From Actinomycetospora chiangmaiensis DSM 45062 (GTDB lineage: Bacteria > Actinomycetota > Actinomycetes > Mycobacteriales > Pseudonocardiaceae): a DNA stretch of 64,000 bases. How positions within the stretch are numbered: position 1 is the first letter of the stretch; every line of letters begins with the position of its first letter. Where the stretch lies: NCBI RefSeq assembly GCF_000379625.1, contig NZ_KB903219.1:124001-188000 (forward strand). Direction: 5' to 3'. The position numbers and the translations under genes are program-made. A model generated the notes under the pieces. It made no database searches, was not told where the DNA came from, and saw only the letters and a list, made by a program, of their open reading frames with translations. Positions 1 to 64,000 of this stretch are shown here, one piece after another.

Positions 1-2
1 AC

Positions 3-695
3 CGCCCCGGCTACCTCGCCGAGACCCTTCACTCCTGGTCCGCGGTGCGCGGCCTGGCCGCCTGGCCGTTCCATCTCGTCGTCGAGCCCGGGGCCGAGCT
101 GGAGCGCTGCGTCGCGGTGGCCGAGGACTTCGAGCGACGACGGGTCGCGCGGAGCGTCGGGATCGAGGTCAACCCCGAGCGCCGCGGGGTCCGCGCCAAC
201 CCGCACCACGCGCTCGCGTCCGCGTTCGCCACCGGCGCCGACTTCGTCGTGCTGTGCGAGGAGGACATCGTCGTCGCCGACGACGTCCTGGAGTGCCTCA
301 CGGCCGTTCCCGACACGCCGGACGTGCTCGCCGCCTGCGCCTTCTCGGAGCGGCAGGCCCCGCAGCCCGATGACGTGCTGACCGACACCGGGTTCAGCGC
401 GTGGGTGTGGGGGACGTGGGCCGACCGCTGGGACCGGGCCCTGCGCGACGACTGGTTCGAGGCGGCGCGCGCCCCGTGGGACGGCGCGGGGGCGGGCTGG
501 GACTTCGGCGTCGAGCGCATCGCGGCCGCCCGCGGGATGCGCTTCGTCGGGCCGCTCGCGAGCCGCAGCGACAACATCGGGCGTGACGGCGGGGTGCACG
601 CCCTGCCCGAGGAGTTCGAGGAGAGCCGGGCGGCGACCTTCGTGCCGCACCGCGACCCGGTGGCCTGGCGGTTGGCCGCACCCACCTCCGTGTGA
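3..695 (+). CDS. Glycosyltransferase-like protein, 5' end missing
   Basis: The frame is open from base 3 to a TGA at 693-695, giving 230 residues with no start in the window. The stretch VVLCEEDIVVADDVLE looks like the acidic nucleotide-sugar/metal motif of GT-A glycosyltransferases (an EED/EDD type, as in GT13 GnT-I-like enzymes). The preceding LAAWPFHLVVEPG segment fits the first beta-alpha unit. It lies 112 bp upstream of glfT2 on the same strand, which suggests an envelope or glycoconjugate role. The family assignment is an inference from these motifs, and the acceptor is unknown. Confidence 0.6.
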   Translation, partial: RPGYLAETLHSWSAVRGLAAWPFHLVVEPGAELERCVAVAEDFERRRVARSVGIEVNPERRGVRANPHHALASAFATGADFVVLCEEDIVVADDVLECLTAVPDTPDVLAACAFSERQAPQPDDVLTDTGFSAWVWGTWADRWDRALRDDWFEAARAPWDGAGAGWDFGVERIAAARGMRFVGPLASRSDNIGRDGGVHALPEEFEESRAATFVPHRDPVAWRLAAPTSV

Positions 696-794
696 GCGAC
701 CGTCCGTCGGCCGGACACATCGCCTGCAGAACGGAGGGGTGGTCCGGTCGGCCGCGCGGTGTGGGGGCGGACGGGTGCTGTCGGGGGTGGGCGC

Positions 795-800
795 TACCGT
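795..800 (+). promoter_or_regulatory. -10 hexamer of glfT2 (leaderless type)
   Basis: TACCGT lies 7 nt before the ATG of glfT2, with no Shine-Dalgarno sequence between. This is the arrangement of leaderless actinobacterial transcripts. Confidence 0.5.
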
Positions 801-807
801 CGGGTGC

Positions 808-2811
808 ATGACGAGCACGCAGGAGGCGCCGGTGCAGCAGAGCGTGCGCGGGTCGGAGTCCGCGCTGCTCCAGCGGATCATCCTGCCGCGCCCGGCCGAT
901 CCCACCGCGGTGCGCGCGCTCTACCTCGACGAGGGCACCGCCACCTCGCTGCGTTCCGCGGCCCCCACCGCGGAACGGCCGGGCACCGTCAACGAGGAGC
1001 AGGACGAGTTCGTCCTGCACCTCACCACCGCCGGCGGCCGCCGCGCCGAGGTGCTCTCGCGGACCTCGGTGCGGGTGCCCGAGCACACCGAGACGTCGTT
1101 CGCGGCGTACTTCAACGCCTTCCCCGCGTCCTACTGGCGGCGCTGGTCGGTCCTCGACGCCGTGCACCTGCGGCTGCGGCTGCGGGGCGCCGGGCGGGTC
1201 GACGTCTACCGGTCCACCGCCCGGGGCGTGCCGGTGCACGTCCACGGCGAGGCCGTCACCGCCGAGGGCTCGATCGACGTGCCGGTCTCCCTGCGGCCGT
1301 TCGAGGACGGCGGCTGGGTCTGGTTCGACCTCTCCAGCGGCGCCGAACCCCTCGAACTGCTCGACGGCGGGTGGTACGCGGACCGGCCCGCGCCCGGTCG
1401 CGCGGCGGTGACGGTCGGGATGCCCACCTTCAACCGGCCGTCGGACTGCGTGAACACGCTGCGCGCGCTCGGCGAGGACCCGCTGGTGCGTGACGTGCTC
1501 ACCGCCGTCGTCATCCCCGACCAGGGCACGGCGAAGGTCCGCGAGCAGGACGGGTTCGACGAGGCGGCGGCGCTGCTGGGCGACCGGCTGCGGATCATCG
1601 ACCAGCCGAACCTCGGCGGCTCGGGCGGCTACAGCCGGATCATGTACGAGGCGCTCGAGCACACCGACGCCGAGTTCATCCTGTTCATGGACGACGACGT
1701 CGTCCTCGAACCCGACTCGGTGCTGCGCGCGCTCGCCTTCGCCCGCTACGCCCGTACGCCGATGCTCGTCGGCGGCCAGATGCTCTCGCTGCAGGCGCGC
1801 TCCCACCTGCACGCGATGGGCGAGGTGGTCGACCGGACCACCTTCTTCTGGCAGCTCGCGCCGAACACCGAGGACGACCACGACTTCGCGGTCGACTCGC
1901 TGCGCGAGACGCTGTGGATGCACCGGCGCACCGACGTCGACTACAACGCCTGGTGGATGTGCCTGATCCCGCGCGTCGTCGCCGAGGCCGTGGGTCAGCC
2001 GCTGCCGCTGTTCATCAAGTGGGACGACTGCGAGTACGGCCTGCGGGCCGGGGCGCACGGCTTCCCGACGGCCACCGTGCCCGGCGTCGCGATCTGGCAC
2101 ATGAGCTTCGTCGAGAAGGACGACAGCTCGGACTGGCAGGCCTACTTCCACGCCCGCAACCGGCTCGTCGTCGCCGCCCTGCACGGGCCGGACGACCCGA
2201 AGGCGATGCTGCTCGACTCGCTCAAGCGGACCCTGCGGCACCTGTTCCTGCTCGAGTACTCGGCCATCGCCCTGCACCAGGTGGCGATGCGGGACTTCCT
2301 GCTCGGCCCGAAGGTGCTGTTCGGGGCGTTGCCCACCGCGCTCGGCGAGGTGCGGGCGCTGCGGGCGCGCTACCCCGACGGGAAGGTCGTCCCGAGCGCC
2401 CGCGACCTGCCCGAACCCCCCATCGGCGCGCTCGCCGCCCAGCTGTGGCCGGAGCCGCCGCGCGGCAGGGTCGCGCAGGTCAAGGCACTCGCGGGAGCCC
2501 TGCGCCACCAGCTCCGGCCGACCGACCCCACCGCCACCCAGCGCCCGCAGCGCAACGTCCCCGCCGAGCACGGGACGTGGTTCCTGCTGTCCCGGCTCGA
2601 CGGCGTCACCGTGTCCACCTCCGACGGCACCGGCGTGACGTTCCGGCAGCGCGACCGCGCCGAGTTCTGGCGGCTGCTGCGCACCTCGCTCGCGATGCAC
2701 CGCGAGGTGGCGCGGTCGTGGTCGTCGTTGCGGCGGCGCTACCGGGACGACATGGGCGAGCTCGTCAGCCGGGAGGCGTGGGAGGCCCAGGTCTTCTCGC
2801 GCTTCCGCTAG
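808..2811 (+). CDS. glfT2: Galactofuranosyltransferase GlfT2
   Basis: A 667-residue protein, close to the 637 residues of M. tuberculosis GlfT2 (Rv3808c). The known enzyme polymerises alternating beta-(1->5)/(1->6) galactofuranose from UDP-Galf on the lipid-linked linker to build the arabinogalactan galactan. The N-terminal third is the beta-sandwich region. The GT2 domain follows with the metal/nucleotide motif FMDDDV (D295-D297), the catalytic WDD (W405-D407) and the IWH histidine (H431). The ATG at 808 was chosen because a TACCGT hexamer sits 7 nt upstream; the frame remains open further 5' but without a plausible start. The 3' end overlaps the convergent flavoprotein gene by 4 bp (CTAG). 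Confidence 0.95.
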   Translation: MTSTQEAPVQQSVRGSESALLQRIILPRPADPTAVRALYLDEGTATSLRSAAPTAERPGTVNEEQDEFVLHLTTAGGRRAEVLSRTSVRVPEHTETSFAAYFNAFPASYWRRWSVLDAVHLRLRLRGAGRVDVYRSTARGVPVHVHGEAVTAEGSIDVPVSLRPFEDGGWVWFDLSSGAEPLELLDGGWYADRPAPGRAAVTVGMPTFNRPSDCVNTLRALGEDPLVRDVLTAVVIPDQGTAKVREQDGFDEAAALLGDRLRIIDQPNLGGSGGYSRIMYEALEHTDAEFILFMDDDVVLEPDSVLRALAFARYARTPMLVGGQMLSLQARSHLHAMGEVVDRTTFFWQLAPNTEDDHDFAVDSLRETLWMHRRTDVDYNAWWMCLIPRVVAEAVGQPLPLFIKWDDCEYGLRAGAHGFPTATVPGVAIWHMSFVEKDDSSDWQAYFHARNRLVVAALHGPDDPKAMLLDSLKRTLRHLFLLEYSAIALHQVAMRDFLLGPKVLFGALPTALGEVRALRARYPDGKVVPSARDLPEPPIGALAAQLWPEPPRGRVAQVKALAGALRHQLRPTDPTATQRPQRNVPAEHGTWFLLSRLDGVTVSTSDGTGVTFRQRDRAEFWRLLRTSLAMHREVARSWSSLRRRYRDDMGELVSREAWEAQVFSRFR

Positions 2812-3239
2812 GCGGCCGCGAGCTCGTCGAGCACGAGGTCGCGGAGCAGGACGTCGGCGGCATCGAACCCGCGGGCCCGCACCCGCGCCACGTCGATGCC
2901 GACGGCGGGCCCCACCACGAGCGCTCCCGCGTCCTGCAGTGTCTCGCGGGCGTCCTCGAGGGCGTACCGCGCGCGGGTCCGGCCGGCGTAGCCGACGAGC
3001 CCCACCGCGCGGCCCGCCCACCGGCCGGTCGCGAGGTCGGCCAGGAGCGCCTCCGGAGCGGTGTGGAGGTACTCCGGGACGATCAGGACCGCGGGCCGGA
3101 CGGGCGTGCGTCGGACCGTGCCCGTCAGATGAGCTGCGATGCCCTCGTGGAGCCAGTCGGCGAGCTCGTCGGCGAACGGCGCGAGCCGCAGGGCGGGGCG
3201 GATGACGGTCACCGGCGGGGTCGTCGCGATGCCGGTCAC
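2808..3239 (-). CDS. Short FMN-reductase-like flavoprotein
   Basis: 143 residues. The segment VPEYLHTAPEALLADL followed by VGLVGYAG and a GA-VV strand resembles the C-terminal half of NAD(P)H-dependent FMN reductases (TPEYNxSxPGxLKNAxD...). The usual N-terminal GSxRxxS phosphate-binding loop is not visible, so this is a shortened or divergent member. The GTG at 3239 was chosen because AGGAGG lies 8 nt upstream; a GTG at 3248 is an alternative. It is convergent with glfT2. No pathway is evident from the context. Confidence 0.55.
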   Translation of the reverse strand: MTGIATTPPVTVIRPALRLAPFADELADWLHEGIAAHLTGTVRRTPVRPAVLIVPEYLHTAPEALLADLATGRWAGRAVGLVGYAGRTRARYALEDARETLQDAGALVVGPAVGIDVARVRARGFDAADVLLRDLVLDELAAA

Positions 3240-3372
3240 GGCGCTCACCTCCTCGACCTCCGGACGCGTCACACCGTGGCCGAGGGAGCCGCCCCGTCTC
3301 AACCGATTTCGCTCTCGGCGTCGTCCGCGCGGCCGTGCAGACCGGGCTGGCGGTCGGTGCCAAGATTGGCGG

Positions 3373-4053
3373 ATGGCGCAGCAGGAGACCGAGGAGCAGA
3401 CGTCGTCCGACCAGCCGTCCTCGGAGGGGGACGCCACGACCGGCCGACACCGTGCTGCCGAGGAGGAGACGACCGAGCAGTCCGCCCCGGCGGAAGGGAA
3501 GACCGAGCAGCCGTCCGACGCGTCCGAGGCGAAGACCGAGAAGTCGACTCCGGCGGAGGCGAAGACGGAGTCCGCTCCGGCGGAGGCGAAGACCGAGAAG
3601 TCCGCCCCGGAGGCGAGGACCGAGAAGGCCGCCCCGGCGGACGCGCCGACGGAGAAGCAGTCGGCGCCGCCCCGGGGACAGCAGCGCGGCGCGGCGGACA
3701 CCTCCTGGGCCGAGCCGGAGACCGCGCCGCGCCGCCACGTCGACATCGGCGAGATCGCCTGGCGGGCGGGCAACGTCATCGCGACCGTGCTACGCACCCT
3801 CGCGATCCTGTTCGCCCTCGTGCTGGTGGCGAACCTCGTGCTCGTCCTCGTCGGGGTGAACCCCGCGAACGGGGTCGCGCAGTTCATCGGCGGCCTCGCC
3901 GCCCTGGTGATCCTCGGTTTCCGTGACCTCTTCATCCCGGCCGACCCGACGATCGCACTCATCGTCAACTCGCTGGTCGCCGCGGTGTTCTGGGTCTTCG
4001 TCGGCGAGCTCGCCTCCCGGCTCGTCCGCTTCGTGGCCGCCCGGGTGAAGTAG
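3373..4053 (+). CDS. Membrane protein with Glu/Lys/Pro-rich N-terminal repeats
   Basis: 226 residues. About the first 110 are acidic, Lys/Ala/Pro-rich and repetitive (units like PAEAKTEKSA recur four to five times), so probably disordered and cytosolic. Three hydrophobic helices follow (from about VIATVLRTLAILFALVLVAN onward), then a basic C-terminus. It is organised like several actinobacterial proteins of unknown function. The ATG follows CAAGAT by 6 nt, so it may be leaderless. It ends convergently against the MFS gene with a hairpin between. Confidence 0.8.
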   Translation: MAQQETEEQTSSDQPSSEGDATTGRHRAAEEETTEQSAPAEGKTEQPSDASEAKTEKSTPAEAKTESAPAEAKTEKSAPEARTEKAAPADAPTEKQSAPPRGQQRGAADTSWAEPETAPRRHVDIGEIAWRAGNVIATVLRTLAILFALVLVANLVLVLVGVNPANGVAQFIGGLAALVILGFRDLFIPADPTIALIVNSLVAAVFWVFVGELASRLVRFVAARVK

Positions 4054-4070
4054 GCGGGCGCCTCGCGAGA

Positions 4071-4116
4071 GTGACGTCAGGCAAGTGCTCGGGTCGCCGG
4101 GCATGCCTGGTGTCAC
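4071..4116. terminator. Hairpin between convergent genes
   Basis: GTGACGTCAGGCA (4071-4083) pairs with TGCCTGGTGTCAC (4104-4116) except for a 2-nt internal loop. It lies midway between two stop codons facing each other. There is no U-tract, as is common in this GC class. Confidence 0.55.
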
Positions 4117-4156
4117 CTTCGTGGTCCGACCGGCACCCACCCGCCGTCGGGAAGGG

Positions 4157-5500
4157 TCAGGTCCCGACCGCGGCGCTCCCCGCGCCGACGGACCCGGGGA
4201 CCCCGCGGACCGGGACGAGCGCGACCAGCCCGAGGAGCAGGACGATCCCGATGCCGAGGATGCCCCAGCGCTGTTCGCCGAAGAGGGTGATGAAGAGCCC
4301 GAACAGGGCCGGGGCGAGGAAGCTGACGGCGCGCCCGGTCGTGGCGTACAGCCCGAAGATCTCTCCCTCGCGCCCGGGCGGGACGAGCCGGGCCAGGTAG
4401 CTGCGCGAGCACGCCTGGGCCGGGCCGACGAACAGGCAGAGGAAGAGCCCGCCGATCCAGAACGCCGTCTTCCCCGACGCCGGGAGCAGCGCCCCCGCGA
4501 CGACGACCAGCGCCGCGAGCGACACGAGGATCACCGGCTTGGGGCCGATCCGGTCGTCCAGCCGGCCGCCGACGACCGCGCCGACCGCCGAGACGACGTT
4601 CGCGACGATCGCGAACACGATGACCTCCGACGAGCTGAGACCGAAGGTGCCCGCCGCGAGGACGCCGCCGAAGGTGAACACGGCGGTCAGGCCGTCCCGG
4701 TAGATCGCGCTCGCGACGAGGAAGCCCAGCAGGTGGGGGTCGGTGCGGTAGAGCCGGACGAGGCGCTGCACCAGGAGCTTGTAGGACCCGAGCCAGCTCA
4801 CCGACGCGGCCTCGGCGTCGCCGGGCGGGGCGGGGAAGGGGAAGCGCATGAACAGCACCGGGATCGCGAAGACGCCGAACCACACGGCGGCGAGCAGGGC
4901 GATGATCCGGTAGGCGAGGTCCGAGGAGCCGAAGCTGATGACGCCGACCGGCGGGATGAACAGCACCAGGCACAGGACCAGCAGGACGATCCCGCCCAGG
5001 TAGCCCGCCGACCACCCGACGCCCGAGACCCAGCCGGTGCGTCCGGGCGGCGCGAGCCGGTAGATCATCGCGTTGTACTCGACCTGGGCGAGCTCGTAGG
5101 CGAAGGTCCCGACCCCGAGCAGGACCAGCCCGAGCAGCAGGTACTCCGGGGCGCCCCGCACCAGGAACATCAGCGCGCTCGCGAGCACGATCACCGCGGT
5201 GAGCACCCCGAGCCGACGCTGCCGGCCCTGCTCCGCCCCCGACGCGTCACTGCGCTGCCCATAGACGGGAGCGGTCAGGGCGACGAGCACCCCGGCGATC
5301 GCGATCGTGGTGGCGAGGGCCGCGGACCCGCTCGCCTCGTCGCTCGCCACGCCGCTGGTGAGGTAGACGGTGAAGACGAAGGTCGTGATGACGGCGTTGA
5401 ACGCGGCCGAGCCCCAGTCCCACGCCGCCCAGCGGACGAGTGCCCCGGTGGTGCCGGGAGTGGGAGCGGGGGAGAGCGGCGTGGCCGACCCGGTGGACAC
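4157..5500 (-). CDS. MFS-type transporter (UMF1/Atg22-like)
   Basis: 447 residues with about 12 hydrophobic helices. The N-terminal WAAWDWGSAAFNAVITTFVFTVYL is typical of the UMF1/Atg22-like subgroup of the major facilitator superfamily, and GRLDDRIGPKP resembles the MFS inter-domain loop motif. The substrate cannot be inferred. The GTG at 5500 (STGSATPLSP...) was chosen as the last start before the first helix; the frame is open upstream but the sequence there is not protein-like. It lies between the repeat-rich membrane protein and mscL, with no operon partner. Confidence 0.85.
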   Translation of the reverse strand: MSTGSATPLSPAPTPGTTGALVRWAAWDWGSAAFNAVITTFVFTVYLTSGVASDEASGSAALATTIAIAGVLVALTAPVYGQRSDASGAEQGRQRRLGVLTAVIVLASALMFLVRGAPEYLLLGLVLLGVGTFAYELAQVEYNAMIYRLAPPGRTGWVSGVGWSAGYLGGIVLLVLCLVLFIPPVGVISFGSSDLAYRIIALLAAVWFGVFAIPVLFMRFPFPAPPGDAEAASVSWLGSYKLLVQRLVRLYRTDPHLLGFLVASAIYRDGLTAVFTFGGVLAAGTFGLSSSEVIVFAIVANVVSAVGAVVGGRLDDRIGPKPVILVSLAALVVVAGALLPASGKTAFWIGGLFLCLFVGPAQACSRSYLARLVPPGREGEIFGLYATTGRAVSFLAPALFGLFITLFGEQRWGILGIGIVLLLGLVALVPVRGVPGSVGAGSAAVGT

Positions 5501-5538
5501 GCCACGGACGCTAGTGCACCGGCGCCCGGACCCGGTCG

Positions 5539-5553
5539 TTCCCGACGACGGGT
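5539..5553 (+). repeat. 15-mer TTCCCGACGACGGGT
   Basis: Exact copy in the divergent gap between the MFS gene and mscL. Confidence 0.9.
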
Positions 5554-5707
5554 GACCGCGTCGCGCGCGTGCCCGGGCGCGCCCGACGACCGACGCGCCC
5601 GCCCTGCCGGCTCCCCCCCCAACCGGCGTGGCGGGCGCGTCCGTCCGTGAGGTCCGGTTACGCTCGGTGCGCATCTGTGGCGATCGAGCGATATGGAGGG
5701 CCCTCGG

Positions 5708-6145
5708 GTGCTGAAGGGGTTCAAGGACTTCCTGCTCCGCGGCAACGTGGTCGACCTCGCGGTGGCCGTGGTGATCGGAGCGGCGTTCACGGCGGTCGTC
5801 ACCGCGTTCACCAGCGCGTTCCTCAAGCCGCTCATCCAGCTCGCCACGGGCGGCGGGGGACAGCTCGCGGGGACGTTCACGGTCAACGGGGTCGTCTTCG
5901 ACTACGCGTCGTTCCTCAACGCGCTCATCACGTTCGTGATCACCGCGGCCGTCATCTACTTCCTCGTGGTCCTGCCGCTCAAGATCGTCGCGGAACGACG
6001 CAAGCGCGGTGAGGAGGCCGGGCCGGCCGAGCCCACCGACGTCGAGCTGCTCACCGAGATCCGTGACCTGCTGCGCGAGCAGGCCCGCGGTCCCCGCCGC
6101 GACGACGGCGGCACGGCCGGTCGGATCCCGCACCAGGACCGGTAG
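5708..6145 (+). CDS. mscL: Large-conductance mechanosensitive channel MscL
   Basis: 145 residues, normal for the family. The near-invariant N-terminus LKGFKDFLLRGNVVDLAVAV, two transmembrane helices, the periplasmic loop and a C-terminal helix (ELLTEIRDLLREQ) are all present. The homopentamer opens under membrane tension and releases solutes during hypo-osmotic shock. The GTG at 5708 was chosen because GGAGGG lies 7 nt upstream and the protein then begins at the conserved LKGF; an in-frame ATG at 5693 would overlap that ribosome-binding site. Confidence 0.95.
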   Translation: MLKGFKDFLLRGNVVDLAVAVVIGAAFTAVVTAFTSAFLKPLIQLATGGGGQLAGTFTVNGVVFDYASFLNALITFVITAAVIYFLVVLPLKIVAERRKRGEEAGPAEPTDVELLTEIRDLLREQARGPRRDDGGTAGRIPHQDR

Positions 6146-6159
6146 GTGCGCTGCGCGCC

Positions 6160-6201
6160 CGTGAGCACGTGCCGTGGTCATAGCCACGGAAAGTGCTCAC
6201 G
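6160..6201. terminator. 42-nt palindrome at the end of mscL and the GT-C gene
   Basis: CGTGAGCAC (6160-6168) pairs with GTGCTCACG (6193-6201). An inner CCGTGG/CCACGG stem with loop TCATAG is separated by a 3/3 internal loop. It sits between two convergent genes and has the same 42-nt length and outer arm as the palindromes at 10221 and 19035. Confidence 0.7.
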
Positions 6202-6203
6202 AG

Positions 6204-8429
6204 CTACTGCACGGCCCAGTACGAGAAGGACCGGTAGTCCGGGTACGGCGCGAGGAACGGCTGGCGCGGCCCGAGCGTGATCTGCAGCTCCGGGGAGGTC
6301 ACGGCGGCCGCCGGGATCGTGAACGTCGACTGGGCCCACGAGTGCTCGGCGCCCGGTGCGAGCCCCGGCACCTCGGTGGCGAACGCCCAGTCCCCCACGC
6401 CCCGGCCGTCCACGCCCACCGAGACCACACCGGCCCCTGTGTTGCGGTCCTTCACCGGCTCGCGGGCGTCCACCCGGGCCGTCAGCGTGACGGGCCGACC
6501 GGGGGTGAGGCCGCGCAGCGTGAAGTGCTCACCGCCCACCACGTGGCGGCCACTGTCCACGACCACCCGCCCCGCGACGTCCTGGTTGCGGACCTCGGTC
6601 TGGTCGGCGACCCCGACGAGCGCGCGGTCCACGCCGTAGCCGTGGGCGGCCTCGTCGGCGAGGTCGCCGACGTTGACCCGGTCCACGATCCGTCCCGGCA
6701 CCGCCTCGTCGGGCAGGTCGCCGCTGCCCACGTGCGACCAGTCCGCGCGCCACACGCTGATCACCGGGCACCCGCCGGCGGTCTGGCAGATGCCGCCGAA
6801 CGGGCCGCCGTCGCGCTCCGGGCTCTTGAGGTCGAACGACGTGACCGGCTCGTCGCCGAGGATGCGGGCGCGCGAGAGCTCCCCGACCGGCACGAGCTGC
6901 GTGTCGTCGAAGATGGAGAAGTACGAGGGCCGCTGGGCCGGCGGCAGGTGCGCGAGCTGCTCGTACATCGCGCCCGAGCCCTCGATCGCCGGGCGGGCGA
7001 AGCCGGGGGTGGTGAGCCCGACGAGGTCGACCACGCGCCGGTCGGAGAACCACGCGACGGCGCCGACGTCGTTCACGGCCACGACCGCGTCCGGGGGTGT
7101 GTTGCCCCGGATCCACTGCGCCACCGACACCGCCGACTCACGGATGCCCGCCGCCTGCTCGCCCTGGCGCAGCGCCCACGTCGGCGCCGAGACCAGGGCG
7201 AACGCCGCGAGCACCGCCACCAGACCCGTCGTCAGGACCCGGCCGCTGCGCGCGTCGGAGGCCGCCCGTCCGACCGCACGGACGCCGAGCACCGCGAGCA
7301 GTACGACGACCGGCAGGAACGGCTGCAGGTAGCGACCGTCGTGCCACAGCGCGGTCTGCAGCGTCGCCACGGCGAGCAGCACGCCCGCGAGCCCGAGCGC
7401 GAGGACCCCGGCCAGGACCCGTCGTCGGGACCCCACCGCGGCGAGCCCGATGGCCGCGAGGATCGCGACGCCCGGCCCGGCCACCGCCGTCGTCGTGAGG
7501 CCGCCGATCAGCTCCAGCGCGGTGGTCGCGGTGGTGTCCACCCGGTCGACCACCTCGAGCGGCGACCCCAGCGGCCGGCTGAACCACGACTTCGCGACGA
7601 CGCCGGAGTTCTCCGCCGACCCCGTCACCAGCCGGTAGAGCCCGAACTGCGCGAGCGCCGCCACCGGCGGCAGCACCAGCAGGAGGGCCTTCCCGACGGC
7701 TGGTCGGCGCCGGCCGCGCAGGAGCGTCACCACTGCTCCGGCGAGCACGACCAGCACGAGGACGAGTCCCTCGGGGCGGGTGACGGCGAGGGGGAGCGCG
7801 ACGAGCGGGGTCGCGACGAAGCGCCGGCGCGGCTGCTCGCGGACGAAGGCCAGCAGCAGGCCCGCCACGAGGACCGCGACGAGCGCGACCTCCATCCCGC
7901 TCGTGACGCCCCAGAGCAACGGTCCGCACACCGCGGTGAGTGCGGCCGCCGCCGTGCCGGTGCGTCGCGAACCGAGCTCCCGGCCCAGCAGCGCGACCAG
8001 GACCACCGTCGCGACGAAGCAGACGACGCCGAACGCGACCGCCGCGTAGAGCAGCAGCCCGGACGGGACCACCACGGAGGCGGCGCCGAGCAGCAGGACG
8101 TAGAGCAGGCTGCTCGCACCCGTCGTCCGGGGGGCGCCCGCCTGGTAGCGCAGGAACTCGCCGAGCCCGATCTGCCGGGCGTACTGCAGGTGGATGTAGA
8201 CGTCGTCGAGCGGGGGGACGAACCGGCCCTGGTTGTGCGCGGCGTTCACCACGACGACCGCGAGGGCGGTCAGGAGGGCGAGCACGCCGACGCCCACGAG
8301 CGCGCGGTCACCGACCAGGCGCCTCCAGTGGGGCTGCACCCGTTCCCCGTGTGGGTGATCCGCCGCGGCGGCCGGGCGCGTCGGGTCCGGCTCCAGCTCG
8401 GGATCGGAGATCGTCGGGCCCCTGGTCAC
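6204..8429 (-). CDS. GT-C membrane glycosyltransferase (AftB/ArnT-like layout)
   Basis: 741 residues. A short cytosolic N-terminus and one helix lead into a first external loop containing LDDVYIHLQYARQ, the Asp-Asp catalytic position of GT-C enzymes that use polyprenyl-phosphate sugars. About ten more hydrophobic helices follow, and the last ~250 residues form a soluble extracytoplasmic domain. The size and the position near glfT2 and dprE genes recall AftB (Rv3805c), the enzyme adding terminal beta-(1->2) arabinofuranose from DPA. I cannot prove orthology from motifs alone. The GTG start follows GAGGAGG by about 10 nt. It diverges from the acyltransferase gene across a 383-bp gap. Confidence 0.7.
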   Translation of the reverse strand: MTRGPTISDPELEPDPTRPAAAADHPHGERVQPHWRRLVGDRALVGVGVLALLTALAVVVVNAAHNQGRFVPPLDDVYIHLQYARQIGLGEFLRYQAGAPRTTGASSLLYVLLLGAASVVVPSGLLLYAAVAFGVVCFVATVVLVALLGRELGSRRTGTAAAALTAVCGPLLWGVTSGMEVALVAVLVAGLLLAFVREQPRRRFVATPLVALPLAVTRPEGLVLVLVVLAGAVVTLLRGRRRPAVGKALLLVLPPVAALAQFGLYRLVTGSAENSGVVAKSWFSRPLGSPLEVVDRVDTTATTALELIGGLTTTAVAGPGVAILAAIGLAAVGSRRRVLAGVLALGLAGVLLAVATLQTALWHDGRYLQPFLPVVVLLAVLGVRAVGRAASDARSGRVLTTGLVAVLAAFALVSAPTWALRQGEQAAGIRESAVSVAQWIRGNTPPDAVVAVNDVGAVAWFSDRRVVDLVGLTTPGFARPAIEGSGAMYEQLAHLPPAQRPSYFSIFDDTQLVPVGELSRARILGDEPVTSFDLKSPERDGGPFGGICQTAGGCPVISVWRADWSHVGSGDLPDEAVPGRIVDRVNVGDLADEAAHGYGVDRALVGVADQTEVRNQDVAGRVVVDSGRHVVGGEHFTLRGLTPGRPVTLTARVDAREPVKDRNTGAGVVSVGVDGRGVGDWAFATEVPGLAPGAEHSWAQSTFTIPAAAVTSPELQITLGPRQPFLAPYPDYRSFSYWAVQ

Positions 8430-8812
8430 GACAGCTGTTCCTCCTCGTCACACGCCTCCTGCGCGGCGACCCCGCCACGGTAGGCGGCCCGCCGTCACCC
8501 GGGGCGGGCGGGGGCCGCGGGGCACACGGTGCGTGACCAGGAGCGATCGGCGGCCGGTCGGTGCGTGACCCCTCCACCGGGAAGGGTCGCGCCACCGCTC
8601 GGTCGGGTCGGATCCGGGCCCGGTGAGGCGGTTCCGGTCACGGTGCGTGCGGTCGTCACCCGGCTTGCGGACTGCGACCGGACAGCCGTCGCTCGATCCA
8701 CTGAATGGCCTATCAGGAATCGGACGAGCGGTGCCGTTCCTCAGGTCGAGCACCGCGGTCGGCCCGATCGGGGAGCTCGGTCGGGGAGTACGGGGTCTGG
8801 GGAGGCAGCACG
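8430..8812. other. 383-bp divergent intergenic region with direct repeats
   Basis: No gene seen. It holds two exact copies of CGGTGCGTGACC (8527-8538 and 8559-8570, 32 bp apart) and a partial third, CGGTGCGTG at 8641-8649. The spacing of about three helical turns, between two divergently transcribed envelope genes, suggests regulator binding sites. Confidence 0.4.
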
Positions 8813-10225
8813 ATGGGAACGCTGACGTCACTCACGTCGCGGACGACCAGTGCGGGCGGGTCGGCGGCGGAGCCGGCCCGGGTCTCCACGCTGCGCACCA
8901 CGCCCCTGGTGGCGGTGCCCCTGTCCGCCGCGGAGGCCCTCGCGGCGCCCCCGGTGGGCTTCCGGACGCCCGGTGCGGGGAGCGGGACCGTCCTCCCGCT
9001 CCCCCGGACCCGGGGGACGTCGCCCACCCCCGCCGTCGAGCCGCCGGCGGCGCGCCCGACCGGCACCGACCCGGCGTCGGGAACGAGGTCGCAGGACATC
9101 GCGCAGCTCACCGGGCTGCGCTTCGTCGCGGCGGTGTGGGTGCTGCTGCTGCACGCGTCGTACATCCCGGGTGACGTGTACAGCCGCTGGACCGCCCCGA
9201 TCGCGCCGCTGGTGGCGGCGGGACCGCTCGGGGTGGACCTGTTCTTCGTGCTCTCCGGGCTGGTGCTGACCCGCTCGTACCTCGCGCGCATGGGGACCCG
9301 GCCGTCGGTCGGTGGGACGGCCCGGTTCCTGCGCGCACGGATCGCCCGGGTGTGGCCGCTGTACGCGGTGGTGACCGTGGCGTTCGGGGCGTGGTGCACG
9401 GCGCGGCTCGTGTTCGGCCACGACGGCATCGTCGCCTGGCAGACCCCGCAGCCCTCGCTCGGCCCGCTCGGCTGGATCCGGCAGCTGACGATGACCCAGC
9501 TGTGGACCTCGTCCGGCATCGAGGGCGTCTCGTTCGTGCTCCCGGCGTGGTCGGTGAGCGCCGAGTGGCTGGCCTACCTGTGCTTCCCGCTGCTGGTCCT
9601 GGGCGCGTGGCGGATCCGGTCGTGGCCGCTGCCGGTGCTGGCGGTCCTCGCCGTGCTGGCCGCGTCACCGGTCGCGGTGGTGCCGCTGGCGACGGCGGGC
9701 TCGGGCGAGTCGGGCGCATGGGTGTGGCTGCTGCGCATCGGCGGCGGGTTCACCGCGGGGATGCTCACCTGGCTGGTGGTCGACCGGCTGCCGCGCACGC
9801 CCGTCGTCGAGCGGTGGGCCGGTCGACTCGTGCTGGCCGTGCTCGCCGAGACGATGCTCGTGGCCTACTGGGCCGCGTCCGCCCCGGCGTCGGCGGCGAT
9901 CCCCGCGGCCGACCGGTTGTGGCTCGCGGTGCCGCTCTTCCCGGTGCTGCTCGGGTCGCTGTGCGTGGCCCGCGGCCGGCTCGTGGACTGGCTGTCCTCG
10001 GAGCGCCTGCAGCACGGCGGCCGCATCTCCTACGCGATCTACCTGGTGCACTTCCCGCTGATCGAGATCACGGTCGTCGCGATGACCCGGTTCCCCGCGC
10101 TCGCGCCGAACTCCTCGCTCGCGGCCCTCGCGGTCCCGCACGTGCTCGTCGCGTCCGTGTTCCTGGCCCACCTCGCGTACCGGTGGATCGAGGAGCCCGC
10201 CCGGGGTGCGCTGACGCGCAGGTGA
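8813..10225 (+). CDS. Acyltransferase 3 family membrane protein
   Basis: 470 residues. An Ala/Pro/Thr-rich cytosolic leader of about 95 residues precedes the acyltransferase-3 core, which starts at LTGLRFVAAVWVLLLHA with the characteristic early His. DLFFVLSGLVL and the C-terminal ISYAIYLVHFPLIE motif follow, with about ten helices. Such proteins move acetyl, succinyl or other acyl groups onto extracytoplasmic sugars or lipids. Beside the arabinogalactan genes, an arabinan or lipoglycan acceptor is plausible but inferred. The ATG at 8813 follows GGAGG by 7 nt. The stop codon TGA lies in the left arm of a palindrome. Confidence 0.88.
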   Translation: MGTLTSLTSRTTSAGGSAAEPARVSTLRTTPLVAVPLSAAEALAAPPVGFRTPGAGSGTVLPLPRTRGTSPTPAVEPPAARPTGTDPASGTRSQDIAQLTGLRFVAAVWVLLLHASYIPGDVYSRWTAPIAPLVAAGPLGVDLFFVLSGLVLTRSYLARMGTRPSVGGTARFLRARIARVWPLYAVVTVAFGAWCTARLVFGHDGIVAWQTPQPSLGPLGWIRQLTMTQLWTSSGIEGVSFVLPAWSVSAEWLAYLCFPLLVLGAWRIRSWPLPVLAVLAVLAASPVAVVPLATAGSGESGAWVWLLRIGGGFTAGMLTWLVVDRLPRTPVVERWAGRLVLAVLAETMLVAYWAASAPASAAIPAADRLWLAVPLFPVLLGSLCVARGRLVDWLSSERLQHGGRISYAIYLVHFPLIEITVVAMTRFPALAPNSSLAALAVPHVLVASVFLAHLAYRWIEEPARGALTRR

Positions 10226-10262
10226 GCACTAACTGGGGGCTATAGGCCCTTGAGTGCTCACC
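10221..10262. terminator. 42-nt palindrome between acyltransferase and dprE2
   Basis: GGTGAGCACT (10221-10230) pairs with AGTGCTCACC (10253-10262), with a shorter GGG/CCC inner stem. The acyltransferase stop TGA is inside the left arm. The dprE2 stop lies just beyond, in TGAGCTTCGCTC read on the minus strand. Likely a bidirectional terminator. Confidence 0.7.
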
Positions 10263-10272
10263 TGAGCGAAGC

Positions 10273-11028
10273 TCACACAGGAAGGCGCCGGAAGATCGGG
10301 CGCGGGATGTGGCGGAGCACGCTCATCACGTACCGGAACTGCGGCGGGGCCCAGACGAGCTCGCGCCGCTTCGTCACCGCGTCGACGGTGATCCGGGCGA
10401 CCTCCTCCGGCGTCGTCGCGAGCGGCGCGGAGTCCATGCCGGCGGTCATCTTCGTCTTCACGAAGCCGGGGCGGACGATCGTCACGCCGATCCCGTCGCC
10501 GCGCAGCGCCTCGGTGAGGCCGGAGTAGAACGCGTCCATGCCGGCCTTGGTGGAGCCGTAGACGAAGTTCGAGCGGCGGGCGCGCTCCCCGGCGACGCTC
10601 GAGAGCGCCACGATCCGGCCGTGCCCCTGGCGGCGGAACTCGGCGGCCAGGGCGACACCGACGGACACGGTCGCGACGTAGTTCACCTCGGCGAGCTCGA
10701 CGGCGACGTCGATGTCCTGCCAGGCCTTCTCCTGGTCGCCCAGCAGCCCGAACGCGACGACGGCGACGTCGATGTCGCCGCCCGCGAACGCCTTGCGGAC
10801 CGCCTCGGTGTGCACCGCGGCGTCCTTGGCGTCGAACTCGACGGTCTCGACGTGGGCCCCGGCACGGCCGAGGCGGGCGGCGGCGTCGGCGAGGCGCGGC
10901 GACTGGCGGCCGGCCAGCACGACCCGCACCGGCCCGTCCGCGAGGTAGCGCTCGGCGATGGCGAGCCCGATCTCGGAGGTGCCCCCGAGGAGGAGCAGGG
11001 AGGACGGGTGCCCGACGGCGTCGATCAT
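10273..11028 (-). CDS. dprE2: Decaprenylphosphoryl-2-keto-beta-D-erythro-pentose reductase DprE2
   Basis: 251-residue classical-length SDR. It has the nucleotide-binding GGTSEIG (15-21), the catalytic Ser in ALSS (143-144) and YGSTK (Y157, K161). With DprE1 it epimerises decaprenylphosphoryl ribose to decaprenylphosphoryl arabinose (DPA), the only arabinose donor of this wall, by reducing the keto intermediate. It follows dprE1 by 22 bp on the same strand, the usual operon order. Confidence 0.95.
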   Translation of the reverse strand: MIDAVGHPSSLLLLGGTSEIGLAIAERYLADGPVRVVLAGRQSPRLADAAARLGRAGAHVETVEFDAKDAAVHTEAVRKAFAGGDIDVAVVAFGLLGDQEKAWQDIDVAVELAEVNYVATVSVGVALAAEFRRQGHGRIVALSSVAGERARRSNFVYGSTKAGMDAFYSGLTEALRGDGIGVTIVRPGFVKTKMTAGMDSAPLATTPEEVARITVDAVTKRRELVWAPPQFRYVMSVLRHIPRPIFRRLPV

Positions 11029-11050
11029 TCGGTCTCCAGTCGGATGAGGA

Positions 11051-12421
11051 TCAGCTGGTCAGGGCGAGCCGGCGCGACATGTCCGAGGCGAACACCCCGT
11101 CCGGGTCGGCGGCGTCGCGCACCTTGCGCCACTCGTCGAGCCGCGGGTACATCGCGGCGAACGTGGCGGCGTCGGTGCGGGAGTCCTTGGCGGTGTAGAG
11201 CCGGCCGCCCATCGCGAGCACCCGGCGGTCGAGGTCGCGGCAGAACCGGCCGAGACCGTCGACGATCGGGAAGTCCACGCAGATGTTCCAGCCGGGCATG
11301 GGGAACGAGAGCGGCGCCCGGTTCCCCTCGCCGAACTTCTTGAACACGTTGAGGAAGGAGACGTGCCCGGACGCCGCGATGTCGGCGATGATCGAGCGGA
11401 ACTCGGCCTCGGCGGCCAGCGGGACGATGAACTGGTACTGCAGGAAGCCCTTCGAGCCGTAGGCCCGGTTCCAGTCCCCGAACAGGTCCAGCGGGTGGTA
11501 GAAGGCCGTCAGGTTCTGGATCTGGCCGCGCTTGTTCTTGGTCTTCCGGTAGTACAGCTCGCCGATCAGCGAGAACGTCGCCTTGTTCGCGAGGCCGTTC
11601 GGGAAGACGTCGGGCAGCGTCGCGAGCTGCGGCGCGTCGAACTTCAGCGGGTCGCGCCGGAGCTTCTCGGGCAGCTCGTCGAGCCGTGCCAGCGAGCCCC
11701 GGCCCAGGGCCGCCCGGCCGAGCTTCGGCCCGGTGGAGATCGAGTCGAACCACGCCGAGGAGTAGTCGTAGGCCTCGTCCGAGCCGTCGGAGAACCGCTC
11801 GATCGTCTCGTCGAGGTTCGCGGTGCGCTCGGTGTCGGCGACGAAGTAGGCGGTCTCGGTCTTCGTCATCCGGACCGTCGCCCGCAGGATGATGCCGGTC
11901 AGGCCGATGCCGCCCACGGTCGCCCAGAACAGCTCCGACTCCGGGCCCTCGGGCTCGAGCCGGCGGATGTCGCCGGTGCCGGTCAGCAGGTCCATCGACA
12001 CGACGTGGTTGCCGAAGCTGCCGTGCGAATGGTGGTTCTTGCCGTGGATGTCGCTGGCGATCGCGCCGCCAATCGTCACCTGGCGGGTGCCGGGCAGCAC
12101 GGGGACCCACAGCCCGAACGGCAGGGCGACCTTCATCAGGGTGTCGAGCGAGACGCCGGCGTCGACGTCGACCAGCCCGCTCTCGGCGTCGACCGCGTGG
12201 ATGCGGTGGCGCGCGGTCATGTCGACCACGAGCCCGCCGGCGTTGACCGCCGGGTCGCCGTAGGAGCGGCCGAGGCCGCGCGGGATGACGCCGCGGGGAC
12301 CTGCCGTCGTCACGGCCTCCGCGAGCTGGGTGTCGGACGTGACCTCGTCGCCGGAGAGCACGGTCGCCCGGCTCGGGGCGGTGCGGGCCCATCCGACCAG
12401 GGTCTTCTCGGTGCGAGCCAT
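11051..12421 (-). CDS. dprE1: Decaprenylphosphoryl-beta-D-ribose 2'-oxidase DprE1
   Basis: 456 residues (M. tuberculosis: 461). It is an FAD-linked oxidase of the VAO fold: RGLGRSYGD (48-56) and [13 protein letters not shown] (from 116) form the FAD site. The substrate cap and the C-terminal ASDMSRRL follow. It oxidises the C2 hydroxyl of decaprenylphosphoryl ribose and passes the product to DprE2. The cysteine attacked by nitro-benzothiazinone inhibitors in M. tuberculosis (C387, context GWNIC) is present here as C381. A TAGCCT hexamer 8 nt before the ATG suggests a leaderless transcript separate from the upstream emb genes. Confidence 0.96.
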
Positions 12422-12429
12422 CGTCGTCG

Positions 12430-12435
12430 AGGCTA
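12430..12435 (-). promoter_or_regulatory. -10 hexamer of dprE1 (leaderless type)
   Basis: TAGCCT read on the minus strand, 8 nt before the dprE1 ATG, with no Shine-Dalgarno sequence between. Confidence 0.45.
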
Positions 12436-12452
12436 GCGCGCGGCTGGACGTG

Positions 12453-12471
12453 GCTAGCCGTAAGGGCTAGC
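12453..12471. terminator. Short hairpin over the emb stop codon
   Basis: GCTAGCC (12453-12459), loop GTAAG, GGCTAGC (12465-12471). It contains the TAG stop of the downstream emb gene and precedes dprE1, so it may reduce read-through into the dprE operon. Confidence 0.4.
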
Positions 12472-15403
12472 TCTGGCCGATCGAGAGCGGACCCGGCGTC
12501 GAGAACCCGCTGTGGGACACGTCGCGCGAGCCGACCGCGGGGGCCACCAGCGGCACCGTCGGGACCCAGCGCTCGAGGCTCGCGATGTCGGTGAGCGGGA
12601 GGCCGGGGAGGTAGACCGCGTACCGGACCTGCCGGACCAGCGCCCGCGCGGTGAGCCACGGCCCGCCCTGGGAGGCGGTGTAGCTGATGTAGCCCGACTG
12701 CGCCTCGCTGCGGGCGTCGGTGGAGACCCGCCAGCCGGGGAGGGCGGCGACGCCGTCGCGGAGGGTCGGGAACGGCGTGCAGGGGAACAGGAAGGCGCCC
12801 GGCCAGTCGACGGCCGCGGGGACGCCGGGCGGGAGGACCTCGTTCCACGCGACGAGGCGGGCGATGCGCGGCACCGAGAACCCCTGGTCCGCCGGGGTGT
12901 CGACGCTGCTGACGAGGCGGACCGCCTCGTGGCCCGCCGACAGCCCCGGGTCGAGGCGGAGGTCGCGGGAGCGGGGAGCGTCGACGCTCGCCGACTCCGC
13001 GTACTGCGTCGCGTTCTCGTCGAGCGGCACGCGTGTGACCTGCCCGCCGGCGTCGCGGAACTCGGCGACGACGTCGCCCGCGACGATCGGCCCGGTCAGG
13101 GTCACGACGACGGGTCCGGGCGCCTCGCCCGCGGGGGCGCGGCCGGAGAGGCGGTACCAGCCGGTCGTGACGTCGGGACCGCGCCAGCCGGGCAGGTCGG
13201 CGCCGGCCATGGTCGGCCCGTCGGGGGTCACCGCCGGCAGGGGCCCGGGCCCGTCGGCGGGGAGGAGCCCGGCGAGCGGGTCACGCTCGACGCGGAGCCG
13301 GTCGGCGATACCGCACGATCGGCCGGTGAGGCTCGCGATCGAGTCCGACGCCAGCGTGTACGAGTCGCGCCGCTGGTAGGCGGTGCGGGCGAACGAGAGC
13401 ACCTCGATCGCGACGACCAGCACGACGACGGCGAGGGCGAGTCCGGGGGCCCACCCGCCCGCCGTGGCAGCGAAGCGTCGTTGCCGGCGTCCAGTGGCAG
13501 GTTCGCCGCTTTGTCGCAGCGCCAGGATCGCCAGGACGACGGCCGCGACCGCGCCGAGCACCAGCACCGCGTCGGCGAACCGGATCCCGCCGAGCTGCGG
13601 GGAGAGCGTCGACCACGTGATCGCGTAGCTCGAGATCCAGTGCCACTGGTTGTAGCCCGCGAGCGTCAGCCCGGACGCGCCCGCGGCCACCGCGACCCCG
13701 ACGGAGGCCCGCCGGAGCCGGCGACCCTCGTCCGCGTCGTTGCCGGGAAGGGAGCGGCGCCACGCGTCGAGGGCGAGCAGCGTGGTGGCCGTGCCGAGCA
13801 CGGCGAACGCGCCGAAGTGGTGGGTCCACTTCGTCGGGGTGAAGGCGAGCGAGACGAGCGAGAGCAGCGTGACCACGACGACGCGGCGGCTGGTGCCGGT
13901 GAGACGGTCGCGGGCGCCGAAGGCGAGGGCGGCGAACGCGAGGACGAGCAGCAGCACCGGGGCGCGCCGGCCGAGGTTGCCCTCCGCGTCGCCGACGGTG
14001 AGCAGCGAGGTGTAGCGGACGTACTCGTCGGTCCAGGGCCGGTCGCCGCCGATGAGGGTGCGGATGCCGACGGAGTCGAGCACGGAGGCCCACGTCTGCC
14101 CGGCGTAGACCAGCACGAGGGTGAGGCCGAGGGCGGCGATCCCGACGACGAGGGTGGTGCGGTCGACGAGCCGCAGCAGGGCGGCCGCGCCGACGAGCAG
14201 CGGCACGAACGCCATGAGGCCCGTCGGGGTGACGGCGAGCGTGAACCCGGCGATCGCGAGCGCACCGACGAGCGCGACGGGGCTCGACCGTTCGATCGCC
14301 CGCTCCACCAGCACGAACACGAGCGTCGACCCGACGAGCACCCACGGTTCGGGGCGGACGCCGAGGTCGTAGGGCAGCCACCAGGCGAGGTACACGACGC
14401 CGGCGAGCAGTGGCGTCGTCGGGACGGTGAGGCGGGGCAGCACCGAGCGGCTGAGGAGGAACCAGCCGACGATGCCCAGCGCGGTCGCGGGGAGGCGGAG
14501 CCAGAACGGGGCCGGGTCGACGCCCGCGATCAGCGCCAGGACCTCGTAGAACCAGCCGAAGGGCGTCTCCGGGGAGTTCAGCCACCGGAAGACGGTGCCG
14601 ACCTGGCCGTTCTGCCCGAGCGAGCGGACGATCCCGGCGATGTACCCGTCGTCGACCGTGAGCGGGCCGATGACCTGCCACACCAGCAGGCCGCCGACGA
14701 CGCCGAGGTCGGCCAGGCGGGTCCTTGACGATGTGGCTTCCCTGCCACTGGATGACAGCGACGACGCGTCGCTGCCACGGGACGGGGCCCGCCACAGCGC
14801 GACCAGCGCCACGAGGAACGCCAGGACCGCGACGATCCCGAGCGCGACCTTCCACCCGCTCGCGGTCGTCTGGAACCGGGTGTCGCCGACCGCCGAGAAA
14901 TCCAGCCCGGCCGAGGTCGCCGCACCGGTGAACGCGCCCGCCACGGTCGGGCGGACGTCCCCGTCGGCGCGGGCGACCTCGCGGCCGTCGACGGTCAGGG
15001 TGGTCGCCCCGATCGTCGAGTCCACGCGGAGCGCGTCCGCCGGGGCCGGGTCGAAGGTGTGGCCACCGGAGGTGACGTCGAGGGCCCCGTCCGCGTCGAC
15101 CCGGACCGTCAGGCCCTGGATCGGCTCGGCGAGCGGATCGGACACGAGCGGGGCGGTCGAGAACAGCACGGTGCCCCGGGGGACCGCTCGCGCCGCCGCG
15201 GCGGACACGGTGACGTCGAGCGACTGCGGTTGGTAGGGCAGCATCGGGATCGCCGCGCCGGTCGGGGCCACGGCGGTCGGCCACGTGTAGGTGACCACCG
15301 GCTGGGTCACCGGCGCGAACGGGAACGCCAGTGCCGCGAGCACCGAGACGACGCCCGCGACGAGCGCGACCTGACGCAGCGGGGATCTAGCCGAGGTACT
15401 CAC
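12467..15403 (-). CDS. emb: Arabinosyltransferase, Emb family (paralogue 1)
   Basis: 978 residues (M. tuberculosis Emb proteins: about 1094-1098). One N-terminal helix, an extracytoplasmic jelly-roll-like domain, then the GT-C membrane domain with VDDGYI (catalytic D251-D252), further helices and a C-terminal carbohydrate-binding-like domain. Emb enzymes add arabinofuranose from DPA to arabinogalactan. It overlaps the upstream emb gene by 17 bp, so the two are probably translationally coupled. Two copies of a dispersed 40-nt repeat lie inside the frame (14733-14772 and a divergent one near 13470-13500), adding Ser/Arg-rich loop segments. Position I292 aligns by eye with EmbB M306, a resistance position for ethambutol. 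Confidence 0.9.
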   Translation of the reverse strand: MSTSARSPLRQVALVAGVVSVLAALAFPFAPVTQPVVTYTWPTAVAPTGAAIPMLPYQPQSLDVTVSAAAARAVPRGTVLFSTAPLVSDPLAEPIQGLTVRVDADGALDVTSGGHTFDPAPADALRVDSTIGATTLTVDGREVARADGDVRPTVAGAFTGAATSAGLDFSAVGDTRFQTTASGWKVALGIVAVLAFLVALVALWRAPSRGSDASSLSSSGREATSSRTRLADLGVVGGLLVWQVIGPLTVDDGYIAGIVRSLGQNGQVGTVFRWLNSPETPFGWFYEVLALIAGVDPAPFWLRLPATALGIVGWFLLSRSVLPRLTVPTTPLLAGVVYLAWWLPYDLGVRPEPWVLVGSTLVFVLVERAIERSSPVALVGALAIAGFTLAVTPTGLMAFVPLLVGAAALLRLVDRTTLVVGIAALGLTLVLVYAGQTWASVLDSVGIRTLIGGDRPWTDEYVRYTSLLTVGDAEGNLGRRAPVLLLVLAFAALAFGARDRLTGTSRRVVVVTLLSLVSLAFTPTKWTHHFGAFAVLGTATTLLALDAWRRSLPGNDADEGRRLRRASVGVAVAAGASGLTLAGYNQWHWISSYAITWSTLSPQLGGIRFADAVLVLGAVAAVVLAILALRQSGEPATGRRQRRFAATAGGWAPGLALAVVVLVVAIEVLSFARTAYQRRDSYTLASDSIASLTGRSCGIADRLRVERDPLAGLLPADGPGPLPAVTPDGPTMAGADLPGWRGPDVTTGWYRLSGRAPAGEAPGPVVVTLTGPIVAGDVVAEFRDAGGQVTRVPLDENATQYAESASVDAPRSRDLRLDPGLSAGHEAVRLVSSVDTPADQGFSVPRIARLVAWNEVLPPGVPAAVDWPGAFLFPCTPFPTLRDGVAALPGWRVSTDARSEAQSGYISYTASQGGPWLTARALVRQVRYAVYLPGLPLTDIASLERWVPTVPLVAPAVGSRDVSHSGFSTPGPLSIGQS
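13470..13509 (+). repeat. Diverged copy of the 40-nt repeat inside emb paralogue 1
   Basis: GCGAAGCGTCGTTGC at 13470-13484 and CCAGTGGCAG at 13491-13500 match the copy at 28253, with a changed centre and end. It is translated in frame as a basic linker (GEPATGRRQRR region) between membrane helices. Confidence 0.55.
14733..14772 (-). repeat. 40-nt dispersed repeat inside emb paralogue 1
   Basis: It starts GTGGCTTCCCTGCCACTGGA on the plus strand and matches the reverse complement of 28253-28292 at 38 of 40 positions by eye. On the coding strand it reads as a Ser-rich stretch (SDASSLSSSGREATS) in the loop after the first long extracytoplasmic domain. Confidence 0.75.
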
Positions 15404-18400
15404 GCCCCGAGTAGGCCTCCGTCGCGAGGGTCGGGAACCGGGTGAGGCCGCAGCGGGACACCGAGCCGACGGTCAGGTCGTAGCCGTCGGTCGGGTGGTC
15501 GTAGACGATCCGGTCGACGTTGCCCCACTGCAGCGTGGGCGGGCCGCCCGGCGTGACCGTGGAGTAGATGCGCACGGTCGCCCAGGTCCGCTCGGACTGG
15601 ACCATCGTCCCGCCCCACGACTCGTAGGTCGGGTTCGTGAGGATGAAGTCGGGCGTGTTCTCGGCGGCCTGCAGGCGGACCTGCGGGGTCGGCGCGATCC
15701 CGTGCATCACGGCCACCTGGTTCACGCACGGCCACAGCACGGCGGAGAGCTGGTCGGCGAACACGGGGGGACCCGATCCGTCGTCGGGACCCACCAGCGA
15801 CTGCACCGGCTGCATGGCGGCGAGGTGCGGCGGGGCGACGGCGAGCGTGGTGTCGGGCCCCGCGACCCGGTCCTCGGCCACGATCCGCACCGCGGTGGGC
15901 CGGTCGCCCGGCAGCAGGACGGGGACCTCCTGCCACTGGCGGGCGGTCAGACCGGATGCGGGGTTCACGGTGACGGCGGTCGTCCGGGTGGGTGCGGTGG
16001 CCGGCCCGTAGCCGAACTCGAGCACGACCCGCTGCGAGTTCGGGTCGTTGCCCGCCACCGGCACCACGACGTGCGTCGCCGTCGACTGCGCGGGGACGGG
16101 GTACCAGCCCGTCGTCAGGGTCCCGAGGCCCGTGCCCTGCTGCGGGAGCCCGGGGTCGGTGGTCACCGCGTCGTTCCACAGGACGGGTCCGCTGCCGCCC
16201 GGGGCGGGCCCGGGCGCCGGCACCGATGCCTCGTCAGGACTGCCGTTGCCCGGCCCGGTGACGGCGAAGTCCCCGGTCGGGACGGCGGGGGTGACCGCCG
16301 CACCGAGGTCGACGGGGGTCCGCGCCATCACCTGCACGGAGTTCGACAGCTGGCACGGCCGCCCGGCGAGCGCCTGCAGCTGCGACCCCGCGACCGACCA
16401 GCCCGGCGCCTGGACCACCGGCGCGTACGCCATCACGGCGACCATCAGCAGGGCGGTCATGACGACGGACGGCACGAGGACCGCGCGGTCCGGCGTGATC
16501 CCGAACGTGGGCTTCCGGTGGCCCCGCCGCCACGCCACGAACAGGGCCGCCAGCACGGCGAGCCCGACCCACCAGAAGAACTGCCGCAGGTAGAGCGAGC
16601 CGACGTGTGGGGCGAGCTTCTCGAGGTCGAGCATCGACGGACCGGCCTTGAGGTGGTTGCCGAACGGCTGGCCGCGGTCGGAGTAGGGCTTCCAGGTGTT
16701 CGGCCCGGCGAACCCGAGGACGGTCGCGCCCGTGAGCAGCGCGACGCCCGCCCCCGTGACCAGCGCTCCCGGGCGCCGTGGGAGCGGGGTCTGCAGCATC
16801 GCGAGCGTCAGCAGCAGCGTGCCCGGCGCGGCGATCGCGCCGAAGTGGTTCACCCACTTCGTCGGGCCGAGCGCGAGCAGGAAGAGCGCCACCGCCGTCG
16901 TCACCGCGGTGGAGAGCGTGTAGGCGTGGATCGGGCCGTCGGCACGGCCGCGCCGTCCGGAGCCGATCGACACGATCACGAGCAGGACCAGCGTGAGCAG
17001 CACCGGCAGCCGGCGTCCCCAGGTCCCGGTCTCGATCAGGGTCCGGTAGTGCGCCCACTCCTCGTACCAGGGGAACGTCACGTAGTACCAGGAGTGCACG
17101 TTCGTCGCCTCGAGGACGTCCCCGAGGGTCGCGTCGCCGAAGCCCACCGGGATGGCCACGGTGCCGGCCGCGATCACGGCCCCGACGACGCCGAGCCGCG
17201 TGCGCCAGCTCGTCGTCCGCAGCCACCGGAAGAGCCAGGGGAGGGTCACGACGACGGGTGCGGCGGAGACCAGGCCCGACGGCGAGACGGTCACGGAGAG
17301 GGCCGCCAGCGCCGTGGCGAGGATCAGCGGGCCGACGGCCTCCCGCCGGCGCGCGATCTCCGCGAGCAGCAGCACGGCCGCGAACACCGGGACGATGAAG
17401 ACCTCGGGCCGCAGCGCCATGCCGTAGGGCAGGAACCACGCGAGGTGGGCCCCGAGCAGCGTCCACGGCACCCAGCGGCGGCGCTCGATGCGTCCGAGCG
17501 CCGTGGACAGCACGCCGCGGAGCAGGAACCAGGTGAGCAGACCGAGCAGCAGGGGCAGGCACCGCATCCACAGCAGGCCCCACCCGGGCATGCCGAGCCA
17601 GTTCCCGACCGACCCCCACATCGACATCAGGTACTGGCTGCCGACGAACGGGTTCTCCGTCGCGTCGAACATGTAGATCTGATTGCCGACGAACCCGGTG
17701 GCCCCGGCGTTGCGGGCCATCAGCAGGTACCAGGAGTCGTCGTTCTGCAGCGGGCTGAGGATCACCCAGGCCGCACTGATCACGCCCACCGCGACGTCGG
17801 CGCCGTGGAACCGGGGCCGGACGAACCCGCGGTCCCCACGTCCCCACCAGCGCCGGGTCGCGAGCACGAGCGTGGCCGCCAGCGCGAGGACGTGCAGGAT
17901 CAGCAGCGTCAGCTTGAGGCCCGACGGGACGCTGGAGTACCGGTCGTCGGGGTGGATCGTGGCCGTGAGCCCCGGTGTCCCGGGGGCGTCCGTGGCGAGC
18001 TCGGCGACCTGCGGGGCCTGGCCCGGCGCGGCGTAGAGCTGCACTCCGTCGCGGGAGAGCGTGGTCGTCGTGCCGTCGTTGGCGTAGCGGTACACGCACG
18101 GCGTGAGCGGCAGGACCTCGTCGACGAGGGTGGCGCCGTCGCTGGTGACCGTGACCCGGCCGCCCGAGTTCGACAGGGTGAGCCCACGCCCGGGCGTGCC
18201 GGCGCTGTCCGGCTGCGTGCGCAGGGCGTCGCCGCCGCCGCGCAGGGCCTGGCACGGGACCTCGGCGGTCATGGCGAGCGGGCGGTAGGGGACCAGCGGC
18301 ACGCTCGTCGACGCCGCGGGCTGGCCGGCCTTCGGCCACGTGACGACCGGGTTGTCCGCCGTGACCGGCGCGAACGGGATCGCGACCCCCAGCAGCACGG

Positions 18401-18509
18401 TCACCGCCGCGAGCGCCGCGAGGAACCAGCCGGAGCGCACCGTCGCACGGGGCGTGGATCGCGGCGGACGCTCCGTGGCGCGCACAGGGGTGTCCTCGAC
18501 GACGGCCAT
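15387..18509 (-). CDS. emb: Arabinosyltransferase, Emb family (paralogue 2)
   Basis: 1040 residues. Same architecture as the other two: signal-anchor helix, N-terminal extracytoplasmic domain, GT-C helices with NDDSWYL (D257-D258) in place of DDGY, conserved LALGPTKWVNHFG and a C-terminal soluble domain. The DDSW variant and the changed following loop make it the most divergent of the three, so its linkage specificity cannot be guessed. The ATG at 18509 was preferred to an upstream GTG at 18566 because TACCGT stands 8 nt before it and the upstream codons overlap the divergent gtrA promoter. Its 3' end overlaps paralogue 1 by 17 bp. Confidence 0.9.
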   Translation of the reverse strand: MAVVEDTPVRATERPPRSTPRATVRSGWFLAALAAVTVLLGVAIPFAPVTADNPVVTWPKAGQPAASTSVPLVPYRPLAMTAEVPCQALRGGGDALRTQPDSAGTPGRGLTLSNSGGRVTVTSDGATLVDEVLPLTPCVYRYANDGTTTTLSRDGVQLYAAPGQAPQVAELATDAPGTPGLTATIHPDDRYSSVPSGLKLTLLILHVLALAATLVLATRRWWGRGDRGFVRPRFHGADVAVGVISAAWVILSPLQNDDSWYLLMARNAGATGFVGNQIYMFDATENPFVGSQYLMSMWGSVGNWLGMPGWGLLWMRCLPLLLGLLTWFLLRGVLSTALGRIERRRWVPWTLLGAHLAWFLPYGMALRPEVFIVPVFAAVLLLAEIARRREAVGPLILATALAALSVTVSPSGLVSAAPVVVTLPWLFRWLRTTSWRTRLGVVGAVIAAGTVAIPVGFGDATLGDVLEATNVHSWYYVTFPWYEEWAHYRTLIETGTWGRRLPVLLTLVLLVIVSIGSGRRGRADGPIHAYTLSTAVTTAVALFLLALGPTKWVNHFGAIAAPGTLLLTLAMLQTPLPRRPGALVTGAGVALLTGATVLGFAGPNTWKPYSDRGQPFGNHLKAGPSMLDLEKLAPHVGSLYLRQFFWWVGLAVLAALFVAWRRGHRKPTFGITPDRAVLVPSVVMTALLMVAVMAYAPVVQAPGWSVAGSQLQALAGRPCQLSNSVQVMARTPVDLGAAVTPAVPTGDFAVTGPGNGSPDEASVPAPGPAPGGSGPVLWNDAVTTDPGLPQQGTGLGTLTTGWYPVPAQSTATHVVVPVAGNDPNSQRVVLEFGYGPATAPTRTTAVTVNPASGLTARQWQEVPVLLPGDRPTAVRIVAEDRVAGPDTTLAVAPPHLAAMQPVQSLVGPDDGSGPPVFADQLSAVLWPCVNQVAVMHGIAPTPQVRLQAAENTPDFILTNPTYESWGGTMVQSERTWATVRIYSTVTPGGPPTLQWGNVDRIVYDHPTDGYDLTVGSVSRCGLTRFPTLATEAYSGREYLG

Positions 18510-18517
18510 GGGTGGCA

Positions 18518-18523
18518 ACGGTA
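18518..18523 (-). promoter_or_regulatory. -10 hexamer of emb paralogue 2 (leaderless type)
   Basis: TACCGT on the minus strand, 8 nt before the ATG at 18509. It lies back to back with the gtrA promoter in a 65-bp divergent gap. Confidence 0.45.
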
Positions 18524-18560
18524 TCGACGGTGCGGTGACGGGCCGGTGGGGGGCGGCTCC

Positions 18561-18566
18561 TACCAT
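18561..18566 (+). promoter_or_regulatory. -10 hexamer of gtrA (leaderless type)
   Basis: TACCAT 8 nt before the GTG at 18575. GGGAGG overlaps the presumed start of the transcript and is too close to the start codon to act as a normal Shine-Dalgarno. Confidence 0.45.
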
Positions 18567-18574
18567 CGGGAGGC

Positions 18575-19030
18575 GTGAGTGTCGAGGAGAACGCCGTGGG
18601 CCCCGCGGAAGCGGCCATCGCCCCGGTCGCGCTGGGGCTGAGGGCGCAGCTGCTGCGCTTCGTGGTGATCGGCGGCGTCGCGGCCTGCGTCGACCTCGGC
18701 GTCTACCAGCTGCTCCTCGCCCTCGGGGTGTGGGCGCCGTGCGCCAAGGGCGTGTCGTTCATCCTCGGCACGACGACGGCCTACCTGCTCAACCGGCGCT
18801 TCACCTTCGCCGCCTCCTCGGGCGGCGGCGCGAAGTTCGTCGGCTTCCTCGTGCTCTACGGCTCGACCTTCGCCGTGAACGTCGGGGTCGCGTCGCTGGT
18901 GCTGCACCTCGCACACGCGCCGACCGTGAACCCGCCCCTGTTCGCGTCCATCCTGTCGTGGTTCGTCGCCCAGGCCTGTGCCACCACGATCAACTTCGTG
19001 GTGATGAAGTGGGTGCTCTTCAGGAGCTGA
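18575..19030 (+). CDS. GtrA-family membrane protein (Rv3789-like)
   Basis: 151 residues with four hydrophobic helices. LLRFVVIGGVAACVDLGVYQ at the first helix and YLLNRRFTF after the second are GtrA hallmarks. In M. tuberculosis the GtrA protein Rv3789 is encoded beside dprE1 and has been linked to arabinan assembly, as a possible flippase or scaffold for polyprenyl-phospho-arabinose. Placement beside the emb genes here supports the same role, by inference. It is divergent from emb paralogue 2. Its stop lies 4 bp before a 42-nt palindrome. Confidence 0.88.
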   Translation: MSVEENAVGPAEAAIAPVALGLRAQLLRFVVIGGVAACVDLGVYQLLLALGVWAPCAKGVSFILGTTTAYLLNRRFTFAASSGGGAKFVGFLVLYGSTFAVNVGVASLVLHLAHAPTVNPPLFASILSWFVAQACATTINFVVMKWVLFRS

Positions 19031-19034
19031 CGCT

Positions 19035-19076
19035 TGTGAGTACTCATCCGTGCTCGAACACGGATCAGTACTCACA
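19035..19076. repeat. 42-nt palindrome, copy A, 3' side of the AbiEi-like gene
   Basis: TGTGAGTACTCATCCGTG (19035-19052), loop CTCGAA, and an 18-nt right arm (19059-19076) pairing with one mismatch. It is nearly identical to copy B at 20056. It ends gtrA and contains the stop codon of the opposing AbiEi-like gene, so it may also be a bidirectional terminator. Confidence 0.8.
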
Positions 19077-20006
19077 GGCAGGGCACCTCCGAAGCTCCCC
19101 CTCCCATCCGAGCTGCGTCATGCGCCGTGCGAGGAGCGCCGCCGTCCGGCAGGCGTCGCCCACCTCCTCGGTGCCGAACGAGAACCGCGCCCGCCCCTCG
19201 ATCTCGGCGGCGTTGTCGCGTTGCCGGTCGGCGTACGCGGTGCGCCGGTTCGCGTGGAAGCGCCAGCCGTCGAGTCGGGCGGTCAGGGTGCCGAGCGGCA
19301 GCTCCCATTCGTGATCCTCGATGCGACGTCGGCCCTCGACGATCCGCGGCACCTGACGGACGCCGTGCGGGAGACCGTGCGCGGTGAGGACGTCGTGCGA
19401 GAAGTCCGCCTCGAGCGTCGACTCCACGCCTTCGACCAGCAGCGTCGCCGCTGCGAGCAGGGCCTTGCCGTAGCGACGCGGTGGCCGGTCCGTGAGCTCC
19501 TCGAGGAGCGCCGTGCCGTCCATCCGCCGGGCGGCGGCACCCGCCGTCAGGACCCGCATGGCATCCCGCGGACCCGCGGCGGCCACGGCGAGGTCGACGA
19601 GGGTCCGGGCCTTCGTCGTCACCGGCGGGTCGGCATCCGTCACGATGTACCGGAAGGCCCGGCTCCGGTGCACGACGACGCCCGCGCAGCCCCGGGCCGA
19701 GGACGTGTACGGCACGGTGACGTGCGCCGGCCCGTCGTCGGGACAGCCCGGGAAGCCCCAGAGCGCGCCCGCGGAACCGTGGCTCAGAGCCGCCGGCCCC
19801 CACACGAAGAGCAGGGCCGCCCGCCGTCGGACGTGCGGTGCCAGCTCGCCGGTGAAGAGCGCGTACACCCCGTGGAGGACCGGGACCCAGCGCCGGGCCC
19901 CGACGTTGGCCTCGATCATCTCGTCGGTCACGCCGTACCGGAGGAACTGCTCACGCGTGAGCAGGCCGTCCTGCGCGGCCGCCAGCTCCAGGAGTTCCGC
20001 TGTCAC
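19065..20006 (-). CDS. AbiEi-antitoxin-domain protein with DUF559-like C-terminus
   Basis: 313 residues. The N-terminus (LAAAQDGLLTREQFLRYGVTDEMI) is the winged-helix found in AbiEi-type antitoxins. The C-terminal LDGWRFHANRRTAYADRQRDN resembles the Vsr-like DUF559 fold, where EVDGxxxH carries the active site; the usual Glu is Arg here, so nuclease activity is doubtful. No AbiEii toxin gene is adjacent. The gene interrupts the emb cluster and is bracketed by two near-identical 42-nt palindromes, one over its stop codon and one 49 bp before its start, which looks like an inserted cassette. Role unknown. Confidence 0.7.
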   Translation of the reverse strand: MTAELLELAAAQDGLLTREQFLRYGVTDEMIEANVGARRWVPVLHGVYALFTGELAPHVRRRAALLFVWGPAALSHGSAGALWGFPGCPDDGPAHVTVPYTSSARGCAGVVVHRSRAFRYIVTDADPPVTTKARTLVDLAVAAAGPRDAMRVLTAGAAARRMDGTALLEELTDRPPRRYGKALLAAATLLVEGVESTLEADFSHDVLTAHGLPHGVRQVPRIVEGRRRIEDHEWELPLGTLTARLDGWRFHANRRTAYADRQRDNAAEIEGRARFSFGTEEVGDACRTAALLARRMTQLGWEGELRRCPACEY

Positions 20007-20053
20007 ACGGGCTTGGACTGCGACCGAGACCGATCGGTTCCAGGTGCCTGCGG

Positions 20054-20099
20054 CCTGTGAGTACTAATCCGTGCTGGAACACGGATTAGTACTCACAGG
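20054..20099. repeat. 42-nt palindrome, copy B, 5' side of the AbiEi-like gene
   Basis: TGTGAGTACTAATCCGTG (20056-20073), loop CTGGAA, perfect right arm (20080-20097). Two further flanking base pairs make a 20-bp perfect stem. It lies between the AbiEi-like start and the end of emb paralogue 3, whose stop TGA is in the adjoining TGAGCTTCGCTC. Confidence 0.85.
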
Positions 20100-20107
20100 A
20101 GCGAAGC

Positions 20108-23100
20108 TCACCTCTCCGGCGACGGGATCCCGGGCGGCGGGTCACCGATCTCGCCCTCGCTGTGATTGCCCCACACGGTCTTCTCGCCGTGCACGACGTC
20201 CGGGGCGACGGTCCCTGGCGCGTAGGGCTCCAGCGCCTCGATGCGGCCCCAGTCCAGGGACGCCTCGCCCTCGAGGTAGGACGGCACGTCCTGCTGGCGC
20301 TCGAGCACCTCGATCCAGCCCATGGGGCCGCCGGCCGACGGCTGGGACCAGGTCTCGCCACCGATGCGGAACTGCGAGGCGTCGGCGATGAGCCGGTAGG
20401 TCGGCACCTCGGCGATGCCGTCGGAGACGTCGAACGGCTTCAGGCACGGCGACGCGAACTGCACCGGCCACTCCAGGTAGCCCGGCTGGGTCCCGACCGC
20501 CTGCGTGAACGGCACGAGCTTCGGCCCGCGCATCGGGGCGATCGCGAGCCAGCCGTCCGGCCCGAGCGCACGGTCCTGGGCGACGAGGCGGACCTCGTCG
20601 GCGGTCGCGCCCTTGCCGCTCGCGAGGTTGACCTTGATCTCGCGCCACGGCGGCTCGTTGCCGCTCCCGCCGCCGAGCTGGTCGGACCCCAGGATCTGGA
20701 TGCGGCCGTCGGGGAAGCGCTTGGCGTACTGCAGGAACAGACTGTTCCCGCCGTCGAGCCGGCCCGCCACCGAGATCACCAGCGGCGTGTTCCCGGAGCG
20801 CAGCGAGTCGTCCACGGACTGCCACGGCGTGCGCAGCGTGCCGGTGGCCCGCCCCGTGGGGTCGTAGGTGCCCAGGACCTGCGACGACAGGTCGTTGCGC
20901 AGCGTGTACTCGTAGCCCGAGACGCCGGTGCCGCCGCCGGTGGGCGGGACGGCGCCCTCGGCGTGGAAGCCGTCGTTGACGGGGTTCGGGTCGACGAGCT
21001 GGGCGAGCGGGCTGGACGCGGGGACCGTGTCCGGCGGGAGCGGTGCGGGCTGCTGGCCCGGCGCGAGCGGGACCTGCGGCGCCACGATCGGCAGCACCCC
21101 GCGAGCCGAGGGCACGACCCCGGTGAACGGCGGCGCGACGGGCAGGATCCCGGCGGCGGGGCTGCCCTCCACCTTCACACGGTCGGCCAGCCCGCACGAG
21201 GACGAGAACGCGGTGCGCAGCACGTCACCGCCGAGCGAGAAGCTGTCCCACTGCTTGTCGATCGCCTTCGCCATCGACCCCATCTGGAACAGCACGAGCG
21301 CCCCGCAGATCACCGCGATCGGCGCCGACCCGAGCCGCAGCGCCCGGGCGCGCCGCTCGACCGCGCTCGCCGACCGCGACCCCCGCAGCCGGCGCACGCG
21401 GTCCCGCAGCGGCGCCGAGGCCGTCGTCAGGAAGGAGGCCTGGCCCGACGCCGGGTCGCGTCGCTCCTCCGGGATGCCCCGGAGGTGCTCGATGGCCGCG
21501 ACGACGAGGAAGACGGCGGCGACCCCGAGGAGCAGCGTGGACGCCTGGTGGCCGTGGTACGAGGGCGGCTTGTCGTTCCAGGGGACGCCCCAGTTGTTCG
21601 TGTACCACCACGTGTTGGGGCCGGTGAAGGCGAGCGCGAGGGTCGCGAACACCGCGGCGAGGAACAGCGACCGGTTCCGGCGCGAGCGCAGCACGTCCGA
21701 CGACGTGGCCAGCGCGGTCAGCGCCGCCATGCCCGACCCGAGGGCCGCGAACGCCCCGAAGTGGTGGGTCCACTTGGTGGGGGTGAGCGCGAGGACGAGG
21801 AAGCCGAGCAGGGTCGTGCCGATGAGGCGTTGCGAGGGTCCGAGGGCCGCACCCTTGATGCGGTTGCGGCGCAGCAGCACGACCAGGCAGACCACGAGCC
21901 CGAGGATCAGCAGCAGCACCGGGGCCCGGCGTTCCAGCGAGCCGTCCGCGGAGACCGAGAACAGCGACTCGTAGCGGACCACCTCCTGGTACCAGGTGTA
22001 GTTCGGCCCGATGAGGAACCGGACCCGGTTGGCCTCCATCACGGCCGCGTAGGTCTGGTCGGCGAACACCGCGGTCAGCACGATCAGCCCCGACGACAGG
22101 ATCGGCAGGAGCACGGGCAGCCAGCCGAGCCGCCGGACCCGCTCCTGCACGAGCCGGAACAGCGGTCGGGCGGCGGCGAGGAACGGTGCGACGGCCATGA
22201 GGCCGGTCGGGGTCGCGGCGAGGGCGAACGCGGCGGCGACGAGGCCGAGCGCCACCGGGGCGAGCCGGCGGGTGGCCACCGCGCGCTCCACCGCGCAGAA
22301 CGCGAGCAGGGCCGAGATCACGGCGACCGGCTCGGGGCGCAGCCCGTTGTTGAAGGGCAGCCAGAACATCAGGAAGACCATCGCGGCGGCCCAGCCCGCG
22401 GCCTTCGAGCGCCGCACCTGCTGGCCGAGGCGGGGCAGCATCTCCCGGCTGATCAGCAGCCAGGACACGATGCCCATGAACACCGACGGCAGGCGCATCC
22501 ACAGGACCGTGTCGCTGACCTGCACCCACACCGCGTACAGCTCGTAGAACCAGCCGAACGGTGCCTCGGGGACGTTGAACCAGCGGTAGTAGTTGCCGAT
22601 GTAGCCGGCGCTCTCGCGGGCCCGGGCGATGCCGAGGATGTAGCCGTCGTCGGAGGTCTGGGACCCGATGACCGCCCACACCGCGAGGCCGGCGACCACC
22701 ACGCCGTCGCGCCAGGTCGGCACCCACCAGCGGCGCGGGGCGAGCCGTGGGGCGCGGCGACCGGCGCGGGTGTCGAGCACGTGCAGGGCCCACACCGCGC
22801 CGAGGAAGCAGAGGATCGCGAGGATGCCGGCCGCCGTCTTGAGCTCGGTGGCCGTCGTCTGGAAGCGCGTGTCCGGCGTGATCGAGACGCTGGTGCCGGC
22901 GACGGGGTCGCGGTTCTGGTCGAGGTCGGAGTAGATCCCGACGACCTGCGGCCGGAAGTCCCCGCCCAGGGTGGTGTCCGCGCCGGCGCCGAGGTTGATC
23001 ACCGTCTCGTTGAAGTCCGAGGTGATCGTGACGTTGCAGGGCCCGCCGGGGACCGGCTCCTGCGCGGCCTGCTGGCCGCGGTCGGCGACGGTGAGCTGCC

Positions 23101-23500
23101 CGTCGTCGACGAAGAGCTGCATGCCGACCTGGGCGCCCTGCGGCGAGAGCGGCGGCGTCGTCGAGAAGACCGTCGCGCGCTGCGAGGTGCGGGCGTCGAG
23201 GCTGCGGATCGCCGCGCAGGGGATCGTCGCCGTCATCGACTGCGGGCGGAACGCCACCAGCGGCGCGTCGACCGAGCGGGTCCCGTTCGTGGCGCTGGGC
23301 CACTGGATGGTCGCGGTGTCCTGCACGACCGGCAGGAACGGGTAGACCACCGCGAGCACGGAGCCGAGGCCGCCGAGGAGGATCGCGATCCAGCGCCAGC
23401 GGCGCAGCACGCGCTCGTCGTCCCGTCCCGACGTCGGGTCGGGTCGGGTGCCCTCGTCCGCGGCGCGCGTGGTCGGCGGGACCGAGTCCGAGGTCAGCAC
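20108..23500 (-). CDS. emb: Arabinosyltransferase, Emb family (paralogue 3, EmbB/C-like)
   Basis: 1130 residues, the most EmbB/EmbC-like of the three. SDDGYILGIAR (D284-D285) is followed by GYIGNYYRWFNVPEAPFGWFYELY and VLWMRLPSV, then conserved PFNNGLRPEP and LTPTKWTHHFGAFA, and a long C-terminal carbohydrate-binding-like domain. It transfers arabinofuranose from DPA in the periplasm. The residue aligning by eye with M306 of M. tuberculosis EmbB is W325. The GTG at 23500 follows AGGA by about 9 nt. glfT1 ends 70 bp upstream on the same strand, so it may belong to the wzm-wzt-glfT1 transcript. Confidence 0.93.
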   Translation of the reverse strand: MLTSDSVPPTTRAADEGTRPDPTSGRDDERVLRRWRWIAILLGGLGSVLAVVYPFLPVVQDTATIQWPSATNGTRSVDAPLVAFRPQSMTATIPCAAIRSLDARTSQRATVFSTTPPLSPQGAQVGMQLFVDDGQLTVADRGQQAAQEPVPGGPCNVTITSDFNETVINLGAGADTTLGGDFRPQVVGIYSDLDQNRDPVAGTSVSITPDTRFQTTATELKTAAGILAILCFLGAVWALHVLDTRAGRRAPRLAPRRWWVPTWRDGVVVAGLAVWAVIGSQTSDDGYILGIARARESAGYIGNYYRWFNVPEAPFGWFYELYAVWVQVSDTVLWMRLPSVFMGIVSWLLISREMLPRLGQQVRRSKAAGWAAAMVFLMFWLPFNNGLRPEPVAVISALLAFCAVERAVATRRLAPVALGLVAAAFALAATPTGLMAVAPFLAAARPLFRLVQERVRRLGWLPVLLPILSSGLIVLTAVFADQTYAAVMEANRVRFLIGPNYTWYQEVVRYESLFSVSADGSLERRAPVLLLILGLVVCLVVLLRRNRIKGAALGPSQRLIGTTLLGFLVLALTPTKWTHHFGAFAALGSGMAALTALATSSDVLRSRRNRSLFLAAVFATLALAFTGPNTWWYTNNWGVPWNDKPPSYHGHQASTLLLGVAAVFLVVAAIEHLRGIPEERRDPASGQASFLTTASAPLRDRVRRLRGSRSASAVERRARALRLGSAPIAVICGALVLFQMGSMAKAIDKQWDSFSLGGDVLRTAFSSSCGLADRVKVEGSPAAGILPVAPPFTGVVPSARGVLPIVAPQVPLAPGQQPAPLPPDTVPASSPLAQLVDPNPVNDGFHAEGAVPPTGGGTGVSGYEYTLRNDLSSQVLGTYDPTGRATGTLRTPWQSVDDSLRSGNTPLVISVAGRLDGGNSLFLQYAKRFPDGRIQILGSDQLGGGSGNEPPWREIKVNLASGKGATADEVRLVAQDRALGPDGWLAIAPMRGPKLVPFTQAVGTQPGYLEWPVQFASPCLKPFDVSDGIAEVPTYRLIADASQFRIGGETWSQPSAGGPMGWIEVLERQQDVPSYLEGEASLDWGRIEALEPYAPGTVAPDVVHGEKTVWGNHSEGEIGDPPPGIPSPER

Positions 23501-23570
23501 GTGGTGCGTCCTGACATGGGGTGGGAAACCTCCAGGATGAGGGGGTTCGTGCCCGGCTGGCTGGGGGAGC

Positions 23571-24476
23571 TCATGCCCGGCGGAACTGCTCGCGACGACC
23601 GAGCCGGACGAGGCGCAGCCACTCGCGCAGCGCCCTCGGGTCGCGTCGTTCGACGAGGAAGTACCAGCCGAACCGCAGGTGCTCGATGGCGCCGAGCCTG
23701 CGCAGTCCGGGCTGGGCGAGCAGGTAGCCGCGGTTGCGGTAGGTGTAGTACCGCTTGGTCGCGTCGCCCGGATCCTGGGCGTGGAGCCGGCCGCCGAGCA
23801 TCGGTTTGAACTCGTCGGACCCGTCGGGGTGGACGTAGGCCGTCGTCAGGCACGTCCCGTAGGGAAGCCCGGAGCGCATGAGGCGGCGGTGCAGTTCGAC
23901 CTCGTCCCCGCGCACGAACAGGCGGAGATCCGGGACGCCCACCACGTCGAGCGTCGCTGCGCGGAAGAGCGCCCCGTTGAACAGGTGCGCGATCCCGGGC
24001 ATGAGCTCGCCGTCGCCGAACCCGTCGAGGTCGCGGCGCCGGCGCACCCAGGTGAGGCCGCGGCGCAGCGGGAAGGCGAGGCGCTCCGGGTCGGCGGCGT
24101 CGGCGATCACCGGCGACACCTCGGCGAGGCCGCGCCGTTCCGCGACCTCCAGGAGCGTCGCGAGGACGTGCTCGTCGGCGGGGCGCCCGTCGTCGTCGGC
24201 CATCCAGAGCCAGTCGGCACCGGCCGCGAGGGCCGTGAGCATGCCGAGCGCGTAGCCGCCGGCGCCCCCCAGGTTGTGCTGCGAGGGGAGGTAGGTGACC
24301 GGCAGGCCGCAGGACTCGACGACCTCGCGGGTCTTCTCGTCGGGCCCGTTGTCGACGACGACGAGGTGGTCCGGACGCCGGGTCTGCCCGGCGATGACGG
24401 CGAGGCCGTCGGCGAGCAGCTCGGGCCGGTGGCGGGTGACGACGACGGCGTGGACGGTCCGGGTGGGATCCATCAC
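23571..24476 (-). CDS. glfT1: Galactofuranosyltransferase GlfT1
   Basis: 301 residues (M. tuberculosis GlfT1: 304). A GT2 domain starts at VHAVVVTRHRPELL, with NLGGAGGYALGM and the metal motif MADDDG. VRGDEVELHRRL probably provides the catalytic Asp/Glu. The enzyme adds the first one or two galactofuranose residues to the rhamnosyl linker before GlfT2 takes over. The start GTG overlaps the wzt stop as GTGA, and an ATG follows immediately. The order wzm-wzt-glfT1 groups the priming enzyme with the presumed galactan exporter, as in mycobacteria. Confidence 0.94.
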   Translation of the reverse strand: MMDPTRTVHAVVVTRHRPELLADGLAVIAGQTRRPDHLVVVDNGPDEKTREVVESCGLPVTYLPSQHNLGGAGGYALGMLTALAAGADWLWMADDDGRPADEHVLATLLEVAERRGLAEVSPVIADAADPERLAFPLRRGLTWVRRRRDLDGFGDGELMPGIAHLFNGALFRAATLDVVGVPDLRLFVRGDEVELHRRLMRSGLPYGTCLTTAYVHPDGSDEFKPMLGGRLHAQDPGDATKRYYTYRNRGYLLAQPGLRRLGAIEHLRFGWYFLVERRDPRALREWLRLVRLGRREQFRRA

Positions 24477-25285
24477 GGGTGCACCCGCTCGTCGGTGGGG
24501 GTGGTGGCTCCGATCCGCGCGAGGGTCTCGGGGCTGAGGGTCTCGAAGAGGTCGCGACCCTTGTAGTGGCTCACCACCTCGCGCAGGGTGCCCTGCTCCT
24601 TGATCTCCCCGGTGTCCATCCAGATCGCGGTGTCGCAGAGCTCGACGAGGAACTCGTCGGAGTGCGAGGCGAAGACGAGCATCCCGGAGCGCGAGACGAG
24701 GTCGCGCAGCCGGTCGCGGGCCTTCTCGAGGAACGCCGCATCGACCGCACCGATGCCCTCGTCGAGAATGAGGATCTCGGGGTCGATCGAGGTGACGACG
24801 CCGAGCGCCAGCCGCACCCGCATACCCGTCGAGTAGGTGCGCAGCGGCATCCGCAGGTAGTCGCCGAGCTCGGTGAACTCGGCGATCTCGTCGACCCGGC
24901 GTTCCATCTCCCGGCGGGTCATGCCGAGGAAGAGGCCGCGGATGAGGATGTTCTCCAGCCCGGAGATCTCCGGGTCCATCCCGACGGCGAGGTCGAAGAC
25001 CGGGGCGACACGCCCCCGGATACGTGCGCGGCCCCGCGTCGGTTCGTAGATGCCGGCGAGCAGGCGCAGCAGCGTGGACTTCCCGGCGCCGTTGTGGCCG
25101 ACGAGACCGACCCGGTCGCCCTGCTTGAGGCTCAGGTCGATGTCGCGCAGGGCCTCCACGACAGGCACCTTGGCGTCGGTGATCCGGCCACCGGCCCTGC
25201 CGAGGACGGACTTCTTGAGGCTGCGGTTCTTGGCGTCGAAGATCGGGAAGTCGACGCTCGCGCCCTGGACCTCGATCGAGACCAT
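24473..25285 (-). CDS. wzt: ABC transporter ATPase Wzt (galactan export)
   Basis: 270 residues. Walker A GHNGAGKST, signature YSTGMRVRLALG, Walker B ILILDEGI and the switch His in ASHS are all present. The N-terminal extension MVSIEVQGASVDFPIFDAKNRSL is typical of O-antigen/galactan Wzt-type ATPases. It energises Wzm to move the lipid-linked galactan across the membrane. In M. tuberculosis the equivalent is Rv3781. There is no carbohydrate-binding C-terminal domain, so substrate recognition is not expected to depend on a non-reducing end cap. It starts 5 bp after wzm ends. Confidence 0.93.
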   Translation of the reverse strand: MVSIEVQGASVDFPIFDAKNRSLKKSVLGRAGGRITDAKVPVVEALRDIDLSLKQGDRVGLVGHNGAGKSTLLRLLAGIYEPTRGRARIRGRVAPVFDLAVGMDPEISGLENILIRGLFLGMTRREMERRVDEIAEFTELGDYLRMPLRTYSTGMRVRLALGVVTSIDPEILILDEGIGAVDAAFLEKARDRLRDLVSRSGMLVFASHSDEFLVELCDTAIWMDTGEIKEQGTLREVVSHYKGRDLFETLSPETLARIGATTPTDERVHP

Positions 25286-25290
25286 GTGTG

Positions 25291-26244
25291 TCACACCCAG
25301 TACGCGACGCGGGAGCGGTAGTTGCGCAGCGCGACCAGGGCCAGCGTCCAGCCGACCACGGTGATGACGCCGACGACCGCCCAGTGCGTCCAGCTCTGCA
25401 CCTGCCCCACGAGCGGGGCCCGGAAGATCTCGATGAAGTGGTAGAAGGGGTTCAGCCGCGCCAGCTGCTCGACGTAGGCCTTGGTGCTGCCGGGCGCACC
25501 GCCCGCGAGCAGGTCCGGCGTCCAGATGATCGGCGTCATGGTGAAGAACAGCTGCATGAAGCTGGAGACCACCGGCGGGATGTCGCGGAAGCGGGTCGCG
25601 ATGATGCCGAACAGCAGGGTCACCCACAGGCCGTTGAAGACGATGACGACGAACGCCGGGATCGCGAGCAGCGCCGCCCAGGACAGCCCGGGGTGCAGGA
25701 CCGCGGTCTCCTTCGTGCCCATCCGGTAGGGCTCGTCGAGCTGCCCGAAGAAGATCACCAGGACGACCGCGTAGACGACCACGTTGTGGGCGAAGAACAG
25801 CACCTGGCGCCACACGGTGCGGAACACGTAGATCATCAGCGGCGCCGGCAGGAACCGGATGAGGCCCTCGTTCGCGATGAAGGTCTCGGTCCCCTCCAGC
25901 ACGCAGGCGCTGATGAAGTACCAGATCATGAAGCCGACGGTCACGTACGGCATGAACGTGCCGATCGGCTGGCCGAAGAGCTGCGAGTACAGCCCGCCCA
26001 GCGCCGCCGCGGTCACGGCCATGCTGATCGTGATCCACAGCGGGCCGATCGTGGAGCGCCGGTAGCGCTGCTTGATGTCCTGCCAGCCGAGGTGGCCCCA
26101 CAGCTCGCGCTGCGCGATCGCCTGCCGGATGTCGCCGAACGCGCGACGCCACGACCGCGGGGAGGCCCCGTGCATGTCCGGCCCGGCCGCGTCGTCACCC
26201 GTCGGTTCGTCGGCGCCGGGACGCGCGAGTGCTGGGACGGCCAC
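25291..26244 (-). CDS. wzm: ABC transporter permease Wzm (galactan export)
   Basis: 317 residues with six hydrophobic helices and the ABC-2 polysaccharide-exporter pattern (LWGHLGWQDIKQRYRRSTIGPLW at the N-terminal interface helix, LNPFYHFIEIFRAPL near the C-terminus). It forms the transmembrane channel partner of Wzt. The order wzm-wzt-glfT1 matches mycobacteria, where this exporter is assigned to linker-bound galactan. The first ~30 residues are variable and the start is not certain. Confidence 0.92.
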   Translation of the reverse strand: MAVPALARPGADEPTGDDAAGPDMHGASPRSWRRAFGDIRQAIAQRELWGHLGWQDIKQRYRRSTIGPLWITISMAVTAAALGGLYSQLFGQPIGTFMPYVTVGFMIWYFISACVLEGTETFIANEGLIRFLPAPLMIYVFRTVWRQVLFFAHNVVVYAVVLVIFFGQLDEPYRMGTKETAVLHPGLSWAALLAIPAFVVIVFNGLWVTLLFGIIATRFRDIPPVVSSFMQLFFTMTPIIWTPDLLAGGAPGSTKAYVEQLARLNPFYHFIEIFRAPLVGQVQSWTHWAVVGVITVVGWTLALVALRNYRSRVAYWV

Positions 26245-26301
26245 GGTCGGTGAGCGTACCTACCGGGGCGAGCGCAGCGACGGGGCAGGGATGCCCGGCG
26301 G

Positions 26302-26856
26302 TCAGAGGTACTGGCCGGTCGTCCCCCCGGAGCCCGTGGCGCCCCCGGTGCCGGCCGGCAGGCCGCGGCGCATCTGCTCGAGCTGCATGCGGGCCGCCAT
26401 CTGCTGCGCGACCAGCGCGGTCTGGATGCCGTGGAAGAGGCCCTCGAGCCAGCCGACGAGCTGGGCCTGGGCGATCCGGAGCTCACCGTCGGTGGGGGTG
26501 ACGTCCCCGTCGAACGGGGCGATGACGCGCGCCAGCTCCTCGCGCAGCTCGGGGGAGAGGGCCGACTCGAGCTCCGCGAGGCTCGAGGCGTGGATCTCCT
26601 TGAGCCGACGACGGCTGGCGTCGTCCAGCTCGGTCGCCCGCACCTCCTCGAGGAGCTGCTTGATCATCGTGCCGATCCGCATGACCTTCGCCGGCTCCTC
26701 GACGGCCGACGAGAGGTCCTCGCGCTCGCCGTCGGGCTCCTCGACGGCCTCTCCCGAGGGCATCCGCACGGTGCCCACGGGCCGGCCGTCGGCGCCGACG
26801 ATCATCACCTGGTCGCCCGCGGAGACCCCGGACTCGTCGCTGGGCTGCTCGCTCAT
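26302..26856 (-). CDS. bpa: Bacterial proteasome activator Bpa
   Basis: 184 residues. The family core KVMRIGTMIKQLLEEVR and LRIAQAQLVGWLEGLFHGIQ is present, with the C-terminal GQYL that docks into the 20S alpha ring. Bpa forms a dodecameric ring that opens the proteasome without ATP and delivers partly unfolded proteins such as HspR. The acidic N-terminus is variable. In M. tuberculosis the orthologue (Rv3780) also neighbours wzt. The ATG at 26856 was chosen because AGGA lies 8 nt upstream; an ATG at 26865 is possible. No other proteasome gene is in the window. Confidence 0.95.
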   Translation of the reverse strand: MSEQPSDESGVSAGDQVMIVGADGRPVGTVRMPSGEAVEEPDGEREDLSSAVEEPAKVMRIGTMIKQLLEEVRATELDDASRRRLKEIHASSLAELESALSPELREELARVIAPFDGDVTPTDGELRIAQAQLVGWLEGLFHGIQTALVAQQMAARMQLEQMRRGLPAGTGGATGSGGTTGQYL

Positions 26857-27003
26857 GTCCGCCATCCTGGCGGATACCCGGTGCCCGCCGTCGCGGTGAC
26901 GCCCCATCGCCGGACGCTGGGCCGGTCGAGCCCCCTGCCGACCGGGACCCTCCGCCGGTCGAGCGCCGGGCGGACCGGGCTCGGCTACGGGCCGGAGCCG
27001 ACG

Positions 27004-27009
27004 TACCGT
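27004..27009 (+). promoter_or_regulatory. -10 hexamer of the aminotransferase-like gene
   Basis: TACCGT 8 nt before the ATG at 27018; leaderless type. Confidence 0.45.
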
Positions 27010-27017
27010 ACTGGAGC

Positions 27018-28235
27018 ATGACGGTGGACGTCGCACGGGTCCGGGGCCAGGTCCCCGCGCTCGGTGACGGCTGGGTCCACCTGGACGCCCCCGCGGGCAT
27101 GCAGGTCTCCGAGCAGGTGGCGACGGCGGTCTCCGCGGCGCTGCGCGCACCGGTCTCGCCGCCCGGGTCGGTCTTCCCGGCCTCGCAGCGCGGCGGCGCG
27201 ATCGTCGACGCGGCCCGCCGCGCGGTGGCCGACCTCGTCGGCGCGGACCCGAAGGGCGTCGTCCTCGGGGCCTCGGCGGGATCGCTGCTGGAACGCCTCG
27301 CGGACACGCTGTCCTCGTCGTGGTCGCTGGGCGACGAGGTCGTCGTCTCGCGGCTGGACGACCGGGCGAACGTGCTCCCCTGGACCCGCGCCTGCTCCCG
27401 GGCGGGGACCGGGGTGCGGTGGGCCGAGGTCGACATCGAGACGTGCGAGCTGCCGAGCTGGCAGTACGACGAGCTGGTGGGCCCCCGCACCCGCGTCGTC
27501 ACCGTGACCGCCGCGTGCGGGCACCTCGGCACCCGGACCGAGATCGCCGCGATCGCCCGGAAGGTCCACGCGCTGCCCCCGCCCGCGTCGGGCGTCGAGC
27601 CGCTGATGATCGTGGACGCCTCGGCGGCGGCGCCGTACCTGCCCCTCGACCTCGAGACGATGGGCGCCGACGTCATGGTGCTCTCGGCCGCGGCCTGGGG
27701 CGGCCCGTCGGTCGGTGTCCTGGTGTTCCGGCGGCCCGAGCTGCTCGACCGGCTGCCGGCCGCGTCCCACGACGCCGCCGCCCGCGGTCCCGAACGGCTC
27801 GAGGTCGGTGACGCCCCGGTCGCGCTGCTCGCCGGCCTGGCGGCGTCGGTCGACCACCTCGCCGACCTCGACGACCGTGCCCGGGGCTCGCGGCGCGACC
27901 GCGTGCTCACGTCGATGTCCTCGCTGCGCGCCCACCACGACGAGCTGACCGCCCACCTCGTGAGCGAGCTCCGCTTCCTGCCGGGCGTCACCGTGATCGG
28001 CGACCCGGCCCGCCGGATCCCGACCATCGCCTTCGTCGTCGCGGGCCACACCGCCCAGGAGGTGGCCGAGCGGGTCGCCGACCAGGGGGTCTGCGTCCTG
28101 ATCGACCCCGGCGACCAGGGCGCGCTCGAGGTGATCGGTGGCGCCGAGATCGGCGGGGTCGTCAAGGTGGGCCTGGCGCACTACACCTCGCGCGCGGACG
28201 TGGATGCGCTGGTGGGTGCGCTGTCGCGGTTGTGA
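27018..28235 (+). CDS. Class V aminotransferase-fold protein lacking the PLP lysine (Rv3778c-like)
   Basis: 405 residues with the fold of cysteine desulfurase/class V aminotransferases: GASAGSLLERL near the phosphate-binding turn, LMIVDASAAA for the PLP Asp, and a conserved C-terminal small domain. At the signature (usually SGHK...GP.G.G) it reads SAAAWGGPSVGVL, so the Schiff-base lysine is replaced by A226. It may therefore be a non-catalytic paralogue or bind PLP differently. It sits next to bpa and diverges in neighbourhood only from the oxidoreductase, as the Rv3777/Rv3778c pair does. Its stop is in TGAGCTCCGCTC, a repeated gene-end module. Confidence 0.8.
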   Translation: MTVDVARVRGQVPALGDGWVHLDAPAGMQVSEQVATAVSAALRAPVSPPGSVFPASQRGGAIVDAARRAVADLVGADPKGVVLGASAGSLLERLADTLSSSWSLGDEVVVSRLDDRANVLPWTRACSRAGTGVRWAEVDIETCELPSWQYDELVGPRTRVVTVTAACGHLGTRTEIAAIARKVHALPPPASGVEPLMIVDASAAAPYLPLDLETMGADVMVLSAAAWGGPSVGVLVFRRPELLDRLPAASHDAAARGPERLEVGDAPVALLAGLAASVDHLADLDDRARGSRRDRVLTSMSSLRAHHDELTAHLVSELRFLPGVTVIGDPARRIPTIAFVVAGHTAQEVAERVADQGVCVLIDPGDQGALEVIGGAEIGGVVKVGLAHYTSRADVDALVGALSRL

Positions 28236-28252
28236 GCTCCGCTCCCGTGAGA

Positions 28253-28292
28253 GCGAAGCGTCGTTGCTGTCATCCAGTGGCAGGGAAGCCAC
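28253..28292 (+). repeat. 40-nt dispersed repeat, intergenic copy
   Basis: It starts GCGAAGCGTCGTTGCTGTCA, and its reverse complement recurs at 14733-14772 inside an emb gene. It lies between two convergent genes, followed 21 bp later by the 15-mer repeat at 28314. Confidence 0.75.
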
Positions 28293-28313
28293 CTCGGCGG
28301 GCCCGGCCGCGCG

Positions 28314-28328
28314 ACCCGTCGTCGGGAA
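28314..28328 (-). repeat. 15-mer TTCCCGACGACGGGT, minus orientation
   Basis: Exact copy, directly abutting the stop codon of the quinone oxidoreductase gene. Other exact copies: 5539, 29927, 33210, 41752, 44337, 50796 and 63248. Confidence 0.9.
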
Positions 28329-29321
28329 TCAGGCCGACGGCACCTCGAGGATGATCTTCCCGACGACGCCGCCGTCGTCCATGAGCTGGTGGGCCCGGGA
28401 CGCCTCGGGCATCGGGATGCGCTCGTGCACGATCGGACGGACGCGACCCGACTCGACCAGCGGCCACAGGTCCGAGCGCACGGCCGCGACGATCGTGCCC
28501 TTGCCGTCCGGACCGTCGGTGGGGCGCCCGCGCAGCGAGGTCGCAGCGACCGAGAGGCGGCGGGTCAGCATCTTCGCCAGGTTGATCTCGCCCTTGGCGC
28601 CGCCCATCAGCCCGATGATCACCATCCGGCCGCCCGCCGCCATGGCGTCGAGGTTCGCGTCCAGGTTGCGGGCGCCGATGTGGTCGAGGACGACGTCGGC
28701 GCCGTGCCCGTCCGTCGCCTCCTTCACCAGCTCGACGAGGTCACCGTGGTAGTCGAGGGCCGCGTCGGCGCCGAGGTCGCGGCAGAGCTGGAGCCGGTCC
28801 TCGTGGCCCGCCGTCGCGAGCACCGTCGCGCCGAGCGCCTTGCCGACCTGGATGGCGTGGGTGCCGATCCCGCCGCTCCCGCCGTGCACCAGCAGCGTCT
28901 GGCCCGAGCGCAGCCCGGCGGTGAGCACGAGGTTCGACCAGACCGTGCACGCCACCTCGGGCAGTCCACCGGCGTCGACGAGCGAGACGCCCGCGGGCAC
29001 CGGGAGCAGCTGGGCCGTCGGCACGGCCACCTTCTCGGCGTATCCGCCGCCGTCGAGCAGCGCGCAGACCTCGTCGCCGACGTTCCAGCCGCTCACCCCG
29101 GAGCCCACCGTGCTGATCCGTCCGGAGCACTCCAGTCCCGGCAGCTCGGACGCCCCGGGCGGCGGCGGGTAGTTGCCCTGCCGCTGCATGACGTCGGCGC
29201 GGTTCACCCCCGCGGCGACGACGTCGATGACGACCTCGCCCGTCCCCGGCTCGGGGTCGGGCTGTTCGGTCCACTCGAGGACCTCGGGTCCGCCGGGCTC
29301 ACGGATGGCGATGCCGTACAC
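28329..29321 (-). CDS. NAD(P)H-quinone oxidoreductase, zinc-independent MDR family
   Basis: 330 residues. A GroES-like N-terminal domain with VNRADVMQRQGNYPPPPG is diagnostic of the PIG3/QOR subgroup, followed by a Rossmann domain with VHGGSGGIGTHAIQ. It lacks the catalytic and structural zinc cysteines, so quinone or enone reduction with NADPH is expected. It is the equivalent of Rv3777. The GTG at 29321 has TACCGT 7 nt upstream. It is divergent from the marR gene by 79 bp. Confidence 0.88.
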   Translation of the reverse strand: MYGIAIREPGGPEVLEWTEQPDPEPGTGEVVIDVVAAGVNRADVMQRQGNYPPPPGASELPGLECSGRISTVGSGVSGWNVGDEVCALLDGGGYAEKVAVPTAQLLPVPAGVSLVDAGGLPEVACTVWSNLVLTAGLRSGQTLLVHGGSGGIGTHAIQVGKALGATVLATAGHEDRLQLCRDLGADAALDYHGDLVELVKEATDGHGADVVLDHIGARNLDANLDAMAAGGRMVIIGLMGGAKGEINLAKMLTRRLSVAATSLRGRPTDGPDGKGTIVAAVRSDLWPLVESGRVRPIVHERIPMPEASRAHQLMDDGGVVGKIILEVPSA

Positions 29322-29328
29322 GCGGCGG

Positions 29329-29334
29329 ACGGTA
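29329..29334 (-). promoter_or_regulatory. -10 hexamer of the quinone oxidoreductase gene
   Basis: TACCGT on the minus strand, 7 nt before GTG 29321; leaderless type. Confidence 0.45.
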
Positions 29335-29387
29335 GTGGTGCGGACGGCCCGACGCAGAAGGGCGAACCGGAAACGATTGCCTCCGGG

Positions 29388-29393
29388 TAAGAT
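29388..29393 (+). promoter_or_regulatory. -10 hexamer of the marR-family gene
   Basis: TAAGAT 7 nt before ATG 29401. No convincing -35 box; leaderless type. Confidence 0.5.
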
Positions 29394-29400
29394 GCAAGGC

Positions 29401-29865
29401 ATGTCCACCTCGGAGGAGCCGCGCTGGCTCGACGCCGAGGAGTGGCGTGCCTGGCGGAACTTCATCGCCGGGCAGGCGCTCCTGCTCGGTCGCCTCGGCC
29501 GTGAGCTCTCCGACGGCCACGATCTCGCGTTCGCCGACTACGAGATCCTGGTCCGGCTCTCCGAGAAGGCCGACCACCGCCAGCGCATGACCTCGCTGGC
29601 CGAGGAGGTCGTCGCCTCCAAGTCCCGGCTCTCGCACCAGGTCGCCCGCCTCGAGGGGCAGGGCCTGGTCCGTCGCGAGGTGTGTGACTCCGACGGTCGG
29701 GGAGTCTTCGCCGTCCTCACGCCGGAGGGCTACGCCCGCCTGCAGAAGGCCGCGCCGGACCACCTCCGCGGCGTCCGCGAGCACTTCGTCGATCTCCTCG
29801 ACGAGGACGAGCGCCGCGTGATGGGCGACGTGATGGAGCGCATCGTCGCGAAGCTCCGCCCCTAG
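29401..29865 (+). CDS. MarR-family transcriptional regulator
   Basis: 154 residues. The winged helix-turn-helix is recognisable at MTSLAEEVVASKSRLSHQVARLEGQGLVRREVCDSDGRG..LTPEG, flanked by the dimerising helices typical of MarR. Ligand and targets are unknown. It diverges from the quinone oxidoreductase gene, the usual placement for a MarR repressor of an oxidative or quinone-stress gene. No obvious palindrome lies in the 79-bp gap. Confidence 0.88.
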   Translation: MSTSEEPRWLDAEEWRAWRNFIAGQALLLGRLGRELSDGHDLAFADYEILVRLSEKADHRQRMTSLAEEVVASKSRLSHQVARLEGQGLVRREVCDSDGRGVFAVLTPEGYARLQKAAPDHLRGVREHFVDLLDEDERRVMGDVMERIVAKLRP

Positions 29866-29880
29866 CCGTCGGCGGCAGCG

Positions 29881-29919
29881 GTGGCCCATCGCTGTCATCC
29901 GACGTCAGGACGGCGCCAC
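29881..29919 (-). repeat. 39-nt dispersed repeat, copy 1
   Basis: Begins GTGGCCCATCGCTGTCATCC and ends GGCGCCAC on the plus strand. Copies of the same length, in reverse, are at 32405-32443 (34 of 39 positions by eye) and 48590-48628 (ends only). Confidence 0.65.
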
Positions 29920-29926
29920 CCACTCC

Positions 29927-29941
29927 TTCCCGACGACGGGT
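29927..29941 (+). repeat. 15-mer TTCCCGACGACGGGT
   Basis: Exact intergenic copy, 7 bp from the 39-nt repeat. Confidence 0.9.
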
Positions 29942-30062
29942 CGGCCCGGCTGCCGCCGAGGCGTCACGCATCCGCCCGAGGGCGGCTCCGGCGGACCGAT
30001 CGGTGACGTCTCGTCCGTGCCCTGCCGCGACGTCGGTGCCCCGGTTGCCTACCCTGACCCGC

Positions 30063-30150
30063 GGAAGCGTGGCAGAGCGGCCGATTGCACCCGCCTTGAA
30101 AGCGGACGTACCGAGAGGTACCGGGGGTTCGAATCCCCCCGCTTCCGCCA
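30063..30150 (+). tRNA. tRNA-Ser (anticodon TGA)
   Basis: Acceptor GGAAGCG pairs with CGCTTCC, followed by G and an encoded CCA. The anticodon loop is CTTGAAA within stem CCGC/GCGG. There is a long class II variable arm (TACCGAGAGGTA) and T loop GTTCGAATC. It reads UCA and probably UCG by wobble rules. Confidence 0.95.
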
Positions 30151-30194
30151 CCGGCCGAGCAACCGGACGTGGGAATCACCTACGCTGCTCGGCC

Positions 30195-30546
30195 GTGACG
30201 ATCGAGAACACGGGCGTCGCACTGGCTCGGCGGGCCGCGGAAGCACTCGAGGCGCTCGACCAGCACGGCCCCCACCTCCGACCGCCGGGCAGTGACCGCT
30301 TCGGATGGACCGCCGACGTGCTCGACGAGCTGGCCCGGGTGGCCGAGCTGCTCGGCCGTGCCGTCGACCATGCGTCCGGCGACGAGAGCGCGGTGGTCCG
30401 CCGCGAGACCCAGGACCTCGTCGACGCCATCGTGGCGCACCGCAACACCGATGCTGCAGCCCGCCCGGGACGCGACGGCGGACGTGCGCGCGGCGCACGC
30501 GGACCGCACCCGGCGCGACTACGGACCGCCCACCGGACGCAGCTGA
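30195..30546 (+). pseudogene. Small conserved protein with an apparent frameshift; paralogue of the gene at 49813
   Basis: From GTG 30195 the frame encodes [20 protein letters not shown], closely matching [20 protein letters not shown] in the gene at 49813-50163. Near 30445 the frame loses its high third-position GC. The next frame takes over with RNT..MLQPARD, which aligns with [10 protein letters not shown] of the paralogue, and ends at 30546, 2 bp before the convergent TetR stop. Without the shift the frame would run 300 bp antisense into the TetR gene. Either a real one-base indel or a sequence error. Function unknown. Confidence 0.6.
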
Positions 30547-30547
30547 C

Positions 30548-31210
30548 TCACGTCGGCGGGTGGAGCGCCTCGATCCCCGCCAGCGCGATGTCGATCCCGG
30601 CGAGGAACTGCTCGCGGTCGTCGTGGTGGCGCATCTGGTCTCCGAGCGTGCGGGCGAAGGACCACTCCTCGGGGTCGAGCTCCTCCCACCGTGTCGCCAT
30701 CGCGTCGAGCATCTCCTCGCGGTCCCCGTCCGGTCCGGCGGCCCGCGCGTTCGCGGCGTTCTGCGCGGCGGCCCCGAGGATGTACTGCACCAGCACCGTC
30801 GTCGTGACGAACCAGTCGTGCTGCGGCACCCCGAGCGCGCGGACCTGACGCCCGACCGCCTCCACGATCCGCGGGCCGCCGGCCTGCCAGGCGCCGTGCG
30901 AGAGCCGGGCCGCGACCCACGGGTGCTCGTCCACCGCGTCGAACAGCCCGAGGGCGACGGCCCGGAGCCGGTCGTGCGGTGAGCCCGAGGCGGGTTCCTC
31001 CGCGAGTGCCGTGAGCACCACGGCGTCGGTCGCGGCGTCGAGCAGCTCGTCCTTGTTCGCGACGTGCCAGTAGATCGCGCCCGGGCCCGTCGCGAGCCGT
31101 CCGGACAGCACGCGGAAGGTCAGCCCGGTCTCGCCGTCGGCGTCCAGCACCTCGACGGCCGTCGCGACGATCTGGTCGCGCGAGAGTGACTCGGGACGTC
31201 GGGGTGCCAC
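30548..31210 (-). CDS. TetR-family repressor of the TetX-like gene
   Basis: 220 residues. The N-terminal helix-turn-helix (SRDQIVATAVEVLDADG..LTFRVLSGRLATGPGAIYWHVANKDELL) has the form seen in TetR(class)/AcrR repressors with a TetR_C-like ligand domain. It is divergent from a flavin monooxygenase gene with two identical palindromes between them, the classic arrangement for ligand-induced control of both genes. The GTG at 31210 was chosen as the last start before the helix-turn-helix. Confidence 0.88.
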   Translation of the reverse strand: MAPRRPESLSRDQIVATAVEVLDADGETGLTFRVLSGRLATGPGAIYWHVANKDELLDAATDAVVLTALAEEPASGSPHDRLRAVALGLFDAVDEHPWVAARLSHGAWQAGGPRIVEAVGRQVRALGVPQHDWFVTTTVLVQYILGAAAQNAANARAAGPDGDREEMLDAMATRWEELDPEEWSFARTLGDQMRHHDDREQFLAGIDIALAGIEALHPPT

Positions 31211-31219
31211 GAGGCCATC

Positions 31220-31225
31220 TTGACA
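31220..31225 (+). promoter_or_regulatory. -35 box of the TetX-like gene
   Basis: A perfect TTGACA, with CAAACT 17 bp downstream (31243-31248) as a weak -10. The left operator sits between the two boxes. Confidence 0.5.
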
Positions 31226-31229
31226 CGCC

Positions 31230-31265
31230 TGGAACAACGTTCCAAACTGATGGAACAACGTTCCA
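31230..31265. promoter_or_regulatory. Twin TetR operators
   Basis: Two identical 15-bp sites TGGAACAACGTTCCA at 31230-31244 and 31251-31265, each GGAAC-n5-GTTCC, 21 bp apart centre to centre (two helical turns). They cover the promoter region of the divergent tetR/monooxygenase pair. Confidence 0.85.
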
Positions 31266-31276
31266 GAGGAGAAGTC

Positions 31277-32386
31277 ATGATCACGATCGTCGGCGCCGGA
31301 CTCGGCGGTCTCGTCCTCGCCCGCGTCCTGCACGTCCACGGCATCCCCGCCGTCGTCCTCGAGGCGGAGGCCTCGGCCGACGCCCGTGCGCAGGGCGGGA
31401 TGCTCGACATCCACGAGGAGGACGGCCAGCCCGCCCTTGCGGCGGCCGGGCTCACCGACGGGTTCCGCGCCCTGGTGCTCGAGGGACGCGAGGCGATGCG
31501 CATCCTCGACGCGCAGGGCACCGTCCTCCTCGACGAGCCCGACGACGGGTCGGGCGGCCGCCCGGAGGTCCAGCGCGCGGCGCTACGAGCGCTGCTGCTC
31601 GACGCGCTGCCCGCGGGCACCGTCCGCTGGGGGGCCAAGGTCACCGCGGTACGGGCCCTGGGCGACGGCCGCCACGAGGTGTCCCTCGCGGACGGCACGA
31701 GCCTGACCACCGACCTCCTCGTCGGTGCGGACGGAGCCTGGTCGAAGGTCCGCCCGCTCGTCTCGGATGCCACGCCGACCTACAGCGGCCGGTGCTACGT
31801 CGAGACGTGGCTGTACGACGGCGACACCCGCCATCCCGCGGCGGCCGCGGTCGTCGGCGGCGGGGCACTCATGGCGCTGGCACCCGGGCAGGGCATCTCG
31901 GCCCACCGCGAGAGCGGCGGCACCCTGCACGGGTACGTCGCCGTGGCGCGCCCGCTGTCGTGGTTCGACGAGCTGGAACCCGACACGCTGGTCGAGCGCG
32001 TCGCGCGGGAGTTCGACGGATGGGACCCCGCACTCCTCGCCCTGCTCACCGAGAGCGACACGCCACCGGTGGTCCGGCGGCTCCACACCCTGCCGGTGGG
32101 GCACCGGTGGGAGCGGGTCCCCGGGGTCACGCTCGTCGGCGACGCCGCCCACCTCGCGCTGCCCAACGGGGAGGGCGCCAACCTCGCGATGCAGGACGGC
32201 GCGGAGCTCGCCCTCGCGCTGGCGGCCCACCCCGACGACGTCGAGGCCGCCCTCGCCGCCCACGAGACGGCCATGTTCGCCCGGGCCGAGGCGTCCGCCG
32301 CCGACGGCGAGGAGATGACGTCGCTCCTGTACGGCGCCGACGCACCTCACGGTCTCGTGCGGTGGTTCGAGCAGATGGCTTCCTGA
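31277..32386 (+). CDS. TetX-like FAD-dependent monooxygenase
   Basis: 369 residues of the PHBH class A fold. GAGLGGLVLARVL (dinucleotide site) is followed by GGMLDIHEEDGQPAL, the counterpart of GGTLDLHKGSGQ in TetX. GADGAWSKVR (DG motif), VTLVGDAAHLALP and EGANLAMQDGAEL (GD motif) complete the FAD site. TetX enzymes hydroxylate and inactivate tetracyclines; close relatives act on other aromatic polyketides, so the substrate here is unproven. AGAGGAG lies 5 nt before the ATG. Control by the divergent TetR is likely. The stop codon is embedded in a one-mismatch copy of the 15-mer repeat. Confidence 0.85.
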   Translation: MITIVGAGLGGLVLARVLHVHGIPAVVLEAEASADARAQGGMLDIHEEDGQPALAAAGLTDGFRALVLEGREAMRILDAQGTVLLDEPDDGSGGRPEVQRAALRALLLDALPAGTVRWGAKVTAVRALGDGRHEVSLADGTSLTTDLLVGADGAWSKVRPLVSDATPTYSGRCYVETWLYDGDTRHPAAAAVVGGGALMALAPGQGISAHRESGGTLHGYVAVARPLSWFDELEPDTLVERVAREFDGWDPALLALLTESDTPPVVRRLHTLPVGHRWERVPGVTLVGDAAHLALPNGEGANLAMQDGAELALALAAHPDDVEAALAAHETAMFARAEASAADGEEMTSLLYGADAPHGLVRWFEQMAS

Positions 32387-32443
32387 CGACGGGTGGCCGC
32401 GAGCGTGGCGCCCTCCTGACGTCAGGTGTCAGCGGTGGGCCAC
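32380..32443. repeat. Repeat pair: variant 15-mer plus 39-nt repeat copy 2
   Basis: TTCCTGACGACGGGT (one mismatch to the 15-mer) at 32380-32394, then the 39-nt repeat at 32405-32443 starting GTGGCGCCCTCCTGACGTCA. The same two elements are neighbours at 29881-29941 but with the 15-mer in the opposite relative orientation. Confidence 0.6.
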
Positions 32444-32461
32444 GGCTGACCCGGAGCCGAC

Positions 32462-33649
32462 CTACGCCGCCACCCGCGCCCGCCGGCCCACCGTCAGCAG
32501 GAACGTCACGAGCACCGCGAGCAGCACCAGGCCCATGAGCAGGATCGAGACCCCGACGCCGACCACGCCGGCGAGCGCCGCGCACACCAGGACCCCGACC
32601 GCCCCGCCGACCGCGAGACCGGGCACCAGCGAGTTCGCCGCCCAGGTGAGGCGCCGCAACAGGGCGAGCGTCACCAGCACGACGGCGATCGGGACCGCCA
32701 CGGCGAACGCCGCGGTGACCGGCGGGACGTGGGCCAGGTGCTCCTCGACGTCCACCGCCGCCTCGATCCCGCCGCCGACCGCCGCCACCGCGCCGAACAC
32801 GACGTAGTGCCCGTAGCCCCACGTCAGGGCGACGCGCAGCGACGTGAGGCCCTCGTCGTCACCGGCGAGGAAGTAGATCCACCACAGCCCGATCACCACG
32901 AACAGCCCACCCAGCCCGAGCGCCAGCAGCCCGACCGAGAAGCCCCCCGCGTTCAGTGCCCCCGCGAAGGCGTTGGTGATCCCCAGGATCACCTCGCCCA
33001 GCACGATCAGCGTGAGCAGGCCGTACCGCTCGGCGATGTGCTCGGGGTGCCACGGCGTCGCCGGTCCCCGGGACTCGGCGAACGGCGGCAGCGACACCTC
33101 GGCGAGGATCAGCACGACCGCGACGACGAAGATCCACGGCGACGGCACGAGCACGAGCGCCACCCAGAGCAGCTGCAGGACGGCGAGCCCGGCGGCGTAG
33201 GTGCGGCAGACCCGTCGTCGGGAAGGATCGCCGGCGGCCGCGCGCAGCCACAGCGCGACCATCGCCACGCGCATGATCGTGTACCCGAGGATCACGGTGC
33301 CGAGATCGCCGTGGAACACGTCCGGGACGCCGACCGCCAGCACGAGGACGCCCGCCATCTTGAGCAGCGCGAGGGCGCGGTACGGGGCGTCGTCGCAGTC
33401 GTAGGCCGAGGCGAACCACGTGAAGTTGATCCACGACCACCAGATCGCGAAGAAGACGAGCAGGTAGCTCAGCAGGCCGGCGCCGAGGTGGTCCTCGGCG
33501 ATCGCGTGGTGCAGCTCGGCCGCGGCGCGGGCGATCGCGACCACGAACGCCAGGTCGAACAGGAGCTCGAGGGGCGACGCGGCGCGGGGCTGCTCCTCCG
33601 GGTCCCGGGCGACCATCGGCCGCCGGCACTCGGTGCGTGGGCTCGTCAC
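32462..33649 (-). CDS. Low temperature requirement protein A (LtrA) family membrane protein
   Basis: 395 residues with about ten to eleven hydrophobic helices. SPLELLFDLAFVVAIA, FFAIWWSWINFTWFAS and HIAERYGLLTLIVLGEVILGI are the recognisable LtrA signatures. The family's activity is unknown; some members affect cold growth. An exact copy of the 15-mer (33210-33224) falls inside the gene and encodes SRRR. No operon partner. The GTG at 33649 is the annotated choice; Met12 is an alternative. Confidence 0.88.
   Translation of the reverse strand: MTSPRTECRRPMVARDPEEQPRAASPLELLFDLAFVVAIARAAAELHHAIAEDHLGAGLLSYLLVFFAIWWSWINFTWFASAYDCDDAPYRALALLKMAGVLVLAVGVPDVFHGDLGTVILGYTIMRVAMVALWLRAAAGDPSRRRVCRTYAAGLAVLQLLWVALVLVPSPWIFVVAVVLILAEVSLPPFAESRGPATPWHPEHIAERYGLLTLIVLGEVILGITNAFAGALNAGGFSVGLLALGLGGLFVVIGLWWIYFLAGDDEGLTSLRVALTWGYGHYVVFGAVAAVGGGIEAAVDVEEHLAHVPPVTAAFAVAVPIAVVLVTLALLRRLTWAANSLVPGLAVGGAVGVLVCAALAGVVGVGVSILLMGLVLLAVLVTFLLTVGRRARVAA
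33210..33224 (-). repeat. 15-mer TTCCCGACGACGGGT, minus orientation, in the LtrA gene
   Basis: Exact copy, translated as SRRR. Confidence 0.9.
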
Positions 33650-33673
33650 ACGGACGAGCTTGTCAGATTCCCG

Positions 33674-34360
33674 TCAGGCCGAGGGGGCGCGCACGATGTC
33701 GCCGGGGCCGACGTGCGCCGGGGTCGGGCGCGGCTGCCCCTCCAGCACGTGCCGCACCCGTTCCGCCAGCTTCGCCGACACCGCGCGGTAGAAGCGCCGC
33801 TGGGTGAACCGGCCGAAGACGAGGAAGCCGAGGGCGATCACCGGGTTCGGGATCGACGCGCGGGAGGAGACGCCGGTGATGACGAACTCGACCCGGCCCG
33901 TCGTCGTGTTCTTGACGACCTCGTAGACCAGGCGGCCGCGCTCGAGGTGGCGTCCGAGGGTCTGGTAGCTCCAGCCCCACACCCGCTCCTGGGAGCCGTC
34001 GGCCCGCTCCCGGGTCTCGTCCACCACGGTGTCCACGCGCACGCCCATCGGGAACCGCAGCACGACGAAGCGGCCCTCGAGCAACATGTCGCGGCCCTTC
34101 AGGGGCGCATCGGCGTGGAAGAGCGCCGCCATGATGTGGCGGTCGGCGAACTCGTAGTCGTGCACGAGCGCGCACGCGATCTCCCACGGCCCGCCGGGCT
34201 CGGGCGGCCCGGGGTCCTCGACCGCGAGCGTGTGCCGGAGCCGGTCGTGGTGCCAGCCCTTCCCGCCGGTCGTCGAGGGGTCGTAGTTCAACTCCAGGCG
34301 GGCGATCTCGGCGAGGTCGGCCGCCGGATCGGACACCGGGCTCAGCCGCATGGTCCTCAT
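33674..34360 (-). CDS. DUF1990 family protein
   Basis: 228 residues. LNYDPSTTGGKGWHHDRL near the N-terminus, the central VWGWSYQTLGRHLERG and the C-terminal RFTQRRFYRAVSAKL match the DUF1990 family of uncharacterised, often high-GC bacterial proteins. No catalytic motif is evident. The ATG at 34360 was chosen because GAGGGG lies 4 nt upstream; ATGs at 34372 and 34351 are alternatives. Confidence 0.8.
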   Translation of the reverse strand: MRTMRLSPVSDPAADLAEIARLELNYDPSTTGGKGWHHDRLRHTLAVEDPGPPEPGGPWEIACALVHDYEFADRHIMAALFHADAPLKGRDMLLEGRFVVLRFPMGVRVDTVVDETRERADGSQERVWGWSYQTLGRHLERGRLVYEVVKNTTTGRVEFVITGVSSRASIPNPVIALGFLVFGRFTQRRFYRAVSAKLAERVRHVLEGQPRPTPAHVGPGDIVRAPSA

Positions 34361-34488
34361 CGCGCCCCTCATACCCGTTTTCCACGACGACCGGTCGTCC
34401 CCCGTCCGGTTGCCGACCACCGCCGTCCGCTCGCCGGACCGCCCCGGTGCACACAGGCAGCTCTCAGCGATCGCTCAGGAGCCGTCCG

Positions 34489-34494
34489 TAATTT
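34489..34494 (+). promoter_or_regulatory. -10 hexamer of the second acyltransferase gene
   Basis: TAATTT 9 nt before ATG 34504, with no Shine-Dalgarno; short-leader or leaderless type. Confidence 0.4.
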
Positions 34495-34503
34495 CCGACG
34501 GCG

Positions 34504-35682
34504 ATGACGATCCTCGACGAACGCCCCTCCCGGGTGCGCAGTGCCGAGCCGACCGGCCGGCTGCTGCGCCCGGCCGCGTCGGGCGAACGTCGGCTCTCCT
34601 GGGACGTGATCCGGGTGCTGGCCGTCCTGTCGGTGGTCGTCCAGCACGCCACCTTCACCGCGCAGGGCGTCATGCCGTGGCTTGCCCCGCCGCCGTTCAT
34701 CTGGAGCGTCGAGGCCGGCGCGAACACCCTCATGGTGGTCTCGGCCTTCTTCATCTGCGTCACCGTCGCGAAGCGCCGTCCCGGACGGTGGTGGTACCAG
34801 CGCATCGCCCGGCTGCTGCCCGCCTACCTCGTGGCCGTCGTCATCACCTACGGCGCCACCCTGCTGGCCGCGGACTACGGGTACTGGCGGCCGGGGGTGC
34901 GCGACCTCGTCGGCAACCTGCTGCTCGTCCAGGGCTTCGACCCGGACGTGACCTACATGGACCACTCCTACTGGACGCTGCCGCTCCAGCTCGGGGTGTT
35001 CTCGCTGGTGGCGCTCACGGTCGGCCTGCTCGGCCGGGACCTGTGGCGTCGCCCCGGGGCCCTGCCGTTGCTCGCCTGGTTCGGCGTGACCGTCCCGGTG
35101 CTGCTCGCCACCCTGGCCACCGGCTGGCTGAAGGTCCTGTCCGACGGCCTCGTCATGTGGCGCTGGCAGCTCTTCGCCATCGGGCTCGCGATGTGGCTGG
35201 CGAGCACCCGACGCATCTCGCTGACGCACCTGGCGGCCCTCACCGCCACCGGGGTGCTCGCCGAGGCCGTGATCACCCCGGACACCGACTCCGCGATCGT
35301 GCTCGCCGTGGCGTGCCTGCTCATCGCGGCCGCGACGCTCGGCCCGGACTGGCACTTCCTGCGCATCGGCCCGCTGCCGCGCATCGTGGGCTGGATGGCC
35401 GGCGTCTCCTACGGCGTCTACCTGATGAACCAGCAGATCGGCTACTTCTTCGCCTGGCTCGCCCAGGACTACGCGGGCGTCACCGGCTGGGGTCGCCTGC
35501 TCGGCGTCCTCGGGCTGGCGTTCCTGCTGGGCTGGTTGCTGACCCGCTGCGTGGAGCGGCCCGCGTTCCGGGTGCTGACCCGTCGTCGGGACCGTCAGGA
35601 CCGGGGGAACGACCGGGCGGCGTCGAGCAGCAGCTCGTTCTCCTCGGGTGCGCCCGCGGAGATGCGCACCCCGGCGGGATGA
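34504..35682 (+). CDS. Acyltransferase 3 family membrane protein (second)
   Basis: 392 residues with about ten helices. LSWDVIRVLAVLSVVVQHA gives the early conserved His/Arg region, VSAFFICVTV replaces the more usual FF-LSG, and ISYGVYL-type VSYGVYLMNQQ occurs near the end. It probably acylates an extracytoplasmic sugar or lipid. The last ~30 codons overlap the convergent hisC2 gene by 88 bp and have low-complexity sequence (Ser run), so the true C-terminus after TRRRD may be junk extension or mis-termination. A 14-of-15 copy of the 15-mer is at 35578-35591. Confidence 0.82.
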   Translation: MTILDERPSRVRSAEPTGRLLRPAASGERRLSWDVIRVLAVLSVVVQHATFTAQGVMPWLAPPPFIWSVEAGANTLMVVSAFFICVTVAKRRPGRWWYQRIARLLPAYLVAVVITYGATLLAADYGYWRPGVRDLVGNLLLVQGFDPDVTYMDHSYWTLPLQLGVFSLVALTVGLLGRDLWRRPGALPLLAWFGVTVPVLLATLATGWLKVLSDGLVMWRWQLFAIGLAMWLASTRRISLTHLAALTATGVLAEAVITPDTDSAIVLAVACLLIAAATLGPDWHFLRIGPLPRIVGWMAGVSYGVYLMNQQIGYFFAWLAQDYAGVTGWGRLLGVLGLAFLLGWLLTRCVERPAFRVLTRRRDRQDRGNDRAASSSSSFSSGAPAEMRTPAG

Positions 35683-36647
35683 AAGGCCCGCACGACGACC
35701 TTGTGGTCCAGCGCGTGCTCGGCGAACGCCTGCGTGCGTTCCCCGAGCGGCAGCCAGCAGAAGTTGGCCTGCGTCTCCGGGACCTCGAAGCCGATCGCCC
35801 GCAGCTCCGCCGCCATCCGCTGCGCCTCGGCGGCCGCCGCGCGGGCGTCGGCGAGCAGGTCGTCGAGGACGTCCAGGGCCGCGAGCGCCGCCGCCTGCGC
35901 GGGGGCCGAGACCGAGAACGGCACGGACACGCTCTTCAGGGCGGCCGCGAGGTCCGGTGCCGTGACCGCGTAGCCGACCCGCAGGCCCGCCAGGCGGTGC
36001 GCCTTGGAGAACGTGCGCAGCACCGCCACGTGCGGGTGGGCGTCGAGCAGGGTCAGCCCGTCGGGCACGTCGTCGTCGGCGACGAACTCGCGGTAGGCCT
36101 CGTCGAGCACCACCAGCACGTGCTCGGGGACCCGCGCCATGAAGTCGACGAGTTCGGGGCGGCGGATCGCGGTGCCGGTGGGGTTGTTCGGGTTGCAGAC
36201 GAACACGATGCGGGTGCGGTCGGTGACCGCCGCGAGCATGGCCTCGAGGTCGTGGGCGTGGCCGGGGGTGTTCGGCACCGGCACGGGCGTCGCGTGCCCG
36301 ATCACCGAGACGATCGGGTAGGCCTCGAACGAGCGCCACGGGAAGACGACCTCGTCGCCCGGCGAGCAGACCGCCGCCACCAGCTGGCCGCACAGCGCCA
36401 CCGAGCCGCAGCCCACCGCGATGCGGTCCGGGTCGACGCCGTGGTGGTCGGCGAGCCGCTGCGAGAGCGTGGTGACCGTGATGTCCGGGTAGCGGTTGGC
36501 GGCCGCCACGGCCTCGGCGACCGCCTCCTGGACCCGCGGGTGCGGCGGCAGGGCGACCTCGTTGCTCGCGAGCTTGACGGCCCCGGGCACGGTGCGTCCG
36601 GCGACGTAGGCGGGCAGCGAGGAGAGGTCGGGGCGCAGCGGTGTCAC
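35595..36647 (-). CDS. hisC2: Histidinol-phosphate/aromatic aminotransferase
   Basis: 350 residues, class I/II fold. VKLASNEVALPPHPRV and NRYPD at the N-terminus, NPNNPTGT, DEAYREF and TFSKAHRLAGLRVGY (PLP lysine K215) are present. Rv3772 (hisC2/pat) of M. tuberculosis has the same size and pattern and lies in the same genomic neighbourhood. It was characterised as an aromatic aminotransferase able to use histidinol phosphate. The GTG at 36647 has TACGGT 6 nt upstream. Confidence 0.88.
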   Translation of the reverse strand: MTPLRPDLSSLPAYVAGRTVPGAVKLASNEVALPPHPRVQEAVAEAVAAANRYPDITVTTLSQRLADHHGVDPDRIAVGCGSVALCGQLVAAVCSPGDEVVFPWRSFEAYPIVSVIGHATPVPVPNTPGHAHDLEAMLAAVTDRTRIVFVCNPNNPTGTAIRRPELVDFMARVPEHVLVVLDEAYREFVADDDVPDGLTLLDAHPHVAVLRTFSKAHRLAGLRVGYAVTAPDLAAALKSVSVPFSVSAPAQAAALAALDVLDDLLADARAAAAEAQRMAAELRAIGFEVPETQANFCWLPLGERTQAFAEHALDHKVVVRAFHPAGVRISAGAPEENELLLDAARSFPRS

Positions 36648-36653
36648 ACCGCC

Positions 36654-36659
36654 ACCGTA
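36654..36659 (-). promoter_or_regulatory. -10 hexamer of hisC2 (leaderless type)
   Basis: TACGGT on the minus strand, 6 nt before GTG 36647. Confidence 0.4.
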
Positions 36660-36745
36660 GTGCGGGGTCGACGGGGCGGAACCGGTTGCGATGATCGGGT
36701 CAGGTCACGCGGTCCCGGTGCGTCCGGACATGGAAGGCTGCTCCC

Positions 36746-37450
36746 ATGACGACCAGCACCGAGACGATCCCGCTCGTCGACGACACCGAACTCGCGGTGA
36801 CCGTCGGTCAGCCGGACGGCACCCCGGTGCGCGGCGGGATCGTCGTGCTGCACTCCTCGCAGGGCGTCACGGAGCGCACCGAGCGCATCGTGTCCGGTCT
36901 CGCGGACGAGGGGTGGCTCACGGTGGCCCCGCACCTGTTCCACCGCACCGGCTCCGCCGACGAGGTGTCGGGTGTCACGGTCCTCGCCGACTCCGACGCC
37001 TCGTTCGGGTGGCTCGCCGATCACGGCGTCCCGGCCGACCGCATGGGTGTCCTCGGCTTCGACCTCGGCGCCACCGCGGCCCTCGTCGTCTCCTCCCAGC
37101 GTTCGCTCGGCGCCGTCGTCACCGTCGCCGCGGCCGGGGTGGCGCAGCCCCTGGCCGACGGGCTGCCGCCGCTGCTCGACGTCGTCGGGGAGCTCACCTG
37201 CCCTTGGTTGGGGCTCTACGGCGAGACCGGCGACCCGGTCGACCCCGAGGACGTGGACCGGCTGCGTGAGGCCGCGCACGCCTCGGGTGCCGTGGTCGAC
37301 GTGATCGTCTACCCGGCCGCGGAGCACCGCTTCGACGACGCCGATTCGCCCGTCGTGCCGGACGGTCTCGCTTCCGGCGAGGGCGAGGAGGGCACCCGGA
37401 GCGAGGCCCGCCACCGCGTGCTGAACTGGTTCGAGGCGCACCTGAGGTGA
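36746..37450 (+). CDS. Dienelactone-hydrolase-family protein with Asp at the nucleophile position
   Basis: 234 residues, alpha/beta hydrolase of the DLH family. The nucleophile elbow GVLGFDLGATAA carries D106 where DLH enzymes have Cys (G-x-C-x-G). YGETGDPVD and YPAAEHRFDD supply the acid and the catalytic His. Aspartate nucleophiles occur in haloalkane dehalogenase-type hydrolases, so the substitution may change chemistry rather than abolish it. The downstream LPG-synthase-like gene starts 39 bp later on the same strand. Confidence 0.8.
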   Translation: MTTSTETIPLVDDTELAVTVGQPDGTPVRGGIVVLHSSQGVTERTERIVSGLADEGWLTVAPHLFHRTGSADEVSGVTVLADSDASFGWLADHGVPADRMGVLGFDLGATAALVVSSQRSLGAVVTVAAAGVAQPLADGLPPLLDVVGELTCPWLGLYGETGDPVDPEDVDRLREAAHASGAVVDVIVYPAAEHRFDDADSPVVPDGLASGEGEEGTRSEARHRVLNWFEAHLR

Positions 37451-37489
37451 GGTGCGCTCGTCTGGCCGGAGGCCACATGGGAGGACGAG

Positions 37490-39244
37490 GTGACAGGCAC
37501 TCGGGTCGCTGACGCCGAGGAAGGTGCCGACGACGAGGCCCGCCGGGAACGGCGGCGCCGGGCCCGCATCGTCCGGGTCGTCGTGTGGTCCGCGCGCATC
37601 GTGGGCCTGCTCTCGATCCTGTCGATCCTCGCCCCCGCCGCCCGCCGGCGGTTGGAGCCCGCCGCGTGGTTCGGGCTCCCGGTCGAGGCGACGCTGGTCG
37701 GCACGGTGGTCCTCGCGACGGCGGGGGTCGGCCTCATGCTGCTGGCCACCGGGCTGCGACGACGCAAACGGCGGGCCTGGCAGCTCGCCGTCGCGCTGTG
37801 CGTGGTGATCGTCGCGTCGCACGTCCTGGGGCGGCACCCGATCCCGCCGCTGGTCGTCGCCGTCATCCTGCTCGTCGGCCTCCTGTGGACGCGCCGCGAG
37901 TTCGACGCGCTGCCCGACCCGGTGGGCCGGCTGGTGGCCCTGCGCGTGGTGCTGCAGCTCGTCGTCGCCGGCTTCGTGATCGTCAGCGCGATGCTGCTGT
38001 TCGTCCGCTCGAACTTCCTCCTGGGGCGGCCGTCGGTCGGGGAGAAGCTGCTGCACGCGCTGCTCTCCCTGGTCGGGGTCGACGGACCGGTGGAGTTCCG
38101 GTTCGCCTGGTACGACGACCTGACCTCCGCCGTCGGCCTCACCTTCGGCATCGGCGCGCTGGTGCTCGGCGGCTACTTCCTGCTGCGCTCGGCCGAGCCG
38201 CGTCCGGAGCTCACGCCCGACGAGGTCACGGGGATCCGCACCCTGCTCGAGCGGCACGGCAAGGCCGACTCGCTGGGCTACTTCGCGCTGCGCCGGGACA
38301 AGTCGGTGGTGTTCTCCGAGTCGCGCAAGGCCGCCGTGGCGTACCGGGTGGTGGCCGGGGTGGCGCTCGCCTCCGGGGACCCGCTCGGCGACGTCGAGGC
38401 GTGGCCGGGGGCGATCGAGGAGTTCGTCGCCGTCTGTCGCCGGCACGGCTGGCTGCCCGCGGTGCTCGGCTGCTCCGAGACCGGCGCGCGCGTGTGGTCG
38501 CGCGAGGCCGGCCTGGACGCGCTGGAGCTCGGCGACGAGGCCGTGGTCGACGTCGCGACCTTCTCGCTGCAGGGCCGGGCCATGCGCACCGTCCGGCAGG
38601 CGGTGTCGCGCATCAAGCGGGCCGGCTACGAGACCACGGTGCGCCGGCTGCGCGACGTCCCGGACGATGAACTGGGTCGGCTCGCGGCGTGCGTGGAGCG
38701 CTGGCGCGGCGGCCCTGACGAGCGCGGCTTCTCGATGGCGCTCTCCCGGGTGGCCGACGCCGAGGCCGATCCCGAGGCCGTCGTCGTCGTGGCGGAGGCC
38801 GACGGCGCCCCCCGCGGCCTCCTGCAGTTCGTGCCGTGGGGCACCGAGGGGCTGTCGCTGGACCTCATGATCCGCGACCCCGCCGTCACCGAGAACGGCC
38901 TCAACGAGCTGCTGATCACCGACCTGCTCGCGGCGTGCCGCGGGCTCGGCGTGGACCGGGTGTCGCTGAACTTCGCGGTGTTCCGGTCGGCACTCGAGCG
39001 CGGGGAACGGATCGGGGCGGGGCCGGTGGCGCGCCTGTGGGCCCGGCTCCTGCGGATCGCCTCACGCTGGTGGCAGATCGAGACGCTGTACCGCTTCAAC
39101 GCCCGCTTCGGGCCGGAGTGGGTGCCGCGGTTCCTGGTGTTCGACGGGGTCCGCGACCTGCCGCGCATCGCCGTGGCCGCCTTCGAGGCGGAGGGCTACG
39201 GCGGCAGGCCGCCCGCGCTGCTGCGGTTGGTGCGGCGCTCGTGA
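37490..39244 (+). CDS. Phosphatidylglycerol lysyltransferase-like membrane protein (LPG_synthase_C)
   Basis: 584 residues. About six helices in the first ~230 residues precede a DUF2156/LPG_synthase_C domain (tandem GNAT-like folds): YFALRRDKSVVFS, VAYRVVAGVALASGDP, RQAVSRIKRAGY, EGLSLDLMIRD and a C-terminal WQIETLYRFNARFGPEWVPR. MprF-like enzymes transfer lysine from lysyl-tRNA to phosphatidylglycerol, lowering surface charge; the amino acid and lipid used here are not shown. The GTG at 37490 has GGAGG 5-6 nt upstream. Its stop codon lies in the left arm of a hairpin. Confidence 0.85.
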   Translation: MTGTRVADAEEGADDEARRERRRRARIVRVVVWSARIVGLLSILSILAPAARRRLEPAAWFGLPVEATLVGTVVLATAGVGLMLLATGLRRRKRRAWQLAVALCVVIVASHVLGRHPIPPLVVAVILLVGLLWTRREFDALPDPVGRLVALRVVLQLVVAGFVIVSAMLLFVRSNFLLGRPSVGEKLLHALLSLVGVDGPVEFRFAWYDDLTSAVGLTFGIGALVLGGYFLLRSAEPRPELTPDEVTGIRTLLERHGKADSLGYFALRRDKSVVFSESRKAAVAYRVVAGVALASGDPLGDVEAWPGAIEEFVAVCRRHGWLPAVLGCSETGARVWSREAGLDALELGDEAVVDVATFSLQGRAMRTVRQAVSRIKRAGYETTVRRLRDVPDDELGRLAACVERWRGGPDERGFSMALSRVADAEADPEAVVVVAEADGAPRGLLQFVPWGTEGLSLDLMIRDPAVTENGLNELLITDLLAACRGLGVDRVSLNFAVFRSALERGERIGAGPVARLWARLLRIASRWWQIETLYRFNARFGPEWVPRFLVFDGVRDLPRIAVAAFEAEGYGGRPPALLRLVRRS

Positions 39245-39271
39245 GCACCCCTCGGAGCGAGGGGCGCTCAC
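39241..39271. terminator. Hairpin terminator containing a stop codon
   Basis: GTGAGC-A-CCCCTC, loop GGAGC, GAGGGG-C-GCTCAC: 12 paired bases with one mismatch. The upstream gene's TGA is inside the left arm. It lies between convergent genes. Confidence 0.75.
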
Positions 39272-39284
39272 GGGCGGGGAGCAC

Positions 39285-40316
39285 CTACGGGCGCACCAGC
39301 ACCTTGAGCGCCTCGCGGTCGTTCATCGCGCGGTAGCCCTCGGGGACCTCGTCGAGGCCGATGGTGCGGTTGAACACCTTGCCGGGCTCGATCTTCCCGT
39401 CCATCACGTCGGGCAGGAGCTCGTGCATGTTGGCCTGGGTCGGCGCGATGCCACCGGCGATGGTGATGTTCGCGCCGAACTTGCGGCCGGCGTTCGGGAT
39501 GGTGCCGCTCTGCGGCACGCCGACGATGCCGACGAACCCGCCCGGCTTCGTCACGTTGATCGCGGTCGACAGCGACTGGTCGTAGCCGACGGCCTCGATG
39601 ACGGAGTGCGCGCCGTCGGTCCCGAGGACGTCGCGGACCTTCTGCTCGCCCTCCTCGCCGCGCTCCTCGACGACGTCGGTGGCACCGAACTCGCGCCCGA
39701 GGTCGGTGCGCTCCTTGTGGTGGCCCATGAGGACGATCCGCTCGGCGCCCAGTCGCTTCGCGGCGAGCACCGCGAGCAGGCCGACGGCACCGTCGCCCAC
39801 GACGACGACGTCCTTGCCCGGCTCCACCCGCGCCGACACGGCGGCGTGGTGGCCGGTGCCGAACACGTCCGAGAGCGTGAGCAGGCTCGGCATGAGGTCG
39901 GACTCGACCGGGACGTCCAGCTTCATCAGCGAGTGGTCGGCGAACGGCACGCGCGCCGCCTCGCCCTGGCCACCGTCGGTCTCGGCGCCCCACGCGCTGC
40001 CGTTCGGGCACGCGCTGGTGAGACCCGCCTGGCAGTACTCGCAGGCGCCGTCGGCGTAGAAGAACGGCGCGACGACGACGTCGCCCTGCTTGAGCCGGCT
40101 GATGTCCGAGCCGGTCTCCTCGACGACCCCGATGAACTCGTGGCCGATCCGGCCGCCCTCGTCGGTCGCCTCCCGGCTCTTGTACGGCCACAGGTCGGAG
40201 CCGCAGATGCACGAGTGCGTGATCCGGACGATGGCGTCGGTCGGGTTCTCGAGCTTCGGGTCGGGAACCTCCTCGACCCGGATGTCGCCTGCTCCGTAGA
40301 TGAGAGTCGCCTTCAC
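39285..40316 (-). CDS. Zinc-dependent alcohol dehydrogenase
   Basis: 343 residues, medium-chain dehydrogenase. ITHSCICGSDLWPYKS supplies the catalytic-zinc Cys, GHEFIGVVEETG the Glu/His region, and the structural-zinc lobe reads CEYCQAGLTSACPNG (one of the four Cys appears replaced or shifted). GDGAVGLLAVLAAK is the nucleotide motif. Closest in pattern to glutathione-independent formaldehyde dehydrogenase/tetra-zinc ADH groups; substrate unknown. GAGGAGG lies about 9 nt before GTG 40316. Monocistronic. Confidence 0.85.
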   Translation of the reverse strand: MKATLIYGAGDIRVEEVPDPKLENPTDAIVRITHSCICGSDLWPYKSREATDEGGRIGHEFIGVVEETGSDISRLKQGDVVVAPFFYADGACEYCQAGLTSACPNGSAWGAETDGGQGEAARVPFADHSLMKLDVPVESDLMPSLLTLSDVFGTGHHAAVSARVEPGKDVVVVGDGAVGLLAVLAAKRLGAERIVLMGHHKERTDLGREFGATDVVEERGEEGEQKVRDVLGTDGAHSVIEAVGYDQSLSTAINVTKPGGFVGIVGVPQSGTIPNAGRKFGANITIAGGIAPTQANMHELLPDVMDGKIEPGKVFNRTIGLDEVPEGYRAMNDREALKVLVRP

Positions 40317-40503
40317 GGCTGGTGTCCTCCTCGTAGGTCGTCGATCGCGGGCTACCCCCGCGGTCGGCACACATGCGGACCTGCGCACGGCTCACACCGG
40401 TCCCGCCGACGTCGACGGCGCTCTGCTCGCGTCCGGTGGGAGCAGACCGCGACCGTCGCGCGACCCGGTGGGGGTGCCCGTCCGGGGCGTCGGGCGAGCC
40501 GTG

Positions 40504-40509
40504 TAATGT
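40504..40509 (+). promoter_or_regulatory. -10 box of tRNA-Ser(GCT)
   Basis: TAATGT, 27 bp before the mature tRNA 5' end. Confidence 0.45.
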
Positions 40510-40536
40510 CTTCTCCCGGTGGGCCCCAGGGCTCCG

Positions 40537-40626
40537 GGAGGCTTCGCCTAGTCTGGTCTATGGCGCCGCACTGCTAATGCGGTTTGGGGTAACCCCCCAT
40601 CCCGGGTTCAAATCCCGGAGCCTCCG
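40537..40626 (+). tRNA. tRNA-Ser (anticodon GCT)
   Basis: Acceptor GGAGGCT/AGCCTCC plus discriminator G, no encoded CCA. Anticodon loop CTGCTAA, long variable arm, T loop GTTCAAATC. It reads AGC/AGU. Confidence 0.95.
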
Positions 40627-40668
40627 CAGCGGCAGGGAACGAGTCTGCCGTGTACAAATGAAGATCAT

Positions 40669-40741
40669 GCGCCCGTAGCTCAACGGATAGAGCATCTGAC
40701 TACGGATCAGAAGGTTAGGGGTTCGAATCCCTTCGGGCGCG
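40669..40741 (+). tRNA. tRNA-Arg (anticodon ACG)
   Basis: Acceptor GCGCCCG/CGGGCGC plus G. Anticodon stem TCTGA/TCAGA with loop CTACGGA, T loop GTTCGAATC. The A34 is expected to be edited to inosine to read CGN. It is 42 bp downstream of tRNA-Ser. Confidence 0.96.
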
Positions 40742-40902
40742 CTCGCGTTGGTGCAGGTCAGAGGGGTCGTCGCGTCGCGGCGGCCCCTTTCGTTGTTCCC
40801 GGGTCGCGCTGTTCCCGGTTCGCGCCGTCCCCGCCGGTGACAACCGCCGCGGGTGCGGCCATGCTGGTCGGACCGCCGCCCGACGCCGATCGTGGGTCTC
40901 CC

Positions 40903-41181
40903 ATGGATGCCGGTCCCGACCTCACCGAGGACCTCGCCGCCACGTTCCGGCAGCGGCGGGCGCGGGTGGCGGACCTCAGGGCCCGGCTGGCGGCGACCGC
41001 GGAGGCCGTCGCCGCCGTGGCCGAGGAGCTCGCCCGGACGCGCGACCTCGTCGCGGGGACCACGCGGGGCGATCCGGAACCCCTGCGCGACGGGGCACGC
41101 CGCGCCCGACGGTTCGCCGCGGCCGAGCGGGACGAGGCCGCGCGGCTGCGTCGGGCCCGGGTGCCACCGGATCGCGCCTGA
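40903..41181 (+). CDS. Small helical protein of unknown function
   Basis: 92 residues from ATG 40903 (the frame opens at 40837). Ala/Arg/Glu-rich with heptad-like spacing (ATFRQRRARVADLRARLAATAEAVAAVAEELARTRDLV), probably a coiled coil. No recognised family and a weak ribosome-binding site. The high third-position GC supports coding, but start and reality are uncertain. Confidence 0.45.
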   Translation: MDAGPDLTEDLAATFRQRRARVADLRARLAATAEAVAAVAEELARTRDLVAGTTRGDPEPLRDGARRARRFAAAERDEAARLRRARVPPDRA

Positions 41182-41189
41182 GGGGCGAC

Positions 41190-41231
41190 CTGCTGATCAG
41201 CAGCAGGCAGATAGTGGACATGTCTGCTATC
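41190..41231. promoter_or_regulatory. Two adjacent dyads before the NTF2-like gene
   Basis: CTGCTGATCAGCAG (41190-41203) is a perfect palindrome. A second 22-bp dyad (41210-41231) has arms GATAGTGGACA and TGTCTGCTATC matching at 9 of 11 positions. Both lie within 90 bp of ATG 41277 and look like regulator sites. Confidence 0.5.
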
Positions 41232-41276
41232 CATCGGGGTAGTCTCCCGCGACAGCGTCGAGGAGAGGCCGCCGTC

Positions 41277-43068
<1,792 letters not shown>

Positions 43069-43080
43069 TCCGCGCGTTCC

Positions 43081-43950
43081 TCAGCGCGCTGCCGGGTGCT
43101 CCGCCGCAGTGCCGGCGGACCGCTCGGTGCTCCCGGGCGGCGCGAACACGTGCGCGAGGCGCTCCCGCCAGGTCGTCGCGGCCCGCACGTCCCGCCAGAT
43201 CGCCGCGAACTCGTGGTACTGCAGCCCGGCCACGTTCCGGGTGCTCGGCGGGGTGGTCAGGCCGTAGCGGGGGCGCTGCCGCTCCTCGGCGTACGTGCCG
43301 AACAGCCGGTCCCAGACGATGAGGACGCCGCCGTAGTTCCGGTCGAGGTACTCCGGGTCGCTCGCGTGGTGCACCCGATGGTGCGACGGCGTGTTGAAGA
43401 CGAACTCGACGGGTGCGGGCAACCGCCCGATGCGCTCGGTGTGGACGAAGAACTGGAAGACGAGGTTCAGCGAGAACGCCGTGAAGATCATCCACGGCGG
43501 CACCCCGAGCAGGGGCAGCGGCACCCAGAAGAGCATCTCGAACCACGGGTTCCACTTCTGCCGGGCCGCCGTGGAGAAGTTGAAGTACTCGCTGTTGTGG
43601 TGGGCCTGGTGGGCGGCCCACACGAGGCGGACCCGGTGCGCGGTGCGGTGGTAGCAGTACCAGAGCAGGTCCACGCCGAGCAGCACGCCGACCCAGGTCC
43701 AGCCGCTCGACGGGTCGAGGCGCAGCGGGGTCAGCTCGTACAGCCCGGCGTAGCCGAGCAGTGCCGCGCCGCGCGCCACCGTGTTGAAGAGCAGCGCCAC
43801 CATGCCGCTGATGACGCTGGTCAGGGTGTCGCGGCGGTCGTAGCCGCGGAGGTCGTCGTCGGCGAAGACGGCGAACGAGACCGCCTCGAGCACGACGAAG
43901 GCGATGAAGAACGGCACCGCGAGGGTGAGGGGATCCCGGAGGACCGACAT
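43081..43950 (-). CDS. Sterol desaturase/fatty-acid hydroxylase superfamily protein
   Basis: 289 residues with four to five hydrophobic helices. The di-iron histidine boxes are HRTAH, HQAHHNSEYFN and HHRVHHA. Members hydroxylate or desaturate sterols, carotenoids or fatty acids in the membrane using O2. Substrate unknown; no terpene or sterol genes are nearby. It ends convergently 12 bp from dgdA. Confidence 0.88.
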   Translation of the reverse strand: MSVLRDPLTLAVPFFIAFVVLEAVSFAVFADDDLRGYDRRDTLTSVISGMVALLFNTVARGAALLGYAGLYELTPLRLDPSSGWTWVGVLLGVDLLWYCYHRTAHRVRLVWAAHQAHHNSEYFNFSTAARQKWNPWFEMLFWVPLPLLGVPPWMIFTAFSLNLVFQFFVHTERIGRLPAPVEFVFNTPSHHRVHHASDPEYLDRNYGGVLIVWDRLFGTYAEERQRPRYGLTTPPSTRNVAGLQYHEFAAIWRDVRAATTWRERLAHVFAPPGSTERSAGTAAEHPAAR

Positions 43951-44028
43951 GCGCCCATTCTGCCGAACCGGCTCGTTCCCCCCGTCCGCACCCGGACCGG
44001 GTGACGCCCGTTCCCCGGCGACGACGGA

Positions 44029-44556
44029 TCACCGCGTCGTGGTCAGCCCGTCCAGGACGAAGCCTGCGAGCCGGTCGGCGCGGACGGGCCAGGTGTCGTC
44101 GTCGGGGAGGGTCCACAGCCCGGCGAGGAGGGCGAGCACGTCCGCGGGGTCGCGGTCGTCGCGCAGCGTCCCGTCGGCCCGGCCGCGGGTGAGGATGCGG
44201 TCGAGGGCGTCGAGCAGGACGCCCCGCGCCGGCGGGTGGTCGGCGCCGGGGGCGTGCAGCAGGTCGCCGAGCGCCCGCTTCGTTCGCGCGAACTCCACGA
44301 AGCGCAGGAGCCAGCGGGCGAGCGCGACCGACCCCGACCCGTCGTCGGGAACCTCGGCGAGGTCCTCGATCTCCCGGGCGTAGGTGGCCGCGACGAGGGC
44401 CTCGCGGTGCGGGAAGTGCCGGTAGAGCGTCGCGATGCTCACGCCGGCGTCGCGGGCGATCTTCTCCAGCGCGACGTCGGCCCCGTCGATGGCGAATCGC
44501 TGCGCCGCGCTCGCCAGGAGGGCGGCGCGGTTCGCGCGGGCGTCGGCGCGGGGCAC
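44029..44556 (-). CDS. TetR-family repressor of the adjacent SDR gene
   Basis: 175 residues. The N-terminal helix-turn-helix reads RANRAALLASAAQRFAIDG.DVALEKIARDAGVSIATLYRHFPHREAL, as in the AcrR-type set that includes many putative repressors of dehydrogenases. A 15-mer copy (44337-44351) lies in the gene and encodes VPDDG. It is divergent from the SDR gene with two related palindromes between. Confidence 0.88.
   Translation of the reverse strand: MPRADARANRAALLASAAQRFAIDGADVALEKIARDAGVSIATLYRHFPHREALVAATYAREIEDLAEVPDDGSGSVALARWLLRFVEFARTKRALGDLLHAPGADHPPARGVLLDALDRILTRGRADGTLRDDRDPADVLALLAGLWTLPDDDTWPVRADRLAGFVLDGLTTTR
44337..44351 (-). repeat. 15-mer TTCCCGACGACGGGT, minus orientation, in the TetR gene
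   Basis: Exact copy, translated as VPDDG. Confidence 0.9.
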
Positions 44557-44565
44557 GTGGACAAG

Positions 44566-44621
44566 CGTAGTGCGACTACGTTTCGGTGGTACGGTCGAGT
44601 TCTAACCGTAGGAACCCTACG
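44566..44621. promoter_or_regulatory. Pair of TetR operators
   Basis: CGTAGTGCGACTACG (44566-44580) and CGTAGGAACCCTACG (44607-44621), both followed by TTTCG, 41 bp apart centre to centre (four helical turns). They occupy the 82-bp divergent gap between tetR and the SDR gene. Confidence 0.8.
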
Positions 44622-44638
44622 TTTCGAGGAGCGCGACC

Positions 44639-45571
44639 ATGACCATCGAGACCCCCTTCGGCGAGTTCTCCACCGCCGACGAGGTCGCCGCCGGGATCGA
44701 CCTGACCGGGAAGCGGGCGGTCGTCACCGGCGCCTCCTCCGGCATCGGCGTCGAGACCGCCCGCACGCTGGCCACCCACGGCGCCGAGGTGACGCTCGCC
44801 GTCCGGAACCTCGACGCCGGCGAGCGGGTCGCGGCGGACATCCGCGGCCAGGGCGGGAAGGTCGATGTCCGGCCGCTCGAGCTCGGCGACCGCGCCTCGA
44901 TCGCCGCGTTCGTGGACGCCTGGGACGGGCCCCTGCACGTGCTGGTGAACAACGCGGGCGTGATGGCGCTGCCGGAGCTGACGCTGGTCGACGGGCAGGA
45001 GGCGCAGTTCGCGACGAACCACCTCGGGCACTTCGCCCTGGCCACGGGGCTGCACCGGGCGCTCGCCGTGGCCGGCAGTGCGCGTGTCGTGTCGGTCTCG
45101 TCGTCCGCGCACCTGCGCCTGCCGGTGCTGTTCGACGACCTGGCCTTCTCCTTCGTCGAGTACAACCCCTGGATCGGCTACGCCCAGTCGAAGACCGCCA
45201 ACGTGCTGTTCGCCGTCGAGGCCACGCGGCGCTGGGCCGACGACGGGATCACCGTGAACGCCCTGATGCCGGGCGGGATCGCCACGGGCCTGCAGCGCCA
45301 CGTGGACATGGAGGCACTGATGGCCGTCCGTCGTGCGGCGGGGGCGTCGGCCGAGCTGAAGACCGTCGAGCAGGGCGCGTCGACCTCCGTGCTCTGCGCG
45401 GTGTCCCCGCTGCTCGACGGCGTGGGCGGCCGGTACTTCGAGGACTGCCACGAGGCGGCGGTGATCACCGGGCGGGACCAGTCGGACGGCCGGCACGGGG
45501 TCGCGGCGTTCGCGCTCGACCCCGCGAACGCCGAGCGGCTCTGGTCGGTCTCGGAGCGGCTGATCGCCTAG
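44639..45571 (+). CDS. Short-chain dehydrogenase/reductase (retinol-dehydrogenase-like)
   Basis: 310 residues. TGASSGIGVETARTL for the cofactor, NNAGVMALP, SVSSSAH for the catalytic Ser and YAQSKTAN (YxxxK). This longer SDR type with an N-terminal extension is common in actinobacteria next to TetR genes. Substrate unknown. Induction by relief of the divergent TetR is likely. It ends in a 4-bp overlap (CTAG) with the convergent mtnA. Confidence 0.87.
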   Translation: MTIETPFGEFSTADEVAAGIDLTGKRAVVTGASSGIGVETARTLATHGAEVTLAVRNLDAGERVAADIRGQGGKVDVRPLELGDRASIAAFVDAWDGPLHVLVNNAGVMALPELTLVDGQEAQFATNHLGHFALATGLHRALAVAGSARVVSVSSSAHLRLPVLFDDLAFSFVEYNPWIGYAQSKTANVLFAVEATRRWADDGITVNALMPGGIATGLQRHVDMEALMAVRRAAGASAELKTVEQGASTSVLCAVSPLLDGVGGRYFEDCHEAAVITGRDQSDGRHGVAAFALDPANAERLWSVSERLIA

Positions 45572-46512
45572 CGCCAGGCCTGCTTCTCGCTGACGACCGC
45601 GGTGATCAGCTCGAAGGGCGTGACGTCGAAGGCCGGGTTGTAGACGGGAGTGTCGGCGAGGGTCGCACCGCCGCGCACCTCGTCGGCGCCGCGTTCCTCG
45701 ACGACGATGTCGGCCCCGGTCGGCGTGTCCGGGTCAATCGTCTCCTCGGGGGCGACGACGAGGAACGGCACACCGGACCGGGCGGCGGCGCAGGCCAACG
45801 AGTACGTCCCGATCTTGTTGGCGGTGTCGCCGTTCGCGGCGATGCGGTCGGCGCCGACGAGCACCGCGTCGACCAGGCCGGAGGCGATCGCGGCCGGTCC
45901 CGCCGAGTCCACGCACAGCCGGTGCGGGGCGCCGGCCCGGGCGAGCTCCCACACCGTGAGGCGCGCGCCCTGCAGCAGCGGGCGGGTCTCGCAGGCGAGT
46001 ACCTCGGTGAGGAGCCCGCGGTCGTGCAGCCGCAGGATCGCGCCGAGGGCGGACCCGCCCGGCCCGCAGGCGAGGTCGCCCGTGTTGCACACGGTCAACG
46101 CCCGTACCGGCCCGGGCCGGAGTTCCTGCACGAGCGCGGCGGCCCGCTCTGTGGCCCGGGCGTTCACGACGGCGGCCTCTCCCGCCACCGCGCGGGCCTC
46201 CGCGAGCGCGGTCGCGGGGCCGTCGCCGGCGCGGGCGAGCACGCGGCGCACGCCGAGGCTCAGGGGGACCGCCGTGGGCCGGGCGGTGGCGATCCGCGTG
46301 GCGGCCTCCGGGGTGCCGAGCGCGCAGGCGAGCGCCGCTCCGTACGCGCCGGCGATCCCGAGGCTGGGAGCGCCACGGACCGCGAGGGTGCGGATGGCCT
46401 CGACGACCTCGTCGACGGTCCGCAGCCGCAGCCAGGTCGTCGCGTGCGGAAGGGCCCGCTGGTCGAGCAGGACCAGCGCGGGGCCGTCGTCGGACCAGTC
46501 CACGAACTCCAC
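45568..46512 (-). CDS. mtnA: S-methyl-5-thioribose-1-phosphate isomerase
   Basis: 314 residues. The substrate-binding RGAPSLGIAGAYG, the catalytic Cys in LTVCNTGDLA and GADRIAANGDTANKIGT mark MtnA of the eIF2B-alpha-like superfamily. It isomerises methylthioribose-1-phosphate to methylthioribulose-1-phosphate in methionine salvage. No other mtn gene is in the window. Slightly short relative to many MtnA proteins (about 340-350), mostly at the N-terminus. Confidence 0.88.
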   Translation of the reverse strand: MEFVDWSDDGPALVLLDQRALPHATTWLRLRTVDEVVEAIRTLAVRGAPSLGIAGAYGAALACALGTPEAATRIATARPTAVPLSLGVRRVLARAGDGPATALAEARAVAGEAAVVNARATERAAALVQELRPGPVRALTVCNTGDLACGPGGSALGAILRLHDRGLLTEVLACETRPLLQGARLTVWELARAGAPHRLCVDSAGPAAIASGLVDAVLVGADRIAANGDTANKIGTYSLACAAARSGVPFLVVAPEETIDPDTPTGADIVVEERGADEVRGGATLADTPVYNPAFDVTPFELITAVVSEKQAWR

Positions 46513-46642
46513 GTCACGATCGTCGCACCCGATCCGGGCGACCCGGTTCCTCGATCAGGAGAAACCGGACACAGAGATCCTCTTAGCCCGTGTGGGTGTC
46601 TACAGTGCTCCTCAGTCATCGGATCCGTGTGAGGAGCCTCCG

Positions 46643-48235
46643 CTGCGCACTCGAGTCGTCGGTCTCGCCGCCGTCCTGCTCCTCGCCGTGATCGGGGCGC
46701 TCACCGCCGTCCCGGCCCAGGCCGCTCCCGCGCCGGGCTACCAGCCCCCGCCCGCGACCTTCGGTCCGTGCACGTCCGCGTCGCTGGTCGCTGCGGGCGC
46801 GCAGTGCGGATTCGTCACCGTGCCGCTGGACTACGCGGACCCGGGCGGCCGGAAGATCACGATCGCGATCTCGCGGATCACGCACAAGACTTCGCAGTCG
46901 CAGGGGGTCATGCTGGTGAACCCCGGCGGTCCCGGGGGCTCCGGGCTCGCCCTGTCCCGGCTCCAGTCCCGCGTGCCGAACGGTGCCGGGAACGCCTACG
47001 ACTGGATCGGCTTCGACCCGCGCGGCGTGGGAGCGAGCGAGCCGGCGCTGTCGTGCGACAAGACCTACGCGGGCTTCAACCGGCCCTACTACGTCGCGAC
47101 GCAGGACCCGCGGGCCGAGGCGGCGTGGCTGGCCAAGACCTCCAGCTACACCGCGGCGTGTGCCGTCGCGGGCCGCGACCTGCTGCCGCACCTCAAGACC
47201 ACGGACACCGTCGAGGACATGGAGTCGATCCGCAAGGCGCTCGGCGAGCAGCAGATCAACTTCTACGGCTTCTCCTACGGCACCTACCTCGGCACCGTCT
47301 ACGCCACGCTGCACCCGCAGCAGGTCCGGCGGATGGTCCTCGACGGCGTCGTCGACCCGTCCCGCGTCTGGGAGCAGGGCAACGATGACCAGGACGTCGC
47401 CTTCGAGCGCTCCGTCGGCGTGTTCTTCGGGTGGGTGGCGAAGTACGACGCCGTCTACCACCTGGGCACCACCGCGCAGGCGGTCCGGGCGCGCTACGAC
47501 GAGCAGTACCAGAAGCTCCGGACCCAGCCGGCCGGCGGCCTGATCGGCTCGTCGGAGTGGAACGACATCTTCCTGCAGGCCGGCTACTACGTGTACGGCT
47601 GGGAGGACATCGCGTCCGCGTTCTCGGCGTGGGTCAACCAGCAGAACCCGGCGGGCCTGCTCGCGCTCTACCCGGCGCCCACCGACGACAACGGCTACGC
47701 GGTCTACCTCGGCGTGCAGTGCACCGACGCGCCGTGGTCGCGCTACCCCGCCTTCCGGGCGCAGAACGCCGCGCTCTTCCCGAAGGCCCCGTTCGAGACC
47801 TGGGCCAACGCCTGGTTCAACGCGCCCTGCACCTTCTGGCCCGCCCCCGCGGGGCGCCCGACCGTGGTGAACGGTGCGGCCGCGCCGCCGATCCTGCTGG
47901 TCTCGGAGACGCTCGACGCGGCGACGCCGTACTCCGGCGCCCTGGCCGTGCGGCGGTCCTTCCCGCAGTCCCGCCTGGTCGAGGGCACCGGCGGCACGAC
48001 CCACGCGGGCACGTTGCAGGGGCAGGCGCCCTGCGAGGACCAGATCGTCGCGAACTACCTGGCGTCCGGGGCCCTGCCGGCCCGGACGGGCGGGGGCGGG
48101 TCCGACGCGCAGTGCGCGCCGACCCCGCAGCCGACCCCGACGGCGGTCACCCTCCCCACGCCGACGGCGGCGACCGCGAAGGCCGCGGCCAGCGCCGTCA
48201 CCGCGGTGGCCCCGCAGCGCTGGCTCGGGAACTGA
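46643..48235 (+). CDS. Secreted alpha/beta hydrolase, tripeptidyl-aminopeptidase type
   Basis: 530 residues. A Sec signal peptide (RTRVVGLAAVLLLAVIGALTA then AQA) is followed by an alpha/beta hydrolase: NPGGPGGSG oxyanion region, nucleophile elbow YGFSYGTYLG, DWIGFDPRGVG, and the TAP C-terminal domain with SETLDAATPY (Asp) and TTHAGT (His). Related Streptomyces enzymes release tripeptides from secreted proteins. The only start that gives an ideal signal peptide is CTG at 46643, 6 nt after GAGGAG; no ATG, GTG or TTG fits. The last ~55 residues are Thr/Pro/Ala-rich. Confidence 0.82.
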   Translation: MRTRVVGLAAVLLLAVIGALTAVPAQAAPAPGYQPPPATFGPCTSASLVAAGAQCGFVTVPLDYADPGGRKITIAISRITHKTSQSQGVMLVNPGGPGGSGLALSRLQSRVPNGAGNAYDWIGFDPRGVGASEPALSCDKTYAGFNRPYYVATQDPRAEAAWLAKTSSYTAACAVAGRDLLPHLKTTDTVEDMESIRKALGEQQINFYGFSYGTYLGTVYATLHPQQVRRMVLDGVVDPSRVWEQGNDDQDVAFERSVGVFFGWVAKYDAVYHLGTTAQAVRARYDEQYQKLRTQPAGGLIGSSEWNDIFLQAGYYVYGWEDIASAFSAWVNQQNPAGLLALYPAPTDDNGYAVYLGVQCTDAPWSRYPAFRAQNAALFPKAPFETWANAWFNAPCTFWPAPAGRPTVVNGAAAPPILLVSETLDAATPYSGALAVRRSFPQSRLVEGTGGTTHAGTLQGQAPCEDQIVANYLASGALPARTGGGGSDAQCAPTPQPTPTAVTLPTPTAATAKAAASAVTAVAPQRWLGN

Positions 48236-48246
48236 GCTCGGCGCCG

Positions 48247-48558
48247 TCAGACGAAGCGGACGGCGAAGCCCACGGGGTGGAGGTCGGCGGAGACGAACAC
48301 GTCGAAGCGCGTGCCGCCCTCCGCCTCCGGCTCCGCCGCGGAGGCCCAGGAGAAGCTGAGTTCGGCCTCGCCGTCGCGGGGCACCGAGATCGTGTCGAGG
48401 TGGAAGCCGCGCCGGTCGAGGCGCAGGTAGCGCGACAGGAGGTGCAGCGCCTTGCCGACGACGGCCTCGCGCTCGGCCACGACCCGCGCGGCCAGTTCCT
48501 CGCGGCCGGGGTGGATCTCCACCTCGAGCCCGTCGTCGTGCCGCTGGATCCGGCTCAC
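48247..48558 (-). CDS. Small protein of unknown function
   Basis: 103 residues from GTG 48558. The sequence reads as a two-layer alpha/beta protein (DGLEVEIHPGREELAARVVAEREAVVGKALHLLSRYLRLDRRGFHLDTI..RFDVFVSADL). No recognised family. The frame extends upstream only through the 39-nt repeat, so the later start is preferred, although no clear ribosome-binding site is seen. Convergent with the secreted peptidase. Confidence 0.55.
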   Translation of the reverse strand: MSRIQRHDDGLEVEIHPGREELAARVVAEREAVVGKALHLLSRYLRLDRRGFHLDTISVPRDGEAELSFSWASAAEPEAEGGTRFDVFVSADLHPVGFAVRFV

Positions 48559-48589
48559 CGTGCCGAGGATGCCACCGCCGGACGCGCGA

Positions 48590-48628
48590 GTGGCGCCTCT
48601 CGCGCGTGCCGTGCGAGCGATGGGCCAT
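48590..48628 (+). repeat. 39-nt dispersed repeat, diverged copy 3
   Basis: Starts GTGGCGCC and ends GAGCGATGGGCCAT, matching the ends of the copies at 29881 and 32405. The centre differs. Confidence 0.45.
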
Positions 48629-48806
48629 TCCTGTCCTGCCGGCGGTGGGCGCACCACGGATCGCGGCGAGCTGTTCTTTCGGTCTCGGAGCGATCACGAC
48701 GGGTCCTGATGCAGGACCACGTGCCACGATCGGGCGACCTCCGCTCACGCCGCACCCGTTGCGCGCGATGAGGAGGCACACGCCCCGTCCGGTTGAGGAG
48801 ACCACC

Positions 48807-48911
48807 ATGGCCGTGCCGACCCCGAGGACGCCCACCGGCATCCCCGCCCTCGCCCTGCTGCTCGTGCTCGTGGTGATCGTGCTGGCCATGTGGATCGCCT
48901 GGACGGCCTGA
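48807..48911 (+). CDS. 34-residue single-span membrane protein
   Basis: Too short for routine gene finding but well supported. ATG at 48807 follows GAGGAG by 6 nt, then MAVPTPRTPTG and one long hydrophobic helix (IPALALLLVLVVIVLAMWIAW). It ends 30 bp before the convergent purU stop. Function unknown. Confidence 0.6.
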   Translation: MAVPTPRTPTGIPALALLLVLVVIVLAMWIAWTA

Positions 48912-48941
48912 CTCGGCGAACACCCCGAGGAGCTCGAGCCC

Positions 48942-49799
48942 TCAGAACACGACCGTGGTCGTCCCGTCGCGCATGACGCGGTCCTCGCAGTGCCAGCGCA
49001 CGGCACGCGAGAGGACGGAACGCTCGACGTCGGCGCCGAGGCGGGTCAGGTCGGCCGCGGTGTGCCGGTGGTTCACCCGCACCACGTCCTGCTCGATGAT
49101 CGGGCCCTGGTCGAGCTCCTCGGTGACGTAGTGCGCCGTCGCGCCGACGAGCTTCACCCCGCGCTCCTTGGCCTGCCGGTAGGGCACGGCGCCGACGAAC
49201 GCCGGCAGGAACGAGTGGTGGATGTTGATCATCGGCGCGCCGACGGCGGCGAGCAGCGAGCCGGACACGATCTGCATGTAGCGGGCGAGCACCACGAGGT
49301 CCACGCCGGCGAGCAGTTCGGCCTGCCGGGCCTCCGCCTCGGGCTTCGTCTCCGGGGTCACCGGCACGTGCACGAACGGCACCCCGAACGACTCGACGGC
49401 GGCCGCGAGGTCGGGGTGGTTGGAGATGACCACCTCGACGGTGACGTCGAGGTCGCCGCGCTGGGTGCGCCACAGCAGGTCGAGCAGGCAGTGGTCGATG
49501 CGCGACACGAGGATGCCGACGCGCTTGGGCACGGCGGTGTCGGTGACCGTGAAGTCCATGCCGAAGTGGCGGGCCACGTCGGAGCCGAAGGCGGCGCGCA
49601 GCCGGTCCAGGTCGCGCGAGGGGAGCGCGAACTCGGTGCGCTGGAAGTAGGTGCCGTCGTAGGTCGCGGTGGTGTGCTGGTCGAGCGAGAGGATGTTCGC
49701 GCCCGAGGCGGACAGGAACGACGAGACGGCGGCGACGATCCCGAAGCGGTCGGGGCAGCGCACGAGCAGACGGCCGACGGTGTCGGCGGGGCGTGACAC
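48942..49799 (-). CDS. purU: Formyltetrahydrofolate deformylase
   Basis: 285 residues. An N-terminal ACT domain ([21 protein letters not shown]) precedes a formyltransferase-fold catalytic domain: [20 protein letters not shown] and [19 protein letters not shown] contain the Asn/His/Asp catalytic set. It hydrolyses 10-formyl-THF to formate and THF, supplying formate for PurT and balancing one-carbon pools. GTG start with TACCCT 6 nt upstream. Confidence 0.95.
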
Positions 49800-49805
49800 G
49801 TGGGC

Positions 49806-49811
49806 AGGGTA
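49806..49811 (-). promoter_or_regulatory. -10 hexamer of purU (leaderless type)
   Basis: TACCCT on the minus strand, 6 nt before GTG 49799. Confidence 0.4.
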
Positions 49812-49812
49812 G

Positions 49813-50163
49813 TCAGGCGTGCCGTGACATCGCGCGGGCGTCGAGCTGCGTGGGGACGGCGGCCCGCGGCATGCGGCGGCGCGTCGGGCGCAGGGGCGTG
49901 AGGGCGTCGTTGCGGCGCCGGACGATCGTGGTGGCGAGCTCCCGGGAGCGGGCCTCGAGCTCCTCGTCCTCGCCGCCGGTGAGCGCCGCGGCGGCGTCGC
50001 CGACCTGCAGGGCGACCCGGGCGAGCTCGTCGAGGAGGTCGGCCGACCAGTCGAACCGGTCGACCCCGGCCGGGCAGTGTGCCTGCATCTCGGCGGCCTC
50101 GGCCAGCGCCTCGTGTGCCCGCCGCACGAGCTCCCGCAGGTGGCGGCGCCCCTCGTCGTCCAC
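49813..50163 (-). CDS. Small conserved protein, paralogue of the broken gene at 30195
   Basis: 116 residues, mostly helical with a basic C-terminus ([16 protein letters not shown]). The core [21 protein letters not shown] matches the gene at 30195-30546. GTG start. It directly precedes purU on the same strand (13 bp), yet purU has its own -10-like hexamer inside this gap. No known domain. Confidence 0.7.
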
Positions 50164-50357
50164 GAGCCTGCCCCCTCAGCCGCGCCGTCCGTCGTCCCGG
50201 CCCACGCAGAGTGCCCGACCGCGCGTCGTTCACACGTCTTTCGGCGGCGGCGCGACATCGGATCGATGAACGGGGGATGACGATCGACCCGGCACTGCCC
50301 CGATCGGGACGGCGGTCCTTCGTCGGGGTGACCCACACGGCGGCGTCGTGCCCCGGA

Positions 50358-50430
50358 CGTGAGGAAGCCCGGTCGGCGGGGGGACACCGACCGGGCTCGT
50401 GTCGATCACGGGGGGCATGATCGACGCCTC
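50358..50430 (-). ncRNA. 6C small RNA
   Basis: Read on the minus strand: a GTCGATCA/TGATCGAC stem with loop TGCCCCCCG (50401-50425), 3 nt, then an AGCCCGGTCGG/CCGACCGGGCT stem with loop TGTCCCCCCG (50366-50397). The two are enclosed by GAGG/CCTC. Two hairpins each with a run of six C in the loop define the actinobacterial 6C RNA, related to B11 of M. tuberculosis, whose C-rich loops pair with mRNA G-runs. A promoter fits just upstream. The exact 3' end is not determined. Confidence 0.88.
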
Positions 50431-50432
50431 CA

Positions 50433-50461
50433 ACGGTCCTCTCCGTCATCGGCGCCGTCAA
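50433..50461 (-). promoter_or_regulatory. Promoter of the 6C RNA
   Basis: On the minus strand TTGACG (50461-50456), 17 nt, GACCGT (50438-50433). The predicted start falls at about 50428, right at the first base of the closing stem. Confidence 0.55.
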
Positions 50462-50534
50462 GCGGATCGTCCGACCTGTGCCCTGCCCCATAGGGTCCGA
50501 CGTGCGATCATGTCCGCGCCGGAGGGAGGGCGCG

Positions 50535-50780
50535 ATGCGCATCCGACTGCAGGACGGTCCCTGTGCGGGCGACCACGACGTGCGGGTCGTCGATTCCGCC
50601 GCGCCGCCCGAGGAGTACCTGGTGCTCGTGGAGAAGGGTCCGCGGACGCCGACCGACGGCGTCAACGGCGGCACGATCCCGGGCGTCAACGTCTTCGCGG
50701 TGCACCGCCTCGCGCGCCGCGACCCGGACGGCACCCCCGTCTACGGCTTCGCCGGCCAGCGGTTCTCCCGCGGCTACTGA
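50535..50780 (+). CDS. Small protein of unknown function
   Basis: 81 residues. MRIRLQDGPCAGDHDVRVVDSAAPPEEYLVLVEKGP then a Gly/Asn-rich loop and a basic C-terminal strand (VYGFAGQRFSRGY). Small beta-rich proteins of this shape are frequent in actinobacteria without assigned function. GGAGGGAGGG lies directly upstream of ATG 50535. Its 3' side is a strong hairpin. Confidence 0.7.
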   Translation: MRIRLQDGPCAGDHDVRVVDSAAPPEEYLVLVEKGPRTPTDGVNGGTIPGVNVFAVHRLARRDPDGTPVYGFAGQRFSRGY

Positions 50781-50795
50781 GCCTCCCCGCAGGCG

Positions 50796-50835
50796 TTCCC
50801 GACGACGGGTCCGCCGCGCGGACCCGTCGTCGGAA
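50796..50835. terminator. Long hairpin built from two facing 15-mer repeats
   Basis: An exact 15-mer (50796-50810) and a one-base-deleted reverse copy (50822-50835), joined by CCGC-CGC-GCGG, give a 14-bp perfect stem plus TTCC/GGAA with one bulge. It lies between convergent genes (stops at 50780 and 50842). Confidence 0.85.
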
Positions 50836-50841
50836 CCGTGA

Positions 50842-51015
50842 TCAGGACTTGAAGGCGTCCTTGATCTTCTCGCCGGCCTGCTTGATGCTGCCCTTGGTCT
50901 GGTCGGTCTTGCCCTCGGCCTGCAGTTCCTTGTCGTCCTGGGCCTTCCCGACGGTCTCCTTCGCCTTGCCCTTGAGCTCGTCAGCCTTGTTGTCGATCTT
51001 GTCACCGGTAGCCAT
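50842..51015 (-). CDS. CsbD-family stress protein
   Basis: 57 residues. The CsbD pattern DKIDNKADELKGKAKETVGK with repeated Lys/Glu/Gly segments and DKELQAEGKTDQTKG is complete. These are small, hydrophilic, probably disordered proteins, abundant under general stress. ATG 51015; monocistronic. Confidence 0.93.
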   Translation of the reverse strand: MATGDKIDNKADELKGKAKETVGKAQDDKELQAEGKTDQTKGSIKQAGEKIKDAFKS

Positions 51016-51035
51016 GTCGGTGGGGATACCCGATC

Positions 51036-52010
51036 TCAGGCCGCGACCAACAGCACCCAGACCGGGCCGGGCGCGAACGTCAGCGGCGAACCGTCGGGTG
51101 CGGTGAAGGCGGTCGGGTCGCCCGGGGCGGACCGGGACCAGGTCCCGGTGAACCGTCGGCCGTCGCGCAGCACGTCGACGGGGCCCGAACCCACCGTGAC
51201 GGCGGTGGGTGAGGGGGAGCCGGCGACGTCGCGGATCGCCGAGGTCCGCACCGGGACGCGCTGCACCACGATCGTCGCGGGCCGGACGTCGGTGGGGGTC
51301 CCGCCGATGGTGAGGGCCCAGCGGTCGCCGTCGGCGCGGGCGGCCACCTCGGTGCGTCCGACCCGCTCGACGGCCTCGGGCGCGGGCGTCCCGCCGTCGC
51401 CCGCCGGGCCGAAGCGGAAGCCGATGTCGCGGGGCCCGGCCGCATCCGGGGCCGCGGCGAGGAGGGCCGTCGGGTCGGCGAGCAGGTTGTGCGGTGCGGG
51501 CCGGTCGGGCGCGCGCCGGTACGCCCGCGGCACCCGCTCCGCCGACACGCCGTCGATGGCGGCGGCCGCGACGCTCGCGTCGAGCGCCGGGGCGTTCCCG
51601 GAGTAGGCCAGGGCCGGGCGGCCGTAGGCGGCCAGCACGTCGAGGTCCGACTCCCGCAGGCTGCGGACCGCCCCGACGGTGGGCGGCAGCCGCGAGGCGA
51701 ACACCGCGAGCAGCCGGGTCAGGCCGGCCTCGACCGGCTCCAGGTAGACGACGTCCGCGTCCCCGACCCCGATCCAGGGCCGTGCCTCGGGGGCGTTGTC
51801 CACCTTGACGGCGAGCACCGCCCGCCCGGGGTCGCCCGGCTCGCCGGTCAGCGGCGACACGGCGACGGCCGGGGCCTGCGTGGCCGCGACCGGGCTCGCG
51901 GGCGTGGCCCGGCCGCCGAGGACCACGAACCCCAGGACCGCGGCGAGCAGGAGGGCGAGCAGCAGGCCCAGCGCCCGGCTGCGTCCGTCGTCGTCGGCCA
52001 CGCGGTGCAT
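51036..52010 (-). CDS. DUF3048 (YerB-like) exported protein
   Basis: 324 residues. One N-terminal helix (LGLLLALLLAAVLGFVVLGG) without a lipobox Cys is followed by the DUF3048 core: VKVDNAPEARPWIGVGDADVVYLEPVEAGLTRLLAVFAS and VGAVRSLRESDLDVL near the start, HNLLADP in the middle. Probably membrane-anchored and facing outwards. The biochemical role is unknown. GTG start, divergent from the DUF1707 gene. Confidence 0.85.
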   Translation of the reverse strand: MHRVADDDGRSRALGLLLALLLAAVLGFVVLGGRATPASPVAATQAPAVAVSPLTGEPGDPGRAVLAVKVDNAPEARPWIGVGDADVVYLEPVEAGLTRLLAVFASRLPPTVGAVRSLRESDLDVLAAYGRPALAYSGNAPALDASVAAAAIDGVSAERVPRAYRRAPDRPAPHNLLADPTALLAAAPDAAGPRDIGFRFGPAGDGGTPAPEAVERVGRTEVAARADGDRWALTIGGTPTDVRPATIVVQRVPVRTSAIRDVAGSPSPTAVTVGSGPVDVLRDGRRFTGTWSRSAPGDPTAFTAPDGSPLTFAPGPVWVLLVAA

Positions 52011-52023
52011 CCTCGCCCCGACC

Positions 52024-52029
52024 TATGAT
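52024..52029 (+). promoter_or_regulatory. -10 hexamer of the DUF1707 gene (leaderless type)
   Basis: TATGAT 6 nt before ATG 52036, a strong consensus match with no Shine-Dalgarno. Confidence 0.55.
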
Positions 52030-52035
52030 CAGGGC

Positions 52036-52737
52036 ATGGCGCGCCGCGCAGCGCAGGACCCCGAACCGGTCGACCCGCCGCGGGAGCGTGCCTCCGACGC
52101 GGAGCGCGAGGACGTCGCCGCGATGCTCGCCCGGGCCATGGTGGCCGGTCGGCTCACCCCCGTCGAGTACTCGGACCGGGCGGCGATCGCGCAGGCCGCG
52201 CGCTACCGCGACCAGCTCGACGGGCTGCTCTCCGACCTCCCGGGGTTCGTGCTGCACTCCTCGCACGGCAGCGACGCGCTCGAGCTCGAGGCGGGGTTGG
52301 GCGGCTCGATCACCCGCCGCGGCTACTGGAAGGTCCCGCCGACGGTGCGGGTGCACAGCTGGGTCGGCCGGGTCCTGCTCGACCTGTCCGAGGCGGAGTG
52401 CGCCACGGCCGTGACCGCCGTGGAACTCGCGACCGGCATGTGCACGCCGACGATCGTGATCCCGGAGGGCGCCACCGCCGACGTGGACGACCTCCGCATC
52501 TCGGCGGGGTCGGTGCGCGACGAGACGGTGCACCGCCGCGAGCGCGGGGAGATGCACGTCAGCGTGCGGGGACGGCACGCCTTCGGCGACGTCGTCCTGC
52601 GCCATCCGCTCCGCGGTCGGTGGGAGCGGCTGCGGTCGCTGCCGGCCGAGGCGCCCCGCTCGGTGGCCCGCCGCGTGACGCGCGCCCACCGACCCGCCCG
52701 CTCCGACGCACACCGATCCGACACCGGGGGACGGTAA
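52036..52737 (+). CDS. DUF1707 domain protein
   Basis: 233 residues. The N-terminal DUF1707 (ASDAEREDVAAMLARAMVAGRLTPVEYSDRAAIAQAARYRDQLDGLLSDL) precedes a beta-rich domain (ITRRGYWKVPPTVRVHSWVGRVLLDLSEAECA) resembling cell-wall-active/LiaF-like beta-helix segments. No transmembrane helix is seen. Probably an envelope-stress-linked cytosolic or peripheral protein. The kinase gene follows 60 bp downstream. Confidence 0.82.
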   Translation: MARRAAQDPEPVDPPRERASDAEREDVAAMLARAMVAGRLTPVEYSDRAAIAQAARYRDQLDGLLSDLPGFVLHSSHGSDALELEAGLGGSITRRGYWKVPPTVRVHSWVGRVLLDLSEAECATAVTAVELATGMCTPTIVIPEGATADVDDLRISAGSVRDETVHRRERGEMHVSVRGRHAFGDVVLRHPLRGRWERLRSLPAEAPRSVARRVTRAHRPARSDAHRSDTGGR

Positions 52738-52797
52738 CGTCGAGCACCCGGGAAGCCGGCCAGAACACCGAGGACGACCGACGGAGGAGGGACACCC

Positions 52798-54606
52798 GTG
52801 ACGCTCGACCCCGGCGCCGGCCTCCGGCTCCTCACCCCGCTGGCCATCGGCGTCCTCCTCGCGCTGGTCGCCTCGCCGCTCTACCGGGCGCTCGTCACCC
52901 GCCGCCGCCAGGCCCTGCTGGTCGACCGCGTCGTCACCGGGCGCGTCGCCCGCCTCACCGGGCCCGAGCGGCGTCGCGCCGTCCGCCACCTGCACCGTCA
53001 GGCCGGCGATCCGGTCCCGGTCGTGCTCGGCCTCGCCGCGCTGGCCGCCGTCGTCACCGTGGTGGGCGCGGTCCTCACCGCGCGGACCGCGACCGCCGGG
53101 AACGCCGACCGCCGGGAGCTCATCGACCGCCTGCTCGGGGTCCTCGACGACGCCGGCTTCCCGACGCCGGGTGCGAGCTCGGCGGTGCTGGTGGTCGCCT
53201 CGCTGGTCTCGGTGCTCATCGCGCTGGCCGTGGCCACCCTCCACGTCGCCGCGCTGGACGTCGAGCGCCGTCGGGCGATGCCGGTGACCCGGCCGTGGCC
53301 GCTGTCGCGGCGGGGCACCACGTGGCTGCTCGCCGCCGTCGTCTTCGGCCTCCTGTTCCTCATCGGCCTGGACAACGGCGCGCTCGCCGCGGGCCTGTTC
53401 CTGCTCGGTCACCAGCTCACGCTGCGTGCGATGCGACCGAAGCTGTGCACCGTGGCCCCGGCGCTCCCCGAGGCGCTGCGTGCGGCCCGGCTGCCCGACC
53501 CCAAGGAACGGCGCCTCATCCGCTCGCGCCGTGGCCCCGCGCCCGGGCTGGGCACGGCCGGGTCCACCAACGCCCGCCCGGCCACGGCGGCACGTCCCGT
53601 CGGGGCGACCCCGGCCGGGCCCCGCTCGGGTCCGGGCCGCACACCCCCGCCGGTCGCACCCCCGCGGCCCACCGCGTCGCCGCGCCCGCCGACCACCGCG
53701 ACGCGCCTCATCGACCTGGCGCCCCCCGAGCAACCGCTGACCCCGCACGACCCGCGGACCGTCGGCGAGTACCAGCTGACGGGCCGGCTCGGGTCGGGCG
53801 GCATGGGCACCGTCTACCTCGGTCACCGGGCGGGGACGGCGGGCCAGGTCGCGATCAAGGTGCTCGCCCCGCACCTGCTCGACGACGTCGACGCCCGCAC
53901 CCGGTTCCTGCGCGAGGGCCAGACCCTGCAGAAGGTCACCGGTGACTACACCGCCCGCGTCCTGGGGGTCGGTTTCGACGGGTCGATGCCCTACATCGTC
54001 ATGGAGCGGCTCGACGGCCCGTCGCTGCACGCCTACGTGTGCGAGAGCGGCGCCGTGCGCGACGCCGAGACGCTGACGCGCATGGCGATCGCGCTCGCCC
54101 GGGCGCTCGCCGCGCTGCACAACGACGGCATCACCCACCGCGACCTCAAGCCCGGCAACATCCTGCTCACCTCGGCCGGGCCGAAGGTCGTCGACTTCGG
54201 GATCGCCCGGGTCGTCGGCCAGACCCACCACACCCCGGCCGGCAACATGGTCGGCACGCCCGGCTACATGGCGCCCGAGCAGGTCACCGGGAACGGCGCC
54301 GGGCCGGCCACCGACGTGTGGGCCTGGGCCTGCTGCGTGGTCTTCGCGGCCCGCGGGGACCACCTCTTCGACGGCGAGAACATCGTCGACATCGCGCGCC
54401 GGATCCTCGACGGCCCGCCCGCCGACGCGTTCACCGGTGTCGGCCGGCTCTCGCCGCGTCTCGTCCCGGTGCTGCGCCGCGCCACCGCGCAGGACGCCGC
54501 CGACCGGCCGCGCGACGGCGCCGCCCTGCTGCGGCTCCTGGACCGCTCGGGGGCGACCGCGACCGTCGGCAGCTTCGCCTGGGACAAGCTCGTCGGGGCC
54601 CGCTGA
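52798..54606 (+). CDS. Membrane Ser/Thr protein kinase with N-terminal membrane domain
   Basis: 602 residues. The first ~220 contain about four hydrophobic helices, then a Pro/Ala/Thr-rich linker of about 100, then a Hanks-type kinase domain at the C-terminus: GRLGSGGMGTVYLG, AIK (K354), HRDLKPGN (H447-D449) and DFG (D466), with GTPGYMAPEQ. Most actinobacterial PknB-type kinases have the reverse order (kinase, helix, sensor). GTG start with GGAGGAGG upstream. No phosphatase is adjacent. Substrates unknown. Confidence 0.9.
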   Translation: MTLDPGAGLRLLTPLAIGVLLALVASPLYRALVTRRRQALLVDRVVTGRVARLTGPERRRAVRHLHRQAGDPVPVVLGLAALAAVVTVVGAVLTARTATAGNADRRELIDRLLGVLDDAGFPTPGASSAVLVVASLVSVLIALAVATLHVAALDVERRRAMPVTRPWPLSRRGTTWLLAAVVFGLLFLIGLDNGALAAGLFLLGHQLTLRAMRPKLCTVAPALPEALRAARLPDPKERRLIRSRRGPAPGLGTAGSTNARPATAARPVGATPAGPRSGPGRTPPPVAPPRPTASPRPPTTATRLIDLAPPEQPLTPHDPRTVGEYQLTGRLGSGGMGTVYLGHRAGTAGQVAIKVLAPHLLDDVDARTRFLREGQTLQKVTGDYTARVLGVGFDGSMPYIVMERLDGPSLHAYVCESGAVRDAETLTRMAIALARALAALHNDGITHRDLKPGNILLTSAGPKVVDFGIARVVGQTHHTPAGNMVGTPGYMAPEQVTGNGAGPATDVWAWACCVVFAARGDHLFDGENIVDIARRILDGPPADAFTGVGRLSPRLVPVLRRATAQDAADRPRDGAALLRLLDRSGATATVGSFAWDKLVGAR

Positions 54607-54652
54607 GTCCGCTGCTACGGTGCGCTTCCGACCGAGTCGAGGAGGGCGGCAC

Positions 54653-55042
54653 GTGGCCAGCTGGGACGACCTGGTGCTGTGGGTACGCGTCCGCTACGAG
54701 GTGATGGCGCAGGACGCCGACAGCCTCACCTTCCGGTTGCCGACCGCCGAGGACCGCGACCAGCTCGTGTACGTCCGCCACCGCGGCCAGGTCGACGGCC
54801 ACGACTGGATGCAGATCGAGTCGCCCGTGGCGAAGCTCGACCGGATCGACGTGCGGCGGCTCCTGGAGCTCGCCGAGAGCGCCGTCGTCGGGGGCGCCGT
54901 CGCGGTCGACGGGATCGCCGTGTTCCGACACGCCGCGCCGCTGGAGGACCTCTCCTTCGCCGAGTTCGAGGCCCCCTTCCGCCTGGTCACCGAGACCGCT
55001 GACCGGCTCGAGCAGCAGCTGACGGGCACCGACGACTTCTGA
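54653..55042 (+). CDS. YbjN/type III secretion chaperone-like fold protein
   Basis: 129 residues. The pattern SWDDLVLWVRVRYEVMAQDADSLTFRLP, WMQIESPVAKLDRIDVRRLLELAESAVVGGAVAVDGIAVFRHAAPLEDLSFAEFEAPFRLVTETADRLEQ fits the YbjN-like alpha/beta sandwich common in actinobacteria. AGGAGGG lies 7 nt before GTG 54653. Function unknown; likely a protein-binding or chaperone fold. Confidence 0.65.
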   Translation: MASWDDLVLWVRVRYEVMAQDADSLTFRLPTAEDRDQLVYVRHRGQVDGHDWMQIESPVAKLDRIDVRRLLELAESAVVGGAVAVDGIAVFRHAAPLEDLSFAEFEAPFRLVTETADRLEQQLTGTDDF

Positions 55043-55109
55043 CGCTGGACCTCCGCGCGCCGACCCACCAGGCTGGGCGCGCACCGTCGTCGAGAGCCCG
55101 GGAGCCGCC

Positions 55110-55433
55110 GTGATCGTCATCAACATCGTCATGCAGATCCGGCCGGAGAAGACCGACGACTGGCTCGCGCTGGCGGACTCCTACGCGCGCAACGTGAACG
55201 CCGAGGAGGGCTGTCTCTACTTCGCGTTCAGCCGCAGCCTCACCGACGAGAACGAGTACGTCTGCATCGAGGGCTTCCGCGACGCCGACGCCGGCTCGAC
55301 GCACACCTCGCAGCCGTACGTGAAGGAGTTCTTCGAGCAGATGCCGGATCTCGTGTCCGCCCAGCCGCAGATCCTCTACATCGACACCCCGCACGACGGG
55401 TTCGGTCCGATGGGCGAGATCCAGCCCCGGTGA
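55110..55433 (+). CDS. Antibiotic biosynthesis monooxygenase (ABM/YgiN-like) protein
   Basis: 107 residues, a ferredoxin-like ABM domain (VNIVMQIRPEKTDDWLALADSYARNVNAEEGCLYFAFSRS). Such proteins are cofactor-free quinol monooxygenases or small oxygenases. It overlaps the following amidase start by 4 bp (GTGA), so the two are probably translated together. Confidence 0.85.
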   Translation: MIVINIVMQIRPEKTDDWLALADSYARNVNAEEGCLYFAFSRSLTDENEYVCIEGFRDADAGSTHTSQPYVKEFFEQMPDLVSAQPQILYIDTPHDGFGPMGEIQPR

Positions 55434-56437
55434 CCGAGCTCGAGTTCACCCCGACACCCGAGCAGTACGCCTGGACCTTCGGCGGGGTCGCCCCGGTCCG
55501 TGAGGTCGAGCCGGGCACGGTGATGCGGCTGTGGTGCGACGACGCCTTCGGCGGGCGCATCCGCGCGGTCACCGACCTGGCGAGCGCGGTGCTCGACCCG
55601 CGCTTCCTCAACCCGCAGACCGGGCCCTTCGCCGTGCGCGGCGCCGAGCCCGGCGACACGCTCGTGCTGCACCTGGTCGACCTCACCCCGGCCCGCGACT
55701 GGGGCGCCTCGACGCTGGTGCCCTTCTTCGGCGGGCTGACCGGCACCGACCGCACGGCGCTGCTCGACGACCCGCTGCCCGAGCTGACCTGGATCTACGA
55801 GCTGGACCGGGCGCGGAACACCGTCACCTTCGTCGCCCGGCGCAGCGAGTTCTCCGTCGACCTGCCGGTGGCGCCGATGCTGGGCACGGTCGGGGTCGCC
55901 CCCGCCGCCCGTGAGGTGCGCTCCTCGCTCACCCCGGACGCCTTCGGCGGCAACATGGACACGCCCGAGATGCGGGCGGGCGTCACCTGCTACCTGCCGG
56001 TGAACGAGCCGGGCGCCCTGTTCTCGGTGGGCGACGGGCACTACCGCCAGGGCGAGGGCGAGTCGTGCGGCACCGCGGTCGAGGGCGCGATGCACGTGAC
56101 GCTGATCGTCGAGCTCGTGAAGGCCGCGGTCGCCCCGGCGCCGCTGTGGCCGCGGATCGAGAGCGACGACGAACTGATCACCGTGGGCTCCTCCCGGCCG
56201 CTCGAGGACGCGTGGCGGATCGGGCAGAAGGAGATGATCTCCTGGCTCGGGGCGCTGCACGGGCTGGACCGGCTCGACGCCTACGAGCTGCTCACCCAGA
56301 TCTCGCTGGCCCCCCTGGCCAACGTGGTCGACACCAACTACAGCGCCGTGACGAAGGTGTCCAAGGCGTTCCTGCCCCCCGTGGCCGCGTACGACGGCCT
56401 GCACGCGGACCTGCGCGCCCGCGCGGCGCAGCTCTAG
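55430..56437 (+). CDS. Acetamidase/formamidase family protein
   Basis: 335 residues. The FmdA/AmdA fold is recognised from PLGTVGVAPA-type MLGTVGVAPAAREV, GGNMDTPEMRAGVTCYLPVNEPGALFSVGDGHYRQGEGE and the C-terminal SLAPLANVVDTNYSAVTKV. Members hydrolyse formamide or short amides using a Zn/acidic site. It sits in an ABM-amidase-SDR operon, with the SDR gene 12 bp downstream; the natural amide is unknown. Confidence 0.88.
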   Translation: MTELEFTPTPEQYAWTFGGVAPVREVEPGTVMRLWCDDAFGGRIRAVTDLASAVLDPRFLNPQTGPFAVRGAEPGDTLVLHLVDLTPARDWGASTLVPFFGGLTGTDRTALLDDPLPELTWIYELDRARNTVTFVARRSEFSVDLPVAPMLGTVGVAPAAREVRSSLTPDAFGGNMDTPEMRAGVTCYLPVNEPGALFSVGDGHYRQGEGESCGTAVEGAMHVTLIVELVKAAVAPAPLWPRIESDDELITVGSSRPLEDAWRIGQKEMISWLGALHGLDRLDAYELLTQISLAPLANVVDTNYSAVTKVSKAFLPPVAAYDGLHADLRARAAQL

Positions 56438-56449
56438 GAGGAGACGGAC

Positions 56450-57208
56450 GTGGACCTGCAGCTGGCCGGCCGGAAGGCCCTGGTCACCGGCGGTAGCAAG
56501 GGCATCGGACGGGCGGTCGTCGAGAGCCTCGCGGGCGAGGGCGCCACGGTCGCCTTCTGTGCCCGCGGGGCCGAGGGCGTCGAGGCCTGCGTCGCCGACC
56601 TGACGGCGGCCGGGCACGACGTCCGAGGGTCGGCCGTCGACGTGTCCGACGGCGACGCGCTCCGCTCCTGGGTGACGGGGACCGCCGAGGAGCTCGGCGG
56701 GATCGACGTCGTGGTGGCGAACGTGTCGGCGCTGGCCATCCCGCCCACCGAGGAGAACTGGGAGGCGTCCTTCCGCACCGACATGCTCGGCACGGTGCGG
56801 CTCGTCGAGGCGGCCCTCCCGTCGCTGGAGGCCTCCGACGCCGGGGCCGTCGTCACCATCTCGAGCGTCTCGGGGCGCGAGATCGACTTCGCGGCGGGCC
56901 CGTACGGGACGTTCAAGGGCGCGATCGTGCACTACACGCAGGGGCTCGCCTTCCAGCTGGCCGGCAAGGTGCGGGCCAACAGCGTGTCCCCCGGCAACAC
57001 CTACTTCGCCGGTGGCGTGTGGGAGTCGATCGAGTCCGGCGACCCCGACCTGTGGGAGCAGGCGCTCGGGCTCAACCCGACCGGCCGCATGGCCCGCCCG
57101 GAGGAGATCGCCGTGGCGGTCACGTTCCTCGCCAGCCCGGTGGCGTCGTTCATCACCGGCACCAACCTCGTCGTCGACGGGGCGCTGACGCGGGGCGTCC
57201 AGCTCTAG
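56450..57208 (+). CDS. Short-chain dehydrogenase/reductase, third gene of the operon
   Basis: 252 residues, classical SDR: TGGSKGIGRAV, catalytic Ser in ISSVSG, YGTFK as YxxxK, and the C-terminal FITGTNLVVDGALTRG typical of FabG-like reductases. NNAG is replaced by ANVSA, an unusual variant of the structural Asn motif. A GGAGGAG ribosome-binding site lies 6 nt upstream. Substrate presumably shared with the amidase and ABM proteins. It ends in a 4-bp overlap with the convergent gene. Confidence 0.87.
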   Translation: MDLQLAGRKALVTGGSKGIGRAVVESLAGEGATVAFCARGAEGVEACVADLTAAGHDVRGSAVDVSDGDALRSWVTGTAEELGGIDVVVANVSALAIPPTEENWEASFRTDMLGTVRLVEAALPSLEASDAGAVVTISSVSGREIDFAAGPYGTFKGAIVHYTQGLAFQLAGKVRANSVSPGNTYFAGGVWESIESGDPDLWEQALGLNPTGRMARPEEIAVAVTFLASPVASFITGTNLVVDGALTRGVQL

Positions 57209-57684
57209 CGGCGTCCCTCGGGGAGCGCGGGGCGCTCGGGGCCGAAGATCAGTCCGACGACGGCGTTCGCCGCGGCCCCGAGCGCGGCGACGGCGGCGAC
57301 CACCCCCCGCGCGGTCCAGTCGACGGCCACCTCGACGCCGCGCCGGGTGGCGTCGCCGACGCGGTGCCAGAGCGTCGTGACGTCCGCCGACGGCCGCGCC
57401 GGCAGGTGCCGCGGCGCGAGCACCAGCTCCGATCCCGACGACGCCTCGGCGCGGGTCGGCTCCTCCCCGCCGGTCGCCGCGCGGAAGGCGACCCTGCGGT
57501 GGGGCAGCAGCGGGCCGACGTGGGGATGCCGGGGTGCGGGGATGTCGGCCGAGAACAGGGCCGGGCCGTCCCCGAACCGGGCGATGGCCGCCGCCTCCCC
57601 CGCGACCCGGTGCGGACGACCGGCGCCCGCGGGGTCCGACGCACCCGGGGCCTCCCCGGAGGGATCGGCCGGCTCGTCGGTCAT
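57205..57684 (-). CDS. Membrane-anchored protein of unknown function
   Basis: 159 residues. A Pro/Gly/Ala-rich hydrophilic N-terminus, a central His/Arg/Pro segment (HPHVGPLLPHRRVAFRAATGG), and one C-terminal hydrophobic helix (GVVAAVAALGAAANAVVGLIF). The ATG at 57684 was chosen with AGAGG 7 nt upstream; earlier codons in the frame look non-coding. No known domain. Confidence 0.6.
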   Translation of the reverse strand: MTDEPADPSGEAPGASDPAGAGRPHRVAGEAAAIARFGDGPALFSADIPAPRHPHVGPLLPHRRVAFRAATGGEEPTRAEASSGSELVLAPRHLPARPSADVTTLWHRVGDATRRGVEVAVDWTARGVVAAVAALGAAANAVVGLIFGPERPALPEGRR

Positions 57685-58009
57685 GGGGCACCTCTCGGCG
57701 TCGGTCGGGCGGGCGTGTGGTGCGGGGGCCGATCGGCGACCGGCCGCCCTCGGGCGAGCGGAGGACAGTGTCGCCCATCCGAGCATGACCGGACACCGCT
57801 CGCCGCATGTTTCCATCCGGTCACGGAGCACGCCATCTTCCCCCTACATCCGGGTGCCGAACCGGCCGTTGACCTGGACGGGTCAGCCTGCGCGGCGGCC
57901 CCGCCGGCGTCGGCTCCACCCCGGGGACCGTGGCCGGTCAGTGACCGGATCGTGATCCAATCGAGACCGGTGGGGTCGACCCACCGCACGGGACGCGGGA
58001 GGTGGAGCG
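57685..58009. promoter_or_regulatory. Regulatory gap before the class A PBP, with a dyad
   Basis: 325 bp without a gene. CCGGTCAGTGACCGG (57934-57948) is a perfect 7+1+7 palindrome, immediately followed by the near-palindrome GGATCGTGATCC (57946-57957), about 60-75 bp before the PBP start. A likely regulator site; the regulator is unknown. Confidence 0.4.
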
Positions 58010-61000
58010 TTGGCGGGTGCGCATTCCCGGTCCGCGCGTCACGAGCGTCCGGACCCGCTCGAGGTGCCCCCGCCGTCGGGGCCCGACCTCGACGCCGAGG
58101 ACCGTGACCGTGACTACGGCGAGATTTTCCGGCCGCGGCCGGCCGACGACCCCGCGCCGCCCTCCCCGCCGCTCGGCTTCCCAACCGCACTGTCGTCGTC
58201 CTCGTTCCGTGCTCCCGCCGCCCCGGCCACGCCCGCCGCACCTCCCGCACCTCCCGCGGCCCCCGCGGACCGTCCCGCCCAGCCGGAGCACCGCACCGCC
58301 GCGACCGGCCTGCTGACCGGCTCGCGCCCGCCGCGGAGCGGGTCCTCCGCCACCGCGCTGCAGCAGCCCCTGGCCGTGCCGCCGCCCCCGGCGCGGCCGC
58401 TGCCGGAGGGCCCGGCCGGTCGTGGCCCCGCGGCCCCGCCGCACCGCCCGGTCGGCCACCCGTCGTTCCCCGGCTCCCAGCCCGCCCCCACCGGGCTCAC
58501 CGGCGCCCGGTCCGTCCCCGGCGCGCGGACCGACTCCGGCGTGCAGCCGCGGCCGACGACCCCTCCTCCCGCCCGACCCGGCGCGACCCGGCCGCCGTCG
58601 GCCCCGGCGCCCACCCGGTCCGCGGGACCCGGTCGGCCCGGAGCGCCCACCCGGCCGGCCGTCCCGGCCCAGCCCGGCGTTCCCGCCCAGCCCGGCGTTC
58701 CCGCCCAGCCCGGCGTTCCCGCCCAGCCCGCGAGGCCGGCGCGGCCCGGCCAGGCCGGTGCGCCCACGCAGGCCGGTGCGCCCACCCAGGCCGGACCGCC
58801 CACCCCGGCCGGACCGCCCACCCAGAACTCGGCGCCCGCCCGACCCGCGACCCCCGGCCGGCCGGACGCCCGCGGTGCCGCGGCACCCGCGCCCTCCCGT
58901 CCGGCGACCGCGGGCGGCGCCCCGCGTCCCCCGGCCGCGACCACCGGCGCCCGGACCACGGCGACGCCCGCCCAGCCCGACGAGCGCGCACCCTCGGCGG
59001 CCACCGGCACCGCCGCGGCACCGACGGCACTCGATGATCAGGGGAGTTCCCCCCGGCGCACCCCCGACGGCACCGCGATCGCACCCGCCGTCGGGAAGGA
59101 CGGGCAGGAGAAGGGCGCGGCGGCCGAGCCGACCCGCGCCTCGTCGGGAACGACCACCTCGACCAGCTCCTCCACCACGACGTCCACCACCACCACGACG
59201 TCCACCGCCACCACCACGGCGACCCGGCGACACGGCTCCACCCCGCAGTCGATGCAGACCCGCGCGGAGCGGCGCGCGGCCGGGAAGAACGGGCTCGCGC
59301 GCGCCGCCGGGCGCCGCACCGCCGCCACCCGGGCCACCCCGGGGCGGACGCGGATCACGCGGTCGGAGCCGGCGCAGGACGAGCGCCCGGCCCCGCCGCG
59401 CGGCCGGATCGCCGCGGCGGTGGCCGCGCTGCTGGCGGCCGTCGCCGTGAAGGTCGGGCGCTGGCCCGGCGGGGAGCACCTCGTCCGGGTGGGCCACCGG
59501 GTCGACGACCTGGTGCAGCGCTACCTCGACGGCAAGGACGGCGCGTCGCTGCCGGAGGCCGTGCGGCTGTGGCGTCGGCGCCGGCGGATGGGCTACGCGA
59601 TGCTGGCGACCGCGGTCGGGGTCCCGGTGCTCAGCCTCACCCTGGGCTGGCTGCTGATCCCGGTGCCGAACGCGGACTCCGCCGTCGAGAGCCAGCTCAA
59701 CACCGTCTCGTACTCCGACGGCTCGGTGCTCGCCCGCGTCGCCCCCGGCGAGCAGGGCAACCGCCAGAAGGTGCCGATCTCGCAGGTGCCCCTGCCGGTG
59801 CAGCACGCCGTGCTCTCCGCCGAGGACCGCACGTTCTACACGAACTCGGGCTTCGACGTCTCCGGGATCGCGAAGGCGGCCTGGAAGCAGGTCACCGGCG
59901 GTCAGGGCGGCGGGTCGACGATCACGCAGCAGTACGTGAAGAACGCGATGGTCGGGTCCGAGCACTCGTACTTCCGCAAGTTCAAAGAGCTGATCATCTC
60001 GGCGAAGATCACGCAGGAGTACTCGAAGGACCAGGTGCTCGAGGACTACCTCAACAGCATCTACTTCGGCCGGGGCGCCTACGGCATCCAGGCGGCCTCG
60101 CAGGCGTACTTCGCGAAGTCGGTCGACCAGCTCACGCCGGCCGAGGGCGCGATGATCGCGGGCCTCATCCAGGCGCCGTCGCAGTGGGACCCGGCCGTGA
60201 ACCTGCAGGCCTCGCAGCGCCGCTGGACCTACGTGCTCGACGGCATGGTGTCGCAGGGCTGGCTCTCCGCCGGGGACCGCGCGAACGCGACGTTCCCGAT
60301 GACGATCCCGCCCCGCAAGGTCGGCAACGGCGTCCCGGACGACGACCGCGGCCACATCTACAACGCGGTCAAGGACGAGCTGAAGAGCCTCGGCATCGAC
60401 GAGGACGCGCTGGTCACCGAGGGTCTGCAGATCCAGACCACGATCGACCCGCAGAAGCAGGAGGACGCGGTCACCGCCGTGCGCTCGGAGCTGAAGGGCA
60501 AGCCCGGCAACCTCCGCACGGCCGCCGTCTCGGTCGACCCCCGCACCGGCGCGATCCTCGCCTACTACGGCGGGGACAACGGGTCCGGGCTGGACTACGC
60601 CCAGGTGAAGAAGCAGGCCGGCTCGACGTTCAAGCCGTTCGTCATGCTCGCCGCCCTGCAGCACGACCCGCCGATCGGCATCAGCACCCAGTTCGACGGC
60701 GAGTCGGTGCCCGGCAAGACGGTGCGGAACGTCGAGGGCGCGGACTGCAGCAGCTGCACGCTGAAGCGGGCGATGACGCTCTCCAACAACGTCGTGTTCA
60801 CCGCCCTCGGCAACGAGGTCGGGCCGCAGGCGGTGGCGAACGCCGCCCACCAGGCCGGCATCACGGCGAAGCTCGACAACCCGAACTCGGGGCTCGCGCT
60901 CGGCAACGCCGAGGTCACCCCGGTCGAGATGGCGGCGGCCTACGCGACGTTCGCCAACGACGGCGTCTACCACAAGCCGCACCTGGTGCAGAAGGTCACG

Positions 61001-61660
61001 ACGGCCAGCGGCGAGGTCCTCTACGACGGCGCGGCCGACCAGGGGGAGCAGCGCATCGACCCGAAGGTGGCGCGCAACGTCACCGAGGCCATGCGCGACG
61101 TGCCGACGTACGACGGCGCCCAGCTCGCCGGCGGCCGGATCGCGGCGGGCAAGACCGGGACCGTGCAGTCGCACCTGGACAATCAGAACAACGACGCCTG
61201 GATGGTCGGGTACACCCCGGCGGTCGTCGCGTCGGTGTGGGTCGGGACCGACGACAACACGCCGATCCAGTACCCCGACGGCCGCCCGATCTACGGCCAC
61301 GGCATCCCCAGCGACATCTGGCAGACGTTCATGAACGGCGCCGTGCAGGGCACGCCGAAGCAGTCGTTCGGGGAGTTCGTGCCGGTCGCCGGGACCGACC
61401 CGGGGACCACCGCGACCGGCGAGGGTCAGCAGGCGACGACCACGACGGCCGCGCCGACCACCGCCAGCAAGGCCCCGGCGACGACGAGCTCGGCGGCGCC
61501 GACGCCCAGCGCGGGACCCGCGCCGCAGCCGACGGCCGCTCCGGCGCAGCCCGGCACCCCGGCGGCGGGCACGGCACCCCAGGCGCCGGCCGGGGCAGGG
61601 GCAGGGGCGGGGACGGCCCAGCAGCCGCAGGCGGCGCAGCCACCGGCCGACGGCGGCTGA
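58010..61660 (+). CDS. Class A penicillin-binding protein (PonA type)
   Basis: 1216 residues. The first ~470 are Pro/Ala/Thr-rich and disordered, with exact 15-bp tandem repeats coding VPAQPG and a Thr-run. One helix follows (GYAMLATAVGVPVLSLTLGWLL), then the GT51 transglycosylase (EDRTF with E605, GGSTITQQYVKN) and the transpeptidase (STFK S872-K875, SNN S925-N927, KTG K1048-G1050). A low-complexity Thr/Pro/Ala tail ends it. It polymerises and cross-links peptidoglycan. TTG start with GGAGG 7 nt upstream. The cytosolic tail is far longer than in most PonA proteins. Confidence 0.93.
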   Translation: MAGAHSRSARHERPDPLEVPPPSGPDLDAEDRDRDYGEIFRPRPADDPAPPSPPLGFPTALSSSSFRAPAAPATPAAPPAPPAAPADRPAQPEHRTAATGLLTGSRPPRSGSSATALQQPLAVPPPPARPLPEGPAGRGPAAPPHRPVGHPSFPGSQPAPTGLTGARSVPGARTDSGVQPRPTTPPPARPGATRPPSAPAPTRSAGPGRPGAPTRPAVPAQPGVPAQPGVPAQPGVPAQPARPARPGQAGAPTQAGAPTQAGPPTPAGPPTQNSAPARPATPGRPDARGAAAPAPSRPATAGGAPRPPAATTGARTTATPAQPDERAPSAATGTAAAPTALDDQGSSPRRTPDGTAIAPAVGKDGQEKGAAAEPTRASSGTTTSTSSSTTTSTTTTTSTATTTATRRHGSTPQSMQTRAERRAAGKNGLARAAGRRTAATRATPGRTRITRSEPAQDERPAPPRGRIAAAVAALLAAVAVKVGRWPGGEHLVRVGHRVDDLVQRYLDGKDGASLPEAVRLWRRRRRMGYAMLATAVGVPVLSLTLGWLLIPVPNADSAVESQLNTVSYSDGSVLARVAPGEQGNRQKVPISQVPLPVQHAVLSAEDRTFYTNSGFDVSGIAKAAWKQVTGGQGGGSTITQQYVKNAMVGSEHSYFRKFKELIISAKITQEYSKDQVLEDYLNSIYFGRGAYGIQAASQAYFAKSVDQLTPAEGAMIAGLIQAPSQWDPAVNLQASQRRWTYVLDGMVSQGWLSAGDRANATFPMTIPPRKVGNGVPDDDRGHIYNAVKDELKSLGIDEDALVTEGLQIQTTIDPQKQEDAVTAVRSELKGKPGNLRTAAVSVDPRTGAILAYYGGDNGSGLDYAQVKKQAGSTFKPFVMLAALQHDPPIGISTQFDGESVPGKTVRNVEGADCSSCTLKRAMTLSNNVVFTALGNEVGPQAVANAAHQAGITAKLDNPNSGLALGNAEVTPVEMAAAYATFANDGVYHKPHLVQKVTTASGEVLYDGAADQGEQRIDPKVARNVTEAMRDVPTYDGAQLAGGRIAAGKTGTVQSHLDNQNNDAWMVGYTPAVVASVWVGTDDNTPIQYPDGRPIYGHGIPSDIWQTFMNGAVQGTPKQSFGEFVPVAGTDPGTTATGEGQQATTTTAAPTTASKAPATTSSAAPTPSAGPAPQPTAAPAQPGTPAAGTAPQAPAGAGAGAGTAQQPQAAQPPADGG
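58669..58731 (+). repeat. 15-bp tandem repeat in the PBP gene
   Basis: CCCAGCCCGGCGTTC-type 15-mers repeat about four times in frame, coding PAQPGV units in the disordered N-terminus; slipped-strand length variation is likely. Confidence 0.75.
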
Positions 61661-62140
61661 TCACCCCTCGTCCGCGAGCTCCCAGTCCGCGAAGTCGAAG
61701 CCGGGGGACACGACGCAGGTCACGAGCACCGCGGCGTGCCCGGTCGGCTCCGCGCGCTGCCAGGCGCCGGCGGGGACGAGCGCCGCGGGCCCGTCGTCGG
61801 GGCCGAGCCGGTGCTCGACCCCGCCCTCGGGGTGCTCGCCGACCCACACCGAGAGCGACCCGCCGCGCTGCCAGAGCCACAGCTCGTCGGAGCGCACCCG
61901 GTGCCAGCCCGACCGCTCACCCGGCGCGAGGACGTAGTGGATCGCCGTGGCGCTCGGCCTCCCGCCCGCGTACCCGGGCGGGGTCACGACGACGGGGGAG
62001 GCCCAGATCCGACGGAACCAGCCACCCTCGGGGTGGGGGGCGAGGTCGAACTCCTCGGCCAGGGCGGGCCGTGCACCCACGCGGTGGCCTGTCCCGTCGC
62101 TTCGCTCGCCCCGGCGGCCCGTCCCGTCGCCCGGACTCAC
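61661..62140 (-). CDS. DUF985 cupin protein
   Basis: 159 residues. PHPEGGWFRRIWASP, AIHYVLAPGERSGWHRVRSDELWLW and PGFDFADWELAD are the DUF985 cupin signatures, a small beta-barrel likely binding a sugar or metabolite. The GTG at 62140 overlaps the stop of the upstream PPOX gene as GTGA, suggesting coupling. The first 20 residues are low complexity, and a GTG at 62080 would give a more typical length. Confidence 0.85.
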   Translation of the reverse strand: MSPGDGTGRRGERSDGTGHRVGARPALAEEFDLAPHPEGGWFRRIWASPVVVTPPGYAGGRPSATAIHYVLAPGERSGWHRVRSDELWLWQRGGSLSVWVGEHPEGGVEHRLGPDDGPAALVPAGAWQRAEPTGHAAVLVTCVVSPGFDFADWELADEG

Positions 62141-62562
62141 GCGGTCATGTCCAGCGACGCGAGGACCTTCGTCGGCGTGATCCGGACAACGAGCTCCCCG
62201 GGCACCGCGTTGCGCTTCCCGAACTCCTCGGCGCGGTCGGCGCCCATGTAGCGCCCCCCGAGCGCCGTGGCGGTGCGGAGCAGCTCGTCGGGGTCCTCGG
62301 AGAGCGTGACCGTGCCCTGCACCTGCACGAACCCGAACGGCGGTTCCTCGAGGTCGACGCAGAGCGCGACCCGCGGATCCCGGGCGAGGGCCTTCCCCTT
62401 CGCGGTGTCGCGGCCGGTGTTGAACACCAGCGTGTCGCCGTCGAGCATGTACCAGATGGGGGCGACGAGCGGCCGCCCGTCGCTCGCGGTCCAGCCGAGC
62501 TTGCCGGTGCGGGTGCCGTGGGAGAGGAAGTCCCGGACGGCGGGGTCGGTCAGGCTGCTCAT
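62137..62562 (-). CDS. PPOX-class (F420-type) oxidoreductase
   Basis: 141 residues, split beta-barrel flavin/deazaflavin fold: FLSHGTRTGKLGWTASDGRPLVAPIWYMLDGDTLVFNTGRDTAKGKALARDPRVALCVD is the classic first half of PPOX-class F420-dependent enzymes. Substrate unknown. ATG 62562 with TAGGCT 7 nt upstream. Confidence 0.88.
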   Translation of the reverse strand: MSSLTDPAVRDFLSHGTRTGKLGWTASDGRPLVAPIWYMLDGDTLVFNTGRDTAKGKALARDPRVALCVDLEEPPFGFVQVQGTVTLSEDPDELLRTATALGGRYMGADRAEEFGKRNAVPGELVVRITPTKVLASLDMTA

Positions 62563-62569
62563 GACGGCG

Positions 62570-62575
62570 AGCCTA
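62570..62575 (-). promoter_or_regulatory. -10 hexamer of the PPOX gene (leaderless type)
   Basis: TAGGCT on the minus strand, 7 nt before ATG 62562. Confidence 0.45.
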
Positions 62576-62670
62576 GGGAGCCCGGGCCGGGTCCGCTCCA
62601 TGATCATCGGACCCCTGGCGGGCTCCGGTGCTCCGTCCCGGCCCGCTGCGGGTCCGTTCGTCCGGGGAGT

Positions 62671-63126
62671 TCAGCCGCCCGTCCCGAGGGCGCGGGCGAG
62701 CGCCGACGTGGCGGCCCGGGCGGCGACGAGCCCGCCGACGCAGGCGCTCACGTCGATCGTGCCGCCGGGGGCGGTGGCGGGGCAGCCGCGCCCGACGTAG
62801 GTGTCCCGGGCGTTCGTGACGCCGGCGACGGCGGCCGTGACGGCGGGGTCGTTCGGCAGGGCGTTCGCCGCGCTCCGCGCCGTGGAGGCGGTCTCCTCGA
62901 CCCACCGGCCGCAGCGCGGCCACACCGCCCGGGCGTCGGGGTCGGTGTAGCAGGGGTCGGCGAGCGCGAGGCGCAGCTTGTTGCGCGCCGCGTCGGACGA
63001 GCGGTTCTCCGCACCGGGTGCCGCCGCCGCGGTGGACTGCCCGGACGGGATGCTCGCCGGGTTGTCGTCCGCGCAGCCCGCCAGCACCCCCAGCAGGACC
63101 GCCGCCAGGACGACCGCACGCCTCAT
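62671..63126 (-). CDS. Lipoprotein of unknown function
   Basis: 151 residues. A signal peptide with lipobox LAGC (MRRAVVLAAVLLGVLAGC) and a small, partly helical domain with four further Cys (DPCYTDPD..WPRCG, GRGCPA, VSACVGG) that could form two disulfides outside the cell. The start ATG overlaps the ClC stop (ATGA), so it may be co-translated with the channel. Confidence 0.75.
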   Translation of the reverse strand: MRRAVVLAAVLLGVLAGCADDNPASIPSGQSTAAAAPGAENRSSDAARNKLRLALADPCYTDPDARAVWPRCGRWVEETASTARSAANALPNDPAVTAAVAGVTNARDTYVGRGCPATAPGGTIDVSACVGGLVAARAATSALARALGTGG

Positions 63127-64000
63127 CGGTCCGCGCCCGGACGGAGCGTGGCGGCGAGGGTGTCGAGGTCGGCGGACGGTCCGGTGAGGAGCACCCGCGC
63201 ATCGTCCGCCCCGCCGTCCAGCCTCGCGAACGCGGGCGGCGCGACCCACCCGTCGTCGGGAACGGGGACGCGGACGAGGACCCGCTCCTCGGGCAGGTCG
63301 AGCACCTCCCCGGGCCCGAAGGGGCGCCACGTGGCCGCGCCCGGCGGGGTGAGCCGGATGCCGCGTCGCGAGAGCTTCATCGTGTAGATCGTCTCGCGGG
63401 CGACGAGGCGGGAGAGCGCGGTCGCGAGCGCCACGGCGATCATCAGCGGGACGATCAGCGACCACTCGCCGGTGATCTCCGCGACGATGACGACGGCCGT
63501 GATCGGGGCGCGCGTCGCCCCGGCGAGCACGGCGGCCATCCCGACGAGGCCGTAGGCGCCCGCCGGCCCGGCGACGCCGGGGGCGAGGGCGGCGAACCCG
63601 AGGCCGAGCGCCGTGCCGGTCATGGCGCCGAGGAAGAGCGACGGCGCGAAGATGCCGCCCGAGCCCCCGATCGCGAGCGTGAGGCTGGTGGCCAGGAGCT
63701 TCCCGACGAGCAGGACCAGCAGGAACCCGAGCGCGTACCGCCCGGCCACGCCGGCCTGGAGCACGGGGTAGCCGACGCCGTACATCTCGGGCAGCGCGAC
63801 GAGCAGGAGACCGACGAGCACGCCCCCGACGGCGGGCCGCAGCCACTCCGGGCCCTTCCACACCGCGTCGGCGAGATCCTCGAGGCCGTAGAGGGTGCGG
63901 GTGAACGCGACGCCGACGAGCGCCCCGACCAGGCCCACGACGGCGAAGAGGGCGAACTGGGGGAACGACTCGACGGCGAACGGCGGGAGCCGCAGGAACG
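63123..64000 (-). CDS. ClC-type chloride channel/transporter, N-terminus beyond the window
   Basis: About 292 residues visible, open to the window edge. The conserved GGSGGIFAPSLFLGAMTG (anion-pathway motif, GxFxP) is followed by ATRAPITAVVIVAEITGEWSLIVPLM. A C-terminal ~100-residue segment (TIYTMKLSRRGIRL, then PDDGW) may include a partial CBS-like or TrkA-C-like domain. It moves Cl- or exchanges Cl-/H+. An exact 15-mer copy (63248-63262) codes VPDDG. The gating glutamate region and start are not in view. Confidence 0.88.
   Translation of the reverse strand, partial: FLRLPPFAVESFPQFALFAVVGLVGALVGVAFTRTLYGLEDLADAVWKGPEWLRPAVGGVLVGLLLVALPEMYGVGYPVLQAGVAGRYALGFLLVLLVGKLLATSLTLAIGGSGGIFAPSLFLGAMTGTALGLGFAALAPGVAGPAGAYGLVGMAAVLAGATRAPITAVVIVAEITGEWSLIVPLMIAVALATALSRLVARETIYTMKLSRRGIRLTPPGAATWRPFGPGEVLDLPEERVLVRVPVPDDGWVAPPAFARLDGGADDARVLLTGPSADLDTLAATLRPGADR
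63248..63262 (-). repeat. 15-mer TTCCCGACGACGGGT, minus orientation, in the ClC gene
   Basis: Exact copy inside a coding sequence, read as VPDDG. The 33210 copy reads as SRRR, so the DNA rather than the protein is conserved. Confidence 0.9.

What the first reader, a model, noticed from the sequence alone, without database searches (positions are those of the whole stretch)
5539..63262. A 15-mer, TTCCCGACGACGGGT, is dispersed through the window in coding and non-coding DNA
Exact copies: 5539(+), 28314(-), 29927(+), 33210(-), 41752(-), 44337(-), 50796(+), 63248(-). Copies with one change occur at 4138, 7417, 32380, 35578, 42073, 50822 and 59083. A base-composition estimate for a GC-rich genome expects far fewer than one exact copy in 64 kb. 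Inside genes it is read in different frames (SRRR or VPDDG), so selection or spread acts on DNA, not protein. The core CCCGACGACGGG is nearly self-complementary. Candidate roles: a nucleoid-protein, chromosome-segregation or recombination site, a modification site, or the residue of a very small mobile repeat.
Basis: partly seen in the sequence, partly recalled or inferred. Interest (0 to 1): 0.78.

Follow-up and report, generated by a model that had tools for sequence, protein, structure and literature searches.

The report
Genome-wide 15-base tag in Actinomycetospora
A bacterium's genome carries over a thousand copies of one short DNA tag, written into genes and between them mainly by single-base changes, which looks like the self-recognition tags some bacteria use when taking up DNA but has no proven function here.

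Summary
In detail: eight exact copies as stated, plus eight with one mismatch (0.01 expected). The genome has 273 exact copies, 139/134 by strand, and 0 of the reversed control. The unit is a looser core, TCCNGACGNCGGG: 1,336 copies here, 1,221-1,843 in four relatives, 162-297 in three, 18-50 in the ten other genus members searched. The genus is Actinomycetospora. The tag acts at DNA level: variants fall at fixed positions, it skews codon choice in all six frames, gap-free copies are better conserved than their flanks, and it arises by substitution in place. Strands are mixed. About 70% of copies lie in genes; spacer copies favour stop codons and convergent genes, some as inverted pairs that fold as hairpins. 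This is the anatomy of DNA uptake sequences, known to me only from two Gram-negative families. ComEA-ComEC and tad genes are present, but ComEC and the tad ATPase also occur in species without the tag. Best reading: an uptake-like self tag (0.42); main rival: a chromosomal protein's binding site. Chance, Chi/KOPS and a mobile repeat are largely excluded.

The parts
5539..5553 (+). exact 15-mer, intergenic, between divergent predicted genes
28314..28328 (-). exact 15-mer, directly after the stop codon of a zinc alcohol dehydrogenase gene (28329-29402, -), convergent spacer
29927..29941 (+). exact 15-mer, intergenic
33210..33224 (-). exact 15-mer inside an LtrA-family gene, read as PSRRRV; exact in G003, one mismatch in G001
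41752..41766 (-). exact 15-mer, intergenic, between two + strand genes
44337..44351 (-). exact 15-mer inside a TetR-family gene, read as VPDDGS; exact in G016 and G007, one mismatch in G003, absent without a gap in G001
50796..50810 (+). exact 15-mer, left arm of a terminator-like hairpin between convergent genes; a comparable inverted pair is aligned in the four motif-rich relatives
50822..50836 (-). inverted partner of 50796 (two mismatches), right arm of the hairpin
63248..63262 (-). exact 15-mer inside a CLC chloride-channel gene, read as VPDDGW; exact in G007
4139..4153 (-). one-mismatch copy (A10G), intergenic, 3 bp from a gene end, convergent
7417..7431 (-). one-mismatch copy (T1G), in a predicted gene, GSRRRV
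32380..32394 (+). one-mismatch copy (C5T) that carries the TGA stop codon of gene 31220-32386
35578..35592 (-). one-mismatch copy (T1G), antisense in an acyltransferase gene
42073..42087 (+). one-mismatch copy (C5T) in a class-III aminotransferase gene, in a conserved stretch, identical in G003, G007 and G001; may be incidental
59083..59097 (-). one-mismatch copy (A10G), antisense in a predicted gene
7224..7238 (-). core copy (two mismatches to the 15-mer), in gene
19539..19553 (-). core copy (three mismatches), in gene
19730..19744 (-). core copy (two mismatches), in gene, CPDDGP
23425..23439 (+). core copy (two mismatches), antisense in gene
24369..24383 (+). core copy (three mismatches), antisense in gene

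Best explanation
The 15-mer is the commonest form of a highly iterated recognition sequence, [T/G]TCC[C/T]GACG[A/G/C]CGGGT, with the near-invariant core TCCNGACGNCGGG. It became abundant within the genus Actinomycetospora and has been gained, mainly by base substitution in place, in spots that proteins and intergenic DNA tolerate, and then kept (shown). Most likely it works as a self-DNA uptake sequence: DNA from the same clade that carries the tag is preferentially bound and imported by a Tad/Flp-type competence pilus with ComEA-ComEC, and recombination of the imported DNA then enriches and homogenises the tag (inferred by analogy, not shown). In spacers, inverted pairs double as transcription terminators (hairpin shown by folding; termination inferred).
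For: Count and lineage: 1,221-1,843 core copies in 5 species, 162-297 in 3, 18-50 in the 10 other genus members searched, 38 in each of two other genera; reversed control 4-14 per genome. In a draw of 394 class genomes 13 of the 393 others have one exact copy and none has more. Both strands equal: 139/134 in G000, 101/118 in G003. DNA-level constraint: the peptide TRRRE occurs 15 times, 12 coded by ACCCGTCGTCGGGAA with about 0 expected; PDDG 81 times, 65 by CCCGACGACGGG, 8.0 expected. Position-specific tolerance at 1, 5, 10 and 15. In gap-free comparisons, core conservation is nearly independent of flank identity. Gap-free gain in comEC. Permissive sites: spacer density 469/Mb against 213/Mb in genes, convergent spacers 1,025/Mb; 33 of 118 stop-side distances within 10 bp of a stop codon against 6.5 expected; inverted partner at 15 of 109 spacer copies against 1 of 288 genic ones. 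Fewer in DNA not shared with relatives: 7 copies in 69 kb against 16.6 expected, P 0.007. Looser form in two sparser lineages. G000 has a comEA-comEC pair (HHH and SLBB; Competence domain) and a tad-like locus with a T2SSE ATPase and two T2SSF proteins over their cut-offs, followed by small pilin-like genes, one a sub-threshold TadE match. In Micrococcus luteus, an actinobacterium, tad genes are required for transformation (PMC4322843, passages).
Against: No transformation or uptake result for this genus came up in my searches (listings). ComEC and a T2SSE match are found in 15 of 15 genomes searched, including the 8 without the tag, so the machinery does not explain the distribution; no clade-specific receptor was found. 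The M. luteus paper has no occurrence of 'uptake sequence'. Density (about 230/Mb for the core in G000) is below the thousands per genome reported for DUS and USS (PMC3630211, passages; those genomes are about 2 Mb, recalled). All the anatomy would also fit another sequence-specific DNA-binding role. Tag sites are gapped between species more often than random sites, so they also turn over. The depletion in unshared DNA rests on 7 copies and also fits slow accumulation of any motif.
Confidence: 0.42

Rival explanations
1. The tag is the binding site of a lineage-specific chromosome-organising or other DNA-binding protein (nucleoid-associated, nucleoid occlusion, condensation). Selection at each site creates and keeps the copies.
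For: High-information recognition motif with fixed tolerated positions; conserved against poor flanks in gap-free comparisons; no strand polarity, as for non-polar architectural sites.
Against: No clear macrodomain pattern beyond a few thin 330-kb bins in G003. More than a thousand copies, most in coding DNA, is more than known sites of that kind carry (recalled: Noc, SlmA and MatP have tens of sites). Preference for spots just after stop codons and for inverted pairs is not predicted. No candidate protein found.
Confidence: 0.27
2. HIP1-like by-product: a biased repair or methylation process keeps creating the sequence, with no function of the copies themselves.
For: HIP1 is likewise highly iterated and lineage-restricted, and Elhai 2015 (PMC4390886, passages) proposes that methylation-linked repair creates it without selection for function.
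Against: The core is 13 bases, non-palindromic and gapped; HIP1 is an 8-base palindrome whose variants are biased to its first and last nucleotides, whereas here positions 5 and 10 vary too. A context-blind process would not favour spots after stop codons and convergent spacers, unless selection against copies in genes explains it. No methylase was looked for.
Confidence: 0.15
3. Very small mobile repeat: a 15-17 bp unit that inserts around the genome and decays.
For: Sharp edges of similarity; a tandem array with a 16-base period at G000:C1:3853-3931. In 4 of 49 gapped comparisons the whole or nearly whole motif falls in a gap; in one (G001 against G007) the gap is 17 bases and starts at the motif's first base, in a gap-rich spacer, and in the other three it is 37-44 bases.
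Against: 115 of 164 alignable comparisons of exact sites have no gap in the motif. In comEC all ten species without the copy have the same length there. Variants are position-specific, not a neutral decay spectrum.
Confidence: 0.04
4. Polar chromosome signal (Chi, KOPS or other strand-biased motif).
For: Over-represented, in genes and spacers.
Against: In G003, strands are mixed in all 13 of 15 bins of 330 kb (0-4.95 Mb) that hold at least 6 listed sites; neighbours share orientation in 90 of 196 cases, P 0.28 (197 of 219 sites listed). G000 is 139/134.
Confidence: 0.02
5. Chance, codon usage or a repeated protein motif.
For: None beyond GC-rich composition; copy 42073 is in a conserved protein stretch and may be incidental.
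Against: near background in relatives of similar GC content.
Confidence: 0.01
6. Transcription terminator element only.
For: Hairpin at 50796-50836 (minimum free energy -40.6 kcal/mol, z -5.5), with a comparable pair aligned in four relatives; enrichment after stop codons.
Against: About 70% of copies are inside predicted genes and 287 of those 288 have no inverted partner.
Confidence: 0.03

Closest known systems
DNA uptake sequences (DUS) of Neisseriaceae, with dialects
   Same: Short oligomer in very many copies, in permissive regions of genes and spacers, inverted pairs at terminators, variant dialects in related species (PMC3630211, passages).
   Different: Actinobacterium; unrelated and longer, gapped sequence; lower density; no uptake experiment and no receptor (ComP-like) known.
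Uptake signal sequences (USS) of Pasteurellaceae
   Same: Same general anatomy (recalled; PMC7811141 and PMC12616744 seen in listings only).
   Different: Sequence, phylum and machinery; no extended AT-rich flanks here (flank composition; the USS flanks are recalled).
HIP1 of cyanobacteria
   Same: Highly iterated, lineage-restricted, function debated (PMC4390886, passages).
   Different: HIP1 is an 8-base palindrome tied to methylases; this is a 13-base gapped, non-palindromic core.
Noc-binding sites / SlmA sites / matS (recalled)
   Same: Non-polar, dispersed, 12-14 bases.
   Different: Those are palindromic and number in the tens; this one is not palindromic and exceeds a thousand.

Membership tests
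DNA uptake sequence (DUS/USS) | short oligomer far above expectation across the genome | tested here: met
DNA uptake sequence (DUS/USS) | equal on both strands, no replication polarity | tested here: met
DNA uptake sequence (DUS/USS) | sits in permissive sites of genes and is enriched in spacers | tested here: met
   288 genic, 109 intergenic, 13 edge of 410; 49 of 164 alignable exact-site comparisons carry gaps against 409 of 5,914 random ones
DNA uptake sequence (DUS/USS) | inverted pairs acting as terminators | tested here: met
   15 of 109 spacer copies have an inverted partner of at least 10 bp within 45 bp; one hairpin folded; termination itself not tested
DNA uptake sequence (DUS/USS) | kept in core genome, sparse in recently acquired DNA | tested here: inconclusive
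   102/Mb in unaligned against 241/Mb in shared DNA, only 7 copies, P 0.007
DNA uptake sequence (DUS/USS) | lineage dialects | tested here: inconclusive
   sparser relatives show G more often than T at position 1 and G at least as often as A at 10; whether this is a dialect or decay is open
DNA uptake sequence (DUS/USS) | competence machinery present | tested here: met
   ComEC and T2SSE in 15 of 15 genomes, motif or not, so not discriminating; comEA and tad neighbours checked in G000; TadA split in G015
DNA uptake sequence (DUS/USS) | fragments bearing it are taken up preferentially | not testable with these tools
   needs a transformation or uptake assay
DNA uptake sequence (DUS/USS) | specific receptor (minor pilin such as ComP) | not tested
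   tad locus read by eye in G000 and G006 only; no candidate singled out
HIP1-type iterated palindrome | perfect palindrome | tested here: not met
   CCCG/CGGG arms only; asymmetric tolerance
HIP1-type iterated palindrome | cognate orphan methyltransferase | not tested
   no methylase was searched for
Chi / KOPS | strand polarity relative to replication | tested here: not met
Mobile repeat (REP/MITE-like) | clean presence/absence at insertion sites | tested here: not met
   one possible exception among 49 gapped comparisons
Mobile repeat (REP/MITE-like) | mainly intergenic | tested here: not met

The most novel reading that the evidence does not exclude
A clade of Actinomycetospora has evolved a genuine DNA uptake sequence, which would be the first in Gram-positive bacteria as far as I know: a 13-base gapped core recognised by a Tad/Flp competence pilus or ComEA, with sparser, looser forms in sister lineages and next to none in the rest of the genus. 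The genus would thus catch the birth and sharpening of an uptake dialect.
Probability: 0.37. Interest if true: 0.88.

Novelty: new variant of a known kind. Interest (0 to 1): 0.74.

Why it matters
Uptake sequences are textbook examples of molecular drive but, to my knowledge (recalled), are documented only in two Gram-negative families. Here is a DUS-like tag in a high-GC actinobacterium, graded across one genus from near background through sparse to more than a thousand copies, so its origin could be dated and its receptor sought by comparing close relatives. If it is not an uptake tag, it is still a dense lineage-specific DNA recognition sequence that skews codon choice in many genes and whose binder is unknown. 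The 15-mer, its complement and the 12-base core occur in none of the papers held, and searches pairing uptake sequences with Actinobacteria or actinomycetes listed no paper whose title or abstract start reports one there (listings only).

Tried and rejected
Chance and codon bias: rejected. Polar signal: rejected. Mobile repeat: rejected as the main mechanism, with one comparison of 49 gapped ones that could be a 17-base indel. Phage carrier: a scan of viral contigs returned 34 stretches with one exact copy each and none with more, so no carrier was seen; phage and plasmid records were not searched because 15 bases are too short for that tool. A dialect in tag-poor relatives: k-mer counts in 480 kb of G002, G006, G009 and G017 showed no comparable oligomer (only 80-140 kb per species, so a rarer one could be missed). 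Receptor hunt: my comEA pattern found the protein in the five rich species only, so no comparison was possible; tad locus read in G000 and G006 only; nothing decisive. rpoB loci hold no core copy in any of 15 genus members. A shared rpoB match length in the seven motif-bearing species looked like a shared indel, but it only reflects where the profile match starts (positions 2, 3 or 4), so I dropped it.

Biases in my own sampling: the G000 stretches and the G015 stretches were partly placed on known hits, and some of the L085-L159 loci used were fetched because they hold hits, so densities from those samples are inflated; whole-genome counts are not. Gene calls come from a home-made coding model, not a standard gene finder; of ten window genes checked, eight matched Pfam. 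Counts over five related species repeat orthologous sites and are not independent. Conservation was measured in gap-free comparisons only, and part of it may be alignment anchoring; tag sites are gapped more often than controls (for example 22% against 7% at flank identity 0.80-0.85). Copies in conserved protein stretches (window 42073; comEC site 1549) may be there partly for protein reasons, though codon choice at the comEC site follows the motif.
Full report
Observation. The eight exact copies are present at the stated places, and eight further sites have one mismatch; 100 dinucleotide shuffles of the window give a mean of 0.01. The listed copy at 50822 has two mismatches and is the inverted partner of 50796; 9069 and 53158 were missed.

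Distribution. Exact counts in the 18 genus members searched: 273, 192, 219, 193 and 257 in G000, G001, G003, G007 and G016; 10, 6 and 19 in G010, G014 (59% complete) and G015; 1 in G006; 0 in nine. All 43 genomes outside the genus in that search have 0. With up to one mismatch the five rich genomes have 744-963, G010 87, G015 125 and the eight poor genus members searched 2-8. The core TCCNGACGNCGGG counts 1,336, 1,356, 1,843, 1,221 and 1,403 in the rich five, 297, 162 and 270 in G010, G014 and G015, 18-50 in the ten others, and 38 in each of two other genera; the reversed control gives 4-14 per genome. In a wider draw of 394 class genomes, 13 of the 393 others have exactly one exact copy and none has more. 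On an rpoB-region tree of 15 genus members and two outgroups the rich five form a clade (100/100) and the eight poor ones are one side of a branch (94/94); G010 and G015 join at an unresolved fork. This suits a single origin but does not prove it.

What the unit is. Among 43 one-mismatch copies in 464 kb of G000, 36 differ at position 1, 5 or 10 and 3 at position 15; positions 3, 6-9, 13 and 14 never do. Neutral decay of an inserted repeat would not be so selective, so this is a recognition sequence, roughly [T/G]TCC[C/T]GACG[A/G/C]CGGGT, with a preference for C two bases before and one base after. In two sparser lineages the form is looser: in the sites listed, counted, position 1 is G/T/C = 24/17/9 and position 10 A/G/C/T = 19/20/9/2 for 50 of 250 G010 sites, and G/T/C = 53/34/13 and A/G/C/T = 37/45/12/6 for 100 of 212 G015 sites (that pattern excluded A at 1 and G at 15).

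DNA-level action. In 1,446 predicted genes of the rich five, the peptide TRRRE occurs 15 times and is coded by ACCCGTCGTCGGGAA 12 times, with about 0 expected from codon usage; PDDG 65 of 81 (8.0 expected), SRRR 17 of 47 (0.01), PSSG 14 of 30 (0.16), PVVG 19 of 44 (1.5), FPTTG 4 of 8 (0.06). In 442 genes of tag-poor species only 1 of 29 such peptides is so coded. The sampling biases and repeated orthologues noted in Tried and rejected are too small to explain gaps of this size.

How copies arise and persist. Over 140-200 kb of shared synteny in five species, 52 exact sites give 208 pairwise comparisons: 115 gap-free (50 identical, 28 with one mismatch, 19 with two, 18 with three or more), 49 with a gap, 44 not alignable. 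In the gap-free ones motif identity is 0.914 against 0.813 in the flanks, while random 15-base segments have 0.873 against 0.861. Binned by flank identity, the core in gap-free comparisons stays at 0.92-0.95 where controls fall from 0.93 to 0.77, and is fully kept in 50-82% against 12-51%. Against this, tag sites are gapped more often than controls in most bins (for example 22% against 7%), and some of the excess identity may be alignment anchoring. The clearest case is comEC: all five rich species have ATCCCGACGACGGGTGC on the antisense strand and all ten others have the same length of other sequence; the protein reads APVVG in the four rich species shown in frame and APLVG, APVVG or similar in most others, so the change is nearly silent. 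At another comEC site the protein stretch DFRTAGL is shared, but the rich five and G010 spell its middle CGG ACG GCG, a core match, where five of the nine others use CGC ACC GCC. Four of the 49 gapped comparisons have the whole or nearly whole motif in a gap; one gap is 17 bases and starts at the motif, in a gap-rich spacer, the others are 37-44 bases, so occasional insertion or deletion of the unit is not excluded.

Where copies lie. In 1.584 Mb of the rich five, 410 core copies: 288 in predicted genes (183 sense, 105 antisense, all six frames), 109 in spacers, 13 on edges; 213/Mb in genes and 469/Mb in spacers; convergent 1,025/Mb, co-directional 535/Mb, divergent 312/Mb. Co-directional spacer copies are 29 sense and 25 antisense, which speaks against a transcript-sense RNA signal. 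An inverted partner of at least 10 bp lies within 45 bp at 15 of 109 spacer copies and 1 of 288 genic ones. Of 118 distances from spacer copies to neighbouring stop codons 33 are within 10 bp, against 6.5 expected; near starts there is no such excess, 2 against 4.5. The pair at 50796-50836 folds at -40.6 kcal/mol, z -5.5, and a comparable pair is aligned in the other four species. In the complete G003 chromosome 197 of 219 sites could be listed; strands are mixed, neighbours share orientation in 90 of 196 cases (P 0.28), and five pairs within 100 bases were found where 0.7 is expected. Copies are sparser in DNA not shared with the relatives: 7 in 69 kb against 241/Mb in widely shared DNA, P 0.007.

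Mechanism. What is shown: a lineage-specific, non-polar, DNA-level recognition sequence gained mainly by substitution and kept. What is inferred: that the recogniser is a DNA-uptake apparatus. The inference rests on the match of anatomy with uptake sequences as described for Neisseriaceae (permissive regions, intragenic copies, inverted pairs at terminators, core-genome retention, dialects; PMC3630211, passages). It also rests on machinery in G000: a comEA-comEC pair and a tad-like locus, whose ATPase and two T2SSF proteins pass Pfam cut-offs while the TadE match is below cut-off and the Flp label is mine by eye. Tad genes with comEA/comEC are the combination used in Micrococcus luteus and reported as frequent in Actinobacteria (PMC4322843, passages; PMC6370729, passages). 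Against it, ComEC and the T2SSE match exist in the tag-poor species too, and no receptor or uptake result is at hand. A chromosome-organising protein is the main rival; a HIP1-like repair by-product (PMC4390886, passages) is less likely because the motif is neither palindromic nor placed at random.

Verdict. It is not mainly a mobile repeat and not a polar segregation or recombination signal. I file it as uptake-sequence-like, not as a proven uptake sequence.

Noticed in passing
window 28251-28300 (-), 14743-14790 (+), 13468 (-): A second, about 50-base, mostly intergenic repeat (with TGCCACTGGATGACAGCAACGACGCTTCGCTGCCAC), 15 hits in 584 kb of G000, 1-7 in the samples of the other rich species, one in G010, none in G015 or in 480 kb of tag-poor species; several copies sit close beside a copy of the 15-base tag.
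   Followed up: partly
L001 about 1469-1547 (G000:C1:3853-3931): Tandem array of four to five tag-like units with a 16-base period.
   Followed up: no
G015:C9:1814802-1815236 and 1872585-1872983 (L349, L348): The T2SSE (TadA) match is split into two pieces about 57 kb apart in G015, one of the sparser tag carriers; not examined further.
   Followed up: no
window 32380-32394: The C5T variant of the tag supplies the TGA stop codon of gene 31220-32386; this variant could be favoured at gene ends.
   Followed up: no
G003:C1 about 1.98-2.31 Mb and 3.63-3.96 Mb: Two 330-kb bins with only 3 and 4 exact tags against a mean near 12; the second contains rpoB, the first is unexplained.
   Followed up: no
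G010:C2:93291-93377: Three tag copies within 87 bases about 1.5 kb before the ComEC domain match, in or before the start of the expected comEA gene.
   Followed up: no
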